This document shows, piece after piece, positions 1 through 64,000 of a stretch of DNA of 64,000 nt. The notes under the pieces were generated by a model. It made no database searches and was not told the DNA's origin. It saw nothing but the letters and a program-made list of their open reading frames with translations. Within the stretch, counting starts at the first letter, position 1; each line of letters opens with the position of its first letter. The translations under genes were made by a program, and so were the position numbers. The DNA lies in assembly GCA_963924555.1 (NCBI GenBank), contig OZ004581.1:7541338-7605337 (forward strand). The letters are read 5' to 3'. Origin of the DNA: Crambe crambe. Taxonomy: Eukaryota > Porifera > Demospongiae > Poecilosclerida > Crambeidae.

Positions 1-1563
1 AACTAGCTGCCATTGTTACCTACTTGGAGACCGGAGTACTACCTGCTGAGGAGAAGTTTGCGAAACGACTTGCACTTACTCAGTCCCAGTACGTGATAGA
101 AGATGGGATCTTATATCATGTCGAGGCAGACAGCACTATTCCCCCCTTGAATTCCCGAGAGAAGCTATTCCAACAAGTCCATGGAGGTGTTTTTGGTGCA
201 CACCTAGAAGATGCAAAGGTCCATAGTGAACTACGACGACATTATTGGTGGCCTGGAATGAGGGCAGACATTACCTGGTGGACTCGTGGTTGTCTTGTTT
301 GTGCCTCCTACAGCACTGGTCAGGCTGTCCATGCACCACTGACTCCCATTCTAGTATCTGGTCCGTTCGACCGTGTGGGAGTAGCAATTTCCTCTCCCTC
401 ATGATGGGAACCGATATGCAGTTGTGTTCATGGACTATTTAACCGAGTGGCCTGAGGTGTTTGCCACATCCGACCAGTCTGCCACCACCATTGCTAAGCT
501 CCTGATTGAACAGATTGTTAGCAGACATGGAGTACCTTCTGAAATTCTCTCAGATCGAGGTCGAGCATTTTTATCAGGTCTCATGAAGGAGGTCGAACAG
601 TTGCTGGGTTTCCACAAGGCTAACACATCAGCCTATCACCCACAAACAGATGGGCTAGTAGAGCGGTTCAACCGCACACTTACTACCATGCTTGCCAAAA
701 CTGTAGAGAAGGGTGGTAAGGATTGGGATCAGCACCTGCCATTTGTGCTGTTCGCTTATCGAGCCAGCCAGCAACAGTCCACACAGGAATCCCCCTTTTC
801 CTCCTTTACGGGAGAGACCCCAGACTGCCAAATGAAGATATTCTGAGCCCTTCAAAGATCAAGTCTATAGTCAACGTACCTCAAACACTATGGATCTGAT
901 CTGGCAGTGAAGATGTCCCAGGCTTGGGATTTGGCTAGAAGTTTCATTGGCAAGGCTCAAAAGAGACAAAAGTCCTATTACGATCGGGATAAGAAGCTAC
1001 CTAACTTTGTCGAAGGTGATCGGGTGTTCCTCTTTAAACCAGCCGAGAAGCCTGGAGAGGGTAGAAAGCTTGCCAGGGGCTATCATGGACCATATAGGAT
1101 AGTAGAATTGGCTGCTCAGATTCGCCGAATAGACAAACCAAATGAAGACCCCATGTTGGTCGCTCTTGATCGTCTCCGCAGATGTCCAAAGGAGATAACA
1201 GAGGAATTTTGGCCACCCGACAAGCCTAAAGCTCGAAATTCAAGGAAGAAGAAATCCGATAAGCACCTCACAACCCCCTCTCAAGATTTGCAGTCTGGCT
1301 CCGATTGAACCAAGGTGACTTCTGGATCCAATCCTGTCAAGCCGAGTCAGAGACCAGCAAACCAGTGGGCTGGACAGTTACGTCATCCGAGGACGGCTGA
1401 TGCTGAGGCGGGGGATGTGTGATAATTGATTGTTTTGTAATTAGATACTTGTGGTTCATATAAAAGTGTAAGCTAGGGCAGCATAATTATGCCAGTCTCC
1501 CTAATGTTCAATGAAAAGTTAACTTGCTATTTTGCCTGCGTGGACTCGCTCATTCGCTACACA
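1..1563 (+). mobile_element. Ty3/gypsy LTR retroelement fossil, 3' end
   Basis: This is a broken copy; its 5' part lies outside the window. Family: Ty3/gypsy (Metaviridae-type). Parts seen in order: the zinc-binding N-terminus of integrase (about 130-310), the integrase catalytic core (about 420-800), the basic integrase C-terminal region (about 907-1308), a purine-rich tract just before the LTR (about 1404-1415), and a short 3' LTR of about 146 bases (1418-1563) that begins TGTGATAA and ends CTACACA. The coding part is interrupted in at least two places. Protein motifs are still easily read, so the copy is probably fairly young, but without the 5' LTR its age cannot be estimated from the ends. 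Confidence 0.88.
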
Positions 1564-2471
1564 TATTAAAGCATCATCCTCCATATTAATTTTGTATAAA
1601 CAAGAGGTCTAGGTCTACTGCTATTCAAACATTATTATAGCATTATACCATCATTACCATTGTTAACATACGCACTTCCTTTTGTGGGCTATCTTCTGCA
1701 GAATAATAGTACATGCAAAGTAATACCATTGTATTTATGTATATGTAGTACAGTAGTACCAAGCTCAGATGAAGTTTCTTTATAATTAGCTAGTTCCAAT
1801 AAGTTTAAGAGCGGTAACAGTACTGGTACGACAATATGTGCCACCTCAACAATCTCAAAGTAGCTAAAGAAGCACTGCCTTTGCCCGGAGATTTGAAATA
1901 TATATGGTCATTGCATTTAAGGAACCATAAGGACAACCGATGCAAGTCAGAGTATGATCCAGCAAATATTCTAAATGAGGGTAAGAATACAATGTCGTAT
2001 GAACAAACCTTTGCTTGGTTTTCCAGGTATGTTGTCAATTTTCTACTATTGCCATCTACTCCTGTTACTCTCCATGTATAAGCAACTAATTACCATCAAT
2101 AATCATATGCACGACATTGTATAAATCCTCAACCATATATAAACCATCAATAACCATTGATAACCATAATAACCATGTACGTATAAACCGTCAATAATAA
2201 GCTACTAATGTACTATCAATATCCTTAACCTGAATATGTCATCAATAGCCAATTATAACCATGATGTTTTTTTTTTTCTTCATAACCATCACCACAGTGT
2301 ACAATTATATAACCGTATGAAAATAGTTTTCTTAAATGAAATTATTCATCCTTGTGTAGCTAACACAGTGTATAATTCTCCATTTTCTTAGATGAAATTA
2401 TTCATTATAACCATCATAACATGGTTATGGGAAATTTAATTCAATACACTGTTCCCTATACCATGCCCTAG
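1564..2471. repeat. Dispersed repeat, copy A (partner at 10697-11487)
   Basis: Two stretches, about 1564-1828 and 2086-2471, match 10697-10972 and 11130-11487 in the same order and orientation with scattered differences. The cores differ: 1829-2085 here has no match to the core of the other copy. The 3' part is rich in ATAACCATNN units. The homology ends exactly at the ATGCCCTAG that precedes the open reading frame at 2472. Copy A follows the LTR of the gypsy fossil directly. Confidence 0.8.
1836..2026 (+). CDS. Possible upstream exon, function unknown
   Basis: An open frame of about 63 residues begins ATG and runs to a good donor (CAG|GTATGT at 2027). It includes a Trp/His/Lys-rich stretch (WSLHLRNHKDNRCKSEYDP). 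It lies in the unique core of repeat copy A, 450 bases upstream of the exon at 2472. It ends two bases into a codon, which does not match an acceptor at 2471; it would match a weak acceptor at 2506. Whether it belongs to the downstream gene is therefore open. Transcript data would decide. Confidence 0.25.
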
Positions 2472-3713
2472 GTGTCTGAACTAATCCAACCTCTTGATGG
2501 ATCGAGAAGTCCCCCATCCGAACCAATGGCTCTCAGCCTGCACATTTGGGAGCAAACAGCAAATGCTCTCAACAACCTGTGTGATCTGCAATGTTGGGCC
2601 CAGTCTGTGAACATTTCCAAAGTAGTGGAGCCGTCAGTGAAAGAAGAAGGAGCTAATATTTTTCACTTTGAAACGAGTGAAGAAAACCACCTAACATTTA
2701 GCGACTTATTTGATATTCGTCATTGGAATCACATGAGTTCAAAGTACAAATCCTCCAAGTTAGTGACGAAGGAGTTTTTCTTAGAACATGCAACTAAAGA
2801 TATTGTTTATGTGCAAATCATGTATGCCTCATCCCATTACAAGTGTGTACGATCTGAAACTCTTAAAAGCAGAAAGTGGTATGTTTATCTCAAAGCAAAA
2901 GGATTTCATATCATTAAAACAGTTTGCATCGATTTCAACAAAGTTCAATGGAATGAAGAAACTTTCAAAAAGACAATTTTTAGAGGAGTCAAACATAAAG
3001 TATCCATTTTATTTGATTACTGGTATGGAATTCGTAATGGCAGAGGGCGCATAAACCTTAAGGGGTCTCAATACCATGCCTCTTTTGCCAGACTTGTCTT
3101 CCATCTTGATATTGTCCCAACTCCTCCATTAAAAATAATCTATTCTCCCCCCTCCAGCACATCCTTCATTGTCCCAAGCAACCGTATCTCTAACTACTTT
3201 AAAGAATTCCTCTCCAAGTTCCACCTCTCTAAAGGAAACTATATAGCAGTGATGGTAAGAACTGAGAAATTAAGCCCAGCAAAACTGGATAAGAGTGTTT
3301 GTGCACAGGATATTCTACAAGATCACAGAAATATGCTTGCACGTTGGAATTTAGCTCAAACACTTTATTTTTCTGATATTGGAGATCACGGTAGCTCACA
3401 TTGGAGTAATGATAGGGCTAGAGGTTTCTCTCAATATCTTCATGATGCATTCAAACCTGAAATCACTCTCAGTCAAGTTAACTTTGCTCTTGAGAAGATA
3501 ATGGATTCATACAACTCAGTACAGATCGCATTTCTTCAAAGTCTGATAATAGCTCATGCTAGATGTGTACTCATGGTTGGTGGTGGTTCATTTCAAGTAC
3601 TCACACTCAATAATTATGCCTTCCATCACAGAGAGCAAGAGTGTTACGTCTTTAGAAACGGAAACTGTAGATTTAATTATATTAGCAAAGTATATGGTGA
3701 GAAGAATATATAA
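2472..3713 (+). CDS. Probable glycosyltransferase, O-fucosyltransferase-like; exon or partial gene
   Basis: This is a 413-residue open frame. The first codon is GTG and the preceding bases are a pyrimidine-rich tract ending in CCCTAG, so it reads better as a 3' exon entered by splicing than as a complete gene. Residues 1-110 contain Trp, Cys and acidic clusters typical of a lumenal stem. Residues 256-270 (GNYIAVMVRTEKL) and 357-374 (QSLIIAHARCVLMVGGGSF) resemble the Arg-containing strand and the late Gly-Gly-Gly-Ser-Phe loop of GT-B fucosyltransferases. Between them lies a Cys/Asp/His-rich segment (FSDIGDHGSSHW). No transmembrane anchor is visible in this exon. It could act in the Golgi or ER on glycans or protein O-linked sugar. 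The family assignment rests on motif memory only, and another GT-B family is possible. Confidence 0.45.
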   Translation: MSELIQPLDGSRSPPSEPMALSLHIWEQTANALNNLCDLQCWAQSVNISKVVEPSVKEEGANIFHFETSEENHLTFSDLFDIRHWNHMSSKYKSSKLVTKEFFLEHATKDIVYVQIMYASSHYKCVRSETLKSRKWYVYLKAKGFHIIKTVCIDFNKVQWNEETFKKTIFRGVKHKVSILFDYWYGIRNGRGRINLKGSQYHASFARLVFHLDIVPTPPLKIIYSPPSSTSFIVPSNRISNYFKEFLSKFHLSKGNYIAVMVRTEKLSPAKLDKSVCAQDILQDHRNMLARWNLAQTLYFSDIGDHGSSHWSNDRARGFSQYLHDAFKPEITLSQVNFALEKIMDSYNSVQIAFLQSLIIAHARCVLMVGGGSFQVLTLNNYAFHHREQECYVFRNGNCRFNYISKVYGEKNI

Positions 3714-6700
3714 CTGACAGTATTAAATTCAAATCTGGTAAAGGTCAACCTGTCACAAACTTGCGCGCGCTAAGAAAAATTAAAAATATATTGGAATGCT
3801 ATTACGCATGCTCAAAGAGATTCTCCTCTGAACCTTGCTTGACAATTATTAGAGTTCAGTGGCTCCACTTTAAAACAAACTCAGACAGTGAATTGCTCGT
3901 TGTATGCGTTGCTGTTCTAATAGCATCACATCTTCGATTGCAACTCTACTGAGCACTGATAACCTTTCATTTCACCGCAAGAGATATCCCAGACTCTGTA
4001 CAAGGTAGCTGAGCACCCCACTAGACTAGCTAATATCTAGCTATTCCAAAACTAGTTAGAGTAGCATCAAATGCTGGTGTTTATCCTGTTAGCAATATAG
4101 CTACTTAATTTTATACAGCATACGAAGAATTACACTTTTAAACTTAATTTTAGTTCAAGTGTTTTAGCTAATTCTATTATCTGGGCAAATTTGCATGATT
4201 TCCAGCAGTAATAATGTTTTGGAATGGCAATAGTTTGTAGTAAGCAGTTTATGTTGCCAGGCTAGGCTGTAAGATTGTGCAACCCATTTAAACATGTTGC
4301 CAACCATCAACCCTTAAATGTTGCCCAACATTGCATGTGTGAATAATTATCTTTTTCTTATAATAATAATACTTCTATGAATGCTACTGGTGTTGATCAG
4401 TCTGGCGATGCTATTACTATACCTTGTTACTATAATAATTATTATGAGCGTGTTGAGCCTGCCCCACAACATCCTTGCTTTTTATGTTCAATATACGTAT
4501 AATCATGTATAAGATAGAGTAGGTAGGCTGTTAGAAAGATATATTATATTTAGCTGTGGAGTAGTCATTGCAGATAGTATAACATCCAGTGTAGCTATAC
4601 AGTATAGAAACCCTATAGAGTTGAGGAAATTCCTTTTTTGATAATCATGAGTCTAGCTACCATGGCTATTAAAGCCATTGCAGTCAGGTCAGAGGTCAAA
4701 ATAAATGCTTGAAGGGAACCATATAGGTGTCTGTCAAGGCAGCTAAAGCCATTGCATCATACTAAAAAGTCCCACCACATGTTCAAGACTTATGTAGCTA
4801 CTACACAAATGTGGCTGTGTTCTGTGCAGGTGGTCAGTCACTGAATGACTGCATGCAGACATACACTTATAGGTCTCATGAATGAGCTAGTATGAGCATT
4901 GTATATAATTATATCTACCCAAACTCTTATTGGCTATCCAGTGTATGACATCACACTACGTATGTAGCTAGTTCATTCTGAGGTTAGTATACATTATAGT
5001 CAATCTGCTCAAGTGGAATCTCTTTGACAGGACTACTTCCTCAATAGCTGGTGGTATGTCATTGACCCCTGACCTGACCTACATAATAATTATGTATGAT
5101 GAAATTTTTTTTATTTGCGGTAGCTAGCTATCATTCAAAATTACCTGCTGACCTAGGGTTGTTCTTTATCCATGACTCAATGAATCACCCTGCCCAGGCA
5201 CTACTTAGCTAATGTTATAATGGGTATCATTTTAAAGCTCTTAATCTAGAGGTTTATTATGGTATTAATTATTTTGTTCCTGAATTTTACATCTCATAAT
5301 AATAATAAAGTTCTACCTGGCCCCAATAGAACTCCAATATTGATAGATCAATAAAATTATAACCGATTGTGTGTATGTATAACCTTCTTCAAATAAGCCT
5401 CTTTCAATTTTTATGGCAACCTTTTAAAAAAAGATGACCACACTAAGGTACTGTAGTATCTTAAACACAACGTTTCACCTAGCAACTAAACAAATACTAG
5501 AGTGATCATGTCAACCAGTCATATCAGTGTTACCCTCCTGCATGGGCACCACGTAGAAGTATGACTCACACCAATGGTATCATGACCTATGCACCCTGTG
5601 TTCATATTATTAGAAGGACTATAATATATATATATACTCATCTGCAGTATTAATGGTAGCTATTAGCAGATTATGGCGATGACTGGGTGTGCTTGCCAGA
5701 TAGTGCTACATTATCATTATTAAAGGCCACTTTGTCTTGTAGACATCACAACATGCATAGTTACTACATGATTCTTGAATAATTCCCAGATGCAGGATTT
5801 AAGGGTTGAAGGGCAAGGGCACACAATAATAATGGGGAAGAGTGAGGACATGGTGGCATGAGAATTTTTTTCGGAAGACCCATGTTTCAATAAGCCTGTA
5901 GTAAGAGTGTTTCAATGAATTTACTAACTTAGGCCTAGCTAATGGCCTAACGCCTACAATCCACCTTGACAAAAAAAAATGTTGTTAGCTACTATAGGCT
6001 AGTGTTGAATTATTCAATGGCAACTGACCAATAGTATTACAGGAATCCATGATGTATAATACGTATACTGTAATAATATATATTAAAAATTTTCACTGTG
6101 ATTCTCTTGCCTCATAAGTTACTACTCTAGACAGCTGGGGGGAACCAATAACTCTTAAAATGTTAATAAACATCAAGGAAGCCCACATTTCTCTAAAGCA
6201 TGGTGATAAATGCTTTATGTAGTAATTCTGTTGCAATACAAGTACACGAGTCATTTTTGCTGTCCTGGGTATTCTTCTTACATTATTGAGGTTGTATTAG
6301 TAGTAACTAGATGGTGTATAATGGTGTATTAGCTAGAATAATCCTGTCATAGAATCAGTTACTTGTTTTCTGATAACAATAATATAAATTGGGAAATTTT
6401 CATCCGTACTGTAATAAAATATTTGTGTTTATAATTAAGTTGTTAAGAATTAGTGTGTATGTTAAGTTTCATGACTGCAAATTAGTCTTCATTGTTGAAT
6501 ATTTATGACCACAATGATATTAGCTATTTTCTAACAATTAATTTTATGGTATTGACATCTTAAGTTATGATTACGATCAACTTAACTTCCACCTCTTTAC
6601 TTCCACCATTTCTGCTTGCACTATTATAATATACTCATTGACAGTTAAGATTTTGTGTTTATTCAAAGTACATATTACCTGCAGTTGCTTCCAAAAAGAA

Positions 6701-6818
6701 AAGCCTTCCTCAATCAAATTACTTAGGTTAGTGAACCTTGAACTTTACACTCAAACCCCAGACTTCCTGGACACACCCTTATCTATTCTCATGTGGTTTG
6801 TTCTATGGTGAATTACAA

Positions 6819-6905
6819 GTTGGTTGTCCAAAGTATGTAAACTTGAGGCCATTCACTGTAGACTACCAGGACAATTATGCTATCCATTGCAGGTTGGTTG
6901 TCAGG
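6819..6905. mobile_element. Short MITE remnant (GTTGGTTGTCC ends), copy 1
   Basis: It begins AGTTGGTTGTCCAAAGTATG, shares GTAAACTTGAGGC with the copy at 7899, and ends near a second GTTGGTTGTC that lies in direct rather than inverted orientation, so it is rearranged or two fused ends. Confidence 0.45.
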
Positions 6906-7898
6906 AAGGTTTGGGGAATATAATTTTATCACATGACTGCAAGGGACATAAAAGGATCAGTCCTTGTAAACCACTGCTATTTCTCATTCCATATCAATAA
7001 CTAGGGAAATGCAAAGGATTGTGGGGCGAGCTCGTATGCTCAGTTTACCCAAGATCATCATGGGTTAGGACGTACAAGAGATACATATTTATACGTGAGG
7101 GTGAAAGGTCATCATCACTTGGTTATCCAGGGAGTGAGAAAGTTAATTTAAGTAATGGTTGATCCAGATAATATATGTTATACAAATGAAAGTTATGCAG
7201 GGATGACTGGTCAAGCATCAAAAGGTTTACAAACAAGAAAGGATGGGCTTTACAGCTGACCCAATGATGACATAAAATATACCGAAGCATCGGTATCTTA
7301 TGAAGGGAAGACAACAGTCTCATATAGTAATCACATAATTTGACTTGAACTTGAATGTAATTATTTCCTAAACCTTCTGACCTGAAGGGTGTATGCAAGG
7401 TCACCCTCCCTTCTCCCTTTAAAAACCTATTGGGGTGCTGTCCACCCTACGGAAAGGCAGGGGTTTGATCTTTCTCAGTTGTCACTTGTGTAGCTAAAAG
7501 TAATATAATAATTATGGATGACACTGTTATGAGTTCAATCAAATTAAATCATGCAAAATCACATTCAAAAGAACTGTGATTGTTAAGGAGACCACAGAGG
7601 TCACATTCAAAAGGAGGTTGAAACCACCTCCTGGATCCATCCCTGAGCAACCAACCATGGTAACCTCGTTAGCAGGAGGGAACCAAGTTTATTAAAAATA
7701 GTAGCTACATGTATGTTTGTGATCGAAGCATTGAACTTTAAGTTCACCAATGAATTGCAATATATAACTTGGAACAGCAATTGGAACAATACAATCATTA
7801 ATTTTAGGTATTGACCTGACAGGAAGTAATAATTAATAGTAATGAAATATGAGATATGTATGATTAAGAGTCAGTTTACCACAAAATGACAATCATAC

Positions 7899-8013
7899 GG
7901 TTGGTTGTCCAATATGTAAGATGCATTGTGTAAACTTGAGGCTGTTCTTGAATAGATGTGTGGTTTTTCCTCAATAGCTAGATGCAGTCAATTACATTTG
8001 GACAACCAACTTC
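7899..8013. mobile_element. Short MITE (GTTGGTTGTCCAA inverted ends), copy 2
   Basis: The ends are GTTGGTTGTCCAA and TTGGACAACCAAC, an inverted repeat bounding about 115 bases. The interior shares GTAAACTTGAGGC with the sequence at 6819. It has no coding capacity. Confidence 0.6.
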
Positions 8014-9124
8014 CGATTCACTGTATGTAATTAGCTATGTCATGTCTGTTTGATGTCACAAACCACTAAGCAAGGAATGAGTATATACAATTGAAGCCTT
8101 CTTACTGCCAGTGTGTCTACCTACACATAATTATGTATAGGCCAGCAATATAATACTTTTTTATAGAGAGGTATGTGGTCTCTTTGAATTTGTAGCCTTC
8201 ATGGTAGAAAGGTTTCATAGCATGCAATTATATATAGTGTCCAAAGTTATAGCTATATAGGGTACATGGATATAGACATGATATGAATGGGCAACTGCTA
8301 TGTATAACAGTTGACAGTAGTGGATTATAATTATGGAGACATTGCTACTTTTCTTGCAATGATGTCAGCTATGCTCTGAATTTCAGCACTTACAATAATG
8401 ATAGCACACTCCAGAAAATAAGTGAATAAGTGAGTGATGAAAATCTTGAAGATATAGCTAATAATTATTATGATAACCAGATGAATCTCTCTTGTTTTTA
8501 TTTACGTAATTTTGGTTAACACAATTAACTGCAGGGAGCAAATAATTATGTAAACCATTTCTTTTCTATGGTTCTTTTATAAGCACACTTGTCGTACATG
8601 GACAACCACCCAGCACTGTAATGTATTTGCTTGGGGTGTGGAGCATGCAAGTTAGATATAGGGGTCCGGAAGGAGAATAAAGGGGAGCAAGGGGAAGTAC
8701 GTAGCTGGAGACATTTCAGTAGAGCTCTTTAATCAAGCGTTTGTATAATGGAGTGATAACCTCGGACTCTTTCATCTTGTCTAGCTCTATATAGCTCTCT
8801 CCAAACCATCATTATACTACAGTATATGATTATATTATGGGTAACTTCCTCTTTATGAAAGTTGCAGCTGAGGCCACAAACTACTGCCAATAATAGTTGT
8901 AGGATCACTTCCACCACCATACTACAAGCTTACATAGAGCCTCACCCAACATACAGGGTTAACTATAGAAGAAGCCTGTTAAGCAGCTCAGAGCTGGGTA
9001 TGTTGAGAGCAGTCCAGTTTTGGCTAATAAGCACGTGCATTACTGTAAATTGCATGGCTAGATCCAGGCCTGTCAGGTTTTAAAAAAGGGATGGTGTTAC
9101 TCAGCTAAGATATTTTCAATGTGT

Positions 9125-9223
9125 ATGGTTATCAATTCAGGAAATTAATGCAAGTGATAAATTCTGACTAAGTAACTTAGTCAGAATTTATCACTTCCAT
9201 TAATTTCCTGAATTGATAACCAT
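9125..9223. repeat. Near-perfect 99-base palindrome
   Basis: Arms 9125-9173 and 9175-9223 are reverse complements with few mismatches and a one-base centre at 9174 (ACTAAGT-A-ACTTAGT). It reads as a foldback MITE or a cruciform-prone palindrome. An 18-base G run follows at 9242-9259. Confidence 0.85.
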
Positions 9224-9241
9224 TTTATTAATTATACATTT

Positions 9242-9259
9242 GGGGGGGGGGGGGGGGGG
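9242..9259 (+). repeat. Poly-G run (18 bases)
   Basis: Eighteen consecutive G residues lie just 3' of the palindrome. No gene is adjacent. Confidence 0.95.
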
Positions 9260-9939
9260 TGTGCGTTGAGCCGCCTGCTGGCTACAGGGTTTGTTGTTGT
9301 TGTGAGAGTTGTCCTCTTTTGAAGTGGCTTTGATTGGAGGTTCACTATATTATTACCTATGTATAAAATTCAGCTATGCTGCATGCAGATCAATAGAAAC
9401 CCTACAAATCATACCCTCAGGTCTTTGGTGGTATCCTATATGTACCTCATTAAGATTGAAACTTATTGGAATCTTGTTGAAGGAAAACTAAGCCATACTG
9501 AACAGGCTGTTCCAGGAACTCTCAACAATTAAGATGCTTGGAATAGGCTGGCTGCAACCACGTTGTTTGATGATTGTATAATAATGCATCAGTTGTTAGT
9601 AGATGTGTTTATTGTTGTTTAATAATAGTGATCCTCTGACCCAACTTACCACAACTTACCGCATCCAGCACAACTGTGTAACTAAGTCCACAGCAATTAG
9701 CTGTGTAGTATGGCAGAGGTGTGGACTGGAAGCTCCACCCCTATAGCCTAAGTGCTAATTAGTGCTTTATTATATAGGGGGAATAGGAGCTTAGGGTGGT
9801 ATTTCATGCATCAACTCTAGGAATTTGCAAGATTGTGTAACTTGATATTCTTTACATTATGTGCAATAAACATAGACCCGTCAAGATATAGGGAAAACAA
9901 AGTGTGAATTATTTTAGTAATAACCAGTTTTTTGGTTAT

Positions 9940-10205
9940 TGTACATTCCTTGCAAGTTAATTTAGACATCCTATTTGTTGGTTATGCAGATTGATGGTTA
10001 TTGATGATCATACAATCATGGTTATGGTTGTGCATGACTATTATGCATAGTTATTGCTGGTTATTCATGGTTATTGCTGGTTATGCATGGTTATCCATGG
10101 TTATTCACGGTTATTGCTGGTTATGCATGGTTATTCATGGTTATGCATGGTTTTTGCTGGTTATGCACTGGTTATGCATGGTCATACATGGTTATAGCTA
10201 ATTAT
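9940..10205 (+). repeat. GGTTATNCAT decamer satellite
   Basis: More than 15 imperfect copies of a unit of about 10 bases (TGGTTATKCA / TGGTTATTGC) occur in tandem. The reverse complement, ATAACCATNN, is the unit scattered through 2090-2310, 2400-2440 and 11150-11450. The open frame across this block (a Trp/Cys/Met-rich peptide at 10001-10201) is a repeat artefact. Confidence 0.85.
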
Positions 10206-10696
10206 ATCCATACATACTATAGGTGATTAAAACCACAAAGGTAAAGTAACTGCATTGGTAGGTTAGAGGATATAAATAAGTTGAAGGTAGGGTGTATAAT
10301 ATAGACCACGAGCACATAACTGATTAAAAGTATTTCATGCACTCATTACAACCATTGACACCAGTGTTTTAAAACACCAGAACCCAGTGCCCATGCATGG
10401 CACACACCAATTATTATTGTATTATGATTAAATGATGAACATAAAAATGGTTGTGAAAGTGTAGAGAATTAAACTTCAGTACAGTTAAGGCATGTTCCTG
10501 AGCCTCCTTTTTAGTAATCTTCACATGCATATCTTGTTCACATTCAATGCACTGCACCCACCATGATCGTTTATTTTCCCGTTTCATCCTGCATACATCC
10601 TGTGGACATATTTCTTTTGCATTTCTATCACTCTTCTATAGATAGTAACAATTTCAATCTCCTTCACATCATTTGACTGTTCTCTTACCTGAACTA

Positions 10697-11487
10697 CAGG
10701 ACATATTAAAGCATCATCCTCCATATTTGTAGAAACAAGAGGTCTAGGTCTACCTGCTATTCAAACATTATTATAGCATTATACGTACCATCATTACCAT
10801 TGTTAACATACACAATATGTCTTCCTTTGGCGGGCTATCTTCTACAGAATAATAGTACATACAAAGTAATACCATTGTATTTATGTATTATGTAGTACAG
10901 TAGTACCAAGCTCAAATGAAGTTTCTTCATAATCAATTCCAATGAGTTTAAGAGTGGTAACAGTACTGGTAACTGAGTTGTTGGCTGCTGATTATCAGTA
11001 GCTAATTAGTATGAAAATAACTTATCATTGTGGTTCAGATCTTCAGTCACATTCTGCTCATCAGACTCGAAATTATCCCTATCCCTATCCTTATTATTTG
11101 TACATGCAGTACAGTGGCATGTCATGACTGCATTGTATAAATCCTTAGCCATGTATAAACCATCAATAACCATATATAACCATAATAACCGTCAATAATA
11201 GGCTACTAATGTACTGTCAATAACTATGCATGAAACTGAATATGTCACCAATAACCATGTCACCAATAACCATGTATAACCAATTATAACCACCATAACC
11301 ATGATGTACGATTTCTTTCTTCAATGAAATTATTCATCTGAAATTATTCATCCTTGTGTAAGATATGTAATAGCTAACACAGTGTATAATTCTCCATTTT
11401 TTAGATGAAATCATAACCATCATAACCATCATAACATGGTTATGGGAAATTTAATTCAACACACTGTTCCCTATACCATGCCCTAGA
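10697..11487. repeat. Dispersed repeat, copy B (partner at 1564-2471)
   Basis: It has the same flanking blocks as copy A but a different core (10973-11129) and no glycosyltransferase exon after the terminal ATGCCCTAG. It includes the ATAACCATNN satellite units. Confidence 0.8.
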
Positions 11488-11522
11488 TGAATAAACAATG
11501 CTACTATTAAACTTTACGGACA

Positions 11523-11605
11523 TGGTGCACATGGAATAACTTGTACTTTGAATACCCTTTTCAAATTAATACATTGTATTTTGGCAACCCTTTACCATAG
11601 GAAAA
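11523..11605. repeat. Short dispersed repeat, matches 19338-19402
   Basis: The block ACTTTGAATACCCTTT...TATTTTGGCAACCCTTTACCAT occurs here and near 19338-19402 with minor differences. It is probably an old MITE piece. Confidence 0.5.
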
Positions 11606-11721
11606 ATTATTCCTATAGTTTGTGTTGGGTTTCAGGTATTTATCATTTATAATGATTTCAATAATACACATAATGCTGTAGCTAAGCAGACTTTATTAAA
11701 TTTAATTTTCAACTTGTCACT

Positions 11722-11722
<1 letters not shown>

Positions 11723-11754
<32 letters not shown>
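11723..11754 (+). repeat. Poly-C run (32 bases) abutting a putative splice acceptor
   Basis: Thirty-two C residues are followed directly by AG (11755-11756), 19 bases before the TMEM45 start codon. This is the layout of a 3' splice site whose pyrimidine tract is a homopolymer. Confidence 0.7.
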
Positions 11755-11775
11755 AGATTTCTTGAACAAACGAGA

Positions 11776-12825
11776 ATGGGCAGTTTGGCAGGTCATGTTA
11801 TTCCAGGTGTATTCTTCCTCATATATGGACTGTCTTGGTGCTGCAACTCCATTTGGCTGCATCTAACATCGAAGAGGAGCAAGGAAAGTACCCCTACATG
11901 CCCAAGGAGCAACCACTCAAAAGTGAATGAGAACATGTTAAGCCAGCGCTCATGGCTTCCTCTTACGTGCTGTCCGAACTTTCCCATCGAACCGATTTTG
12001 AAAATAGTCTTCCCAACCATAGGGATTCTGATTGAGATGTTCCTAGACTATAATGATGGAGGGCATGGAAATCAGATCATTGGAATCGTGTACCACGTGT
12101 ATGATTCCAATGGTAAGATACGAGAACAGGAAAAACTTCAGCACATCACTATGCACGCTGGTTTCTTACTCTCAGGAATAATCGATATCGTTACGCTCTT
12201 TGTAATATTTCCACGTCAAACAAGTTCAATCTTCCTGTCATTGGCTTTAGCAATTGAATGCATTCTGTTCTACCTCCACACTGTAGGAAGAGACGTTTTC
12301 AACATTCATATCCACATGGTTCTGGTATTCATAGTCCTCATATGCTTCTTATTCTCTCTCCTGAGACTGAAGCTTGCATCCAATGTGATAGTCAATGTAG
12401 GCTTCAGTAGCTGCTTACTGCTACAAGGAACATGGCTAATTCAAGCTGGATACTTCTTATTCTCCAGCTTTTTACCACACCAGCTCAAAAATGTCCGACA
12501 TCAACATCAACACCACATCAGCAATAGCAACCACCCTTCAAGTAGCACTACTGAACATCACGCCCACAGCCACGATCATCATTCTGTTTTTATGTTCATT
12601 TCAGAAACATTTGCTTGGCATGTATTCCTCATTGCTATAGGCAATGTTCTATTGTGGGTCTTGCTGTCTTTCATTGCCAATAAAACTCTGCTTCATAAAA
12701 ATGCTTCAGGTTATCGGTACGACATCTCCAACCATGTGGAGGAATGCAGCAACCTCATTGAAGGCACGTGTGGGCAAACTGAAGATGAGAAAATATCCAT
12801 GACTGATGTTAAAACGGAACTCTGA
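11776..12825 (+). CDS. TMEM45-family multi-pass membrane protein
   Basis: This is a 349-residue protein of the TMEM45/DUF716 family. The family signature is present in order: the N-terminal GHVIPGVFFLIYGL helix (residues 6-19), an EMFLDY block after TM2 (87-92), a HITMHAGFLLSGIIDIV helix (123-139), ECILFYLHTVGRD with HIHM (161-181), and LLLQGTWLIQAGYFLF (214-229). Hydrophobic segments: about 8-28, 74-90, 125-145, 150-168, 180-198, 206-230 and 275-302. The animal family is usually near 275 residues; extra length comes from an insert at 30-70 and a His-rich loop at 242-269 with 11 histidines between the last two helices. Family members are little characterised and reside in internal membranes. 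The coding part is one exon. The start ATG is the first after a likely acceptor at 11756, so a 5' untranslated exon may lie upstream. Confidence 0.85.
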   Translation: MGSLAGHVIPGVFFLIYGLSWCCNSIWLHLTSKRSKESTPTCPRSNHSKVNENMLSQRSWLPLTCCPNFPIEPILKIVFPTIGILIEMFLDYNDGGHGNQIIGIVYHVYDSNGKIREQEKLQHITMHAGFLLSGIIDIVTLFVIFPRQTSSIFLSLALAIECILFYLHTVGRDVFNIHIHMVLVFIVLICFLFSLLRLKLASNVIVNVGFSSCLLLQGTWLIQAGYFLFSSFLPHQLKNVRHQHQHHISNSNHPSSSTTEHHAHSHDHHSVFMFISETFAWHVFLIAIGNVLLWVLLSFIANKTLLHKNASGYRYDISNHVEECSNLIEGTCGQTEDEKISMTDVKTEL

Positions 12826-12894
12826 ATCTCTCACTCCCAAGCTACTTATAGCTATAACAAAGTCAGACAATCAGTGCAGTAGTTAATGTTTTTT

Positions 12895-13076
12895 TAAAAC
12901 TCTCTCTTCCTCCCCCTTTCGTCCTTTCTTCCTTTCTTCCTTTTTCCCTTCTTCCTTCCTCCCTCCTTCTTCCCTTCTCTTCCTTCCTCCTTCCTCCCTC
13001 CTCTTCCTTCCTCCCTCCTCTTCCTTCCTCCTCCCTCCCTCCCGTCTCCCTCTTCCTTCCTTCCTTCCTTCCTCAT
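12895..13076 (+). repeat. CTTCCT-rich polypyrimidine tract
   Basis: About 180 bases of imperfect CTTCC/CCTCC repeats just after the TMEM45 stop. The antisense open frame (Glu/Gly/Lys/Arg-rich) is an artefact of the repeat. Confidence 0.9.
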
Positions 13077-13265
13077 CTCATTATGAGATTGCTACATGTA
13101 TGCTGATTAAAGTGGGGCCTGGATACAAGGCTGTACATGGCTGATTTGTGTATAAAATGAATTTTATACTGTACTGTAATAAAATAATCACAGTGCAAAA
13201 GATTATTAATGTTCACGGGGTAAACAAAAATTTTTCATGGGGTAATTTTTTTTTGCAGGGTGTTA

Positions 13266-14404
13266 CAGTGAAACCTGTGTTAGGGACCACTGATTTATAT
13301 CTCTGTATAATGCGACCACAAGAGACCACTTTGTGGTATGATGGCCCAGAGGTGGTCGCTATAATAGGAATTAAAGGGTAACTGACATGAAAAAATTATT
13401 TCTCAGTTTATTACATTTTTGGGTTGTTTTGTATGCCTACATTACTGGGAAGAAATATGACAAGCATTGGTTGAAGTTTCACTGAGAAAATAGCAGTAAA
13501 AGTTGGCCATTTCATTTACATCCTGTTTGGGGCGGGGCTTACTTGTGATGTCATAGAGGGAACTCATTGTACAATCTCTATTGAAAATAATACAAATGCT
13601 GGAGTCTGTATTTCACACGTGGTTCAGTGTATTCCCTCCAAACTTTGCACAAGTTAATCTTAGAGTATGCTAAAAGTTATACCAAAATTTAAAGGTGAGA
13701 TATCCAAAGAATCACTTCAAAATGTAGAAACAAGCTCTCAGAGCTGATGACCAGCTTATCATGCTGTAGGTAGGGGGCTAGAATTCTCAGATAGACTTAC
13801 TGGAGCATGTGTGAGCTATACAGCACAAGGCATCATACCTACTGGTTGTCAAACTAAGCATACAAGCTGACTAGCCAGCTAGCCTAGCCATTAGGCATCA
13901 TCTTTGTGCTGTATAGCTCACACATATCTAAGACAGCTCACACATACTCCAGTAAGTCTATCTAAGACTTTTAGGCCCCTACCTACAGCATACTTAGATT
14001 GGCCTCAGCTCAGAAAGCCTGTTTTTACATCTTGTATGTAGTGAAGGATAGCTCACCTTTGATCAGAGGCATGGACTTTAAATTTTGTTACAGCCTTTAA
14101 CATACCCTAGCATTTGTTAGCGCAAACTTTGGAATGGAAGTATCAAACCTTATGTGAAACACAGACTCCAACATTTGTATTATTTTCAATAGAGATTGTA
14201 CAATGAGTTCCCTCTATGACATCACAAGTAAGCCCCGCCCCAAACAGGATATAAATGAAATGGCCAACTTCTACTGCTATTTTCTCAGTGAGACTTCCAC
14301 CAATGCTTCTCATATTTCTTCCCAGTAATGTAGGCATACAAAACAACCCAAAAATGTAATAAATATAATTTTTTCATGTCAGTTACCCTTTAAGGTTTTC
14401 ACTA
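13266..14404. mobile_element. Tigger/pogo-like MITE split by a foldback element
   Basis: The left end is TA-CAGTGAAACCTGTGTTAGGGACC and the right end is GGTTTTCACTA-TA, as in pogo/Tigger elements (TA target site, CAGTGRAACC ends). Without the insertion at 13375-14389 it is only about 120 bases long, so it is a nonautonomous remnant. Confidence 0.65.
13375..14389. mobile_element. Foldback MITE with TTAA target duplications (piggyBac-like)
   Basis: TTAA lies directly outside both ends (13371-13374 and 14390-14393). The ends are AGGGTAACTGACATG and its reverse complement. Almost the whole 1,015 bases is one inverted repeat: about 13375-13620 pairs with 14145-14389, and inner arms around 13750-13830 and 13895-13990 also pair. 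There is no transposase. The TTAA duplication points to piggyBac-type mobilisation. It sits inside the Tigger-like MITE, so it arrived later. Confidence 0.85.
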
Positions 14405-14885
14405 TACAATGTAGTAATGAATGACCAATGTTGCACTACATGTATGTCACTCCTAACTGCATGATTACTACACTAAGGTACATATAGTTAGTTCTGGATG
14501 CTGAACTATACTAGTGCTCCTCTGTGATGTGTGTCCTGGAAAGAAGCGTCATCTCTCCAGAAATTCAAACTGGTCATCGACAGTATGAGCTGAATTATGA
14601 AGAGAAAACCTCTGATGTATGCAATTGACAGGACATGGAAAAGGGTCATTTCATGTTATTGCTACAACATGCAGTACAGAATGAAAATATTTAAATGACT
14701 GACCAATTTTGTAGTTTCGTTTCTAACTGTTTTATATTATATAGTGATAGCTATCTTGATTGATACCAGCCCACCTCTATATTCCCTATAGACTAATTGT
14801 CAGCCTTTTTTGTTTTGACATTCACTATCCTGTTGGATGCTCCAACTTTTATACATTCAATATTTTACATGCATTTAATGCAAAA

Positions 14886-15174
14886 ACCTCTCTAATCAGG
14901 ATACTTTTTCTTGTCCCAACACAATATAAATGTGTATAATTTAACCCCTGAAATAGGGACACCTCTCTAATCAGGACACTTTTTCTTGTCCCAACACAAT
15001 ATAAATGTGTATAATTTAACCCCTGAAATAGGGACACCTCTCTAATCAGGACACTTTTTCTTGTCCCAACACAATATAAATGTGTATAATTTAACCCCTG
15101 AAATAGGGACACCTCTCTAATCAGGACACTTTTCACTGGTCCCAAAGGTGTCCACATTTAGAGGTTCCACTGTG
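14886..15174. repeat. 75-base tandem repeat (three full units plus a partial) with a Tigger-like end
   Basis: Units start at 14886, 14961, 15036 and 15111 (ACCTCTCTAATCAGGACAC...). The block ends with AGAGGTTCCACTGTGTA, a pogo/Tigger-type terminus. Because 75 is a multiple of three, the minus strand shows a repeated 25-residue open frame, which is not a gene. Confidence 0.85.
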
Positions 15175-15239
15175 TAGCACACCATGGACGACACGCCATA
15201 AGTATGTAATTATTGGTGTAAGCATTGCGACATTATGAT

Positions 15240-15345
15240 CACACCTTACCTAAATTTGGTGTGGGGCAGGAACCACTTCCCATTTCCAGGAGAGGGGAGA
15301 GGGTAGCTACGTATCTCCCTGAAATACTCTGGGAAAGGTTAATTA
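15240..15345 (-). repeat. Inverted LINE-derived repeat piece
   Basis: The reverse complement contains GAGTATTTCAGGGAGATAC and AATGGGAAGTGGTTCCTG, both also found on the plus strand at about 17647-17668 and 17970-17990. It lies 3' of GPCR 1. Confidence 0.55.
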
Positions 15346-15636
15346 CACATAGCAACAGTATACAGAGTGAAAAAATTAATATACCTTTATTAATTTTCAG
15401 TTTCACTTCTAATCATAATCTAAATTAGCTATTTATATAATAATTAAAAAATCTGATAATACTGAGAGAATGATACTATAGACTAAGAGCTATAGTGTAC
15501 ATAGGTTAGCTACTTTGTTGATGGAAAATTAGGTATAATTATAGACTCTGCGTGTAACATGGAGATGCTAATGTCAGGATTTTAAGAAATAAAGCATTTT
15601 GTTGATGTTATTTTCAGATGTTGGATTGCTAACTAA

Positions 15637-16854
15637 CTAGCTACTGTTGTTATCCAAAGTCATCACATCTGAAACAGTCGTAGATCGTAGATGTGGTATT
15701 TGGGAAAGTTTATCACTCGAGGTCATTTGATAAGAGTCATCATTACGCTTGTTGATACAACATGCACATCTAGAGTTCCCCATTCCATTTTGTTCTGATC
15801 TTGATATGCACTCCTTCAGACAGCAGCAGCCTAGTATCATTTTCTTTAGTGGTTTTCTGACACTGCTAATGAACTTGGATTCAAGGATGGGATGGATTGT
15901 AATTTGTGAGTTGAATAAGAGAAAGCTAGTCACCACAATGAATGTAGGGATTTTTTCAAACGGAGTGAATAGTGAGATGAAAGCTATAATGACTATTGGT
16001 AACCAGGACAGAATATTAGATAAGAGGAGTGCACCAAAGACTCGTACAAGGTGAAATTGTTTTTTTAGCCGTTTCCTTTTGATTTTTTTATTGAATTTTT
16101 TGTCTTCACCGTTCATGTCTTTCATTGTTTTATTCGTGGCATATACCTCACGAATGTTCTTCTGCACAATATATATTACACCGATATTGCATAAGATTGA
16201 CAAAATCACAGGTGGACAAGACAACACTATCACCATACGAAAATAAAATTTCTTTCTTTCAGCAAAACGTACGATGCAGCTAGAAACTTGACGAATGAAT
16301 ACTATGTCTCCAAAGTCAACCATTAATGGTAAGGCTGCTATTATGGTGATAACCACCCAGGTCACCAGAAGAACAATCAGTATTCTGGGGATTGTGATCC
16401 ATTTCTCGTACCGAAGTGGTTTGTAGAGGTAGATGAATCGATCCAGTGCCATCATTGCAACTGTATAGACGGACATTACTGGGAAGAAAGTGTTGAGGAA
16501 ACCAATTCGGCATGATCCACACCTCGCAGCATCACTGTCTCCTAAAATGTATTCCCCTGCTGCTCCTATGACGATGTTCAAAGGAATGATCACCACCAAC
16601 ATCAGAAGGTCAATGATGACTAGATTCAGGAGGAGTACAATGGTGGGTTCCTTGTAGAGCTTCTCTTTGATTATGGTCACAATCACCATCAAGTTCCATG
16701 GCAGACCTATCAGGAGAAAGATGGTCTGGAACACTGCCAGCACAATCCCATTTGTTCTGTACTCTCCAAGCTCCCACACTTTATCAGTGGTGCCATTCCC
16801 ACTCATACCATTATCTGTGGCATCTTTACAAAAGTCTATGAAAGAGAAATTCAT
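15637..16854 (-). CDS. Class A rhodopsin-like GPCR (sponge array member 1)
   Basis: This is an intronless seven-pass receptor of 405 residues. TM1 about 36-62 with the PWN motif (52-54, position 1.50); TM2 about 71-96 with Asp82 (2.50); conserved Cys112/Cys115 before TM3; DRF at 138-140 in place of DRY; Trp166 in TM4; Cys193 in extracellular loop 2; TM5 about 204-230; a basic third loop (255-266); TM6 with SWLP (283-286) instead of CWLP; TM7 with HPILE (321-325) where NPxxY is usual; and a CCC cluster (343-345) suited to palmitoylation. Asn-Gly-Thr near residue 20 could be glycosylated. The cytoplasmic tail of about 60 residues is longer than in members 3, 6 and 7. Ligand unknown. It is closest to member 2, with which it shares flanking DNA. 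Confidence 0.93.
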   Translation of the reverse strand: MNFSFIDFCKDATDNGMSGNGTTDKVWELGEYRTNGIVLAVFQTIFLLIGLPWNLMVIVTIIKEKLYKEPTIVLLLNLVIIDLLMLVVIIPLNIVIGAAGEYILGDSDAARCGSCRIGFLNTFFPVMSVYTVAMMALDRFIYLYKPLRYEKWITIPRILIVLLVTWVVITIIAALPLMVDFGDIVFIRQVSSCIVRFAERKKFYFRMVIVLSCPPVILSILCNIGVIYIVQKNIREVYATNKTMKDMNGEDKKFNKKIKRKRLKKQFHLVRVFGALLLSNILSWLPIVIIAFISLFTPFEKIPTFIVVTSFLLFNSQITIHPILESKFISSVRKPLKKMILGCCCLKECISRSEQNGMGNSRCACCINKRNDDSYQMTSSDKLSQIPHLRSTTVSDVMTLDNNSS

Positions 16855-17576
16855 GTTAGCTAGGCTATTCTATACTTGAGTAGTAATTAGCTATTAATTA
16901 GCTCCGATACTGAACGCGTACTTAGCTAGGCCTAGAGATGACAGTACGCAATATTAAATTAAATTATTGTTTACATAATGGTACGTGGTTTGTTTAAACT
17001 GTTATTATTTTGACATGGGATTTAGCTATACAAACCAACCCAGCCGTAAACAGAACTCTGCATCTGAGCTGAGCATGCTGTACCTGTCCCGCCCATTTCC
17101 GTGTCTCCAATGTTACGTAACTCCGTTTAGTTCGAATTAAAATTTAATATTAATTGTCCCAATACTAATCACTGTAAATAGTCCATGCATGATCTCACCT
17201 ACACATGATAATGTATATCTACACTGCAAAAATGCCATAGACTGATGCATACACAGATGGCTTACCACTATGGCGTAACGGTATCATAGATATTGAGTTT
17301 ATGGGTTAAAAGCTTAAGATTATATGGGCATTCTGCAAGGGGATATCAGTATCAGTTATATAATTTTGACTTGCCTGCTTGCTCATTTCCAGGCATGCAT
17401 AGCATGCTGAGACAGGTTCAGTTGCTGCATTATAATATGCTTGATCGTGTTATAGCTATAATATTATATGTACTTATCATTGCAAAGGAGACATTTGAAG
17501 AATGCCTTTGGCCATGCTTTATAGCTACATTAATTGAAGCTAAAGCTACCCTCTGAGTTCACAACCTATTTGTCCC

Positions 17577-17720
17577 TTTAAGGCTTATACTGCCCATGTC
17601 TCTACTCGAGATTGGATGACACAATCCTCAGAATCTCTGTCAACATCAGGGGAGTATTTCAGGGAGATACCCTCTCCCCTCCCCTGTTTCTGATCGAATC
17701 ATCTACAGTCGGATGAAGCA
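17577..17720 (+). pseudogene. LINE (non-LTR) reverse transcriptase fragment
   Basis: A short stretch reads ISVNIRGVFQGDTLSPLLFL (about 17630-17690), the RT motif found as GVRQGDPLSPLLF in non-LTR reverse transcriptases. Downstream residues soon meet stops, and no YxDD-containing segment follows. Matching bits of the same element occur inverted at about 15240-15345, so both are debris of a LINE-derived repeat. Confidence 0.6.
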
Positions 17721-18129
17721 CACCCAAGAAAAGGCTTTGCCTTTAGGCAGGCTTCCAAACAAGATGGAAAAAATTGATCTGCCCTAACAGCTATGTTTAT
17801 GTTCTATGGGAGGAAGAAGGCTCTGAGGAGGCACCTGGCTGGTACGTAACATGCTGACATTTTGTCTGTGAATAAACCTGGGGACACTAGCTAGACACTG
17901 AAGTTCAGAAAGGGAGACTCATTGTAGAAGTTAAACTTTAATTGGGGGATATGTTGGGGACCCACAAAAGGAAATGGGAAGTGGTTCCTGATTCTCCCAC
18001 CCCCACCCAATGATATTAAGGGGCATGCTGACAACCATCATCAGGAGATTATCATTCTGGATGAAAGATACGAAGATATCTGTCTCTGGATGTACGTACG
18101 TATGATCATGCTATTCATTGCTCTACATA

Positions 18130-18285
18130 GTTGTCAACTGTCCCTATTTTAGAGGGATAGTCCCTCTTTTGTAGAGCCTGTCCCTCCGAAAATGTCAGCA
18201 TTTCTATTGTTGTCCCTCTAATAAAAAGCCTACTGCATTTCCTGGCTCTTTTGTCCCTGCTAACCAGACAGAAAGCCAAAGCTTG
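18130..18285 (+). mobile_element. hAT-like MITE end, related to the hAT element at 52.5-54.8 kb
   Basis: TAGTTGTCAACTGTCCCTATTTTAGAGGGATAGTCCC here matches, with changes, the right end of the minus-strand hAT element near 54780-54835 when that end is reverse-complemented. No coding sequence follows. It is probably a nonautonomous derivative or a truncated end. Confidence 0.55.
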
Positions 18286-18289
18286 CAAC

Positions 18290-20800
18290 AAGTATATTTA
18301 GCTAGCTATATACTCATATTTTTAAAGCTTGAAGACATTAATCCTGTCATCTCTAACCAGCAATGGGTTGTATAAGTGAAACAATCATGTCAAAATAATT
18401 TCTACATATGTACAACTCGTCTTCCACTGCTAGATGATGCTCCAGTGAGAGGGGGAATATAAATATATAATATAGGTAATATTAATTATAGTGTGGATGT
18501 ACAAAAGATCCATCCCTGCATTATCAGAATGTTATAATCACAAAGAAGCTAAACTCGCTTGCCACTATGGAGGTAGCTAGCTAGCTATGTGAAGAAATGG
18601 TTAGGCCTATAACTCGTTCCCCCAATAATATCTAATACAGTTACATAGGTAGCTACCTATTCAGACAGTTGAAGCACACTGCTCCATACGTACAGTGAAA
18701 GATAGGACCAGTAACATGAGATGGGAAATAATATGTGATCAGAGCATAAAATTATTTCAAGTTGCACCATGGCATGACTTCCATGCAGAGACTCAGAATG
18801 TGGGGTCTTGTTCTCTAATTATTCCTCCAACTCAGATGACCTAGCTATAGCTATATGCAATCATGATTGCTTTAGAGAGACTCTGAGGCTATGGCATGGT
18901 TTTGTAATAGCAAGCCTAATGATTGCCTAGTGTTATAATTTTATTACCTGTTTTAGTACCACCTGAAAAAAAACAATACAGGTATAGCTATAGCGTTCCA
19001 AATAAATCACTTGTTTAACGGATTTTTTCTCCTTTCTTAGCTATAGGCAGGCAGGACGAAATAAACATAAACTACCTCAATATTACTAGGTATGCACCAT
19101 GTTTATATAGTCATGTGTTCTAGTATACAGAGAAACTGGAGTATACTGGGATTTAGTATACAAAGATAAGCAGGAGTATATTGAGGATATAGCTACACAT
19201 TTAAATTCTGTCAAAATAGGGCAGGGAAATCCGTTAAACTGCCTAATGATTTACAGTAGCTCTGTGTATTTGAGAAGTGAACACGGAGTTGACCTTCCAG
19301 GATAGCTTCTTCTGTAAATCCTGCTATTAAACAATAGTAGAATAACTTATACTTTGAATACCCTTTACCAAAAATGCATTATATTTTGGCAACCCTTTAC
19401 CATGGATATAGGGTTCAGCTGCAATGCGCGCGATGAATTTTTCGTGGAGTAAAATTTTCATGGGTAATTTTTGAGGGATGTTTACAGTATTTCACTATGT
19501 CCCAGTCATTGATTTTGATCTCATGTACAGTATAGTATAAATGACCATTGCCATACCAGCTGTATAATTAACAAGACCTGAAGGTTCATTCAACTGTCTG
19601 TGCCTCCAACCTGTGAATCATTTTCAGTAGCAGTCTACGCTAAGACCACATGCACACGGTATCGGGCTGACCACTTCCGGTCGATTTGCAGCGGCTTCAA
19701 GGCGGGAAAATGGAGGCAAAACTGAGACTCTTTTTTTCCCTTTGTATTATGACAGTTATAGTTTGTAAGAGTTTAAATCATTTAACATCCATAGAAAATA
19801 ATAAACACAGTTTCCTTTACTAGTCTAGTGCCAACTGGGGGGCTAGGAGAGGTCTCATAATAACAGGTCACAATTCCAGTACTCGGCGACTTCAGTCGAC
19901 TGCACAGCCAGGAGCCAACTATAGCCAGGACTCCATCTCTTGACAGGTGATAGTAGGAAGGTTCTTGAACACAATATCAGATACTCAAACCACTGGCTTC
20001 TCGAGAGTCCAGGATAAATGGTGTCAAAAAATGGCTAAATCGGTCGCCTTTTAACTGGATACCGTAGACCACACAGACTACTGTACCTAACTAGGACTTG
20101 TCTATAGTGACTTCCACATTAACTCTACTGAGAACAGTTTTCACCTTTACAAATCAAACGCTAGGTAAAATATAGCCTGTTCTATCAGAGAGACTCCATC
20201 GACCACCTCGACTTCAGTAGACTGCACAAGTAGGAGCCAAAGGTCGTTGCTCGAAGAAACTGGCTCCACAGGACAATTCGAGGCCTGATCTAAGAGAGCT
20301 TTTTAAACCAGTAAACCATTACCCGATGAAAATATAGACACATTTTTTGCAAGACTGATCGCCAAGCCTTCAGAAGTGTTTGCATCAGGCAGGTAAAATA
20401 AAAAAAACAACAAAAAATAATTGATAGCAGTGGTATTAGATCTTTTCACACTGCTTCTAAAACTCTTGAGTCTTCTACTGTCAGCCCCTTGAATCTACAA
20501 CTTCTTAGTTCTGTGGAGAATTTTTGATGGTGAGAACTTCAGAAGAGATAATAACTATAACAATAAAATAAAAATTAATAAAGATTTGGCTATGTTTGGG
20601 GCAAAAAAGAACAATTCTGTCGAATGTTGTAGCTACTTTGAAGGTAACAAAAATCATATTCTCAATGTCTTAGATATCATGGCCACTCAATAACATGCAG
20701 CTCATCACCAACTTTATGAATCGCCATTGTGCTTCTTACAAGAGCTCATCTTTAGCAGTGGTATGCTAATTAATGTTATAATTAGTTAGGCCTTGATCTC
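18290..20800. other. Spacer without recognisable genes
   Basis: The left half is AT-rich spacer with GTATACAG-type short tandem motifs (about 19080-19180). The right half (about 19640-20800) is less AT-rich and contains two related blocks (GACTTCAGTCGACTGCACA near 19890 and GACTTCAGTAGACTGCACA near 20210). It probably forms the 5' part of the transposon-like element that follows. Confidence 0.45.
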
Positions 20801-20824
20801 ATTATCTACACAGACACCAACACT

Positions 20825-23800
20825 GTGCTCTGCTCATTGCTAGTGCTGCTCCTGCTGATTGTGACACAACATCTAAGGACCCTACATACCTGGCTGTCTG
20901 CGTTCTCTAATGCCCTGTCTGAGTTCCCTAATGCCACAACACTACCAATAGAGACGAGACCAACGACTCTCACCACAATGACTGCTGTGTCATCTTCTAC
21001 CCCGATATCTTCTGGTCAACAGAAAAGGCGTCGGTCTGTAAGTGATAAGAATGGTGAAGATTCTAATGGTAATGGTGGTGGTTCGAAGAGAAGGAAAACC
21101 CTTACATACCATCCTAATAGGGTACAATGCTTGCCATGTGTACTCTGGCAGCAATCTGGAAGTGATCTAAATTTGCAGCACTTACATCCACTTAAAGACT
21201 CCAGGCATGTTGGCTCAGATGAAGTTCCCTTGTCCCAGTACGCATCTTATGATGACATATGTAGTCTTTGACCTGACTAGAGATGATTGCATCTGTAAGC
21301 CTTGCTACATAGACTTCAAAAGGAAGTACAGAGAGAACCAGTGTATTCCTAGGTGGGCAAGAGTTTAAAAAGGAATATTATAGCACTAGACCCAATAGAC
21401 ACTGTATTTATTGTTGTGATGAGGAGTGTTCATGTGAGAGCATACACTTGTGGGGCCCTGATCAATGGCATGGAGACAACACATCCATTGGAACTTGGAA
21501 AAAATTTCTCACTCTTACCAGTAAAGTTGATCACGTGATCCCATTAATCACATATGTAAAGTGCATTACAGAAGTGTCCTGAAACTTAAAGAAACCCAGT
21601 CCTGCTCCATGTAAAGTGCATTACAGAAGTGTCCTGAAACTTATAGAAATCCAGTCCTGCTCCATATGTAATTCAAGTGACTCTACCTCTTGGAGCTTGG
21701 CTTGCGACGTGACCCCAACTCCACAAGACGTTGATAGGATGTTTCATTTAGAGCTCGGGTCAGTCCAGTTCTTCTCCTGGATGTGTGGACAGTGTACATT
21801 ATGTTTCAGAAATGATGTACGTATGATTACAAAACCAGCTAGCAAATGATGAAAGATCTTTGGATCCAATGACATCACATAAATCACAACTGCTATTGAA
21901 TACATTAGATTGCCTTCGAAGGGATGGGGTGATATTCACAAAAGATGTGATGGCACAGTACAAATTAGTTTTAACCAACCTCAATGTACCCCAAGCACAG
22001 CACTCTCGGCTATGTAATGCTTTTGGCAAGTATTTATCGCAATTAACTAGACTCTATAAAACATTTTCCCCCACAAGCACGTCACATCATGGAAGAGCAA
22101 TTTATGATAAAAAAAATTTAATGATTACTCACTATGTTACATATTCAATATGAGAAGAAATCCATTAGTATCGAACATTTACAAGACTTAATTAGGAATC
22201 AAATATCCATTTTCCCTTCAAGCAAACAATTTAACTATACAGACCTTATATCAAGAGAGAGTACTTCAATGGAAATTGATGGGTATTTTGACCAGGAATT
22301 GTTCAATCTTATTGACTTGGCAACACAGTCTAAAACTTCCACCAAACATGGCAGTTCACCTGCGAAAAACACGGATACAAATGATAATTGGGGTATTGTG
22401 CTTAACCATGAATCCCTCATGCTGCTTCCTTCAAACATTAAATGGCCTTCTTTGCTATGCGTATGGGCTTAGGGATAAGGGGTTCAAAGCACTAAATACC
22501 CTAGGATGTTGTTGCAGCATTGATCACATCAGCTCCCATGGAGCTTTCTGGGCGAACAAAAGGAAAGCAGTGGATCAATTAGACAGGAATCAGTCGTGGC
22601 GGTTAACCATTGATTATCTGAACTTTTATATGAAGTATGCAAAAAACTTGCCGGAGTCAGCAGATGGTTCAAACAAAATGTTAAATCTACTGACCGCACA
22701 AGTTAGCCACTCAACTTCTGATGATATGGCTGGTAGTAATAAACTCACAATGAAAAATCTTGTATTTAAGTTCATGATCACCAGTGTCCATCAGCACATC
22801 TCACCACGTCTTCAGAGCTCTATTGAAAAAAAAAGACTTTTCCATCCAAAATAACACCAACGAGAGCTACTTTTATCAGCATTTTTTGGCAGTTTGCCAT
22901 ACATGCACAGTGAAGGGGCTATCCTTAAAACCCACAGAGCACACCTCATCTTTTCTGGAAGCTGTTCAGAGCCTCATGCCACATTGGACTCCTAATAATA
23001 AAGATAATGTTGTGTATGGAACCATTGAGGAGGCATCATCCAGCAGCCTGACTGATATAGAGTCATACTTAGCCAAGGTAAAGCAAGACCTCAAAATAGG
23101 CGCAACAGGAGCTACAGTCAAAGTGCCAATAGCTGGTGACCAGCAAACATATGCTCTCATGAAAAAGCTTCAGAAAAAGAACCCAGATCACTATTCCTGG
23201 ATGGTAATCCTACATGGAGATTGGCATATGCTCCAACTTTTGGCTGAATTAATACGAGACATTCTGTGGGATGGGGGGTTCAAACAGATGTGCTCACAGT
23301 GCGGGTACAAAAAAATGCCAACCCAGTGGCAAGAAATTCACCTCTTGCTACTGGCATTGTATCAGGCACTACTGCACAAGGCAGTGGTAGTGTATCAACA
23401 ATATGAGCCTAACGGTGACTGCCGAAAGTTTTGGTCATGGCTATCCGATGTGGCTTCAGACTCAAACAAAGATGAGGTCTCAAAATTTTGGGCACCGGTT
23501 CCTTCCATTTCTTAGTGGTTACATGGGATACTTTGTTGCTGTTCGGTCAGGAAATTGGGTGCTTAGGAACTCAGCAATTAAAATGTTAACTCCCCTGCTT
23601 TTTTCATTTAACCGCTACAAATATGAAGAGCTAGCTACTACAGCCGTCATCGATTCACTTACCATTCCTGATGACATGCTCTCCCTTTTCTTGAAAGGTG
23701 GTTGGACAGTCAGTGCCAAAGGAAAACCTCACCACAACCTTGCACTGGATGAGGCCCATGAGAGCATCATCAATCTGCAGTTAAAAACAATTACATCAAA

Positions 23801-25729
23801 AAGGCCATCTCACTTCAGGACAGTAGAATTAGCTAATTTCATGTCTTACTTGGATACAGTTGTGAGGGGGGTTGAAGGACAGATGTATGCATATAGACAG
23901 CAAGAACCAGTTCAATACAGGAAGCGATATGTCTGCCAGCGGGCCACTAAAATTCAAGAGCAGCTCCAAGATATCACCCTCTATGCAAAACAGTCCGAGG
24001 ATAAAAGGCCTTTAAGAAACTTGTTTGTGGATGACAGTACTCTCGACTCAAAGTCAATCGATGATTTATTGACCAGTGAAGTTCAAGGTATACAGAGGAT
24101 GAATGGGTATATAGAAAATACTTTCCTAGTACCAACTACAGAAAAAACACCCAAGAAAATTAGCTACATTCACCAGCAGACCTTCCTCTACTCGTGAAGG
24201 GAAAAAAAGGGAGAACGAACTTACCACCATTGCCACGAATGCCATGGAATTGCTTCAAAAGAATGGCATCACTGCACAGACTTCACCATACCCTCTTGCA
24301 ATCTCACACCTCGATGGGAACATACACTCCAGTGGAAAGAGCAAGTTCTTGAACACTCTAATCAAGTCCTTGGATTTTCAGAGCGCCATATCAAGCACCT
24401 TCCCATCACACCTATGCACAGTCATAGACATGCTGTACTTCATTCATATGCCCCCACCACTCTCAGTCAACACATTCAGGGACTACTTTGAACATCTTTG
24501 GGGTCTTACAGTGGGGAAATATGCCAAACTATTTGCCCCCACCCAGATCAATTGTGCACACATCAAGAGGCAAGAGAAATCAACATGATTTCCTTGATCC
24601 AGTGATAAGGGATGATGCTACCATCCCACACAGTAATTCCTATTCTGCTCTCTTGGCAAACTCAACCTCATTCCGGAGATGCCTGCTACAGTACCTGACA
24701 GAGAATTTCGGGGATAAATCAAAAACCGTCACCAGAAACTACAACTTTTCGGTGACTATTGATTCTCCATTACTACCCTTCCTAGTCACCATCCATAGAG
24801 GCCAGAGTGAGAATAAACCCCCCAACCAGCATGGCGAGGCTGATTATGCCATATGGCATCACTGCATATGTGAAATATCCACTACCATCCTAGTCGTGTC
24901 CAGTGACACAGATACATGGGTATATGGATTGGGTTTATGTCAGCTGGGATATTTACGGGGCAAAACCATTGTGGTACAAAGAGGTAATGTGGACTCCTAT
25001 ATTAACATCACTAGGGCCACATCACTTCTGTCACAGCATCCAAAGCTGCAGCATTTGAATTTCCCAGTTTTGACATTGGTTGCCCTTTACATATTGACAG
25101 GGTGTGACTATGTCAGCGCCTTTTACAGGTACACCAAGTCTAATTTCCTTGAAACTCTGCTCAGATGCAAGTCATTTATCTGTTCAGATGGGCATCTATT
25201 TAGGATGATAAATGGAGAATTTCAATATATTAAAGAGTCTGCTTGGCTAAAACTTGTTACAGCTGTTTACTACGACAAGTTTAAGAAATTTTTTAGATCA
25301 AAAGATGTTGAACATACATACCAACTCATCACAAAACATCAGGATTCACCAGAAGCAAAGAGAATGCTATCTTCACTTCATTTCACTACCCCAACTACAG
25401 CAAATTCTGACCTTGCCTTATGGGATGATTTTATCAGGAGAGTAACTTATCATGTTCCCACAGTATCCAAATATCATGAGCACAAGTTACTGCCATCATA
25501 CCAGGCCCTTGTACTCCATGCTCAAAGAGCAAACTATGTACTGAAACTTGCCTTGAGTACTCCCTGGACCATGTCTCCATTTCTCCCCTGCTTCCTCCAG
25601 TTTGGCTGGCATGTGGACAATGACATTGTCCTAATCAAGTGGGATGACTCCACAGAAGTTCAGGAGCAGGATTCAGAATGTGAAGATGATTCAGAACCCT
25701 CAAATGCTTCAGATATCTCTGATTTTTAG
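20825..25729 (+). mobile_element. Decayed transposon-like ORF series: Cys/His N-part, DUF6589-like middle, nuclease-like C-part
   Basis: A run of consecutive open stretches on the same strand spans 4.9 kb. The N-part (20.8-21.9 kb) has a Lys/Arg-rich nuclear-signal-like patch (GGGSKRRKTLTYHPNRVQCL) and spaced Cys pairs. The middle (22.3-24.2 kb) contains WRLTIDYLNFYMKYAKNLP and, about 570 bases on, a GDWHMLQLL block; both remind me of DUF6589 proteins, which are common in animal and fungal transposable elements. The C-part (24.5-25.7 kb) has VVSSDTDTWVYGLGLCQLGY and, further on, LTGCDYVSAFY; this spacing of acidic residues resembles PIN/XPG-type nucleases. The series is interrupted in about six places, so the copy is inactive. 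No terminal repeats were identified. The superfamily is unknown to me. Confidence 0.6.
21554..21663 (+). repeat. 55-base tandem duplication inside the transposon-like element
   Basis: TGTAAAGTGCATTACAGAAG... occurs twice in tandem (about 21554-21608 and 21609-21663) with two or three differences. It is a local duplication in the decayed element. Confidence 0.8.
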
Positions 25730-26395
25730 TCATTCCATTTACTGTTGTTCTTCTGCGTACTTTGTAATTTTTGCTTGTTCCCACACGTGATACAATAATC
25801 TAACGCGCGCGCGAATACTAGTAATGATATTCATGCTTGTTAGATTGCTTTTTTAGTACATTCCACAATCACTACAATACCGTGGTATTTTTACTACGAA
25901 TTTCAGCCATTTTTAAAGTAATACCAATATAAAATGTGTATAGTGAATTTGCCAAAATTCTTCAGTATTTTTGGTCAGATTTCAGTAAAAATACTAGAGG
26001 CTCTGCAATGTTTACCAGTATAGTTACAACATAGAGTACAGAATGAAAATAAACTGCAATAGTATTTTAAATTATTTTAAATTTTCGTTCCAATTAGTTT
26101 CAATATGATTTTAAAACGATAGCTAGCTTGATTGATACTATAGGATTACTTTACTGATAGAAAATTGGAAGAAACAGTAAATTTGAGGATTTAAGTAAAT
26201 CTCTTAATTATCAATACAGCAAATTGATACAAGTAATAATGACTGCACAAAAGACAGGAAGTGATGCTGCATGAATCACAGGAAGTGAATGTGTACTATT
26301 ATAATAACAGTGCCATGTCAGAATGAAAGAATTATGCTGGTGTTATTTTCTGATGTCGGAAACTATCGCAGCATGTGGCATTCGGAAAAGTGAGC

Positions 26396-27535
26396 TTACA
26401 ATGTATCACTCGAGGTCTTTTGACAAGAGTCATCATTACGCTTGTTGATACAACATGCACACCTAGAGTTCCGTTCTGATACAGACTCGTTTATCTTCTT
26501 CAGACAGCAGCCTAGTATCATTTTCTTTAGTGGTTTTCTAACGCTGCTAATGAACCTGGATTCAAGGATGGGATGGATTGTAATTTGTGAGTTGAATAAG
26601 AGAAAGCTAGCCACCACGATGAATGTAGGGAGATTTTCCAATGGAGTGAATAGTGAGATGAAAGTTATGATGATTATTGGTAACCAGGACAGAATATTAG
26701 ATAAGAGGAGTGCACCAAAGACTCGTACAAGGTGTAAATTTTTTTTTAGCCGTTTCTTTTTGTTTTTTTCATTGAATTCCTTGTCTTCACTATTCATAGT
26801 TTTATTCGTGGCATATACCTCACGAATGTTCTTCTGCACAATATATATTACACCGATATTGCATAAAATCAACAAAACCAGAGGTGGACAAAACAACATT
26901 ATCACCATACGAAAATAAAATCTTTCTTCAGCAAAACGTACGATGCAGCTAGAGACTTGACGAATGAATACTATGTCTCCAAAGTCAACCATTAATGGCA
27001 AGGCTGCTATTATGATGATGACTACCCAGGTCACCAGAAGAACAATAAGTATTCTGGGGATTGTGATCCATTTCTCGTATCGAAGTGGTTTGTAGAGGTA
27101 GATGAATCGATCCAGTGCCATCATTGCAACTGTATAGATGGACATTAAGGGGAAGAAAGTAGTAAGGAATCCATATTGGCATGATCCACACCTCGCAGCA
27201 TCACTGTCTCCTAAAATGTATTCCCCTGCTGCTCCTATGACGATGTTCAAGGGAATGACCACCACCAACATCAGAATGTCAAGTATGACTAGATTCAGGA
27301 GGAGTACAATGGTGGGTTCCTTGTAAAGCTTCTCTTTGATTATGGTCACAATCACCATCAAGTTCCATGGCAGACCTATCAGGAGAAAGATGGTCTGGAA
27401 CACTGCCAGCACAATCCCATTTGTTCTGTACTCTCCAAGCTCCCACACTTCATCAGTGGTGCCATTCCCACTCATACCATTCTCTGTGGAATTTTTACAG
27501 AAGGCTATGAAAGAATCAGCAGCATTGAGATTCAT
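26396..27535 (-). CDS. Class A rhodopsin-like GPCR (sponge array member 2)
   Basis: Intronless, 379 residues. Same architecture as member 1: PWN in TM1, NLVILD in TM2, ALDRF at the end of TM3, SWLP in TM6, HPILE in TM7, CC cluster after TM7. Two NGT/NST sequons lie in the N-terminus. It differs from member 1 mainly at the N-terminus, in a shorter third intracellular loop and in a shorter tail, and lacks the last 20 or so residues. The 5' and 3' flanks also match member 1, so the two are a segmental duplicate pair separated by the transposon-like element at 20.8-25.7 kb. Confidence 0.93.
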   Translation of the reverse strand: MNLNAADSFIAFCKNSTENGMSGNGTTDEVWELGEYRTNGIVLAVFQTIFLLIGLPWNLMVIVTIIKEKLYKEPTIVLLLNLVILDILMLVVVIPLNIVIGAAGEYILGDSDAARCGSCQYGFLTTFFPLMSIYTVAMMALDRFIYLYKPLRYEKWITIPRILIVLLVTWVVIIIIAALPLMVDFGDIVFIRQVSSCIVRFAEERFYFRMVIMLFCPPLVLLILCNIGVIYIVQKNIREVYATNKTMNSEDKEFNEKNKKKRLKKNLHLVRVFGALLLSNILSWLPIIIITFISLFTPLENLPTFIVVASFLLFNSQITIHPILESRFISSVRKPLKKMILGCCLKKINESVSERNSRCACCINKRNDDSCQKTSSDTL

Positions 27536-27875
27536 GTGTTCTTAGGCTATTCTTCTTGAGTAATCAGCTACGTAGGCCTAGCTAGAGTACACATAGGAAC
27601 GACAGTACGTACAAGCTTACGTAAGTGGTTTGTTTGTATAGCTATAGCTAAACGTATGTTTGGCTACACAGTGTAGCCATTATGGCTACGGATAATTAAT
27701 TTTAGTGTGCATTTTTACACTCACTAAACATCACTGTAAAATTCTTAGAAGCCATCCATGCATGCACACCTAAATACACAAACTGTTGCATACACGGATG
27801 GCTTACCACTACGGCGTATAGGCTAGTATGGCAATCCGTTCAAGACAATATTATTATCAAAGAAATATATGGGCA

Positions 27876-28170
27876 TATGATCCTATATTTGTGTGCATGT
27901 AACTACATTTTATATATGCTCAAAATTTCAACATATATATGTTCCTCAAAAGACAAGAAATATATATGGGCAAAATTTCAACATATTAATAATATTACTC
28001 AAATTGTGGCAAAATTTCAACATAGCACTCAAAAGACAAAAATCCATGGGCATATGATCCTATATTTGTGTGCATGTAACTTCATGATTATATATGATCA
28101 AAAGTTCAATTTGCATTCGACATTGCATGATCTAATTCAACATAATATATATTTTTCAAGTGAGGTCAAA
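27876..28170 (+). repeat. AT-rich tandem repeat (CAAAATTTCAACATA units)
   Basis: Four or more imperfect units (GGGCAAAATTTCAACATATATATG...CAAAAGACAAGAAATATAT) occur here and, in inverse orientation, at about 38755-38970. The unit length is irregular (about 40-60 bases). Confidence 0.75.
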
Positions 28171-28260
28171 GTTTAATCAGGTTAAAGGTTACCTTCCCCG
28201 GCCCGGCGGCGCCGGCCCCCTGTGCTGCGTCGACCTTTTACCTTTCTTCAGACATTGCAA

Positions 28261-30297
28261 TGGATCCAGAGTTAAGCCAGTGTTTAGCCTCAGTGCCAGC
28301 CTGTGTACGTCAGCTTGAAAGCAGTACCGATACTACCGATATCAATTTGGCTGAGTCATTGACTCGCAGGGCCGAAGAGTTTGTAGAACTGCTTCGTGTT
28401 CTTTCAGGTGAGGCACTCATAAAGCTAGCTCAATATATGTAATTGATTACATTGCAGGTCGTTTAGAGGAGTTACACAGTTCTTCCCAGTAGGCTGCAAG
28501 AAACCTGCAGGATTATATTGCCCTCTCTTCAATACTGCAACATTTTGCAACTGTTTTCTGATCGAACAATGGAATTGGAGGATTTGTATTGTAATCCACG
28601 GATGTCATTGACTATTGCCTGCCCAGTAGTAGGAGATGGTAGACCTGGAAGGCCCTCAGTAGTGATATCTGAACAGCAGATCACAACACTACTAGACTTG
28701 GGTTTCAACTATACTTCTATGGCTGCAATGTTTGGAGTATCAGAGAGAACTTTATTCTGAAGGAGGACTGAGTTAGGACTTCAGACTGGGCATCGCTATA
28801 GCGACATATCTGACGATGACCTAGACACTGTTGTACGCTCACTAGTACAGGTAAGATTCTATGAAACCAAGGGGAATATTTTTAATGCATTTTTTCTGTC
28901 ACAGGAGTCCGTGAATTCAGGGTTGTCTATGATCCGAGGTGGACTTCAAGCGAGGGGAATTATTGTCCAGCGTAGAAGGGTAGCAGATTCTCTACACAGA
29001 GTCGATCCTTTAAGCCAAATAATCCGACGCAGAATAACTACATACCGGAGACGATATTCTGTTCCTACGCCCAACAGTTTATGGTATGCAAATCTAATTA
29101 ATAGGTATTATGAATAATTGGTCGATATTTAATGAAGGCATATGATGGGCTGCACAAACTGATTAGGTGGAAATTGGTCATACATGGAGGTATATAATGT
29201 AATATAGAACAGTGGGAGTAGTGGGTAGTGAGACGGCAGGTTATGGAGATTTGGATTGTAGAATTACCTTAAGGTGACTTTATTAGAGGGTACTTATTTT
29301 TAGTTAGTTCAAAGTGATATAAGAATGTGATTACAGCTCAAGAATAGCTATATACTTGAGTGGAGAGGACTGAGCCTAGAGATATGAAAATTTTCACTGC
29401 TAAGGTTGCTAAAAAATCCAAAAGTATAATATATATTATAGTAAACTTGTACCTGTCAATAAACATTACCTTTAAGTTAGTAATAGGGATTGGTGTACAA
29501 CTTAGTACACTCTTACAGTGCCTGTTGTTAGTTTATAGTGGTCAATAATCTTTGTCTGTTGTGTTGTTAGGAATTGATGGCTACTCACGGCTCATTACCT
29601 ACATTAACTGCTCAGATAACAATTCAGCTGAAACAGTGCTAGAGTGTTTTCTTTGTGGTGGACATCAGTATGGGTTCCCTTCTCGAGTGCGGAGTGATTA
29701 TGGATTAGAGAACTTGCATGTGGCTTACTGGATGATCACTGAATAAATCGAGGTAGTCATATTACCGGAAGCTCTGTGCACAACCAGAGAATCGAGCGGC
29801 TGTGGAGGGAGGTGAATAGAATTGTGACTAGACCCTACAAGAATATTTTTTACTACTTAGAGAATGAGCAGCTTCTTGATCCCCTCAGTGATATTGATAT
29901 CTTTTGCCTTCACAAAGTCTATATAATGAGAATTAATCACTCGCTTGAAGAGTTTAAAAGGCAGTTTAATCATCACCCTGTTCGTACAGAGCACAACCTT
30001 TCTCCCCATCAACTTTTTGTGAGTGGCTTACTAGCTAATAGGGATAGCACTGGTATGAGAAATTTATTTCAAGATTTTATTGATCCATCAACGTATGGAA
30101 TTGAAGAAGAGGGTCCTGTTCCAAACCAAGATGATCCAGAGATCGTTGTTGTGCCACCTGTCACACTACAAGTGCCACTGTCATTGTCTCAAGAGCAAGA
30201 TTTGGATAGAGATATTCGTCTAGTTAGTGATGACGATTTTGGGATTTCACAGTATTTGAGAGCACGCCAAACAATGCATCAATTGTTTAACAATTAA
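28261..30297 (+). pseudogene. Integrase-core-domain element or gene, decayed, intron-containing
   Basis: The pieces read in order along the plus strand: an acidic N-terminal exon (28261-28407, donor CAG|GTGAGG); a helix-turn-helix-like stretch (DGRPGRPSVVISEQQITTLL, then NYTSMAAMFGVSERTLF, about 28630-28760); an exon with RGGLQARGIIVQRRRV; and an integrase (rve)-type segment with GIDGYSRLI, RVRSDYGLEN and SSVHNQRIERLWR (about 29565-29830), ending with an acidic tail (to 30297). This arrangement matches a family of stand-alone integrase-domain proteins seen in fish, cnidarian and sponge genomes. A short GC-rich island (about 28197-28230) precedes the first ATG. The copy is broken in several places. 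It could be a Ginger-like DNA element or a decayed domesticated gene. Confidence 0.65.
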
Positions 30298-30409
30298 TAA
30301 TGGATGTATCCACTTCATTGTCAATGAATTCACCAGAAAATTTAATGATATATTGGGTCAAATTAGGGACAGTTAGTTAAAAAAAACAACAACATCAGTT
30401 AAAGGGTGA

Positions 30410-33400
30410 CTACACCAAACCAAAATGTCCCAGACTTTCAAGGACACCTCTGTCCATATATCTGTTGAAAGATTGTTGTGTATCATGCACCACTGGCAAC
30501 TTGATGGTCTCAAAACACGCATGAGATCTGGGCAACTCAAATTTCTTTGAGTAGGGTAGATACTTCACCACCAATCCAGAATGAAAGCCCATTGGTGGCA
30601 CCTCCCTTAACCCTGTCCAAAACGACAGGATGTCGTTCAGACTGGGTTGCGAAGCATCAGCAGGACCTACCATGGGGAGCAAGATAACACTACTAGAAGA
30701 ATGCAAGCATTGTGGGAGTCTTCTTCAATTTCAGTTAAAACTGTGGGGACTCCTGGCTTAGCCCCATGTCTAACCCTTCCACTGACCCTGTCTTCAAGAG
30801 TCTTGCGGGGTACACTGAATTCTATAGCAGCTCCTCTCACAGAATTGCCATTCCTTACACTTTCCATAGCCTTCACCATGTCCTCATCTTACCACAATCG
30901 ACGACGCTTTTTTGGAGACCTTCTGTGCTTTTTTGGAGGCATTCTGTGGGGACAAAAAAGTAGCTAACAAGCTTATTTTTTTCTATCAACAATCCAATGA
31001 CACATTTATGCCCTTAATAAAATGTTAGTTTTACTTCTTACCTTCTTTCACTAGCCTTCCTTACAAAGTAAGTACCATCGCCTGATCAAGAAAGAAGCTA
31101 AAAAAGAGATAGGTGTGTATAAATGCTAGTAACTCCCGCCTTGTAGCAGCTACAGAGATCAAACAAAGACCAAAAAGAAGCATGTGCTTTTTACTATCAG
31201 CTGGGCATGCGCAATTTAGGTGTAGGCAAACCCCTTACCGAATAACGGCGCGGTGGCGATAATAGGGAAAACTTCCGGGGTGGCGATAATAGGTGGGCCT
31301 ACGCTAGTTGACTACTGCTCAAACTAATTGCTAGTCTCATCAAGAAGTTTATTTCTTGATAATGGGTTGTGGTGGATCACTGCATAACATGGTAGTGGTC
31401 TTACTGACAGCATTGCTGATAGCAAGTGGTGAACAAAAGGAGGTGGTCAGCATCAGCAGAATTCGAAGTGGAGAAGGAGACATTGCTAAAATCAGTTCCT
31501 CTGACGGCTCTTGTCATAATGAGAGTTGTGATCGAAACTTCACCACTTACTTAGTGGAGGAGAGAGAGTGTGAAAATGATACCACACTCCAGAGAAGTGA
31601 GTAGCTAGATGATTTATTTCTCTACACATTGCTATCATTGACTTATAGATTGTTCAGTTCAACTGGTCCCCATGATTCCCTACACATTTACTACTAGTAG
31701 CATCTCTTCCTTCATTGCTGGTAATGGGACTCTGATGGTGCTTGACTCTGTCACTAATGAATATAATGTGGGCAGAGTGCACAGTAATGGAGGACACAGA
31801 CAGAGTTCTAGTGGAGAGGAGTGTAGAGTAGAAAGTCTTGAAGTGATTAGAGGAATGATGCAAGTTACTCAAATAGATCACAGTGGATTCTCCATTATAA
31901 ATAGTTCTATGGGAATCACCATCATGGTGAGTACTAGTTAATGTAACTGCATGCTACAAGATTCTTACCCACAGGTGGTCACTGCTAACCTTGCATACAA
32001 TCGGACGGATTATGATGGAGAAGTGTTCCGTATGAATACAGTGTGTGATGCCAATCATTTGGTGGACTGTGTCTTCTTTAAGTTGAATGGAACCACTGAT
32101 CTCAGGGAAGGTACCTAGCTATATACATGAGAAACTGCATGTTACTAACTATAGCTACATTTTTTATAGAGAAATTTGGTGGGCTGGTGTCTCCCCTCGA
32201 TTCCTCTTCTACAACAGAGCCATCAAGCACAACAATGGCCTCTATCTCCATGGGAACAGTCTCTTCCTTCACAGTCACAGCAACCACAACAGGTGGTGGT
32301 GGTGGGCCTCTTGGTGGTGATCAGATCCTTGAGTACATCTTGATAGGGGCTGGGTGTGGGATAGGACTGCTCCTCTGTCTCATCTCAACCCTGTGCATCG
32401 GATTAATTTGTTATAAATGCTCCGTGAAGACCAGTGAGTCAAGTTTGCCAACTATAAAAATGAAGTAAGATCTTTGCATGCTTGCATTACTCCATACATA
32501 CAGATAAAGAAGACGACATTGCTACAGTATACTATGAAAACATTAATAATCTTCCGAATTCAGAGTCTGAAAATATCATAGTGAATAGGAGTTGGAGAGA
32601 AGGTAAAGCTAGCTAGTTCCACAACTCTATGGAAAAATAAAAAATGCAGCTTATGCAATTCTCTCATCGTCTCTATGGTGTGAAAAATACATCCCAGGCT
32701 GCTAAATTTTGTACATGAATCATTAGTTAGTTAAAGCCAATGGAATGAGATAGCTAACTTCTGTAAGAATGACATTGAGAGGATTAGGTGGTGATTTTTT
32801 CCCTCTCTGATTTGTGCCATTCCAGAACAACACTGCAGGACTGAGGTGAACCCAGCATACGTGAGTCATACACTGAAGGCAACAGAAAAAGAGACTAATT
32901 AACACACTATACAATCAATAATCAGGAAGAGTTAGATTCATGGATCTGAAAACTTTGAGTATAGATATAATTATAAGTGTATCTTGACTACAGGAGTTCT
33001 CAGCCAGAATCCAGTTATTCATAAACTTGTCAATGATCCAGCTAGCTAGCTAGCTATCATCCAGATAAAGGTCTCTCTCTCTCTATATATAATGATGCAT
33101 GACCCATCAGACTCAATTAGCTAGTACAATACGTTTCTCTGTGACAGAGTTAGCTATTGTAGCTTTACTGTGAACAAGAAACAGACACACATTAGCTACA
33201 ACAGAGAATCCACTGTAATCTATCTGAGTCTTCTTCTGATCCCCTCAAGACGTCCTACTCTACACACTAGCAATGAAGGAAGAGATGCTACATACTAGTA
33301 GTAAATGTGTTGGCAAGTCAAGGAACCAACTGAATTGGACAATCTGAAGAAAGAGACTTAGCTATCTGGTTGAATTGATTACTCACGGCGGCTAATAATG

Positions 33401-36343
33401 AGCTAACTAAGTGCTGGAGTTCAGAGCACAACTGGTACGTATCATTGCGAGAATCTCCAGAGAAAATAACTCTAATAATGTCTCCATATCCACTTCTGGT
33501 AACTGTCACAGCTAGCAGTCCTCTCCTCCTGAGCCAATAGCTCAGCAAACTTCTGCTCCTTAGTGTGGGGCTCCGCCCCCAATAATATAGCTGCACTAGC
33601 TATTGTATTCATTTACATGTACAATAATTGAAGCACTTCACAAACTGAAACACTACATTAGACTTGTAATAGGCATTCTATTAGCTATGGTTTTAGTCTT
33701 TTCTTATATAATGACCTTTGGCACTAGGGAGGGATCAAGCCCAGAGGAGGTCGGACACAGTTGACCTTTGAGTGACCTTTAGCAATAATGAGCTTGAAGA
33801 TTAGCATTCCTCAGCAGTCACGTGACTACACTAGTGGTAGCCTCTAGCTCTAATCGCTATTTCTGGCCCTTACTAGAATTACCACTTGATCAGCTGGTTA
33901 GCGCTGTTTGATAGTCCTTCTAGCAACGCCTCTAGGCCTCAGAGTTTCTTGTTCAATATTTCCAGCTACGGTGCACGTGATCAACATGGAATGCAATTAT
34001 TGCTAAAGTTCACTCAAAGGTCAACTGTGTCCGACCTCCTCTGATGGAGTAGCTACCAGTGAGACTTACTCAGCTCCCTAGCTTTCAGATACTCCATAAA
34101 AAACTCATGAGACTTGAAATTGAGAGGTCCTGCTTCCTTATCATCAGTCTGGATTAGAGCAGAGAGCTCTGTGGCAGAGAGCAGGTTCTCATTGTATGTT
34201 AATACACTAAGAAAAAACTTGAAATGTTCTTTGAAAAGTGGCAAAAGTCCGAAGTAGTTCAGACCCTTACTGATATGTGTCATTGCCCCCCTTCTCTTCT
34301 CGCAAACTTTGTGAAGTATGAGGTGTTGGAGCAGTTGGTGCCTTGTAGCAACGTTAATGGGAGTGGTTGGGGGCCAGTTTGTTCCATTAATGATACTCAT
34401 ATTCATAGGTACATCCACTAACTCGTCTAGTTGGTCCGCTTCATTTGCCTTGTTAAGCTATATATGTATAAGAGAAAAGAAACATTATTACAGTGGACAC
34501 TCTCCTCTCATATCTAGCTAAACCTCATTTCTCTGATTCACCCTTCATGTATGTATGTACAATTTTAAGTATTTTCTATAGGCTCTCTTCATGGTCCCAT
34601 GACGTTTTAGGGTCTATAGTGATAAGCACAATCTACGTATCATGCATTCGTAAGATAATCAATAACCTCATCAATAAGAAGAAGAAGGTCCTCTGTCTGG
34701 GCATTTTTCGGTATATCCTTGATGCTTGGTAGTTCGAAATGGGACCCTGGTTCCTCAGCAAGTAAAAATCTTACAATGGCTGGGTGAATACACTGAAAAC
34801 CTGGTCCTCCTGAGATTAATGAGTGGCCAATAGCTAGCCCAATCATCTCGAACTCTACTTCCACACCCAAGTGACATTTTGGAAGTCGTTTGGTTTGTCT
34901 CCCCTCAAAATAGTTATCATTGATGACCTGTAAAACCTTTTCAAAAAATTCATTCCTTAAAGCTCCAGCATCTACTCCTTCCTCACCAGAAAAGCGAATT
35001 ATCAAATTCTTTGAAAGGAGCTGGTTGTCTCTAAGAGCTTTCTTGTAAAAAGTTTGAGCACTGTTCCACACACAGCTTCTGCTTGTATTTATGACATAAT
35101 CATCAAAAAAATCGATATATTTGGTAGCATGCTCCTTGAGTATGTTTGCAAATCCTTCAGAAGCTGTTATTGCCACATCATCACATTCATCATTGTCTGC
35201 CAACCAGTTAACAATCTCATGGGCATTCAGACCCGACTGAATGTATCCACAAATTCTATCTGCCTTTCCAGGAAACATTTCCAGCAACATATTTTCCTCC
35301 CTTTTGGTAACCTAAGCAATTTTGAATAATGCATAGTTTACTCCATGCTATTTTGCTATCAACATTCTTTTTTCGTTGACTCTATGGATATAGCTAATGA
35401 AAACCCAAATTGCAGGAAATGGCAATAATAATTGGGGGGTGGAGCCCCACACTAGGGAGTCTGATGGCAGAATGTCTAGGTCTGTACATTTATTTATATC
35501 CATCGTCCGTCCTCAAGGCTCCGCCCCCACGATGCTTGCATTCTTCTAGTTATTAACAGCACTAGCCCTAATATACCACTTGTTTAAGGTGAAATTACCT
35601 TTGTAACACAACTTGAAGCCTCTGGTAGCTGCTGGGCCTCAGTTGAGCAGCCAGGCAGCCCAGGCCGCCTGGACAGACTTGGAGACGCTGGTGGTAGATG
35701 GCACATGGGGAGTGGTTCTTGCTGGGCCAATGCTGGTGGTGGTGAAGGAGGAGCAGGTAAAGGAGGAGGTGGTACATGCTTCAGTTGCTGTGCTGAACAC
35801 TGTGGTATTATGAAAGGTAACATGATACTGTAGCAGTAGTAACACCTCGTTAACACTCACTAGGGGGTAGAGAGATCTCACATATAAGGCACCTTGTCCA
35901 CAAAGCAATTTCACCCTTTCTCCTTTGTACTTAAAATCTTCACCAACGTTGGGTAATTTTAAACTGCTTCCACATGCCTTAAGGAATTCAAATCTGTAAA
36001 AGAAAAAGATTGAAATTAACTCATAATGGTTAAGGCCACATCCTTTATTATTATGATTACATTGTCATTGCCAACTGAAATGAAAGTTGAGAAAGTAGAG
36101 ACATGCAGTGGTGAAGTTCAATTGGGACAGCAAAGTGTGCATGTGCTACTACCATTAATTGTAGAGCAGAACTAATTACATCCCTATTCCATAAAAATCT
36201 GATGCATTGGAAAGGGACTCTGCCCCAACCACGGCAAAACTAGCCATATTAATGAACTAGGGTTTAAATTTTTGTTTTAAGTATCAAAATGAGTAGTATA
36301 AAGTATTAGATAAATTATTTTCTTACTGGCTCGCTCTATTCAT
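30410..36343 (-). CDS. HECT-type E3 ubiquitin ligase with CUE-like domain, six exons
   Basis: The hand-built model uses exons 36343-36327, 35993-35861, 35799-35599, 35311-34667, 34457-34070 and 30666-30410. All junctions keep frame and give 546 residues. The start is the first ATG after an in-frame stop. Domains: residues 1-50 an N-terminal module; 51-117 a Pro-rich linker; about 124-160 a CUE-like ubiquitin-binding fold (MLLEMFPGKADRI); about 190-546 a HECT domain. HECT marks are IIRFSGEEGVDAGALRNEFF in the N-lobe and LPRSHACFETIKLP in the C-lobe, with Cys512 as the thioester cysteine and a GLV end. The layout recalls G2E3-like HECT proteins. Donor 4 is GTTATT, the weakest site. The last intron (3,403 bases) contains another gene on the opposite strand, a pogo fragment and a foldback MITE; the other introns are 61-333 bases. 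Confidence 0.85.
30667..30945 (-). pseudogene. pogo/Tigger transposase N-terminal fragment
   Basis: The reverse strand starts MPPKKHRRSPKKRRRLW, meets a stop codon, then continues DEDMVKAMESVRNGNSVRGA...VPRKTLEDRVSGRVRHG. This is the Psq/CENP-B-type helix-turn-helix that opens pogo/Tigger/jerky transposases. The rest of the transposase is absent. It lies in the last intron of the HECT gene, directly next to the acceptor of the final exon, on the same strand. Confidence 0.75.
31362..32902 (+). CDS. Single-pass receptor-like membrane protein nested in the HECT intron
   Basis: Model: exons 31362-31596, 31649-31926, 31975-32110, 32170-32433, 32504-32602 and 32826-32902. Introns are 52, 48, 59, 70 and 223 bases with GT-AG ends and consistent phases, giving 362 residues. 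Residues 1-24 form a signal-peptide-like segment (MGCGGSLHNMVVVLLTALLI). The ectodomain (25-265) has several N-glycosylation sequons and Cys residues, a beta-rich central part and a Ser/Thr-rich stalk (about 228-257) followed by a Gly run. The TM helix is about 270-297. The cytoplasmic tail of about 65 residues carries VYYENI (313-318, ITIM-like) and NPAY (346-349, PTB-binding type). No enzymatic domain or known ectodomain was recognised. It is probably a cell-surface receptor that signals through tyrosine phosphorylation. It is encoded opposite to its host gene. Confidence 0.75.
33165..33315 (-). pseudogene. Degraded inverted copy of the receptor gene's exon 2
   Basis: The reverse complement contains ACACATTTACTACTAGTA, then GCATCTCTTCCTTCATTGCT, and further on ATTACAGTGGATTCTC, all matching parts of exon 2 of the nested receptor gene (31678-31720 and 31875-31895). 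It suggests an inverted, decayed paralogue 0.3 kb downstream of that gene. Confidence 0.6.
33743..34042. mobile_element. Foldback MITE in the last HECT intron
   Basis: Arms 33743-33789 and 33996-34042 are near-perfect inverted repeats (AGAGGAGGTCGGACACAGTT...). The 300-base element ends 22 bases before the 5' splice site of the HECT intron on the opposite strand. It has no coding capacity. Confidence 0.8.
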
Positions 36344-36447
36344 CCGCTTCAGAGTGCTGTCTTTATTCTCCTTTTATGTGCAGTCAACAAAAATTACAAC
36401 GCGGAGTGCACGCAAGCAATTCGATGGTTGTCATAGGCGCACGTGAG

Positions 36448-36475
36448 CCCGTTTCCAATCCCGTGTCCGGAGGTT
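36448..36475 (+). repeat. 28-base direct repeat, left copy
   Basis: Identical to 38456-38483 (begins CCCGTTTCCAATCCCGTG). It lies about 105 bases upstream of the HECT start codon on the gene's outer side. Together the copies flank a 2-kb segment that contains a P-type transposase fragment. Confidence 0.9.
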
Positions 36476-36919
36476 GGTCAATTCCTTGAGAAGAAAACTG
36501 TGTGAAAGGTTTTCTGTGTTGAATTAAACTATTTTGCATTAATTTTTCCACCAAATGGTATACATAGAGATAAAGTTTGTTATAGAATGCTTTTTTCCCC
36601 TAAGACTTGAATATTACTGGGAAAAAATCTGGGTTTTGTAAGTTCAGGAGGCCATTAATGTTTGTAATTGTGTGCTCAATTTACCAGTCTGGGAGAAGTT
36701 TACTATGAAAAATAACTAGTTGATGTTGTAGCAAAATAAAAGTAGTTTTGCATGTGCATAGTTAGAGGAGTTGACTTTTAGTGTAAGCCTTAAGTTACAC
36801 ATCATAAATATGCTATAACCATAAACTTTAAAAACCCAATTGGGTCAACTCTGAACTAAATGCATGGTTATACTCCTACCTGTGATGATTTTTATTATTA
36901 CATTTTATTTTATATATAG

Positions 36920-37371
36920 TGGCTAAAGGAAGAGTTTCTTGTCTATTTGGATGGAGTATAAAAGCAATGAAAGGGTTTTCCAAAGTTGAGAAAAAGAAAA
37001 TGCTCCTTAGCCCTGAGACCTTGCTGGGTTTGAAAATGACAGGTAGCTAGCTAGCTAGAGCTTCTTGTTAGCTTGCTAATATTCTATTATCATTAATGGA
37101 ATATTCTGTTTTCCATTGATGGAGTGAAAAAATTTTTTTTGAGTGAGCACCTTTGCCAGGATCCACTGAAAAGTTTTGTGGGTGCCAGCGACAAAGAGGT
37201 GGAACTCATGATAATCCTAGTGTCAAGGAATTTATCAACAACACTCAAGCACTATGGGTGATTAATACATTTTGCAGAGGTCCAGTTAGAGGCAATTGCA
37301 GGGCTCACAGTTCCAAGCCTGATTTAGAAAAAGAAAATGCAAAGTGGAGAATGATTTCCAAACATGAATGA
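36920..37371 (+). pseudogene. P-element/THAP9-type transposase 3' fragment
   Basis: The first piece (36920-37042) is exon-like, bounded by TATATAG and AG|GTAGCT, and reads KMLLSPETLLGLKMT, as in the late catalytic part of P-type transposases. The second piece (about 37150-37371) reads EKFCGCQRQRGGTHDNPS and then INTFCRGPVRGNCR, the C-terminal signature of P-element and THAP9-like transposases. In the second piece the family's CQDPL lead-in lies in a different frame from the following motif, so the copy is frameshifted. The THAP DNA-binding domain and most of the catalytic domain are absent. Confidence 0.75.
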
Positions 37372-37410
37372 ATCATACTCTGCTTATTATTCTCAGCTAA
37401 CATGATAAAA

Positions 37411-37532
37411 ATTCAATAGAATTAGTTCTCATAAAATTAGCTTATGAAAGCTAGAATAGGCTAGAGTATTCTGGTCGAAACGTTGGTGGTTTATTTCATA
37501 AGCTAATTTTATGAGAACTAATTCTATTGAAT
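37411..37532. mobile_element. Short foldback MITE
   Basis: Arms of 39 bases (ATTCAATAGAATTAGTTCTC... and its reverse complement) enclose a 44-base loop that contains GGTCGAAACGTTGGTGG. No coding sequence. Confidence 0.85.
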
Positions 37533-37559
37533 GAATGAATCATTATAATATATTCAGAA

Positions 37560-38455
37560 AAAATATGCATGCTGCATGAATTCTTGATTTATTGGTGATG
37601 AGGACCTTTAGAATGTTGGAGGGACTTCTGCTTAAAGTTTCAACCACGCATCACCAAATGAGAACTCCCTCATCTTGATCCACCCTTCAATGATCATTTT
37701 CAGCAACTCCTTCCCAATTTCGACATTCATCCTAATATATAGACCAATTCATTACTTCTCCCATGATTTCATCTTTTTTCTACATGACATTTCTTAATTG
37801 CTCCTACAATAGTATACCATGGACTCTGTCCTTCACAGTTCTATATATGTATCCAGCAGCATACCTCAAAGTGGCTCTTGATAAGAGAAAGGACATGCTG
37901 CTGTAACAGTATAGATCCCCCATTATATGTTCACCTAAAAAAAAAAAATCAGATGATATTCTGGAAGATGGGAAATTCATCATATTTTCTTCCACATCAA
38001 GATGAATTCATCCGATGAACAAATGCTATAATTATAAACTCCCACCTTTGTTTACAGCTGACTTTAAATAGTCAGAGCTGTTTCAAGTTTGCTAGCTGCA
38101 AGAGAGTTATATGCATGGTGCCTGGACTGCAGGAATGAATGTCAGCTTTCAAGTTTTGCTTTAATCCATAGCAGAGATGCAGAAGCATCTGATGAAGGAA
38201 TTTTAAACCCATTAGCCACCTTCTTTTACTGCCTGAATTAATATCTCAGACTCACTGAGAGGGGCCTAAAAAGTGAATTACATAGCTGGATTTAAGGTTA
38301 CAATCTTTAATTTACTATGCTTACTTGTAGTTGAAGACGTTTCTCCTATAGCTTCAGCCATTATTTGCGAAATACTTGCCTTCACTACTGTTTGGCAACG
38401 TCTTTGCTGACTCAGCAAACAACGCGGATTGTATTCTAAAATCTCGCGCGAACCA
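37560..38455. other. Spacer with no supported gene
   Basis: Short open frames only. On the minus strand, 38356-38320 reads MAEAIGETSSTTS and runs into a donor-like CAA|GTAAGC, which could be a 5' coding exon of an unidentified gene, but no partner exon was found. Confidence 0.35.
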
Positions 38456-38483
38456 CCCGTTTCCAATCCCGTGTCCGGAGGTT
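38456..38483 (+). repeat. 28-base direct repeat, right copy
   Basis: Identical to 36448-36475. Confidence 0.9.
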
Positions 38484-38754
38484 ATAGTATCTATGATGGA
38501 ACCCACAAAGCATAAACTTCCCGTGAGATTTTGGAAGGTTATGCTTTGTACGTGTCGTTTAATATTATTGAAACTGCCCGAAAAAACAAACCATACGCTT
38601 CTCGGGGCATGTTTAAAGTGAAGTGAAAATCGGTGTATGCAGCTGCCCGCATTGCGGATCTAATCGCGCGCATGCTCACACTCCCTTTGATCTCGTATAT
38701 CTGCCGTCATAATGACAAGTTTGAACTTTGACCTCCCTGGTTGACAAAATAATT

Positions 38755-38970
38755 ATCATACATATAATTATATATTTTTGTCTTTTGAGTAATTGAAATT
38801 TGCCCATAATATTGAGTAATAATATCCCATTATATTTCTTGTCTGTTGAGTATGTTGAAATTTTGCCCATATATATTTCTTGTCAATAATATTATTATAT
38901 ACGTTGAAATTTTGCCCATATATATTTCTTGTCTTTTGAGGAACATATATATGTTGAAATTTTGAGCATA
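38755..38970 (-). repeat. AT-rich tandem repeat, inverse of 27876-28170
   Basis: Units such as TTGAAATTTTGCCCATATATATTTCTTGTC are the reverse complement of those at 27876-28170. Confidence 0.7.
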
Positions 38971-39314
38971 TGCCTCCCTCCATAATAGCTATCGGCCCCA
39001 GGGGTGTATCCACCACTCTGGTTGGTCCGGTTTTCACTGGACCACTTTTATACGAAACACCACACACTAAATTTTTTCAAAATTCAACTTTACTGATCAA
39101 AAAAGTGGGCATGGCCAACCGAAAATTTCCACACACAAGTACACCAGACCACTTGAAATTCTGTGGATACACCCCTGTATCATTTCCAGGCATACATCTT
39201 CACAGTGATATTATTTGGTGACAGACCACTAGGAATAATGAAGGTTATCAGTAGATATCTTTGGGCACCCATGACAATAGTTTGCAATGCACAATTAGAT
39301 TTGCTTCCAGAGTT

Positions 39315-39765
39315 GATGGATTATTCTTCAGACAGCACCATAAAAATTTAATGATCTTCTTCATTGGTTTACTGATATCACCAATGGAAACCATGGGGTG
39401 TATGGATTGTGACATGTGAGTTGAAGAACTAAAATGTACTTGTAACCAAAGCAGCAGTGGGGAGAGAATTCAATCTATTCTCTGCAGCAATAAGAGCTAC
39501 AACTATAATGGGTAGCCACGATCATGAGGTTGAAAAAGAGCTAGCTATTGCTCCAACAGGTGAAATTTTGGGTTTCTTATTCATGAGTTTTCGATCATGT
39601 TTTTTAGTGTTTTATTTGTGGCATACATGCATGGCACAAATATTCTTCTGTATGATAGCACTGGCATTGCACAGTGTAGTAATTATTTCCTGTTGTGGTT
39701 AAATCATTACTGGTGTAAAACTGACAATTGTCTTATACGTCATCATTTTTATATTAGAGTGTAGA
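39315..39765 (-). pseudogene. GPCR pseudogene (array remnant)
   Basis: The minus strand shows a degraded match to the TM5-TM7 end of the neighbouring GPCRs. Examples on the plus strand are TTCTTCAGACAGCA, GGGTGTATGGATTGTGACATGTGAGTTGAA, ATGGGTAGCCACGAT and GTTTTATTTGTGGCATACATGC, all in the same order as in members 1 and 2. It is interrupted by stops and frameshifts and lacks the conserved N-terminal half. Confidence 0.7.
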
Positions 39766-39934
39766 GTAAGAGAAGTAGTCGTTGTGTTCAGTGTATATTG
39801 TAAAACTTGAGATAGAAGACCCAAGTTATGATACACAGGATCAACAAAACTAACCAGGTTTTAATAATTTTAGTGAATTTTGTGGTTTTGAAAATAGTTC
39901 ACATTTTGCAAAAATTTTCACCCCATGGCATTAC

Positions 39935-40340
39935 ATATTATTATTATGACTGTTATTGCTATGAAATTATTATCATGACTATTTAGGCCACTATTAATAG
40001 AATGATTGTTTCCTGTCCACTGCCCGCGTATTGAAAATGTCACTGCATCAAAAACTGCCATTGCTCATGCGCGCAGTAGAGCGTGCACATTTGGCTTCAC
40101 ATACAGCTCTTTTTGGGAAAGCCTGTGGTGAATACGAAGCAATAATATAATAACCTCCCTCCCGCAGCATGGCCTTATTATCATGACTGTTATTATATTA
40201 TTATCATGACTGTTATTATTATTATTATCATGACTGTTATAGCTATTATTATCATGACTGTTATTATAATATCATGACTGTTATTATATTATTATCATGA
40301 CTGTTATTATGTGACTGTTATATATCATGACTGTTATTAC
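39935..40340 (+). repeat. TTATTATCATGACTG tandem repeat
   Basis: Imperfect units of about 15-24 bases (TTATTATCATGACTGTTAT) occur on both sides of the MITE at 39986-40174, most densely at 40185-40340. Confidence 0.85.
39986..40174. mobile_element. PIF/Harbinger-like MITE, deletion copy
   Basis: It begins GGCCACTATTAATAGAATGA and is the inverse of the right part of the element at 45018-45341. It is flanked by TTA on both sides and ends CAGCATGGCC. It sits inside a TTATTATCATGACTG tandem block. Confidence 0.6.
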
Positions 40341-40640
40341 TGTTGGTTGATTATGATCAGCTTCCTTGTATTGTTTTTTGCTTGACTGTTGTTTTGAACA
40401 ATTGAGACTAGCTATAATAGCTACAAATAATTTACAGTACCAAAATGCTTCCTTCCAGAACTCAACACATTTTTGCTGTGCATGTAGCTATGTATGTATG
40501 TGCATGCAGGTCAGCAATAATATGCTACACTTTTGATTCCATTTTTGATTCCATTTTCGATTTGAAGGACATGATCAATGTGTCATGTGTTTAGGCCTTA
40601 ACATACTAATTATAATGTCAGGATTTCAGAGAAATAGCTA

Positions 40641-40760
40641 CACTGTAAAAATAAAAGTGTGTACTGCACACTAAATTGTCCCAATACACACACCAAAAAC
40701 AAAAACAGTGTGTGTATTGGGACAAAGTGGTGTGCAGTAAACACTTTTGTTTTTACAGTG
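40641..40760. mobile_element. 120-base hairpin MITE with TA duplications (mariner-like)
   Basis: TA flanks both ends. The ends are CACTGTAAAAATAAAAGTGT and its near reverse complement. The arms extend through CTGCACAC and TTGTCCCAATACACACAC around a short loop. A related, CA-expanded copy lies at 43150-43282. Confidence 0.85.
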
Positions 40761-41689
40761 TATAATTGTTATTACAGATTATACTCTATCATTTTGATTC
40801 CTTTTTTACCCACAATAGCGGTGTATTCTATTATTACACTTTAAACTTAACACACTAGCTAGCGCTTGCCTTGATGACTTTTGATGTGATACTAGAGGGG
40901 GAAGGAAGCTACAAGCAAGCTAGGGGGAAGGAAACTACCCTTATAATTACAGAGCAACTTCTGTCATGGACACACTTAATTGGGACCAAGCTTTTTGTCT
41001 TTTTCAGAGAAGTTAACCATTGTCCTCTTTTTGAAGGTAATTTATACGTAATAGCTAGTACAAGGTGTCCTTCGTTGAGAGGTTCTTCAGAACATCCTTT
41101 AACCGAGGTTCCACATAGCTACACAGCTAGTTATAGCTTCCACATGGCACTCTGTTTCAAATTTCTCTAATTCCAAAACATCCAGAGAGCTACGTACGTA
41201 AGTCCATCCATTCACGTGTATTACAACTGAAACTTCTGAGTTCTGAGCTCTAACTTGTAGCTACCTAGCGATAGTTATAGCAAGGGGGAGGGAGGAAGGG
41301 AGGATTGCAACTGCAACTGCCCCCTGAAATTTGATACAGTACTATAATTTGTTGCCCCCCCTCCCTCCCCTCCCAAACCAATATTGCTGTGCTAGGTATA
41401 GCTTTCTACTAGCTAGTATGCATATTGCTATTAGTTACTAGCTAAGTAGCTAGCTACGTACGTAAGAGCCCAAAGAGTCTCAGTTGTATAACGTATTTTG
41501 AGTTTACTCTGCACATTATGAACTTTATTATTAATTATAAAGAGGGTCATGATGAATGGTAGATGTCCCATGATAAAAATCTTTACATACACAGTAATAT
41601 GAGTGGATTCATGAAGCACTATTTGACCAATCACATCATGTCAACCATGAATGGCTCAGACTTCCAGTATGACAATGCAAGGGAAGTCT

Positions 41690-42736
41690 TTAAGGATTTT
41701 CAGAAATTTTTCTCTTCAGGCAACAATAACATATCATATTCTTTAGTGGTTTTCTGACATCGCTAATAAAGGTTGACTCAAGGATAGGGTGGATGGCATT
41801 TTGTGAGTTAAAACCAAGACCACTCATAATAAGAATGACAGTAGGAATGGTTTCCAATCCTGTGAATGACGAGACAAAAGATACGATCATGATGGGTAGC
41901 CATGACACTATATTGAAACAGATAAGTGCTGCAAAGACTCCTATCAGATGAAATTGTTTCTCCTGTCGTTTCTTTTTCATTTCTTCACTGAGTTCTTTAT
42001 CAAAACCTTTCAATGTTTTATTTATAGTGTAAACAGCACGAATGCTCTTCTGCACAATATAAACCACACCTATATTGCATAATATAAGCACAACTAGAGG
42101 AGGACAAGCTAGAATAAGTACCATGTGAAAGTAGAAGTCTCGAGAGCTGAAATGAACGACACAAGTTGCTAATTGAGGAGTGAATATTATTTCTCCATAG
42201 CCAAAAATTGGCATGGCTGATATCAAGAAATTAACTATCCATGCCACTAAGAGAGTGACCAATATTCTGGGGACAGTGATGATTCTATCATATTGAAGTG
42301 GCTTGTAGAAATAGAGAAATCTATCCAGTGACATCATTGCAAGTGTGAAAATTGAAGTCAAGGAAAAGAAAATAATGATAAACCCTAAATAACATGTTCT
42401 ACACCTTGCAGCATCACTGTCTCCTATAATGTATTCACCAGCTACTCCTGTGATAATATCCGAAGTAATGACCACCACCAACATCAGAAGGTCAATAAAG
42501 ACTAGATTCAGAAGGAGTATAATGGTGGGCTGCTTGTAGAGCTTCTCTTTGACTACAGTCACAATCACCATCAAGTTCCATGGCAGACCTATCAGGAGAA
42601 AGATGGTCCGGAACACTGCCAGCACAATCCCATTTGTTCTGTACTCTCCAAGCTGCCACGCTTCATCAGTCGTGCCATTCTCACTTGTACCATTCTCACA
42701 AAAAGTTATGAAAAACTCAGCAAAAGTAGAATTCAT
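41690..42736 (-). CDS. Class A rhodopsin-like GPCR (sponge array member 3)
   Basis: Intronless, 348 residues. PWN in TM1, NLVFID in TM2, SLDRFLYFYKPLQYD at the TM3/loop 2 border, SWLP in TM6, HPILE in TM7 and a CYCC cluster after TM7; the tail ends about 10 residues later. NST, NGT and a further NGT sequon lie in the first 21 residues. In loop 2 (PLQYDRIITV) it groups with member 4 rather than with members 1/2 (PLRYEKWITI) or 5-7 (PLRYNAIITV and similar), so it belongs to a third subgroup of the array. Confidence 0.93.
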   Translation of the reverse strand: MNSTFAEFFITFCENGTSENGTTDEAWQLGEYRTNGIVLAVFRTIFLLIGLPWNLMVIVTVVKEKLYKQPTIILLLNLVFIDLLMLVVVITSDIITGVAGEYIIGDSDAARCRTCYLGFIIIFFSLTSIFTLAMMSLDRFLYFYKPLQYDRIITVPRILVTLLVAWIVNFLISAMPIFGYGEIIFTPQLATCVVHFSSRDFYFHMVLILACPPLVVLILCNIGVVYIVQKSIRAVYTINKTLKGFDKELSEEMKKKRQEKQFHLIGVFAALICFNIVSWLPIMIVSFVSSFTGLETIPTVILIMSGLGFNSQNAIHPILESTFISDVRKPLKNMICYCCLKRKISENP

Positions 42737-43149
42737 AACAAAACTATTTAGCTACTGTATAGCTAGTAGATAAACTATAGCTGTAATTCTCTAGCTAGCT
42801 ATAGGGATAAGCTTAAGTTATAGGTACGTAGCACATAGCTTCATCGTGGCTATACAATTACTATTCACTAGTGTTACCGGTATAACTTTCCTATTAGTTA
42901 TGTGACCTCAGAGGAAGCTACATGTCTTCTTGCCTTCATCATGCAGGTTTCTTAATCAACAATGATCATGGCAAATTTTGCACAGTTGTTAGCTATTGTG
43001 TTAATATGAACAACACATGCCCTGATTATAGTGAATGTCCTTATTAATTGTACTTTCTTAGTATAGTCTAGCTATAATATGGATTATCTGGCTACAGATA
43101 TCCAGGATTTTTAGATAGATGGAGTTGCAAAGGCACACCAGTGACACCA

Positions 43150-43237
43150 AGTGTGTACTGCACACTAAATTGTCCCAATACACACACTAAAAACAAAACA
43201 GTGTGTATATTGGGACAAAATGGTGTGCAGTTACAGT

Positions 43238-43282
<45 letters not shown>
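43150..43282. mobile_element. Hairpin MITE copy interrupted by a (CA)n tract
   Basis: It matches 40652-40735 (GTGTGTACTGCACACTAAATTGTCCC...) but the right arm gives way to about 44 bases of (CA)n at 43239-43282. Confidence 0.8.
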
Positions 43283-43285
<3 letters not shown>

Positions 43286-43571
43286 TGGGGAAGGTGCTAG
43301 GGTGGGGAGGGGGCTTCACTGGTAGCTAGGGAACTGTGTGGTATCCTTCACAAGTGGTCAGGAGACAAAGGGCTAAGATGTCCCCAATATTGTGTGCTGC
43401 ATTACAGTTAGTATAACTTAATTATATTCGATCTTTAATTAAGAGACATCTCTTTGCATTAATTGTTAACACACTGAGTTATCTAATGTGTAGTACAAGT
43501 GGAATACAGATGTGTCATGTATTATACGTACATAGACAGACATGTGCTTCAGACAGTGTACTTCCGTGACA

Positions 43572-44777
43572 TCACAATTTGTCGATGGTACCAGACACCA
43601 CAACATTAGAAGTATTTGCTTTTAGGGAACCACTGGATGGTGGACTTCTATCACTCTTCCTAATGCAACACACTGCATTGTAGCAAGCAGAACAATAATT
43701 CATTTCCGAATTCGACAATTTACGATCATTCCTTGAACAGAACCACAATATTGTCTTTTTGAGAGGGTTTCTGACATCGCTGATAAGTGTAGTTTCCAAG
43801 ATGGGATGAACAGTGATTTGCAATATAAATAAAATCTGAGTGATGACCAAAATGAATGTTGGAATTTTATTCACACCAATAATCAAACATAGTGGAGTTA
43901 CGATTACAAAAGGAACCCATAACACTAAATCGGCACACAGAATTGCTCCAAAAACTTGAATCAAATGAAACTGTTTTTCCTTGCGTTTCTTTTTCATTTC
44001 TTTATTGAAATCCACACTGCCCATGTCGTTTAAGGATTTGTTTGTAGCATACACAGCACGAATGTTCTTCCTTACGATGCAAACAACACCAACATTCCAC
44101 AGTATTAGCAAAACTAGGAGGGGAATAGCCAGTATAAGTATAATATAAAAATAGAACGTTCCAGCTCCGCCTGGGCCAGTAATGTCAATCATACAGATTG
44201 TAAATTGAGGTATAAACACTATATATCCGAATTTAATGCCAAATAGTGGTACAGCTGCAAATGAGAAAGTAGGTATCCATGTAACTAGGAGGGTAACCAG
44301 TATCCTTTGGAGAGTGATGATTCTATCATATTGAAGAGGTTTGTAGATGTAGAGAAATCGGTCCAGTGACATGATTACTACAGTGAGAAAGGACATGAAG
44401 TAGAACAAAGTATTGAGGAACCCGATTTTACATGTTCTACACCTCGCAGCATCACTGTCTCCTATGATGTATTCACCAGCTGCTCCAGTGATGATGCTAG
44501 AGGGAATTACCATAACCAATATTAGGAGGTCATTAATTGCAAGATTAAGCAACAGCACAATGGTGGGCTGCTTGTAAAGCTTCTCTTTGACTATGGTCAC
44601 AATCACCATCAAGTTCCATGGCAGACCTATCAGGAGAAAGATGGTCTGGAACACTGCCAGCACGATCCCACTCATTCTGTATTCTCCAAGCTCCCACACT
44701 TCATCAGTTATACTGTTGTCACTAGCATTGTCATGGCATAAGGATATGAAGGGGTCACTAGCTCTGACATCCATCAA
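43572..44777 (-). CDS. Class A rhodopsin-like GPCR (sponge array member 4)
   Basis: Intronless, 401 residues. PWN in TM1, NLAIND in TM2, SLDRFLYIYKPLQYD after TM3, LWVP in TM6 where the others have SWLP, and HPILE in TM7. Extracellular loop 2 carries a Gly-rich insert (DITGPGGAGTF). The tail of about 60 residues is Cys- and Ser-rich and longer than in member 3. It is the most divergent member after TM2, yet its N-terminus-to-TM2 block remains nearly identical to the rest. Confidence 0.92.
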   Translation of the reverse strand: MMDVRASDPFISLCHDNASDNSITDEVWELGEYRMSGIVLAVFQTIFLLIGLPWNLMVIVTIVKEKLYKQPTIVLLLNLAINDLLILVMVIPSSIITGAAGEYIIGDSDAARCRTCKIGFLNTLFYFMSFLTVVIMSLDRFLYIYKPLQYDRIITLQRILVTLLVTWIPTFSFAAVPLFGIKFGYIVFIPQFTICMIDITGPGGAGTFYFYIILILAIPLLVLLILWNVGVVCIVRKNIRAVYATNKSLNDMGSVDFNKEMKKKRKEKQFHLIQVFGAILCADLVLWVPFVIVTPLCLIIGVNKIPTFILVITQILFILQITVHPILETTLISDVRNPLKKTILWFCSRNDRKLSNSEMNYCSACYNAVCCIRKSDRSPPSSGSLKANTSNVVVSGTIDKL

Positions 44778-45017
44778 TAAAATAGCTAGAGGCTATATAT
44801 AACGTTACGAACACTGATCATTCATGATAGTTATCCAAACTCACAATCACGTACACAGTATCATGATATCGCTAATATACATAAACTTGTGTACACACTT
44901 AACATATTATAGTCTTCTAGCATATTATGCTAACAGCTGGACTATATCCACACCAAATTTTAGGACCATAGTAGTCATGATGACTAGAAGAGCTACGTAA
45001 AACTGGCCTAGCTATAA

Positions 45018-45341
45018 GGCCACTATTTATAGAATCCTAGTTTCCTGTCCAAGAAAACATCCACAAGTGCTGCGGGCGGGCGATTATTATAATTATTCTA
45101 TTACTGCTTCGTTGTTTATCTCAAGGGTCCTGTCTTCATCATTCACTAGTCTCGCGGCCCGCGAGACTAGTCATTCACCACGGGCTTTCCCAAAAAGAGC
45201 TGCATGTGAAGCCAAAATGTGCGCGCTCTACTGCGCGCATGAGCAATGGCAGGCGCTAGGCAGTAATAATATTTTTTGATGCGGTGACATTTTCAATACG
45301 CGGGCGGTGGACAGGAAACAATCATTCTATTAATAGTGGCC
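45018..45341. mobile_element. PIF/Harbinger-like MITE with TAA duplications
   Basis: The 324-base element is flanked by TAA on both sides (45015-45017, 45342-45344). The ends are GGCCACTATTTATAGAATCC and its near reverse complement, with inverted repeats of about 36 bases. The 3-base TWA duplication is typical of PIF/Harbinger. It contains the palindrome at 45145-45171 and GCGC-rich motifs. Confidence 0.75.
45145..45171. repeat. 27-base palindrome ACTAGTCTCGCG-NNN-CGCGAGACTAGT
   Basis: A perfect 12-base inverted repeat around a 3-base centre (GCC), inside the Harbinger-like MITE. The sister copy at 39986-40174 lacks it, so it was inserted or lost since they separated. Confidence 0.9.
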
Positions 45342-46052
45342 TAATTCAGAATAATAATTATTGTTGAATACACCAATCATAAATATTAGTGTGGCACAAT
45401 AATTATCCACACCAACCATCTGTTATGAAAATAATAATTTAGTGGATAGGCAACAGTTTATTTTCACTGTTCATAGTGTATCATGTGATAGCTAATTACG
45501 TATGCATAACAGTTACCTTAAGTAGGGTCTGCAACATGAAAAATCGATATCCTAGTTTTGCATAACTTGCACCTGAAACAGCCACACCTTCAAATCCTGG
45601 GTTTGTGATTGCTCAACAGAGAAATTCACTCGCGATGTACATTTTTGCGGTGTCAGCAAAAATGAGGTCAAGGGTCAAATTTGGAATTCAAATTTTGGTG
45701 GTTCTAAGTGTTGTGCTCACCTTGACTGCCAAGTTGCTTCAAATTGAGCTGCTATAACTCCTGAAACAGAGCCTTGGACCCCTTATTTACAAGCAGATGA
45801 GTTATCTTGGAGAGAACAATCAGCTGTGCTAGATGGGGGTCCATGAGAGGGCAATCCCTCAATGTTCAGTTGTTTGGGGCTTGGTCCAAGATATGTAATG
45901 ATGAAATCAGAATGAACCCAAGGGGTCCTTTGCCATCTGGGCAGTGTACTTCCAGTTGGTATAATAAGTGTGTGGTTAGTATCTCCCCCTTAATGGCATA
46001 TAATTGATTCCAGTTGTAGAAATGAGTGCACCAACATATCAAAACTACTCTA

Positions 46053-46805
46053 CAGGGCTGGATCCAGGGTTTTTAGATAGGTGGGATTGCAGGATTAGGA
46101 GCACAAACACTGGACCATGAGGAAAGGTGCAAGAAGGAGCATATTAGTTTTGGAGGACCCATGTTGGCTTCACTGGTAGGCTACCACTAATTAGTCGCAC
46201 AAAATCGAATCCGGTTTGTGTGCATCATGAGTGTAGGCAAAGAGATGAAGCATCCCAAAATTTGTGTTATAGCTAAGTGACACATGCAAGGTCACACCTC
46301 AAGTCATAGTTAGTATGGACCGAGTTATCTAATGTGTGACCTTGAAAAGTAAGCCAAAGTGCTCCAAAAGATATCTTTGAAAGTGACACATACAAGATTA
46401 CAGGTGTGATTGTTTAAGGAAATCACATACTCAGAAAGATATCTTTGAATGACACGTACATGGTCACAGGTGTGATCGTAAAAGGAAATCACAGTTAGTA
46501 TGTACCAAGTTATCCAATGTGTGACCTTGAAAGTGAAAACCAGTGTCATGTATACATAGATTGTTTCTTTCTTTGACCGTAGCCTTAGATGATAATTATT
46601 ATAGTAACCGCATTAGTTCCTAGTTTAGTTAACCCACACATGTAACATGTTCTCTCTTCTAATTACACTACTTTAGAGGAGAAACACAAATTATCAAAGA
46701 AAAATAGACATGGCTAAGCAAGTAGGCATGGTCAAATTGTATAATAGCTTGGGAACAAATGGGAGTTTGCAACCCCCTCAAACCCCTCCCCTGGATCCAG
46801 CTCTG
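46053..46805. mobile_element. MITE with CAGGGCTGGATCCAGGG ends, copy 1 (nested)
   Basis: The ends CAGGGCTGGATCCAGGG and CCCTGGATCCAGCTCTG are inverted. The interior has about three units of a 110-base repeat (GTGACACATGCAAGGTCACA...GAGTTATCTAATGTGTGACCTTGAAA...AAAGATATCTTTGAA). Inserted in the long foldback element. Confidence 0.75.
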
Positions 46806-47122
46806 CTCCAGGAGGCTGAGTAAGAGTCAGGCCCACATAATTTTTATAGTGTGTTCATGATGTCCATGGAGGAGAAGTGGTTCCATGGTGTTGTAATCAG
46901 GCATATGCGCACTTGCATAATAATGGTGAAACAGTTGATGGAGACATAAAAAGACTTTTAATCACCAAAAGATAAATTTACCTTGCTGAAAACAAACAAG
47001 AAAATAGTTTCCTTGTCAAAGATAAGTCTACTTCCTTTCATTTCACTCTCTGGTAAATCTACTATAGTTTTTCAACTTCTCTATTTCCTCTTGTTCCTTC
47101 ATCTTGTCATCCAAAACTCAAA

Positions 47123-47437
47123 CTAGACCTTGCATTTCCACCTGCAAATTCTTCTGGCATTAGGGATGCATTGGGGATTGGGCACATCTGAGGATACCAC
47201 CTTTTCTACAAATTTGTGTGTGTTGTATGGGTACCTCCCCCTTTCTTGTAACTGTTTGTCGATCAGTTTCTTGATTGTCAGGCCATAATAACCAAGTTCA
47301 CTAGGAAATGGCGTGGAGTGATAAGCAAGGGACAAACAAAACATGACATGCTCAACTTCACTGCTACTAGATTCATGTTTGCTATCCACAATAATGAATA
47401 TGCACATACTTTGACACAAGCATCTCGGAGGGTACAA
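47123..47437 (-). CDS. Unidentified 104-residue open frame inside the foldback element
   Basis: The minus-strand frame is moderately polar with a Lys/Gln/Arg-rich stretch (IKKLIDKQLQERGRYPYN) and several Cys residues. I recognise no family. It could be an exon of an element-encoded protein or chance. Confidence 0.2.
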   Translation of the reverse strand: MYPPRCLCQSMCIFIIVDSKHESSSSEVEHVMFCLSLAYHSTPFPSELGYYGLTIKKLIDKQLQERGRYPYNTHKFVEKVVSSDVPNPQCIPNARRICRWKCKV

Positions 47438-48382
47438 CCACAGGATCTAGGAACAGATGGGCAAAACTAGCATAGCAATATTAACCACATTCTCATTTGC
47501 ATTGCATGACTAATCTGGGGCCTATTGCTATAGTCTATTATGTGAGGGCATAGTCTAGCTGCTAGACCTTTCAAAATAATTGAAAATAGACTAGTGACAG
47601 CAATACCTCAGACCTACCTCTACACTGAGAAGTCACATTTCTAGTCCTTGGTAGCCACTGCCTTTTCAGGTACATTTGAGCAGACCCCTTCAGTTTCCCA
47701 CTTCTTATTGGAGCTTCGATCCTGTGTACAGTTCCCAAACACCAGCCTGGTCTCCCAATTTTGATATAGGGATAGACTTCTGAAAACTTAGTGGTGAACT
47801 GTTATGCCATGGACAGAACACCATGTGGTCTTGCTCAGCCAACTGGAGTAGTTTAAACAAGTGTTGATATGTTGGTACACTCATTTCTACAACTAGAATC
47901 AAAATTAAGGGGGAGTTACTAACCACACACCAACTGGAAGTACACTGCCCAGATGGCAAAGGACCCCTTGGGCTCATTCTGATTTCATCATTACATATCT
48001 TGGACCAAGCCCCAAACAACTGAACATTGAGGGATTGCCCTCTCATGGACCCCCATCTAGCACAGCTGATTGTTCCCCCATCTAGCACAGCTGATTATTC
48101 TCTCCAAGATAACTCATCTGCTTGTGAATAGGGGTCCAAGGCTCTGTTTCAGGAGTTATAGCAGCTCAATTTGAAGCAACTTGGCAGTAAAGGTGAGCAC
48201 AACACTTCGAGCCACCAAAATTTGAACCCTTGACCTCAATTTTGCTGACACCGCAAAAATGTAGGTGTGGCTGTTTAAGCTTCAAAACTAGATAATCATA
48301 TCAATTTTTCACGTTGCAGACCCTACCTCAAGGTTGCTACGTATATTTAGCAAACTGATAATTATAAAAGTATACATTTACT

Positions 48383-48490
48383 CTATACAGAGTAACCTCC
48401 AAAAGAGGACAACCTCTCTACAAAGGACAAAAGTCTGGCTGGGTCCCAAGTGTGTCCATTATTCAGTTGTTCCACTCTATGCATAAAAAG
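48383..48490. repeat. Tigger-like MITE remnant
   Basis: AGAGTAACCTCCAAAAGAGGACAACCTCTCTAC...GTGTCCATTATTCAGTTGTTCCACTCTAT resembles the ACCTCTCTAATCAGGACAC...GGTTCCACTGT remnants at 15.0 kb. Confidence 0.5.
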
Positions 48491-48965
48491 AACTCGTAAT
48501 CCTGGGGATCCTGGGGATCCTGGGAATCCTGGGGAGGGAGGAGGGAGGAAGCTATATTTACACAAGTGCATGCAAAAAAATTTCTTCCAAAGGTTATGTA
48601 GGGATGGCCCCAAATCTGGCTGGGTTTATTGCAGCCTCAAGCCCTACATTTACATCCACAGCAGCTGAAATATAGGGCTTGGTTTGATATGGGGCTGCAG
48701 TAAACCCTGCCAGATTTGGGGCCATCCCTACCTAATCTTTTTACATGTATTTGGAAGAATTTTTTGCACTCACTTGTCCCCATCCTTTTTCTTAGTGTAT
48801 TAATCATCCATAAATAAGTAGCCTACTGTACCTTTCATGCCACTACACTTCTTGTTCCCAGTGTTCTCAGGGAAAACCCTTGTTGCTAGGCAATACTATC
48901 CATTGATTCAAGAAATTGATCACCCTGTACCCAACAATAACGGCAGCAATAGCCATCGTAAAGCA

Positions 48966-49792
48966 CAGGGATGGGTCGATTTTTAGATAGGTGGGGTTGC
49001 AGGCACAAACACTGGATCATGTGAGGAAAGGTGCAAGAAGGAGCATAGCTATGTAGTATTTGGAGGACCCATGTTGGCTTCACTGGTACTCAAACTCGAA
49101 GTGACACATGCAAGGCCACACCTCAAATCACAGTTAGTATACGCACTGAGTTATCTAATGTGTGACCTTGAAAATGTAAGCCAAAGTGCAAAAGATCTCT
49201 TTGAAGTGACATACGTATGTGCACAGTCACAGGTGTGGTCATACAAGAAAATTACAATTAGTATGCACTGAGTTATCTAATGTGTGACCTTGAAAATGTA
49301 AGCCAACGTGCTCCAAAAGATATCTTTGAAGTGATATGTGCAAGGTCACAGGTGTGATTATTAAGGAAATCACAGTTGGTATGCACTGAGTTATCCAATG
49401 TAAAATTAATACAAACTGATGTACTCTGAAAGATATCTTTGAAGTGACACGTGCAAGGTCACAAGTGTGATCATAAAAGGAAATCATGCACCAAGTTATC
49501 CGATATGTGACCTTGAAAGTGAAAGCCAAAATGGATGTGTCATGTATACATAACTACATAGCTAGTACGTAGATTGTTTCTTTCTTTGATTAGATGATAT
49601 ATACCACATTAGTTCCTAGTTTAGTTAACCCACACTTCTCTCTAATTACACTAGTACTTTAGAGGAGAAACACAAGTTGTCAAAGAATAATAGACATGGC
49701 TAAGCAAGTAGACATGGTCAAATTGCATTTTCATTTTATAATAGCTTGGGAACAAAAAGGAGGCCTCAACTCCACCCCTGGATCCAGCCCTG
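48966..49792. mobile_element. MITE with CAGGGCTGGATCCAGGG-type ends, copy 2
   Basis: It has the same ends (right end CCCTGGATCCAGCCCTG, left end degraded) and interior as copy 1 at 46053-46805, with four units of the 110-base internal repeat. It lies outside the long foldback element. Confidence 0.75.
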
Positions 49793-49799
49793 AAGTAGC

Positions 49800-51380
49800 A
49801 CTATTTTCCAGCAGAACTTTAGTCAAAATAGCAAAAGCATATAGTCTCTATAATAGATAGCCACAATAGAATTTTGATAACTCCAGCCAGTGAGTCAGTA
49901 CAGCTGTTTTAAATTTATTATTATTATAGCTACGTAGCTAGAGAAACAACAAAAGAATCTAACTATTGAATTTTTACAACATAATTTAGCTATGTCCTTC
50001 TTCTGTGTAGTACTTCAGTGTAGTATTTTGAGAACCTGTATAGTAAGGACACTGGATTTCTTTCTGCATCCCACTCAATCTGTATGGCCCATATGGGAAC
50101 ACTGATGCACTTGATTGAGTTGACTCATCACTCAGTTATTGTTTTTATCTTTTTTTACACATTTTGTTGTTGTTGTTTGTTTGTTTTTCCTTTAACCCTT
50201 GCCAAGATCATTTTCAGTCAGATTTGAGTTCATAGCCTTGAGTCCTAGGGTAGCTTTTATCATTTATCATTATTACATTGCTCAATTTGCTCATTAAGAA
50301 TAATCCCTACATAGAGATCGAGTGCTATAATATATAGGTGCACTCTTTGATAGGCAGATGTGATGAAAGCCAGCTGTTATTTCAACTCACAGACAGATAG
50401 CTAGAAGGAGGTCTAGAGGGTCATAGCTAGGTCACACATGCAAAATACACTATTTTTTAACAAAAATCATTGATAATATACTCATGTGAGTTAGCTATGA
50501 ATTATATTATTCTGCCAGATCAATCAATTTTTTTTTGTCTATAGTGTACGTAGGTTTACTCTCACTAGTTACTGTTTATTGAACTTTATTCGTGTGCTTT
50601 CACAAACTTATAAGCTGCATTGCACCTGTGCATGTGCTTACATGGTGCAAAAATTAATAGTTATGTAAGCATGCATGATTATTACATAATCATGTTTTTA
50701 GAGCCAATTTCTAATGGCTGGACTATAGGTTGTCTAGCCAAGGTTATTCCATGCACAACTATAATTTTTATATTGCTATATTCAAAGGTGTACGTAAGTA
50801 GGCTAGCTATACAGCAAAATTTCCAAATAATGGACACATGCACTTGGGATTCATCCTTTTATCCTTTAATTGTAGAGAGGTTGTCCTCTTTTGGTGGTTA
50901 GCTATTTTATATTGAGTGAGAGCACTAGCTCTCTCAAAATATTAGACTCTTCTTCATTGAGAGGTTTATCCTTTTTCGGAGTGCCTTTTATCAGAGGTTT
51001 GGTCATGAGGTAATAATCATCAACCTATTCCTGTACTCATGTTTGCATAGTACACTGTGAATTAGGGAATCTTGAGTAATACTGAATGTAGCCTCGTACC
51101 CAGTATGAGGCTATACTGAATGCTGTTACAGTACTTTAATAATATTATAATTCCTATATTTATCTTCAATTGAAACTGAAAGGTGAAAATAATTCACATC
51201 TACGTAGCTACATGAAAATAATAATTATCACATCCCATACAATCATCCTGCATGGAAAGTATAACCATTTTAAAATTACGATGAAGTCTAGAATTGTTAA
51301 ACTTCTTGTACTTCAGGTCTGCAGCTAACTCTGTAGCCAGTTATAGCTCTATCTAGACTCTAGCTGATACATTACTGCTT
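49800..51380. other. AT-rich spacer upstream of GPCR 5
   Basis: No gene recognised. A Tigger-like remnant is visible about 50865-51005 (AGAGAGGTTGTCCTCTTTTGG...GAGAGGTTTATCC). Confidence 0.4.
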
Positions 51381-51384
51381 TGGA

Positions 51385-52470
51385 GTGAAATACGTAGAAC
51401 ATACTGAGCCTATAATGATTATAAATACTACCAAGGGTTTCACACTGTTCTGCAAAGAGAATGCCAGTGAGGACTGCATAACTGATGAAGTGTGGGAGCT
51501 TGGAGAGTACAGAACAAGTGGGATTGTGCTGGCAGTGTTCCAGACCATCTTTCTCCTGATAGGTCTGCCATGGAACTTGATGGTGATTGTGACCATAGTC
51601 AAAGAGAAGCTCTACACACAACCCACCATTGTACTCCTCCTAAATCTAGTCATCATTGACCTTCTGATGTTGGTAGTGTTCATTCCTTTGAACATCGTCA
51701 TAGGAGCAGCTGGGGAATACATTTTAGGAGACAGTGATGCTGCAAGGTGTAAAACATGTGATTATGGGATCTTCAGTATTTTCTTCCCAGTAATGTCCAT
51801 CTTCACAGTGTCCATTCTCTCCTTTGATAGACTCCTCTATTTCTACAAACCTCTTCGATACAATGCAATCATCACTGTACCAAGAATACTAATGGCTCTC
51901 TTGGCACTTTGGGTACTTGACTTCTTAATAGCACTCTTATCAATGGTTGGCTTTGGACATATAATATTCGTAAGATCAATAGCATCATGTAGTTTACACT
52001 TTGGATCCACTGAGAAATCTTATTCCATCCTTTTGATAGTGATAGTAGGTGTGCCTCTGATAATACTGATAGTCTGCAATGCTTTCGTGGTGTACATAGT
52101 GCAGAAGACCATTCGGGCGGTGTACGCAGTTAACAAGAACAGTACAGGCGACAATTCCAATAAAAAGAAACGCAAAGAAAAACAGTTCCATCTGATTAAA
52201 GTCTTTGGGGCATTGCTGTGTTTCAATATAGTATCATGGCTACCCATTACTATCATATTGCTCCGAACTTTTTCCACAGGATTGAATAATACTCCTGCAG
52301 CTGTTCTGGTACCAAGTTTTCTGCTGTACATCTCTCAAACGATTATCCACCCAATCCTGGAAAGTTCATTTATTAGTGATGTCAAAAAACCATTGAAGAA
52401 AATGTTTTGTTGCTCTAAGATAAAGAGGAATTCTTCGTCAAATTTGAACTGTAGTGAGTCAATTCTATAA
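51385..52470 (+). CDS. Class A rhodopsin-like GPCR (sponge array member 5)
   Basis: Intronless; 361 residues from the first ATG. The second Met (51415, MIINTTKGF) aligns with the start of members 6 and 7 (MNTTT...F) and is the more likely start, giving 351 residues. PWN in TM1, NLVIID in TM2, SFDRLLYFYKPLRYN after TM3, SWLP in TM6, and HPILE in TM7 followed by a CC pair. From TM3 onward it is almost identical to member 6, including long runs of identical bases, so the two separated recently or have been converted. The third loop is Lys-rich. Confidence 0.93.
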   Translation: MKYVEHTEPIMIINTTKGFTLFCKENASEDCITDEVWELGEYRTSGIVLAVFQTIFLLIGLPWNLMVIVTIVKEKLYTQPTIVLLLNLVIIDLLMLVVFIPLNIVIGAAGEYILGDSDAARCKTCDYGIFSIFFPVMSIFTVSILSFDRLLYFYKPLRYNAIITVPRILMALLALWVLDFLIALLSMVGFGHIIFVRSIASCSLHFGSTEKSYSILLIVIVGVPLIILIVCNAFVVYIVQKTIRAVYAVNKNSTGDNSNKKKRKEKQFHLIKVFGALLCFNIVSWLPITIILLRTFSTGLNNTPAAVLVPSFLLYISQTIIHPILESSFISDVKKPLKKMFCCSKIKRNSSSNLNCSESIL

Positions 52471-52524
52471 CTAATAGACAAGAATACTAAAGGTAACTAC
52501 TTAAAGTTGTGAATCTACATAACC

Positions 52525-54830
52525 ATACGTGTCAACCTCAAAATTCAAAATTTAGTGACATGCACCTTAAAAAAGTGTGATACCATTATAGAAATAGGGA
52601 CAATAATTATTATAAAAAGAAATGTTCAAGATGTGAGTCAATACAATCATGTATAGCTAATATCATTTTTTATGAGTTTTATTATATTCCATAGTAGAAT
52701 ATTTGGCTGCTCATAGTAACTCCTTTGGTGAATTCAATTCATAACAATTGCAATCACAGTTTAGTTTGCATGCCAGGAGGGCACACAAGGTGTCTTGCTC
52801 CATTTCTCTCCAATAATCTGTAATAATTTTTCTTACAATATTGAAGACTCTTTCCGTGTCAGCATTAGAAACAGGCAAGGAGAGCACACACTTAGCTAGA
52901 TCAGCCATAAGTGGAAATCTATCTCTCCCATCTAATGTTTTCATCTCACTAATATCCTTCCAATAAATGGATAGCTCGGCAGTTCCCGTAGGTTTTCCTT
53001 CATCCTTGTGTACAGATTGTATCATAGCAGAAGGGGCTAATACATATAATCCAAAATTTCTTCTTCAAGAGCATCGAACTTATCTTCTGACAATGCAGCA
53101 GGAAAACGTTCGGCTAAACGGAAAACAGTAGCACCAGAAATGTTTGATTGATTTTCTGGGAGAAGAATGGTTATGTCTTCAGTGACTGTATCATTAAAGT
53201 TGAATTTCTTCATGATTGTTGAAGCTATAGCCTTGTAGAAGTTTTGAACACTAGCAAAAAATATTTTTTTGGTTCTTTGGTCTATATCATCCTCCACTTC
53301 ATTTAAATACCCCCACGTCTTATGTCCAATACCAAGATTTTCATCCTGGAGTTGTATTTCTGGATCACTGAGATTAATTGCAGTTATGTCATTTTCTTTC
53401 TCTGCTGCCATGATAACATTTGATTTAATAAACCGTCCCAACAATATCCTGAACAAACAGGTAACTTCTGTTTTCAAATATGGTAGCATAGGTGCACTTG
53501 ACTGAAACACAGCATTAAATTTGCATATTGATTTCAAAGCAAATTCCAAAAACAATAAAATAAGTTTAGTTAGTGGACTTTTAAAGTGCTGATCTAACTG
53601 CATCACTCTGGCAGAATGATCATCTTCAGACACTTTATCAAAATAGGCATAAAGAGCAGACCACTGCTGAATTACATGTTGGATACATTTCTCCAAACTG
53701 AGCCAACGGGTTTTGCAGTGTTTAATTATTTTCAATTCCTTAACTCCAGTGAAAACTTGAAAATCATGAAATTCTTCCTTCCTCTTTGCACTTTTGTCGA
53801 AATAATAATACAAATCCACAAAGAAATCATCAATATCGACTGGTAGGTCTGTACCCCAGCCAGCATGCAAAGATTAGCAAGATGGCATACACATCCTTGA
53901 CTAAAAATATTAGGTTGCATAGTTTTCACACGGGAAAGAACAGAATTGTGCTTACTAAACATCACATTTGTAGTATCAGATTCAAATGCAACTATATTAG
54001 ACCAGGGTATTTTCCTACTACTTAAAGCTTCATTGATAAGATCAAAAAGATTTTCTCCTGTTCCAGAGTTACATACTGGCATATCGAGAAATCGGGACAT
54101 GGGTTTTCCTAAGTCATTATCCCATAACGCACAATAATAGCAAAATTCTTGTCCTCACTATCATTCCCTTCATCACAGAGTACAGAAAAAAGATTTTTCT
54201 GACACATTTCTACCATAAAATGGGGGTAAAGCGCCCCTTTAATGATGCAGGTAGTTTTTGTATGTGCTGAACTGAATGCTTTGGCTATCTTACTGTCAGT
54301 GAACATTGCCGAAGTAAGATGTGTAAAAATGATGTGCTACTGAAAAGGACAGATTATGTTCTGCAACAAATTCTGCAAAAAGTATTTCTGCTCTAGTAAC
54401 AGCCTCTTCTATAGGGGACTGGCTATTTTTCAGAAATTTCTTTAACTCTTTAGTATTGCTAGCAGCATTAAGACATTGCTGATGCTTTGTGGTAGCTAAA
54501 TGCTTTTTTACATCATTCAATCCACCATGACCAATATTAAAATCGGCATTACAATATTCACAGTGGGCATATGAATTACCCCTTGAACTTGGTGAGATCC
54601 TGTTAGTTTTCCATTCTTGCTGATACTTGCACTCTCTTCTAGCTTTCTTAGCAGGTACTTCACCATCACAGTCTTGATCCATTCCTTTTTTTCTAATTTT
54701 GCACATCATAATACTTATCATGTTGTTATGATGTGCACTAATAGAAAAGTGGGACAATATGAAAGGAATCTGGACAGAGGGACATAGCGTAAGAAAGTGG
54801 GACTGTCCCGCCTAAATAGGTACAGTTGAC
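52525..54830 (-). mobile_element. hAT DNA transposon with decayed transposase
   Basis: Reading down the minus strand: a BED-like zinc finger region (CEYCNADFN then KKHLATTKH, about 54570-54470), a long hAT-type body (CKTRWLSLEKCIQHVIQQW near 53730-53670) and a C-terminal dimerisation region (PVSNADTERVFNIVRK near 52870-52820). The transposase lies in five open stretches (54757-54296, 54306-54109, 54100-53732, 53870-53037, 53025-52711) separated by frameshifts or stops, so at least four breaks. The right end carries GTTGACACCTA, inverted relative to GTGTCAAC near 52528, likely terminal repeats. It resembles ZBED/ZMYM-type hAT families. It was inserted just 3' of GPCR 5. Confidence 0.8.
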
Positions 54831-54834
54831 ACCT

Positions 54835-56100
54835 ATACATAACAGTCATTCGATGGTGCATTATTCACTAATAATTGTTATTGAGTTACATAAGCTACTG
54901 AGACCCAGCTGCAAAATTATTGCTTAGATACAAAGCAGGGGGTAAGTTATGTATATCACTAACTATACTTACTTTATGCTATAACATCATGAGATCAAGA
55001 TCGAAGGCACTGTCAAGCCATATTTGGTCCTGCCTTAATTGGTCCGGCAGGACCTAATAATTATGGCAGCCTTATTTTGTCATTTCGTGACAGCACTCAT
55101 AAGGATATGGTAGTTGGGTGTGGTCATTGAAATTAGGTTTTGTTTATGACCTTTGTACACAGCCATTCATACTTTGCCTATTTATAACTAAAGTGCTAAC
55201 CCTCAGTGCACACTAAGAGTCAATAATATGTATGTGCATGCTTGCAGATATTACATGAGCAGAGGAGGGTAAAGCATTCCATACTGTTGAGCTAGCTAGC
55301 ATTGTCTGTACTACGGATTTCACGTTCTCATTATCATGTAAAAATATAGTTACTGCTTTGAGAACTGCACAGATATGACAAACATGCAGGTAAGACAGTA
55401 ACAGCTAGCTGTAGATATTTAATTTTGTCACTAAAGATACTTGGGGTATGCAAATTAATGACCCGAATCCCCCCCCCCCCTACATAAGGCCACTACAGTG
55501 CCTTCTTTCTGCCTTTTTCACACTCATCTTGATATTGTTGAGACTGAAGTTGAAGCGTGGAAAGAGCCGCTGGCTTCAGAATACTACAACCCTTGCACAT
55601 GCACAGAGGGTTAATAAAAGCATGGCATTAATTACATGTAAAATACAGAGGTTTTCAGGTTGATTGACACAAAATTAGCCAGCAGAATTAAATTTGTGCT
55701 TGCAAAATTTAAGACCATTGCCATTTGTATGACAGTATATTTTGCTTGTCTTGCACATGTGCAAATTCTCAAATTCTACTGGTCAACCAACCTGAAAACT
55801 TCTGTAAGCGCTCGTGGGATAAACTGGTACGTATGTCTGAAAATTGATCTACTGTATGTATACATAAGCTTACCGGTAATTTTATTAGTTTCTGACCATA
55901 CAAAGTTCACTACCTATGTAGTCATGTAGCAATACTTAATCCTATTGTGTACTCTGTCCAAAAGTGACCACTATATAGTCTACCTAGTTACATATTAATA
56001 GCAATGTATTATCACTTATTTAGCTCTCCAGCTAAATTTAGCTAGCTTACATTTTAACAATAACTGCTTTGGAGAGTAACTTATTATTAAATACAGTATA
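54835..56100. other. AT-rich spacer between the hAT element and GPCR 6
   Basis: No gene recognised; open frames at 55448-55929 are short and carry no motif. Contains a short poly-C run near 55470. Confidence 0.4.
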
Positions 56101-56112
56101 TAAGTAGCCTAA

Positions 56113-57135
56113 ATGAATACCACAACTGCTGAGGGTTTTGTGCTATTCTGTGAAGAGGATGCCAGAGAAGACAACATAACTGACGAAGTGTGGGAGCTTG
56201 GAGAATACAGAATGAGTGGGATTGTGCTGGCAGTGTTCCAGACCATCTTTCTCCTGATAGGTCTGCCATGGAACTTGATGGTGATTGTGACTATAGTCAA
56301 AGAGAAGCTCTACAAGCAACCCACCATTGTACTCCTCCTGAATCTAGTCATCATTGACCTTCTGATGTTGGTGGTTGTCATCCCCTTGAATATTGTCATA
56401 GGAGCAGCCGGCGAATACATTTTAGGAGACAGTGATGCTGCGAGGTGTGGAACATGTGATCATGGGATCCTCAGTACTTTCTTCCCAGTAATGTCCATCT
56501 TCACAGTGTCCATTCTCTCCTTTGATAGACTCCTCTATTTCTACAAACCTCTTCGATACAATGCAATCATCACTGTACCAAGAATACTAATGGCTCTCTT
56601 GGCACTTTGGGTACTTGACTTCTTAATAGCACTCTTACCAATGGTTGGCTTTGGACATATAATATTTATAAGATCAATAGCATCATGTAGTTTACACTTT
56701 GGATCCACTGAGAAATCTTATTCCATCCTTTTGATAGTGATAGTAGGTGTGCCTCTGATAATACTGATAGTCTGCAATGCTTTTGTTGTGTACATAGTGC
56801 AGAAGACCATTCGGGCGGTGTACGCAGTTAACAAGAACAGTACAGGCGACAATTCCAATAAAAAGAAATGCAAAGAAAAACAGTTCCATCTGATTAAAGT
56901 CTTTGGGGCATTGCTGTGTTTCAATATTGTATCATGGCTACCCATTACTATCATATCGCTCCGAACTTTTTCCACTGGATTGAATAATACTCCTGCAGCT
57001 GTTCTGGTACCAAGTTTTCTGCTGTATAACTCTCAAACGACTATCCACCCAATCCTGGAAAGTTCATTCATTAGTGATGTCAAAAAACCATTGAAGAATG
57101 CGTTCTGTTGCTCTAAGAGAAGAGGTTCTTCATAA
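56113..57135 (+). CDS. Class A rhodopsin-like GPCR (sponge array member 6)
   Basis: Intronless, 340 residues. It has the same layout as member 5 but a different N-terminal 25 residues (NTT sequon, acidic) and a shorter tail ending after a CCSKRRGSS stretch. SFDRLLYFYKPLRYN after TM3, SWLP in TM6, HPILE in TM7. Very high nucleotide identity to member 5 across TM3-TM7. Its 3' end resembles member 7 (RRGSS), suggesting exchange between copies. Confidence 0.93.
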   Translation: MNTTTAEGFVLFCEEDAREDNITDEVWELGEYRMSGIVLAVFQTIFLLIGLPWNLMVIVTIVKEKLYKQPTIVLLLNLVIIDLLMLVVVIPLNIVIGAAGEYILGDSDAARCGTCDHGILSTFFPVMSIFTVSILSFDRLLYFYKPLRYNAIITVPRILMALLALWVLDFLIALLPMVGFGHIIFIRSIASCSLHFGSTEKSYSILLIVIVGVPLIILIVCNAFVVYIVQKTIRAVYAVNKNSTGDNSNKKKCKEKQFHLIKVFGALLCFNIVSWLPITIISLRTFSTGLNNTPAAVLVPSFLLYNSQTTIHPILESSFISDVKKPLKNAFCCSKRRGSS

Positions 57136-57894
57136 AATTTGTTCTCTTCTGCTAAATAATTTGCTCATACTGTTTAAACAAGTTAGAGGTACTGTTCTGG
57201 TAGGTGCATGCATGCTTAAAGATTGAAACTACTAATCACATTGATATAGCAGGAGTTTTTCTTATTTCAATAGCATGCATTAATTATTTTTCATAATGGC
57301 TAAAATTATCATACAGCTGACAGAAAATGTCACTTCTGTGAATGAAGTGTTTGAAAACATGCCACTTAAGACATGCAAGACACATGACAGTGTTAAGATA
57401 TGTAGGAAGAGTCATTAAAAGGAGAATTAATGATTCTAATGACCACATCAGGAAGGTAGCTACAGTCATGTCTAGACTTATTCATTGCTGTAAATTATTC
57501 CTCCCCTTGTGGCTATATTGTACTATAAATAGAAACACTATAATAGCATAATAGCTATCTGCATTATATATGGGCAAACCCAATAGCTAATTATAATTCT
57601 GTCCACATTCATGCCTTATCAGTTTCATGACACAATTAGTGCAGAATGTACCGGAAATATGTGCATGTCCAGGTACTAGCTATACATACAGATTTCTACT
57701 CAGTTTTATGTAAAGTAAAGGAAAGGGTGTGACTAAAACACAGACCAGACAGAGATGGGTCCAGTCGTGGGAGCTGCAGCCCTTTTCTTCCTATTCTGGG
57801 CAGGTGAGAATTAAGGAATTCACGCACCTAGGAAGCTAGCTAGCTAGTTATTCAGAACCCATGCACTAACTGGAAATCAAAACAACACCCATGG

Positions 57895-58085
57895 GTGCAG
57901 AACACCATTCGAGTTGTGTACACGGTTAACAAGAACAGCACAGACGACAATTCCAATGAAAGGAAACGCAAAGAAAATAGTTTCATCTGATTCGAGTCTT
58001 TTGGGACTATCATGGCATTGCTCCGAACTTTTTCCACAAGACTGAATAATAGCTACTCCTGCACCTATTCTGGTACCAAATTACA
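57895..58085 (+). pseudogene. GPCR pseudogene fragment (TM5-TM7 part)
   Basis: A short stretch matches members 5/6 at the third intracellular loop (CAGAACACCATTCGAGTTGTG, ACAATTCCAATGAAAGG) and TM6 end (GCTCCGAACTTTTTCCAC), with a deletion and frameshifts between them. No start or N-terminal half. Confidence 0.75.
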
Positions 58086-58129
58086 ATCTCAATCTAAACA
58101 GTTAGATATAAATCAACAAAAACTGAAAT

Positions 58130-58260
58130 GACTTTGTTTTCGGTTCAAATTTGATGAAGTATTCTTATAGAGCAACAAAACATTCACTTCAATGGTTTTC
58201 TGACATCATAATGAATGCATGCAGTCTCCAGGATGTAGTCAGTGGATTATGGTACTGTTT
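58130..58260 (-). pseudogene. GPCR pseudogene fragment (C-terminal tail, opposite strand)
   Basis: The reverse complement contains GATGTCAGAAAACCATTGAAG followed by TTTTGTTGCTC and CTTCATCAAATTTGAACC, the post-TM7 tail of members 5-7, preceded by a corrupted TM7. It lies tail to tail with the fragment at 57895. Confidence 0.6.
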
Positions 58261-58914
58261 AGGCTCCCAGACATAATTAAGACTATTAACATAGTCCTTA
58301 GCTAATAATGTTCGAAAGTTATAGCTCTACTAAATAAATGATAGTGATAGCTACTATTTAGTAGAGCTATAGCTATAGTTATCAGATTCTGTTCCAATCT
58401 GGAACTATGTATACTAGCTACTGAGATAAAAAAAAGAAAAAAAAGAGCAAAATTTACAATAGAAAGCTGGCAGCTTTAGCTATAGCTAACTTGGTAGCTA
58501 TGTACTCAATTCTTGACCATAAAACCAGCAGAGAGCTGATCACTCACTCTATCAGCTTTTTTCTTTTTTTTTTGAAATTTAAAATTAATTTTGGTTAAGA
58601 GCGAATTGATAAAGTTATATCAGTTAGCTATGACGTTTGATCAAGGTACGTAATACATTATAGCCATGGATGGAAATTCATCTTTCCAGCTCAGGGTATA
58701 GCAGTTCTGCAGCTACAGTATAGCAGTGGATTATATATCAAGTATTCTATATAGCTAAATACAAACAAAGTATTTCTGAAGGCAGCTATAAGAATGTGTA
58801 ACTTTCTTTGAACTAGCTACGTATGTAAACTACTTGAATAGTGACTAGCAGTTTCAATCTTTATAAGCATGCACCCACCCAACCTCTTATCTTTTAAAAG
58901 CATGAATTATTTAG

Positions 58915-59961
58915 CTACGTAGCAGATGAGAACGAATTTGATGAAGAACCTCTTCTGTTGGAGCAACAAAACATATTCTTCAATGGTTTTCTGATGTCAC
59001 TAATGAACAAACTTTCCAGGATTGGGTGAATTGTGATTTGAGAGTGAAACAAAAGAAAATTTGGTACCAGAACAGCTGCAGTAGTACTATTCAATCCAGT
59101 GAAGAAAGATCTCAGGGTTATGACAATGGTGGGTAGCCATGACACAATATTAAAACACACCAGTGACCCAAAGACTCGAATCAGATGGAACTGTTTTTCT
59201 TTGCGTTTCTTTTTATCGGAATTATCGCCTGTACTGTTCTTGTTAACTGCGTACACCGCCCGAATGGTCTTCTGCACTATGTACACAACGAAAGCATTGC
59301 AAACTATCAGTATTATCAGAGGCACACCTACTATCACTATCACAAGGATGGAATAAGACTTGTCAGTGCCACCAAAGTGTAGAAAACATGATGCCACTGA
59401 ACTCACAAATATTATATGTCCAAAGCCGATCGTTGGTAAGGATGCTATCAAAATATCAATCACCCAAAGCACCAAGAGAGCCATTAGTATTCTTGGTACA
59501 GTGACGATTGTGTTGTATCGAAGAGGTTTGTCGAAATAGAGGAGTCTATCGAAGGAGAGAATGGACACTGTGAAGATGGACATTATTGGGAAAAAAGTGT
59601 TGAGAATCCCATAGTAACATGTTCCACACCTTGCAGCATCATTGTCTCCTAAAATGTATTCCCCTGCTGCTCCTATGACGATGTTCAAGGGAGTGACCAC
59701 CAACAACATTAGAAGGTCAATGATGACTAGATTCAGGAGGAGTACAATGGTGGGTTGCTTGTAGAGCTTCTCTTTGACTATGGTCACAATCACAATCAAG
59801 TTCCATGGCAGACCTACCAGTAGAAAGATGGTCTGGAACACTGCCAGCACGATCCCATTTGTTCTGTACGCTCCAAGCTCCCACAATTCATCAGTGGTGC
59901 TATCTTCACTGACATTTTCTTTGCAGAACCGCAGAAAACTCTGTACAGTTGTGGTATTCAT
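58915..59961 (-). CDS. Class A rhodopsin-like GPCR (sponge array member 7)
   Basis: Intronless, 348 residues. MNTTT start, PWN in TM1, NLVIID in TM2, SFDRLLYFDKPLRYN (Asp where members 5 and 6 have Tyr), SWLP in TM6, HPILE in TM7, a CC pair and RRGSSSNS tail. It belongs to the 5/6 subgroup but is inverted relative to them. TM4 and loop 2 differ most. Confidence 0.93.
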   Translation of the reverse strand: MNTTTVQSFLRFCKENVSEDSTTDELWELGAYRTNGIVLAVFQTIFLLVGLPWNLIVIVTIVKEKLYKQPTIVLLLNLVIIDLLMLLVVTPLNIVIGAAGEYILGDNDAARCGTCYYGILNTFFPIMSIFTVSILSFDRLLYFDKPLRYNTIVTVPRILMALLVLWVIDILIASLPTIGFGHIIFVSSVASCFLHFGGTDKSYSILVIVIVGVPLIILIVCNAFVVYIVQKTIRAVYAVNKNSTGDNSDKKKRKEKQFHLIRVFGSLVCFNIVSWLPTIVITLRSFFTGLNSTTAAVLVPNFLLFHSQITIHPILESLFISDIRKPLKNMFCCSNRRGSSSNSFSSAT

Positions 59962-60830
59962 CAGGCTATTTTCTATATTATTATAACTAACACTCTACAA
60001 ATGCTTAAACTAGCTAGCAAACTAGCTATATTTTAACTGGAGAAATCAAGTTACGTAGTTGACATATCAATGTCATTTCCGTACGTATAACTAAAGGCAT
60101 AACTATGTCTACAAAGGTAGTGGATATTGCTATGGTCAATAAAACATGCTCATTTGTGAAGTCATTCCCCCATGCCATTGTGCAACATGCATGCATGGTA
60201 GCTGGTATTTAAGGTATGGGTAAGCAACAATACTTATACTGCAAGGTTGCTATGGTAAACATTGTTGTGTTATGCATTAGATACTACAGTTAGCTTATAT
60301 TCTACATGAATTCCTGTTTGAAGATCCCTTTTGCATGATGAAAGTACTTGAGATCTATGAGAAAGGGGTCTTAATTGTCCCACAAAACAGTTAAAAGCTT
60401 TTAAAGGCTTGTAAGCTACATAGCTACTGTATAAAATGTACATGAGATAGCTACTCCAGAACATGATGGTTTAAAATATTATATAAAACTCCAGATTAAG
60501 AGCTTTATGATAGCTACCAATAACTCTGTTTTGAATTTTTGCTCCATAAGACAAGTAGCTAGGTAATAGAAATGTAACAGATTAGCAATACTATTATAAT
60601 ACTCATTGAAATACCTTTGAACACAGTGTCTAATGAATTAAACAACACTGAAACCTAAATGCGTGCACAACATTTTTCAGAAACAGGATAAACTGTATTT
60701 GAGTACTGGGAGAATATCACTAACATTGCTGAATGCTAATGTTGATTGGTTAGACCCTTGCCTTAATCGAGTACCAGTGTGCTAAGCTTTCTTCACTTCC
60801 AATCCACAATCGCCATTTGGCTGTTTTGAG

Positions 60831-60842
60831 TGCGCATGCGCA
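60831..60842. promoter_or_regulatory. NRF1-type motif TGCGCATGCGCA
   Basis: A perfect palindromic match to the NRF1 consensus (YGCGCAYGCGCR), 100 bases upstream of the start codon of the RNF34/RFFL-like gene. NRF1 sites near start sites are common in animal housekeeping promoters; use in sponges is inferred. Confidence 0.55.
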
Positions 60843-60942
60843 TAATGGTATCATGTGACACCATGATCAGGTAAAGGGTCGATATGAGTCTTGCACAAGA
60901 TATATTAAGTATCATTATTAAACAAGGTGTAACCAAACACTG

Positions 60943-63206
<2,264 letters not shown>

Positions 63207-63389
63207 GTAATGACACAGAAGACATGTTACACAATGTACGTGTACCAACAGTCCCAGTGTTTCCCCCAGTATACTAAATGCAGGGCGGGCCACCCTGTTT
63301 GGATATAGAACTTCAAAGAAAGTGGGAAAGTGGGCTGGGTCTATGGCACTATATTCTCATGAACAGGGTTTCGTTTCATTTAGGATTAT

Positions 63390-63417
63390 ACCGGGGGGGG
63401 GGGGGGGGGGGGGGGGG
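63390..63417 (+). repeat. Poly-G run
   Basis: About 26 G residues followed by AGGAGGGAGG in the presumed second intron of the RNF34/RFFL-like gene. Confidence 0.9.
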
Positions 63418-63759
63418 AGGAGGGAGGAGGGCAAGCATATCCATGCGCTTGTGCGCGGAAAAATTTGTGACCTAACCATGTCCACTTTTGCCTGACCACA
63501 CCCTTTTGGATAAACTGCATGCGCCCACTTGATGATATTAACAATGACTTATGTATTATCAATGGACATTACCTTCACATCATATCACCTATCAATATGT
63601 GTGCAGAGGAAGCTATACCAGCTCTAAGGACCTTCAGAGCTGGTACCTATTTCCTTGATCTATTCTTTGTAATGGCTCTTAGCCTTGGGGGAGTCATGCT
63701 TATCTAAGAATAGTACTATAAATATATGGAATAGAAGGCTTGGGGGCGTATTTAGGCTC

Positions 63760-63779
63760 GCCCCCCCCCCCCCCCCCCC
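63760..63779 (+). repeat. Poly-C run
   Basis: About 19 C residues after GGCTCG, also in the presumed intron. The remaining sequence to 64000 shows no exon I can support. Confidence 0.9.
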
Positions 63780-64000
63780 ATAAATGAACCCCTGATGATA
63801 TACTTAAGCACCCTATTTGAAAGCACAGCTAGGGGAGACTCTGGAGACTCGAGTAGAAATTAATTTTTGGCTACTTTTTCAACTTTGGGTCACCATAACT
63901 CATGTCTACTACTAGTGGTCGTGGTCTGAAAATTTAGTCTAACCGTTATAGAACACACGACAGAAGAGATATTCAATTAAGCAAAAAATTGGGGAGGGGG

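Follow-up and report, generated by a model that had tools for sequence, protein, structure and literature searches.

Class A GPCR paralogues that swap internal tracts and so become mosaics are known from mammalian CCR2 and CCR5 (PMC8877049), and the sponge array described here resembles them in this respect. Gene conversion is already known as a process; the array is a further example of it, for which CCR2/CCR5 is the model. In Rhinolophoidea, the CCR2/CCR5 conversion tract begins within TM1 and ends within TM4 (PMC8877049), and dimerisation was proposed for the pair by Vazquez-Salat (2007, as discussed in PMC8877049 and PMC2720389). CCR2/CCR5 are two genes (PMC8877049), whereas seven genes are involved here, plus two outside the window, and while the bat tracts vary between lineages (PMC8877049), the 5′ border here is nearly the same in 17 between-lineage pairs. 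The mouse V1R pheromone receptors are likewise GPCRs in gene arrays for which conversion was inferred from anomalous dS (PMC2644715); that inference used whole-gene dS of single pairs (PMC2644715), in contrast to the one intragenic block that is common to the present array. The sponge rhodopsin-family clusters AqRho-A to E are also a large lineage-specific class A set without clear orthologues elsewhere (PMC4302439), and the terms “gene conversion” and “tandem” are absent from the main text of that report. Titles and abstract openings yielded no published report recognisable as this array, which is not a claim of its absence from print.

The array occupies positions 15637-59961 of the 64-kb stretch of DNA analysed (the window), and its seven ORFs are all intact class A GPCR genes. 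They are listed below with a relic copy; codons are numbered according to g5 throughout, and PF00001 E-values are given in brackets.

15637..16854, minus strand: g1, GPCR ORF of 405 aa (E 2e-27); putative converted block ~16510-16788 (border fit)
26396..27535, minus strand: g2, GPCR ORF of 379 aa (E 4.5e-29); putative converted block ~27179-27457 (border fit)
41690..42736, minus strand: g3, GPCR ORF of 348 aa (E 2.3e-30); putative converted block ~42392-42670, with codons ~92-104 partly its own
43572..44774, minus strand: g4, GPCR ORF of 400 aa (E 2.2e-27); putative converted block ~44559-44708 (codons 23-72)
51415..52470, plus strand: g5, GPCR ORF of 351 aa (E 9e-27); putative converted block ~51481-51759
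56113..57135, plus strand: g6, GPCR ORF of 340 aa (E 2.7e-26); putative converted block ~56179-56457
57895..58082, plus strand: gene-copy relic matching g5/g6 codons ~229-302 only, with a stop inside and without the block
58915..59961, minus strand: g7, GPCR ORF of 348 aa (E 3.2e-25); putative converted block ~59617-59895

Pfam 7tm_1 matches all seven genes with 89-106 bits against a curated score of 30.5 (E 3e-25 to 2e-30). The sole gene searched against PDB, g5, matches 324 sequences, of which the best 60 are presumably all class A receptors, for example rhodopsins. The class A signature consists of N in TM1, D in TM2, DRY, W-x-P in TM6 and NPxxY in TM7. Reading from the alignment, GLPWN, LNLxxxD, D-R-F/L and W-L/V-P are present in every member, and TM7 carries HPILE, not NPxxY; the TM labels used for g1-g7 were assigned from known motifs rather than by a topology or structure tool. 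Trees of the downstream parts, or tails, contain two clear clades, g1-g2 and g5-g6-g7, with g3 and g4 as separate lineages. Thus, of the three tail subgroups in the original prediction, two are recovered as clades and no firm third is found. Four of the 21 gene pairs (g1-g2, g5-g6, g5-g7 and g6-g7) are within-lineage, and the other 17 are between tail lineages.

The proposal that the seven genes share near-identical DNA, silent sites included, from the N-terminus through TM2 is largely confirmed, with two qualifications: the first ~22 codons are not part of the block, and its 3′ borders are staggered. Two oligonucleotides quoted for the block match all seven genes with at most one mismatch (0 of 100 shuffles matched). 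Codons 1-22 are among the most divergent parts of the genes (pS 0.62, pN 0.37), and the shared DNA extends from just before VWELGEYR to about DAARC. It is common to g1, g2, g5, g6 and g7, with g4 and g3 sharing less of it; besides codons 23-72, g4 has a further similar patch at about codons 101-115. Sliding pS is 0.07-0.10 at alignment codons 31-75 and 0.43-0.74 in steps starting at codon 121 or later. By segment, pS for the 17 between-lineage pairs is 0.62 at codons 1-22, 0.09 at codons 23-48, 0.22 at 49-80, 0.28 at 81-115 and 0.59-0.71 beyond, so that the check set beforehand, low dS confined to about codons 25-110, was positive in both the sliding and the segment analyses. The four within-lineage pairs, whose tails are about fourfold closer (0.15-0.17), nevertheless have block values of 0.12, 0.08 and 0.22 at codons 23-48, 49-80 and 81-115.

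In a two-border fit to all nucleotide sites, the 5′ edge lies at codons 18-26 in all 17 between-lineage pairs (each P 0.005, the floor of 200 codon shuffles). The 3′ edge falls at codons 112-115 in ten of them, at 65-72 in four (all with g4), at 88-90 in two and at 167 in one (g3-g4). Other segments are selected for the four within-lineage pairs.

The gene-conversion reading is supported by an uncoupling of block from tail divergence, by a mosaic gene outside the window, and by the lack of silent sharing beyond saturation with far arrays. The uncoupling is clearest in g5 and g6, which are nearly identical from codon 124 onward. Their tail pS is 0.04-0.07, against 0.13 at codons 23-72 and 0.31 at codons 73-115 of the block, and they differ at 19 of 270 nucleotides in codons 26-115 versus 17 of 636 from codon 124 (Fisher p 0.004, with segments chosen post hoc). 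A pair nearly identical downstream and more different inside the block cannot be produced by constraint on the block. Correlations between block and tail divergence are not significant (0.26 and -0.06 for codons 23-72; 0.41 and 0.07 for codons 23-115), with the caveat that the two tail halves correlate with each other at only 0.45.

Formal tests for conversion gave a mixed outcome. PHI is significant over 338 informative sites (p 2e-4, the floor of 5000 shuffles) and over 37 silent third positions (p 0.0014, 0.008 and 0.03 for three window sizes), and identity runs over all 530 variable sites are globally significant in four of 21 pairs (P 0.003-0.01, 300 shuffles), with each of these runs located at alignment codons 73-108. 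However, in a GENECONV-like test on 60 silent-variable codons no tract within the block is significant, and the sole global hit is g6-g7 downstream of it (P 0.042); as the block has few variable silent sites, the power of such a silent-only test is low. When the tree tests are restricted to g1-g7, the tail tree is not rejected by codons 26-80 (AU 0.74) and is marginally rejected by codons 26-115 (AU 0.046).

Genes beyond the window extend these comparisons. L009, 0.7 Mb from the array, has the tail of another clade and carries the first part of the block. It differs from g1-g7 at 5-9% of nucleotides from codon 19-23 to codon 72-80, and at 44-49% outside this segment. In tree tests on 14 of 23 aligned genes, block and tail data each reject the other's tree (AU 0.006 for the tail tree, 6e-5 for the block tree). 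Against other C1/C21 relatives, too, codons 49-80 remain somewhat similar (pS 0.39-0.51, tails 0.72-0.80), reflecting either exchange further in the past or locally slower silent change. Among C10 genes, 370 pairs with tail pS above 0.35 have mean pS of 0.73-0.82 in each of eight segments. One gene of a C10 array, L034, has a comparable mosaic structure, with silent sequence of its own: relative to L028, L029, L032 and L033, pS is 0.00-0.17 at codons 26-115, 0.46-0.82 before and 0.42-0.66 at codons 116-286. The two-border fit for L034 selects the divergent middle (codons 121-251) rather than the block; with the 3′ end similar as well (pS 0.15-0.21), a replaced middle is an equal reading for this gene.

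Interlocus gene conversion of the TM1-TM2 segment among old paralogues is well supported, and is very probably the best explanation: silent-site homogeneity is limited to the segment, the genes have mosaic histories, and there is no such homogeneity with far genes. Strong protein constraint on TM1-TM2 may remain a contributing factor, in keeping with the low pN of codons 49-80 between arrays too (0.18 versus 0.41-0.44 in tails, window against far genes). As the sole cause it is rejected on the silent-site data and is the least credible alternative, since it predicts normal silent divergence where silent sites are nearly identical (codons 23-48), and these codons show no special constraint between arrays (pN 0.40). 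Purifying selection acting on the block as DNA or RNA without exchange, through a regulatory element, codon usage or RNA structure, could account for silent identity and would be consistent with the likeness of codons 49-80 among C1/C21 copies and with high third-position GC in codons 26-48 (0.62-0.67 across g1-g7, 0.60 in L009). Raised GC3 is also seen in several C10 genes and other copies, for example L030/L031, and therefore does not discriminate, either here or as a fingerprint of GC-biased conversion. Such constraint is very unlikely, given that g5-g6 and the other within-lineage pairs are no less divergent than distant pairs in codons 23-48, that no Rfam family reaches the gathering score in the 64-kb window (nor were tRNAs found there), and that L009 has window-type silent bases at codons 26-48 that are missing from its own tail clade. 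In its family-wide form it is rejected by the lack of a block dip in 35 pairs of g1-g7 with five far genes (pS 0.67-0.83 in every segment) and among the far genes themselves (0.64-0.82).

One-off fusions joining a common 5′ module to different tails, not followed by further exchange, would fit L009, which joins a window-type block to the tail of another clade. This too is very unlikely, as the staggered 3′ borders (65-72, 79-80, 88-90 and 112-115) point to several events, and had a single 5′ module been fused, the first ~22 codons would not differ so strongly between lineages. Flanking duplications do not appear to drive the exchange: a blastn search with the genes plus 1.5 kb of flank gave non-coding matches only below ~230 bp, one being the relic at 57895, and self-comparison of the window (matches of at least 120 bp, E up to 1e-20) revealed no repeat that the seven genes have in common apart from their own sequences.

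Under gene conversion, a process that we infer, the seven genes would be old paralogues whose downstream parts (~TM3-TM7) are near silent saturation between lineages. The tract copied repeatedly between them would measure ~150-280 bp, starting near codon 23, spanning TM1, loop 1 and TM2 and in most pairs reaching ~C112-C115; one or more genes at a distance of 0.7 Mb would also have taken part. The presence of copies in both orientations fits non-crossover conversion better than unequal crossing over. The position of the segment may be set mainly by its keeping enough DNA similarity for recombination, together with tolerance of exchange; the N-terminal tip and TM3-TM7 are the probable determinants of ligand specificity, and exchange there may be blocked by divergence or purged by selection. 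A form of the same explanation, in which selection sets the position because a shared TM1-TM2 face (e.g. for receptor pairing) favours homogenised copies, seems doubtful. The similar mosaic of L034 in a second array and the CCR2/CCR5 dimerisation proposal (PMC8877049, PMC2720389) would agree with it, but a homology-limited process could yield the same pattern without such selection, and the later CCR2/CCR5 studies described in PMC8877049 do not find restriction to structural domains.

A further reading would be a TM1-TM2 cassette kept common by copying, with nearly the same segment rewritten repeatedly in several GPCR arrays of this genome and, in the window, with a near-fixed 5′ border and staggered 3′ ends. 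We regard this as rather unlikely, because the second array is represented by the single gene L034, for which the fit falls on the middle, and a third array has a different 5′ border. If true, it would imply either that conversion is 5′-polar and begins at a fixed point immediately upstream of TM1, or that selection favours a common TM1-TM2 face on receptors with diverging ligand-binding halves.

The array is a clear natural example of receptors keeping one part common by copying while other parts diversify, and a warning that whole-gene trees of such families mix histories. It also sets up a testable contrast: mechanical causes (surviving homology, polarity) on one side, and selection favouring a face common to the receptors on the other.

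Seven intact ORFs of 340-405 codons occur in the window (g1-g4 and g7 on the minus strand, g5 and g6 on the plus strand), all with Pfam 7tm_1 matches far over the cut-off. Searching the genome (143 Mb, 119 contigs, with a gene content that points most likely to an animal) with the g5 protein returned at least 113 matching stretches, and thus the array belongs to a large family found on several contigs. Class A receptors usually carry NPxxY in TM7; at this position all seven window GPCRs have HPILE, as do the relatives examined on contigs C1 and C21, and L033, a copy on contig C10, has HPILQ. The window genes differ from relatives L015 and L016 (C1:6.86-6.88 Mb) and L017 (C10:1.04 Mb), which have very long ORFs of 605, 621 and 653 aa. 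Other features of the window are as follows.

1561-2474 and 10701-11489: direct repeat with copies 74-88% identical, of which the later one sits immediately upstream of a gene at 11776 with DUF716
22279-25729, plus strand: ORF group between g1 and g2, with DUF6589 matches under cut-off in two ORFs; perhaps a decayed mobile element
45638-49792: diverged repeats between g4 and g5, partly inverted, 71-85% identical
57895-58082, plus strand: decayed GPCR gene fragment between g6 and g7, matching g5/g6 codons ~229-302

Silent divergence (pS) drops sharply along the codon alignment of the seven genes, in a block reaching from about codon 23 (g5 numbering) through TM2 to about codon 115. The tails downstream of it (about TM3-TM7) form four lineages, {g1,g2}, g3, g4 and {g5,g6,g7}. 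Pooled over the 17 between-lineage pairs, pS is 0.62 in codons 1-22, 0.09 in 23-48, 0.22 in 49-80, 0.28 in 81-115, 0.59 in 124-200 and 0.71 in 201-335. Amino-acid-invariant degenerate codons vary silently at 8 of 38 sites in alignment positions 30-82, versus 41 of 54 in 121-360. Fitting two borders per pair to all nucleotide differences (200 shuffles, floor P 0.005) placed the 5' edge between codons 18 and 26 in every one of the 17 between-lineage pairs, each at the floor, and the 3' edge at 112-115 in ten, 65-72 in four, 88-90 in two and 167 in one; in the four within-lineage pairs the fit picks other segments. The original prediction of a near-invariant stretch from N-terminus to TM2 is thus largely borne out by the silent-site dip, except that the very N-terminus lies outside the block, given its 5' edge; nor is the block common to all seven members to the same extent, the border fit giving g3 and g4 a smaller share.

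If silent change were simply slower in the block, every distance there should be reduced in proportion, which does not fit g5-g6 (pS 0.04-0.07 in tails, 0.13 and 0.31 in the block) or the four within-lineage pairs together, where block pS is 0.12, 0.08 and 0.22 and the tails, compared with the remaining pairs, are some four times closer. Nucleotide differences between g5 and g6 number 19/270 in codons 26-115 versus 17/636 from codon 124 onwards (p 0.004 by Fisher's test, with the segments selected post hoc). The near-identity of g5 (51415-52470) and g6 (56113-57135) starts at codon 124, the first 123 codons differing more, and from sequence their downstream part appears to have been copied or exchanged recently. 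The PHI test reaches significance both on the full set of informative sites (p 2e-4) and, at each of three window sizes, on silent third positions (p 0.0014, 0.008 and 0.03). When all variable sites are counted, identical runs are significantly long in 4 of 21 pairs (at alignment codons 73-108); on silent codons alone no significant run was found in the block, few of its sites being still variable. Block and tail distances among the seven genes are not significantly correlated, the tail halves themselves correlating only at 0.45. Tree tests are weak with the seven genes only (AU 0.046 for codons 26-115, 0.74 for 26-80), and in the 14-gene set the tail tree is rejected on block data (0.006). 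Gene conversion rather than protein constraint alone, as predicted, is therefore well supported by the g5-g6 values, the within-lineage pairs, PHI and the 14-gene tree test, the seven-gene tree test being weak. Silent constraint on the block across the whole family is ruled out, because no dip is seen between the window and five far genes (35 pairs, pS 0.67-0.83 per segment; 0.64-0.82 among the five themselves) or in 370 pairs of C10 genes with tail pS >0.35 (mean 0.73-0.82 in all eight segments).

Block DNA at >=90% identity occurs in nine places, the seven genes and two about 0.7 Mb off on the same contig. One of these, L009, is intact, and its tail groups with genes of other C1 and C21 loci; it is window-type from codon 19-23 to 72-80 (5-9% difference), versus 44-49% difference elsewhere. 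The other, L025, is a broken L009 relative in two pieces, 89-92% identical; its codons 23-34 show 0/36 differences from g5 and 3/36 from L009, too few for much weight.

On C10 (3.8 Mb), L034 compared with the close group L028, L029, L032 and L033 has pS of 0.00-0.17 in codons 26-115, 0.46-0.82 in 1-25, 0.42-0.66 in 116-286 and 0.15-0.21 at the 3' end, the four comparisons being in effect one. In the fits against L028, L032 and L033 it is the divergent middle (codons 121-251) that is picked out, so L034 can equally be read as a gene with its middle replaced; for L034-L035, pS in codons 49-80 is 0.46, L035 being incomplete there. Seven genes of the array at 1.0 Mb (L047, L048, L050-L054) have mean pS of 0.10 in codons 42-115 (start picked post hoc) versus 0.17 and 0.29 downstream; most of these pairs show no low pS in codons 26-48, and in six fitted pairs the stretch of low pS begins at codons 27-41 and extends to codons 113-330. 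L040 against L041, L042 and L044 gives 0.28-0.49 in codons 1-115 and 0.59-0.72 downstream. Near-identical C21 and C1 copies show no particular dip. Among C1_6842, C21a and C1_3420, pS is 0.26 in codons 23-48 versus 0.43-0.59 elsewhere, which may reflect exchange among these three. Codons 49-80 are still somewhat alike when the window is compared with other C1/C21 genes (pS 0.39-0.51 versus 0.72-0.80); among the latter genes the contrast is weaker (0.45-0.62 versus 0.51-0.73). We read the likeness to the window as probable older exchange, a slower local silent rate being the alternative.

In such conversion, a break in one gene would be repaired from another copy, rewriting short tracts; as the block is common to oppositely oriented genes, crossover-based unequal exchange is not needed. 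Codons 49-80 are the most conserved protein part between arrays (amino-acid-changing divergence, pN, 0.18), and this conservation could keep the DNA alike enough for pairing. Codons 23-48 have a pN of 0.40 between arrays, yet the lowest silent divergence, and so similarity maintained by protein constraint can be only part of the explanation. Polar conversion from near the 5' end would fit the near-constant 5' edge and staggered 3' ends, and selection for a shared face would fit too.

Mosaic class A GPCR genes formed by gene conversion are described for CCR2/CCR5 in PMC8877049, which also recounts the heterodimer proposal of Vazquez-Salat et al. and later doubts, and for V1R arrays in PMC2644715; in the mosaic evolution of gene pairs described in PMC2720389, structural or binding regions stay alike and other domains diverge. 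Such mosaics of class A GPCRs are thus already known and the window array is a further example, adding to the CCR2/CCR5 and V1R cases a seven-gene array and two outside copies with one common segment.
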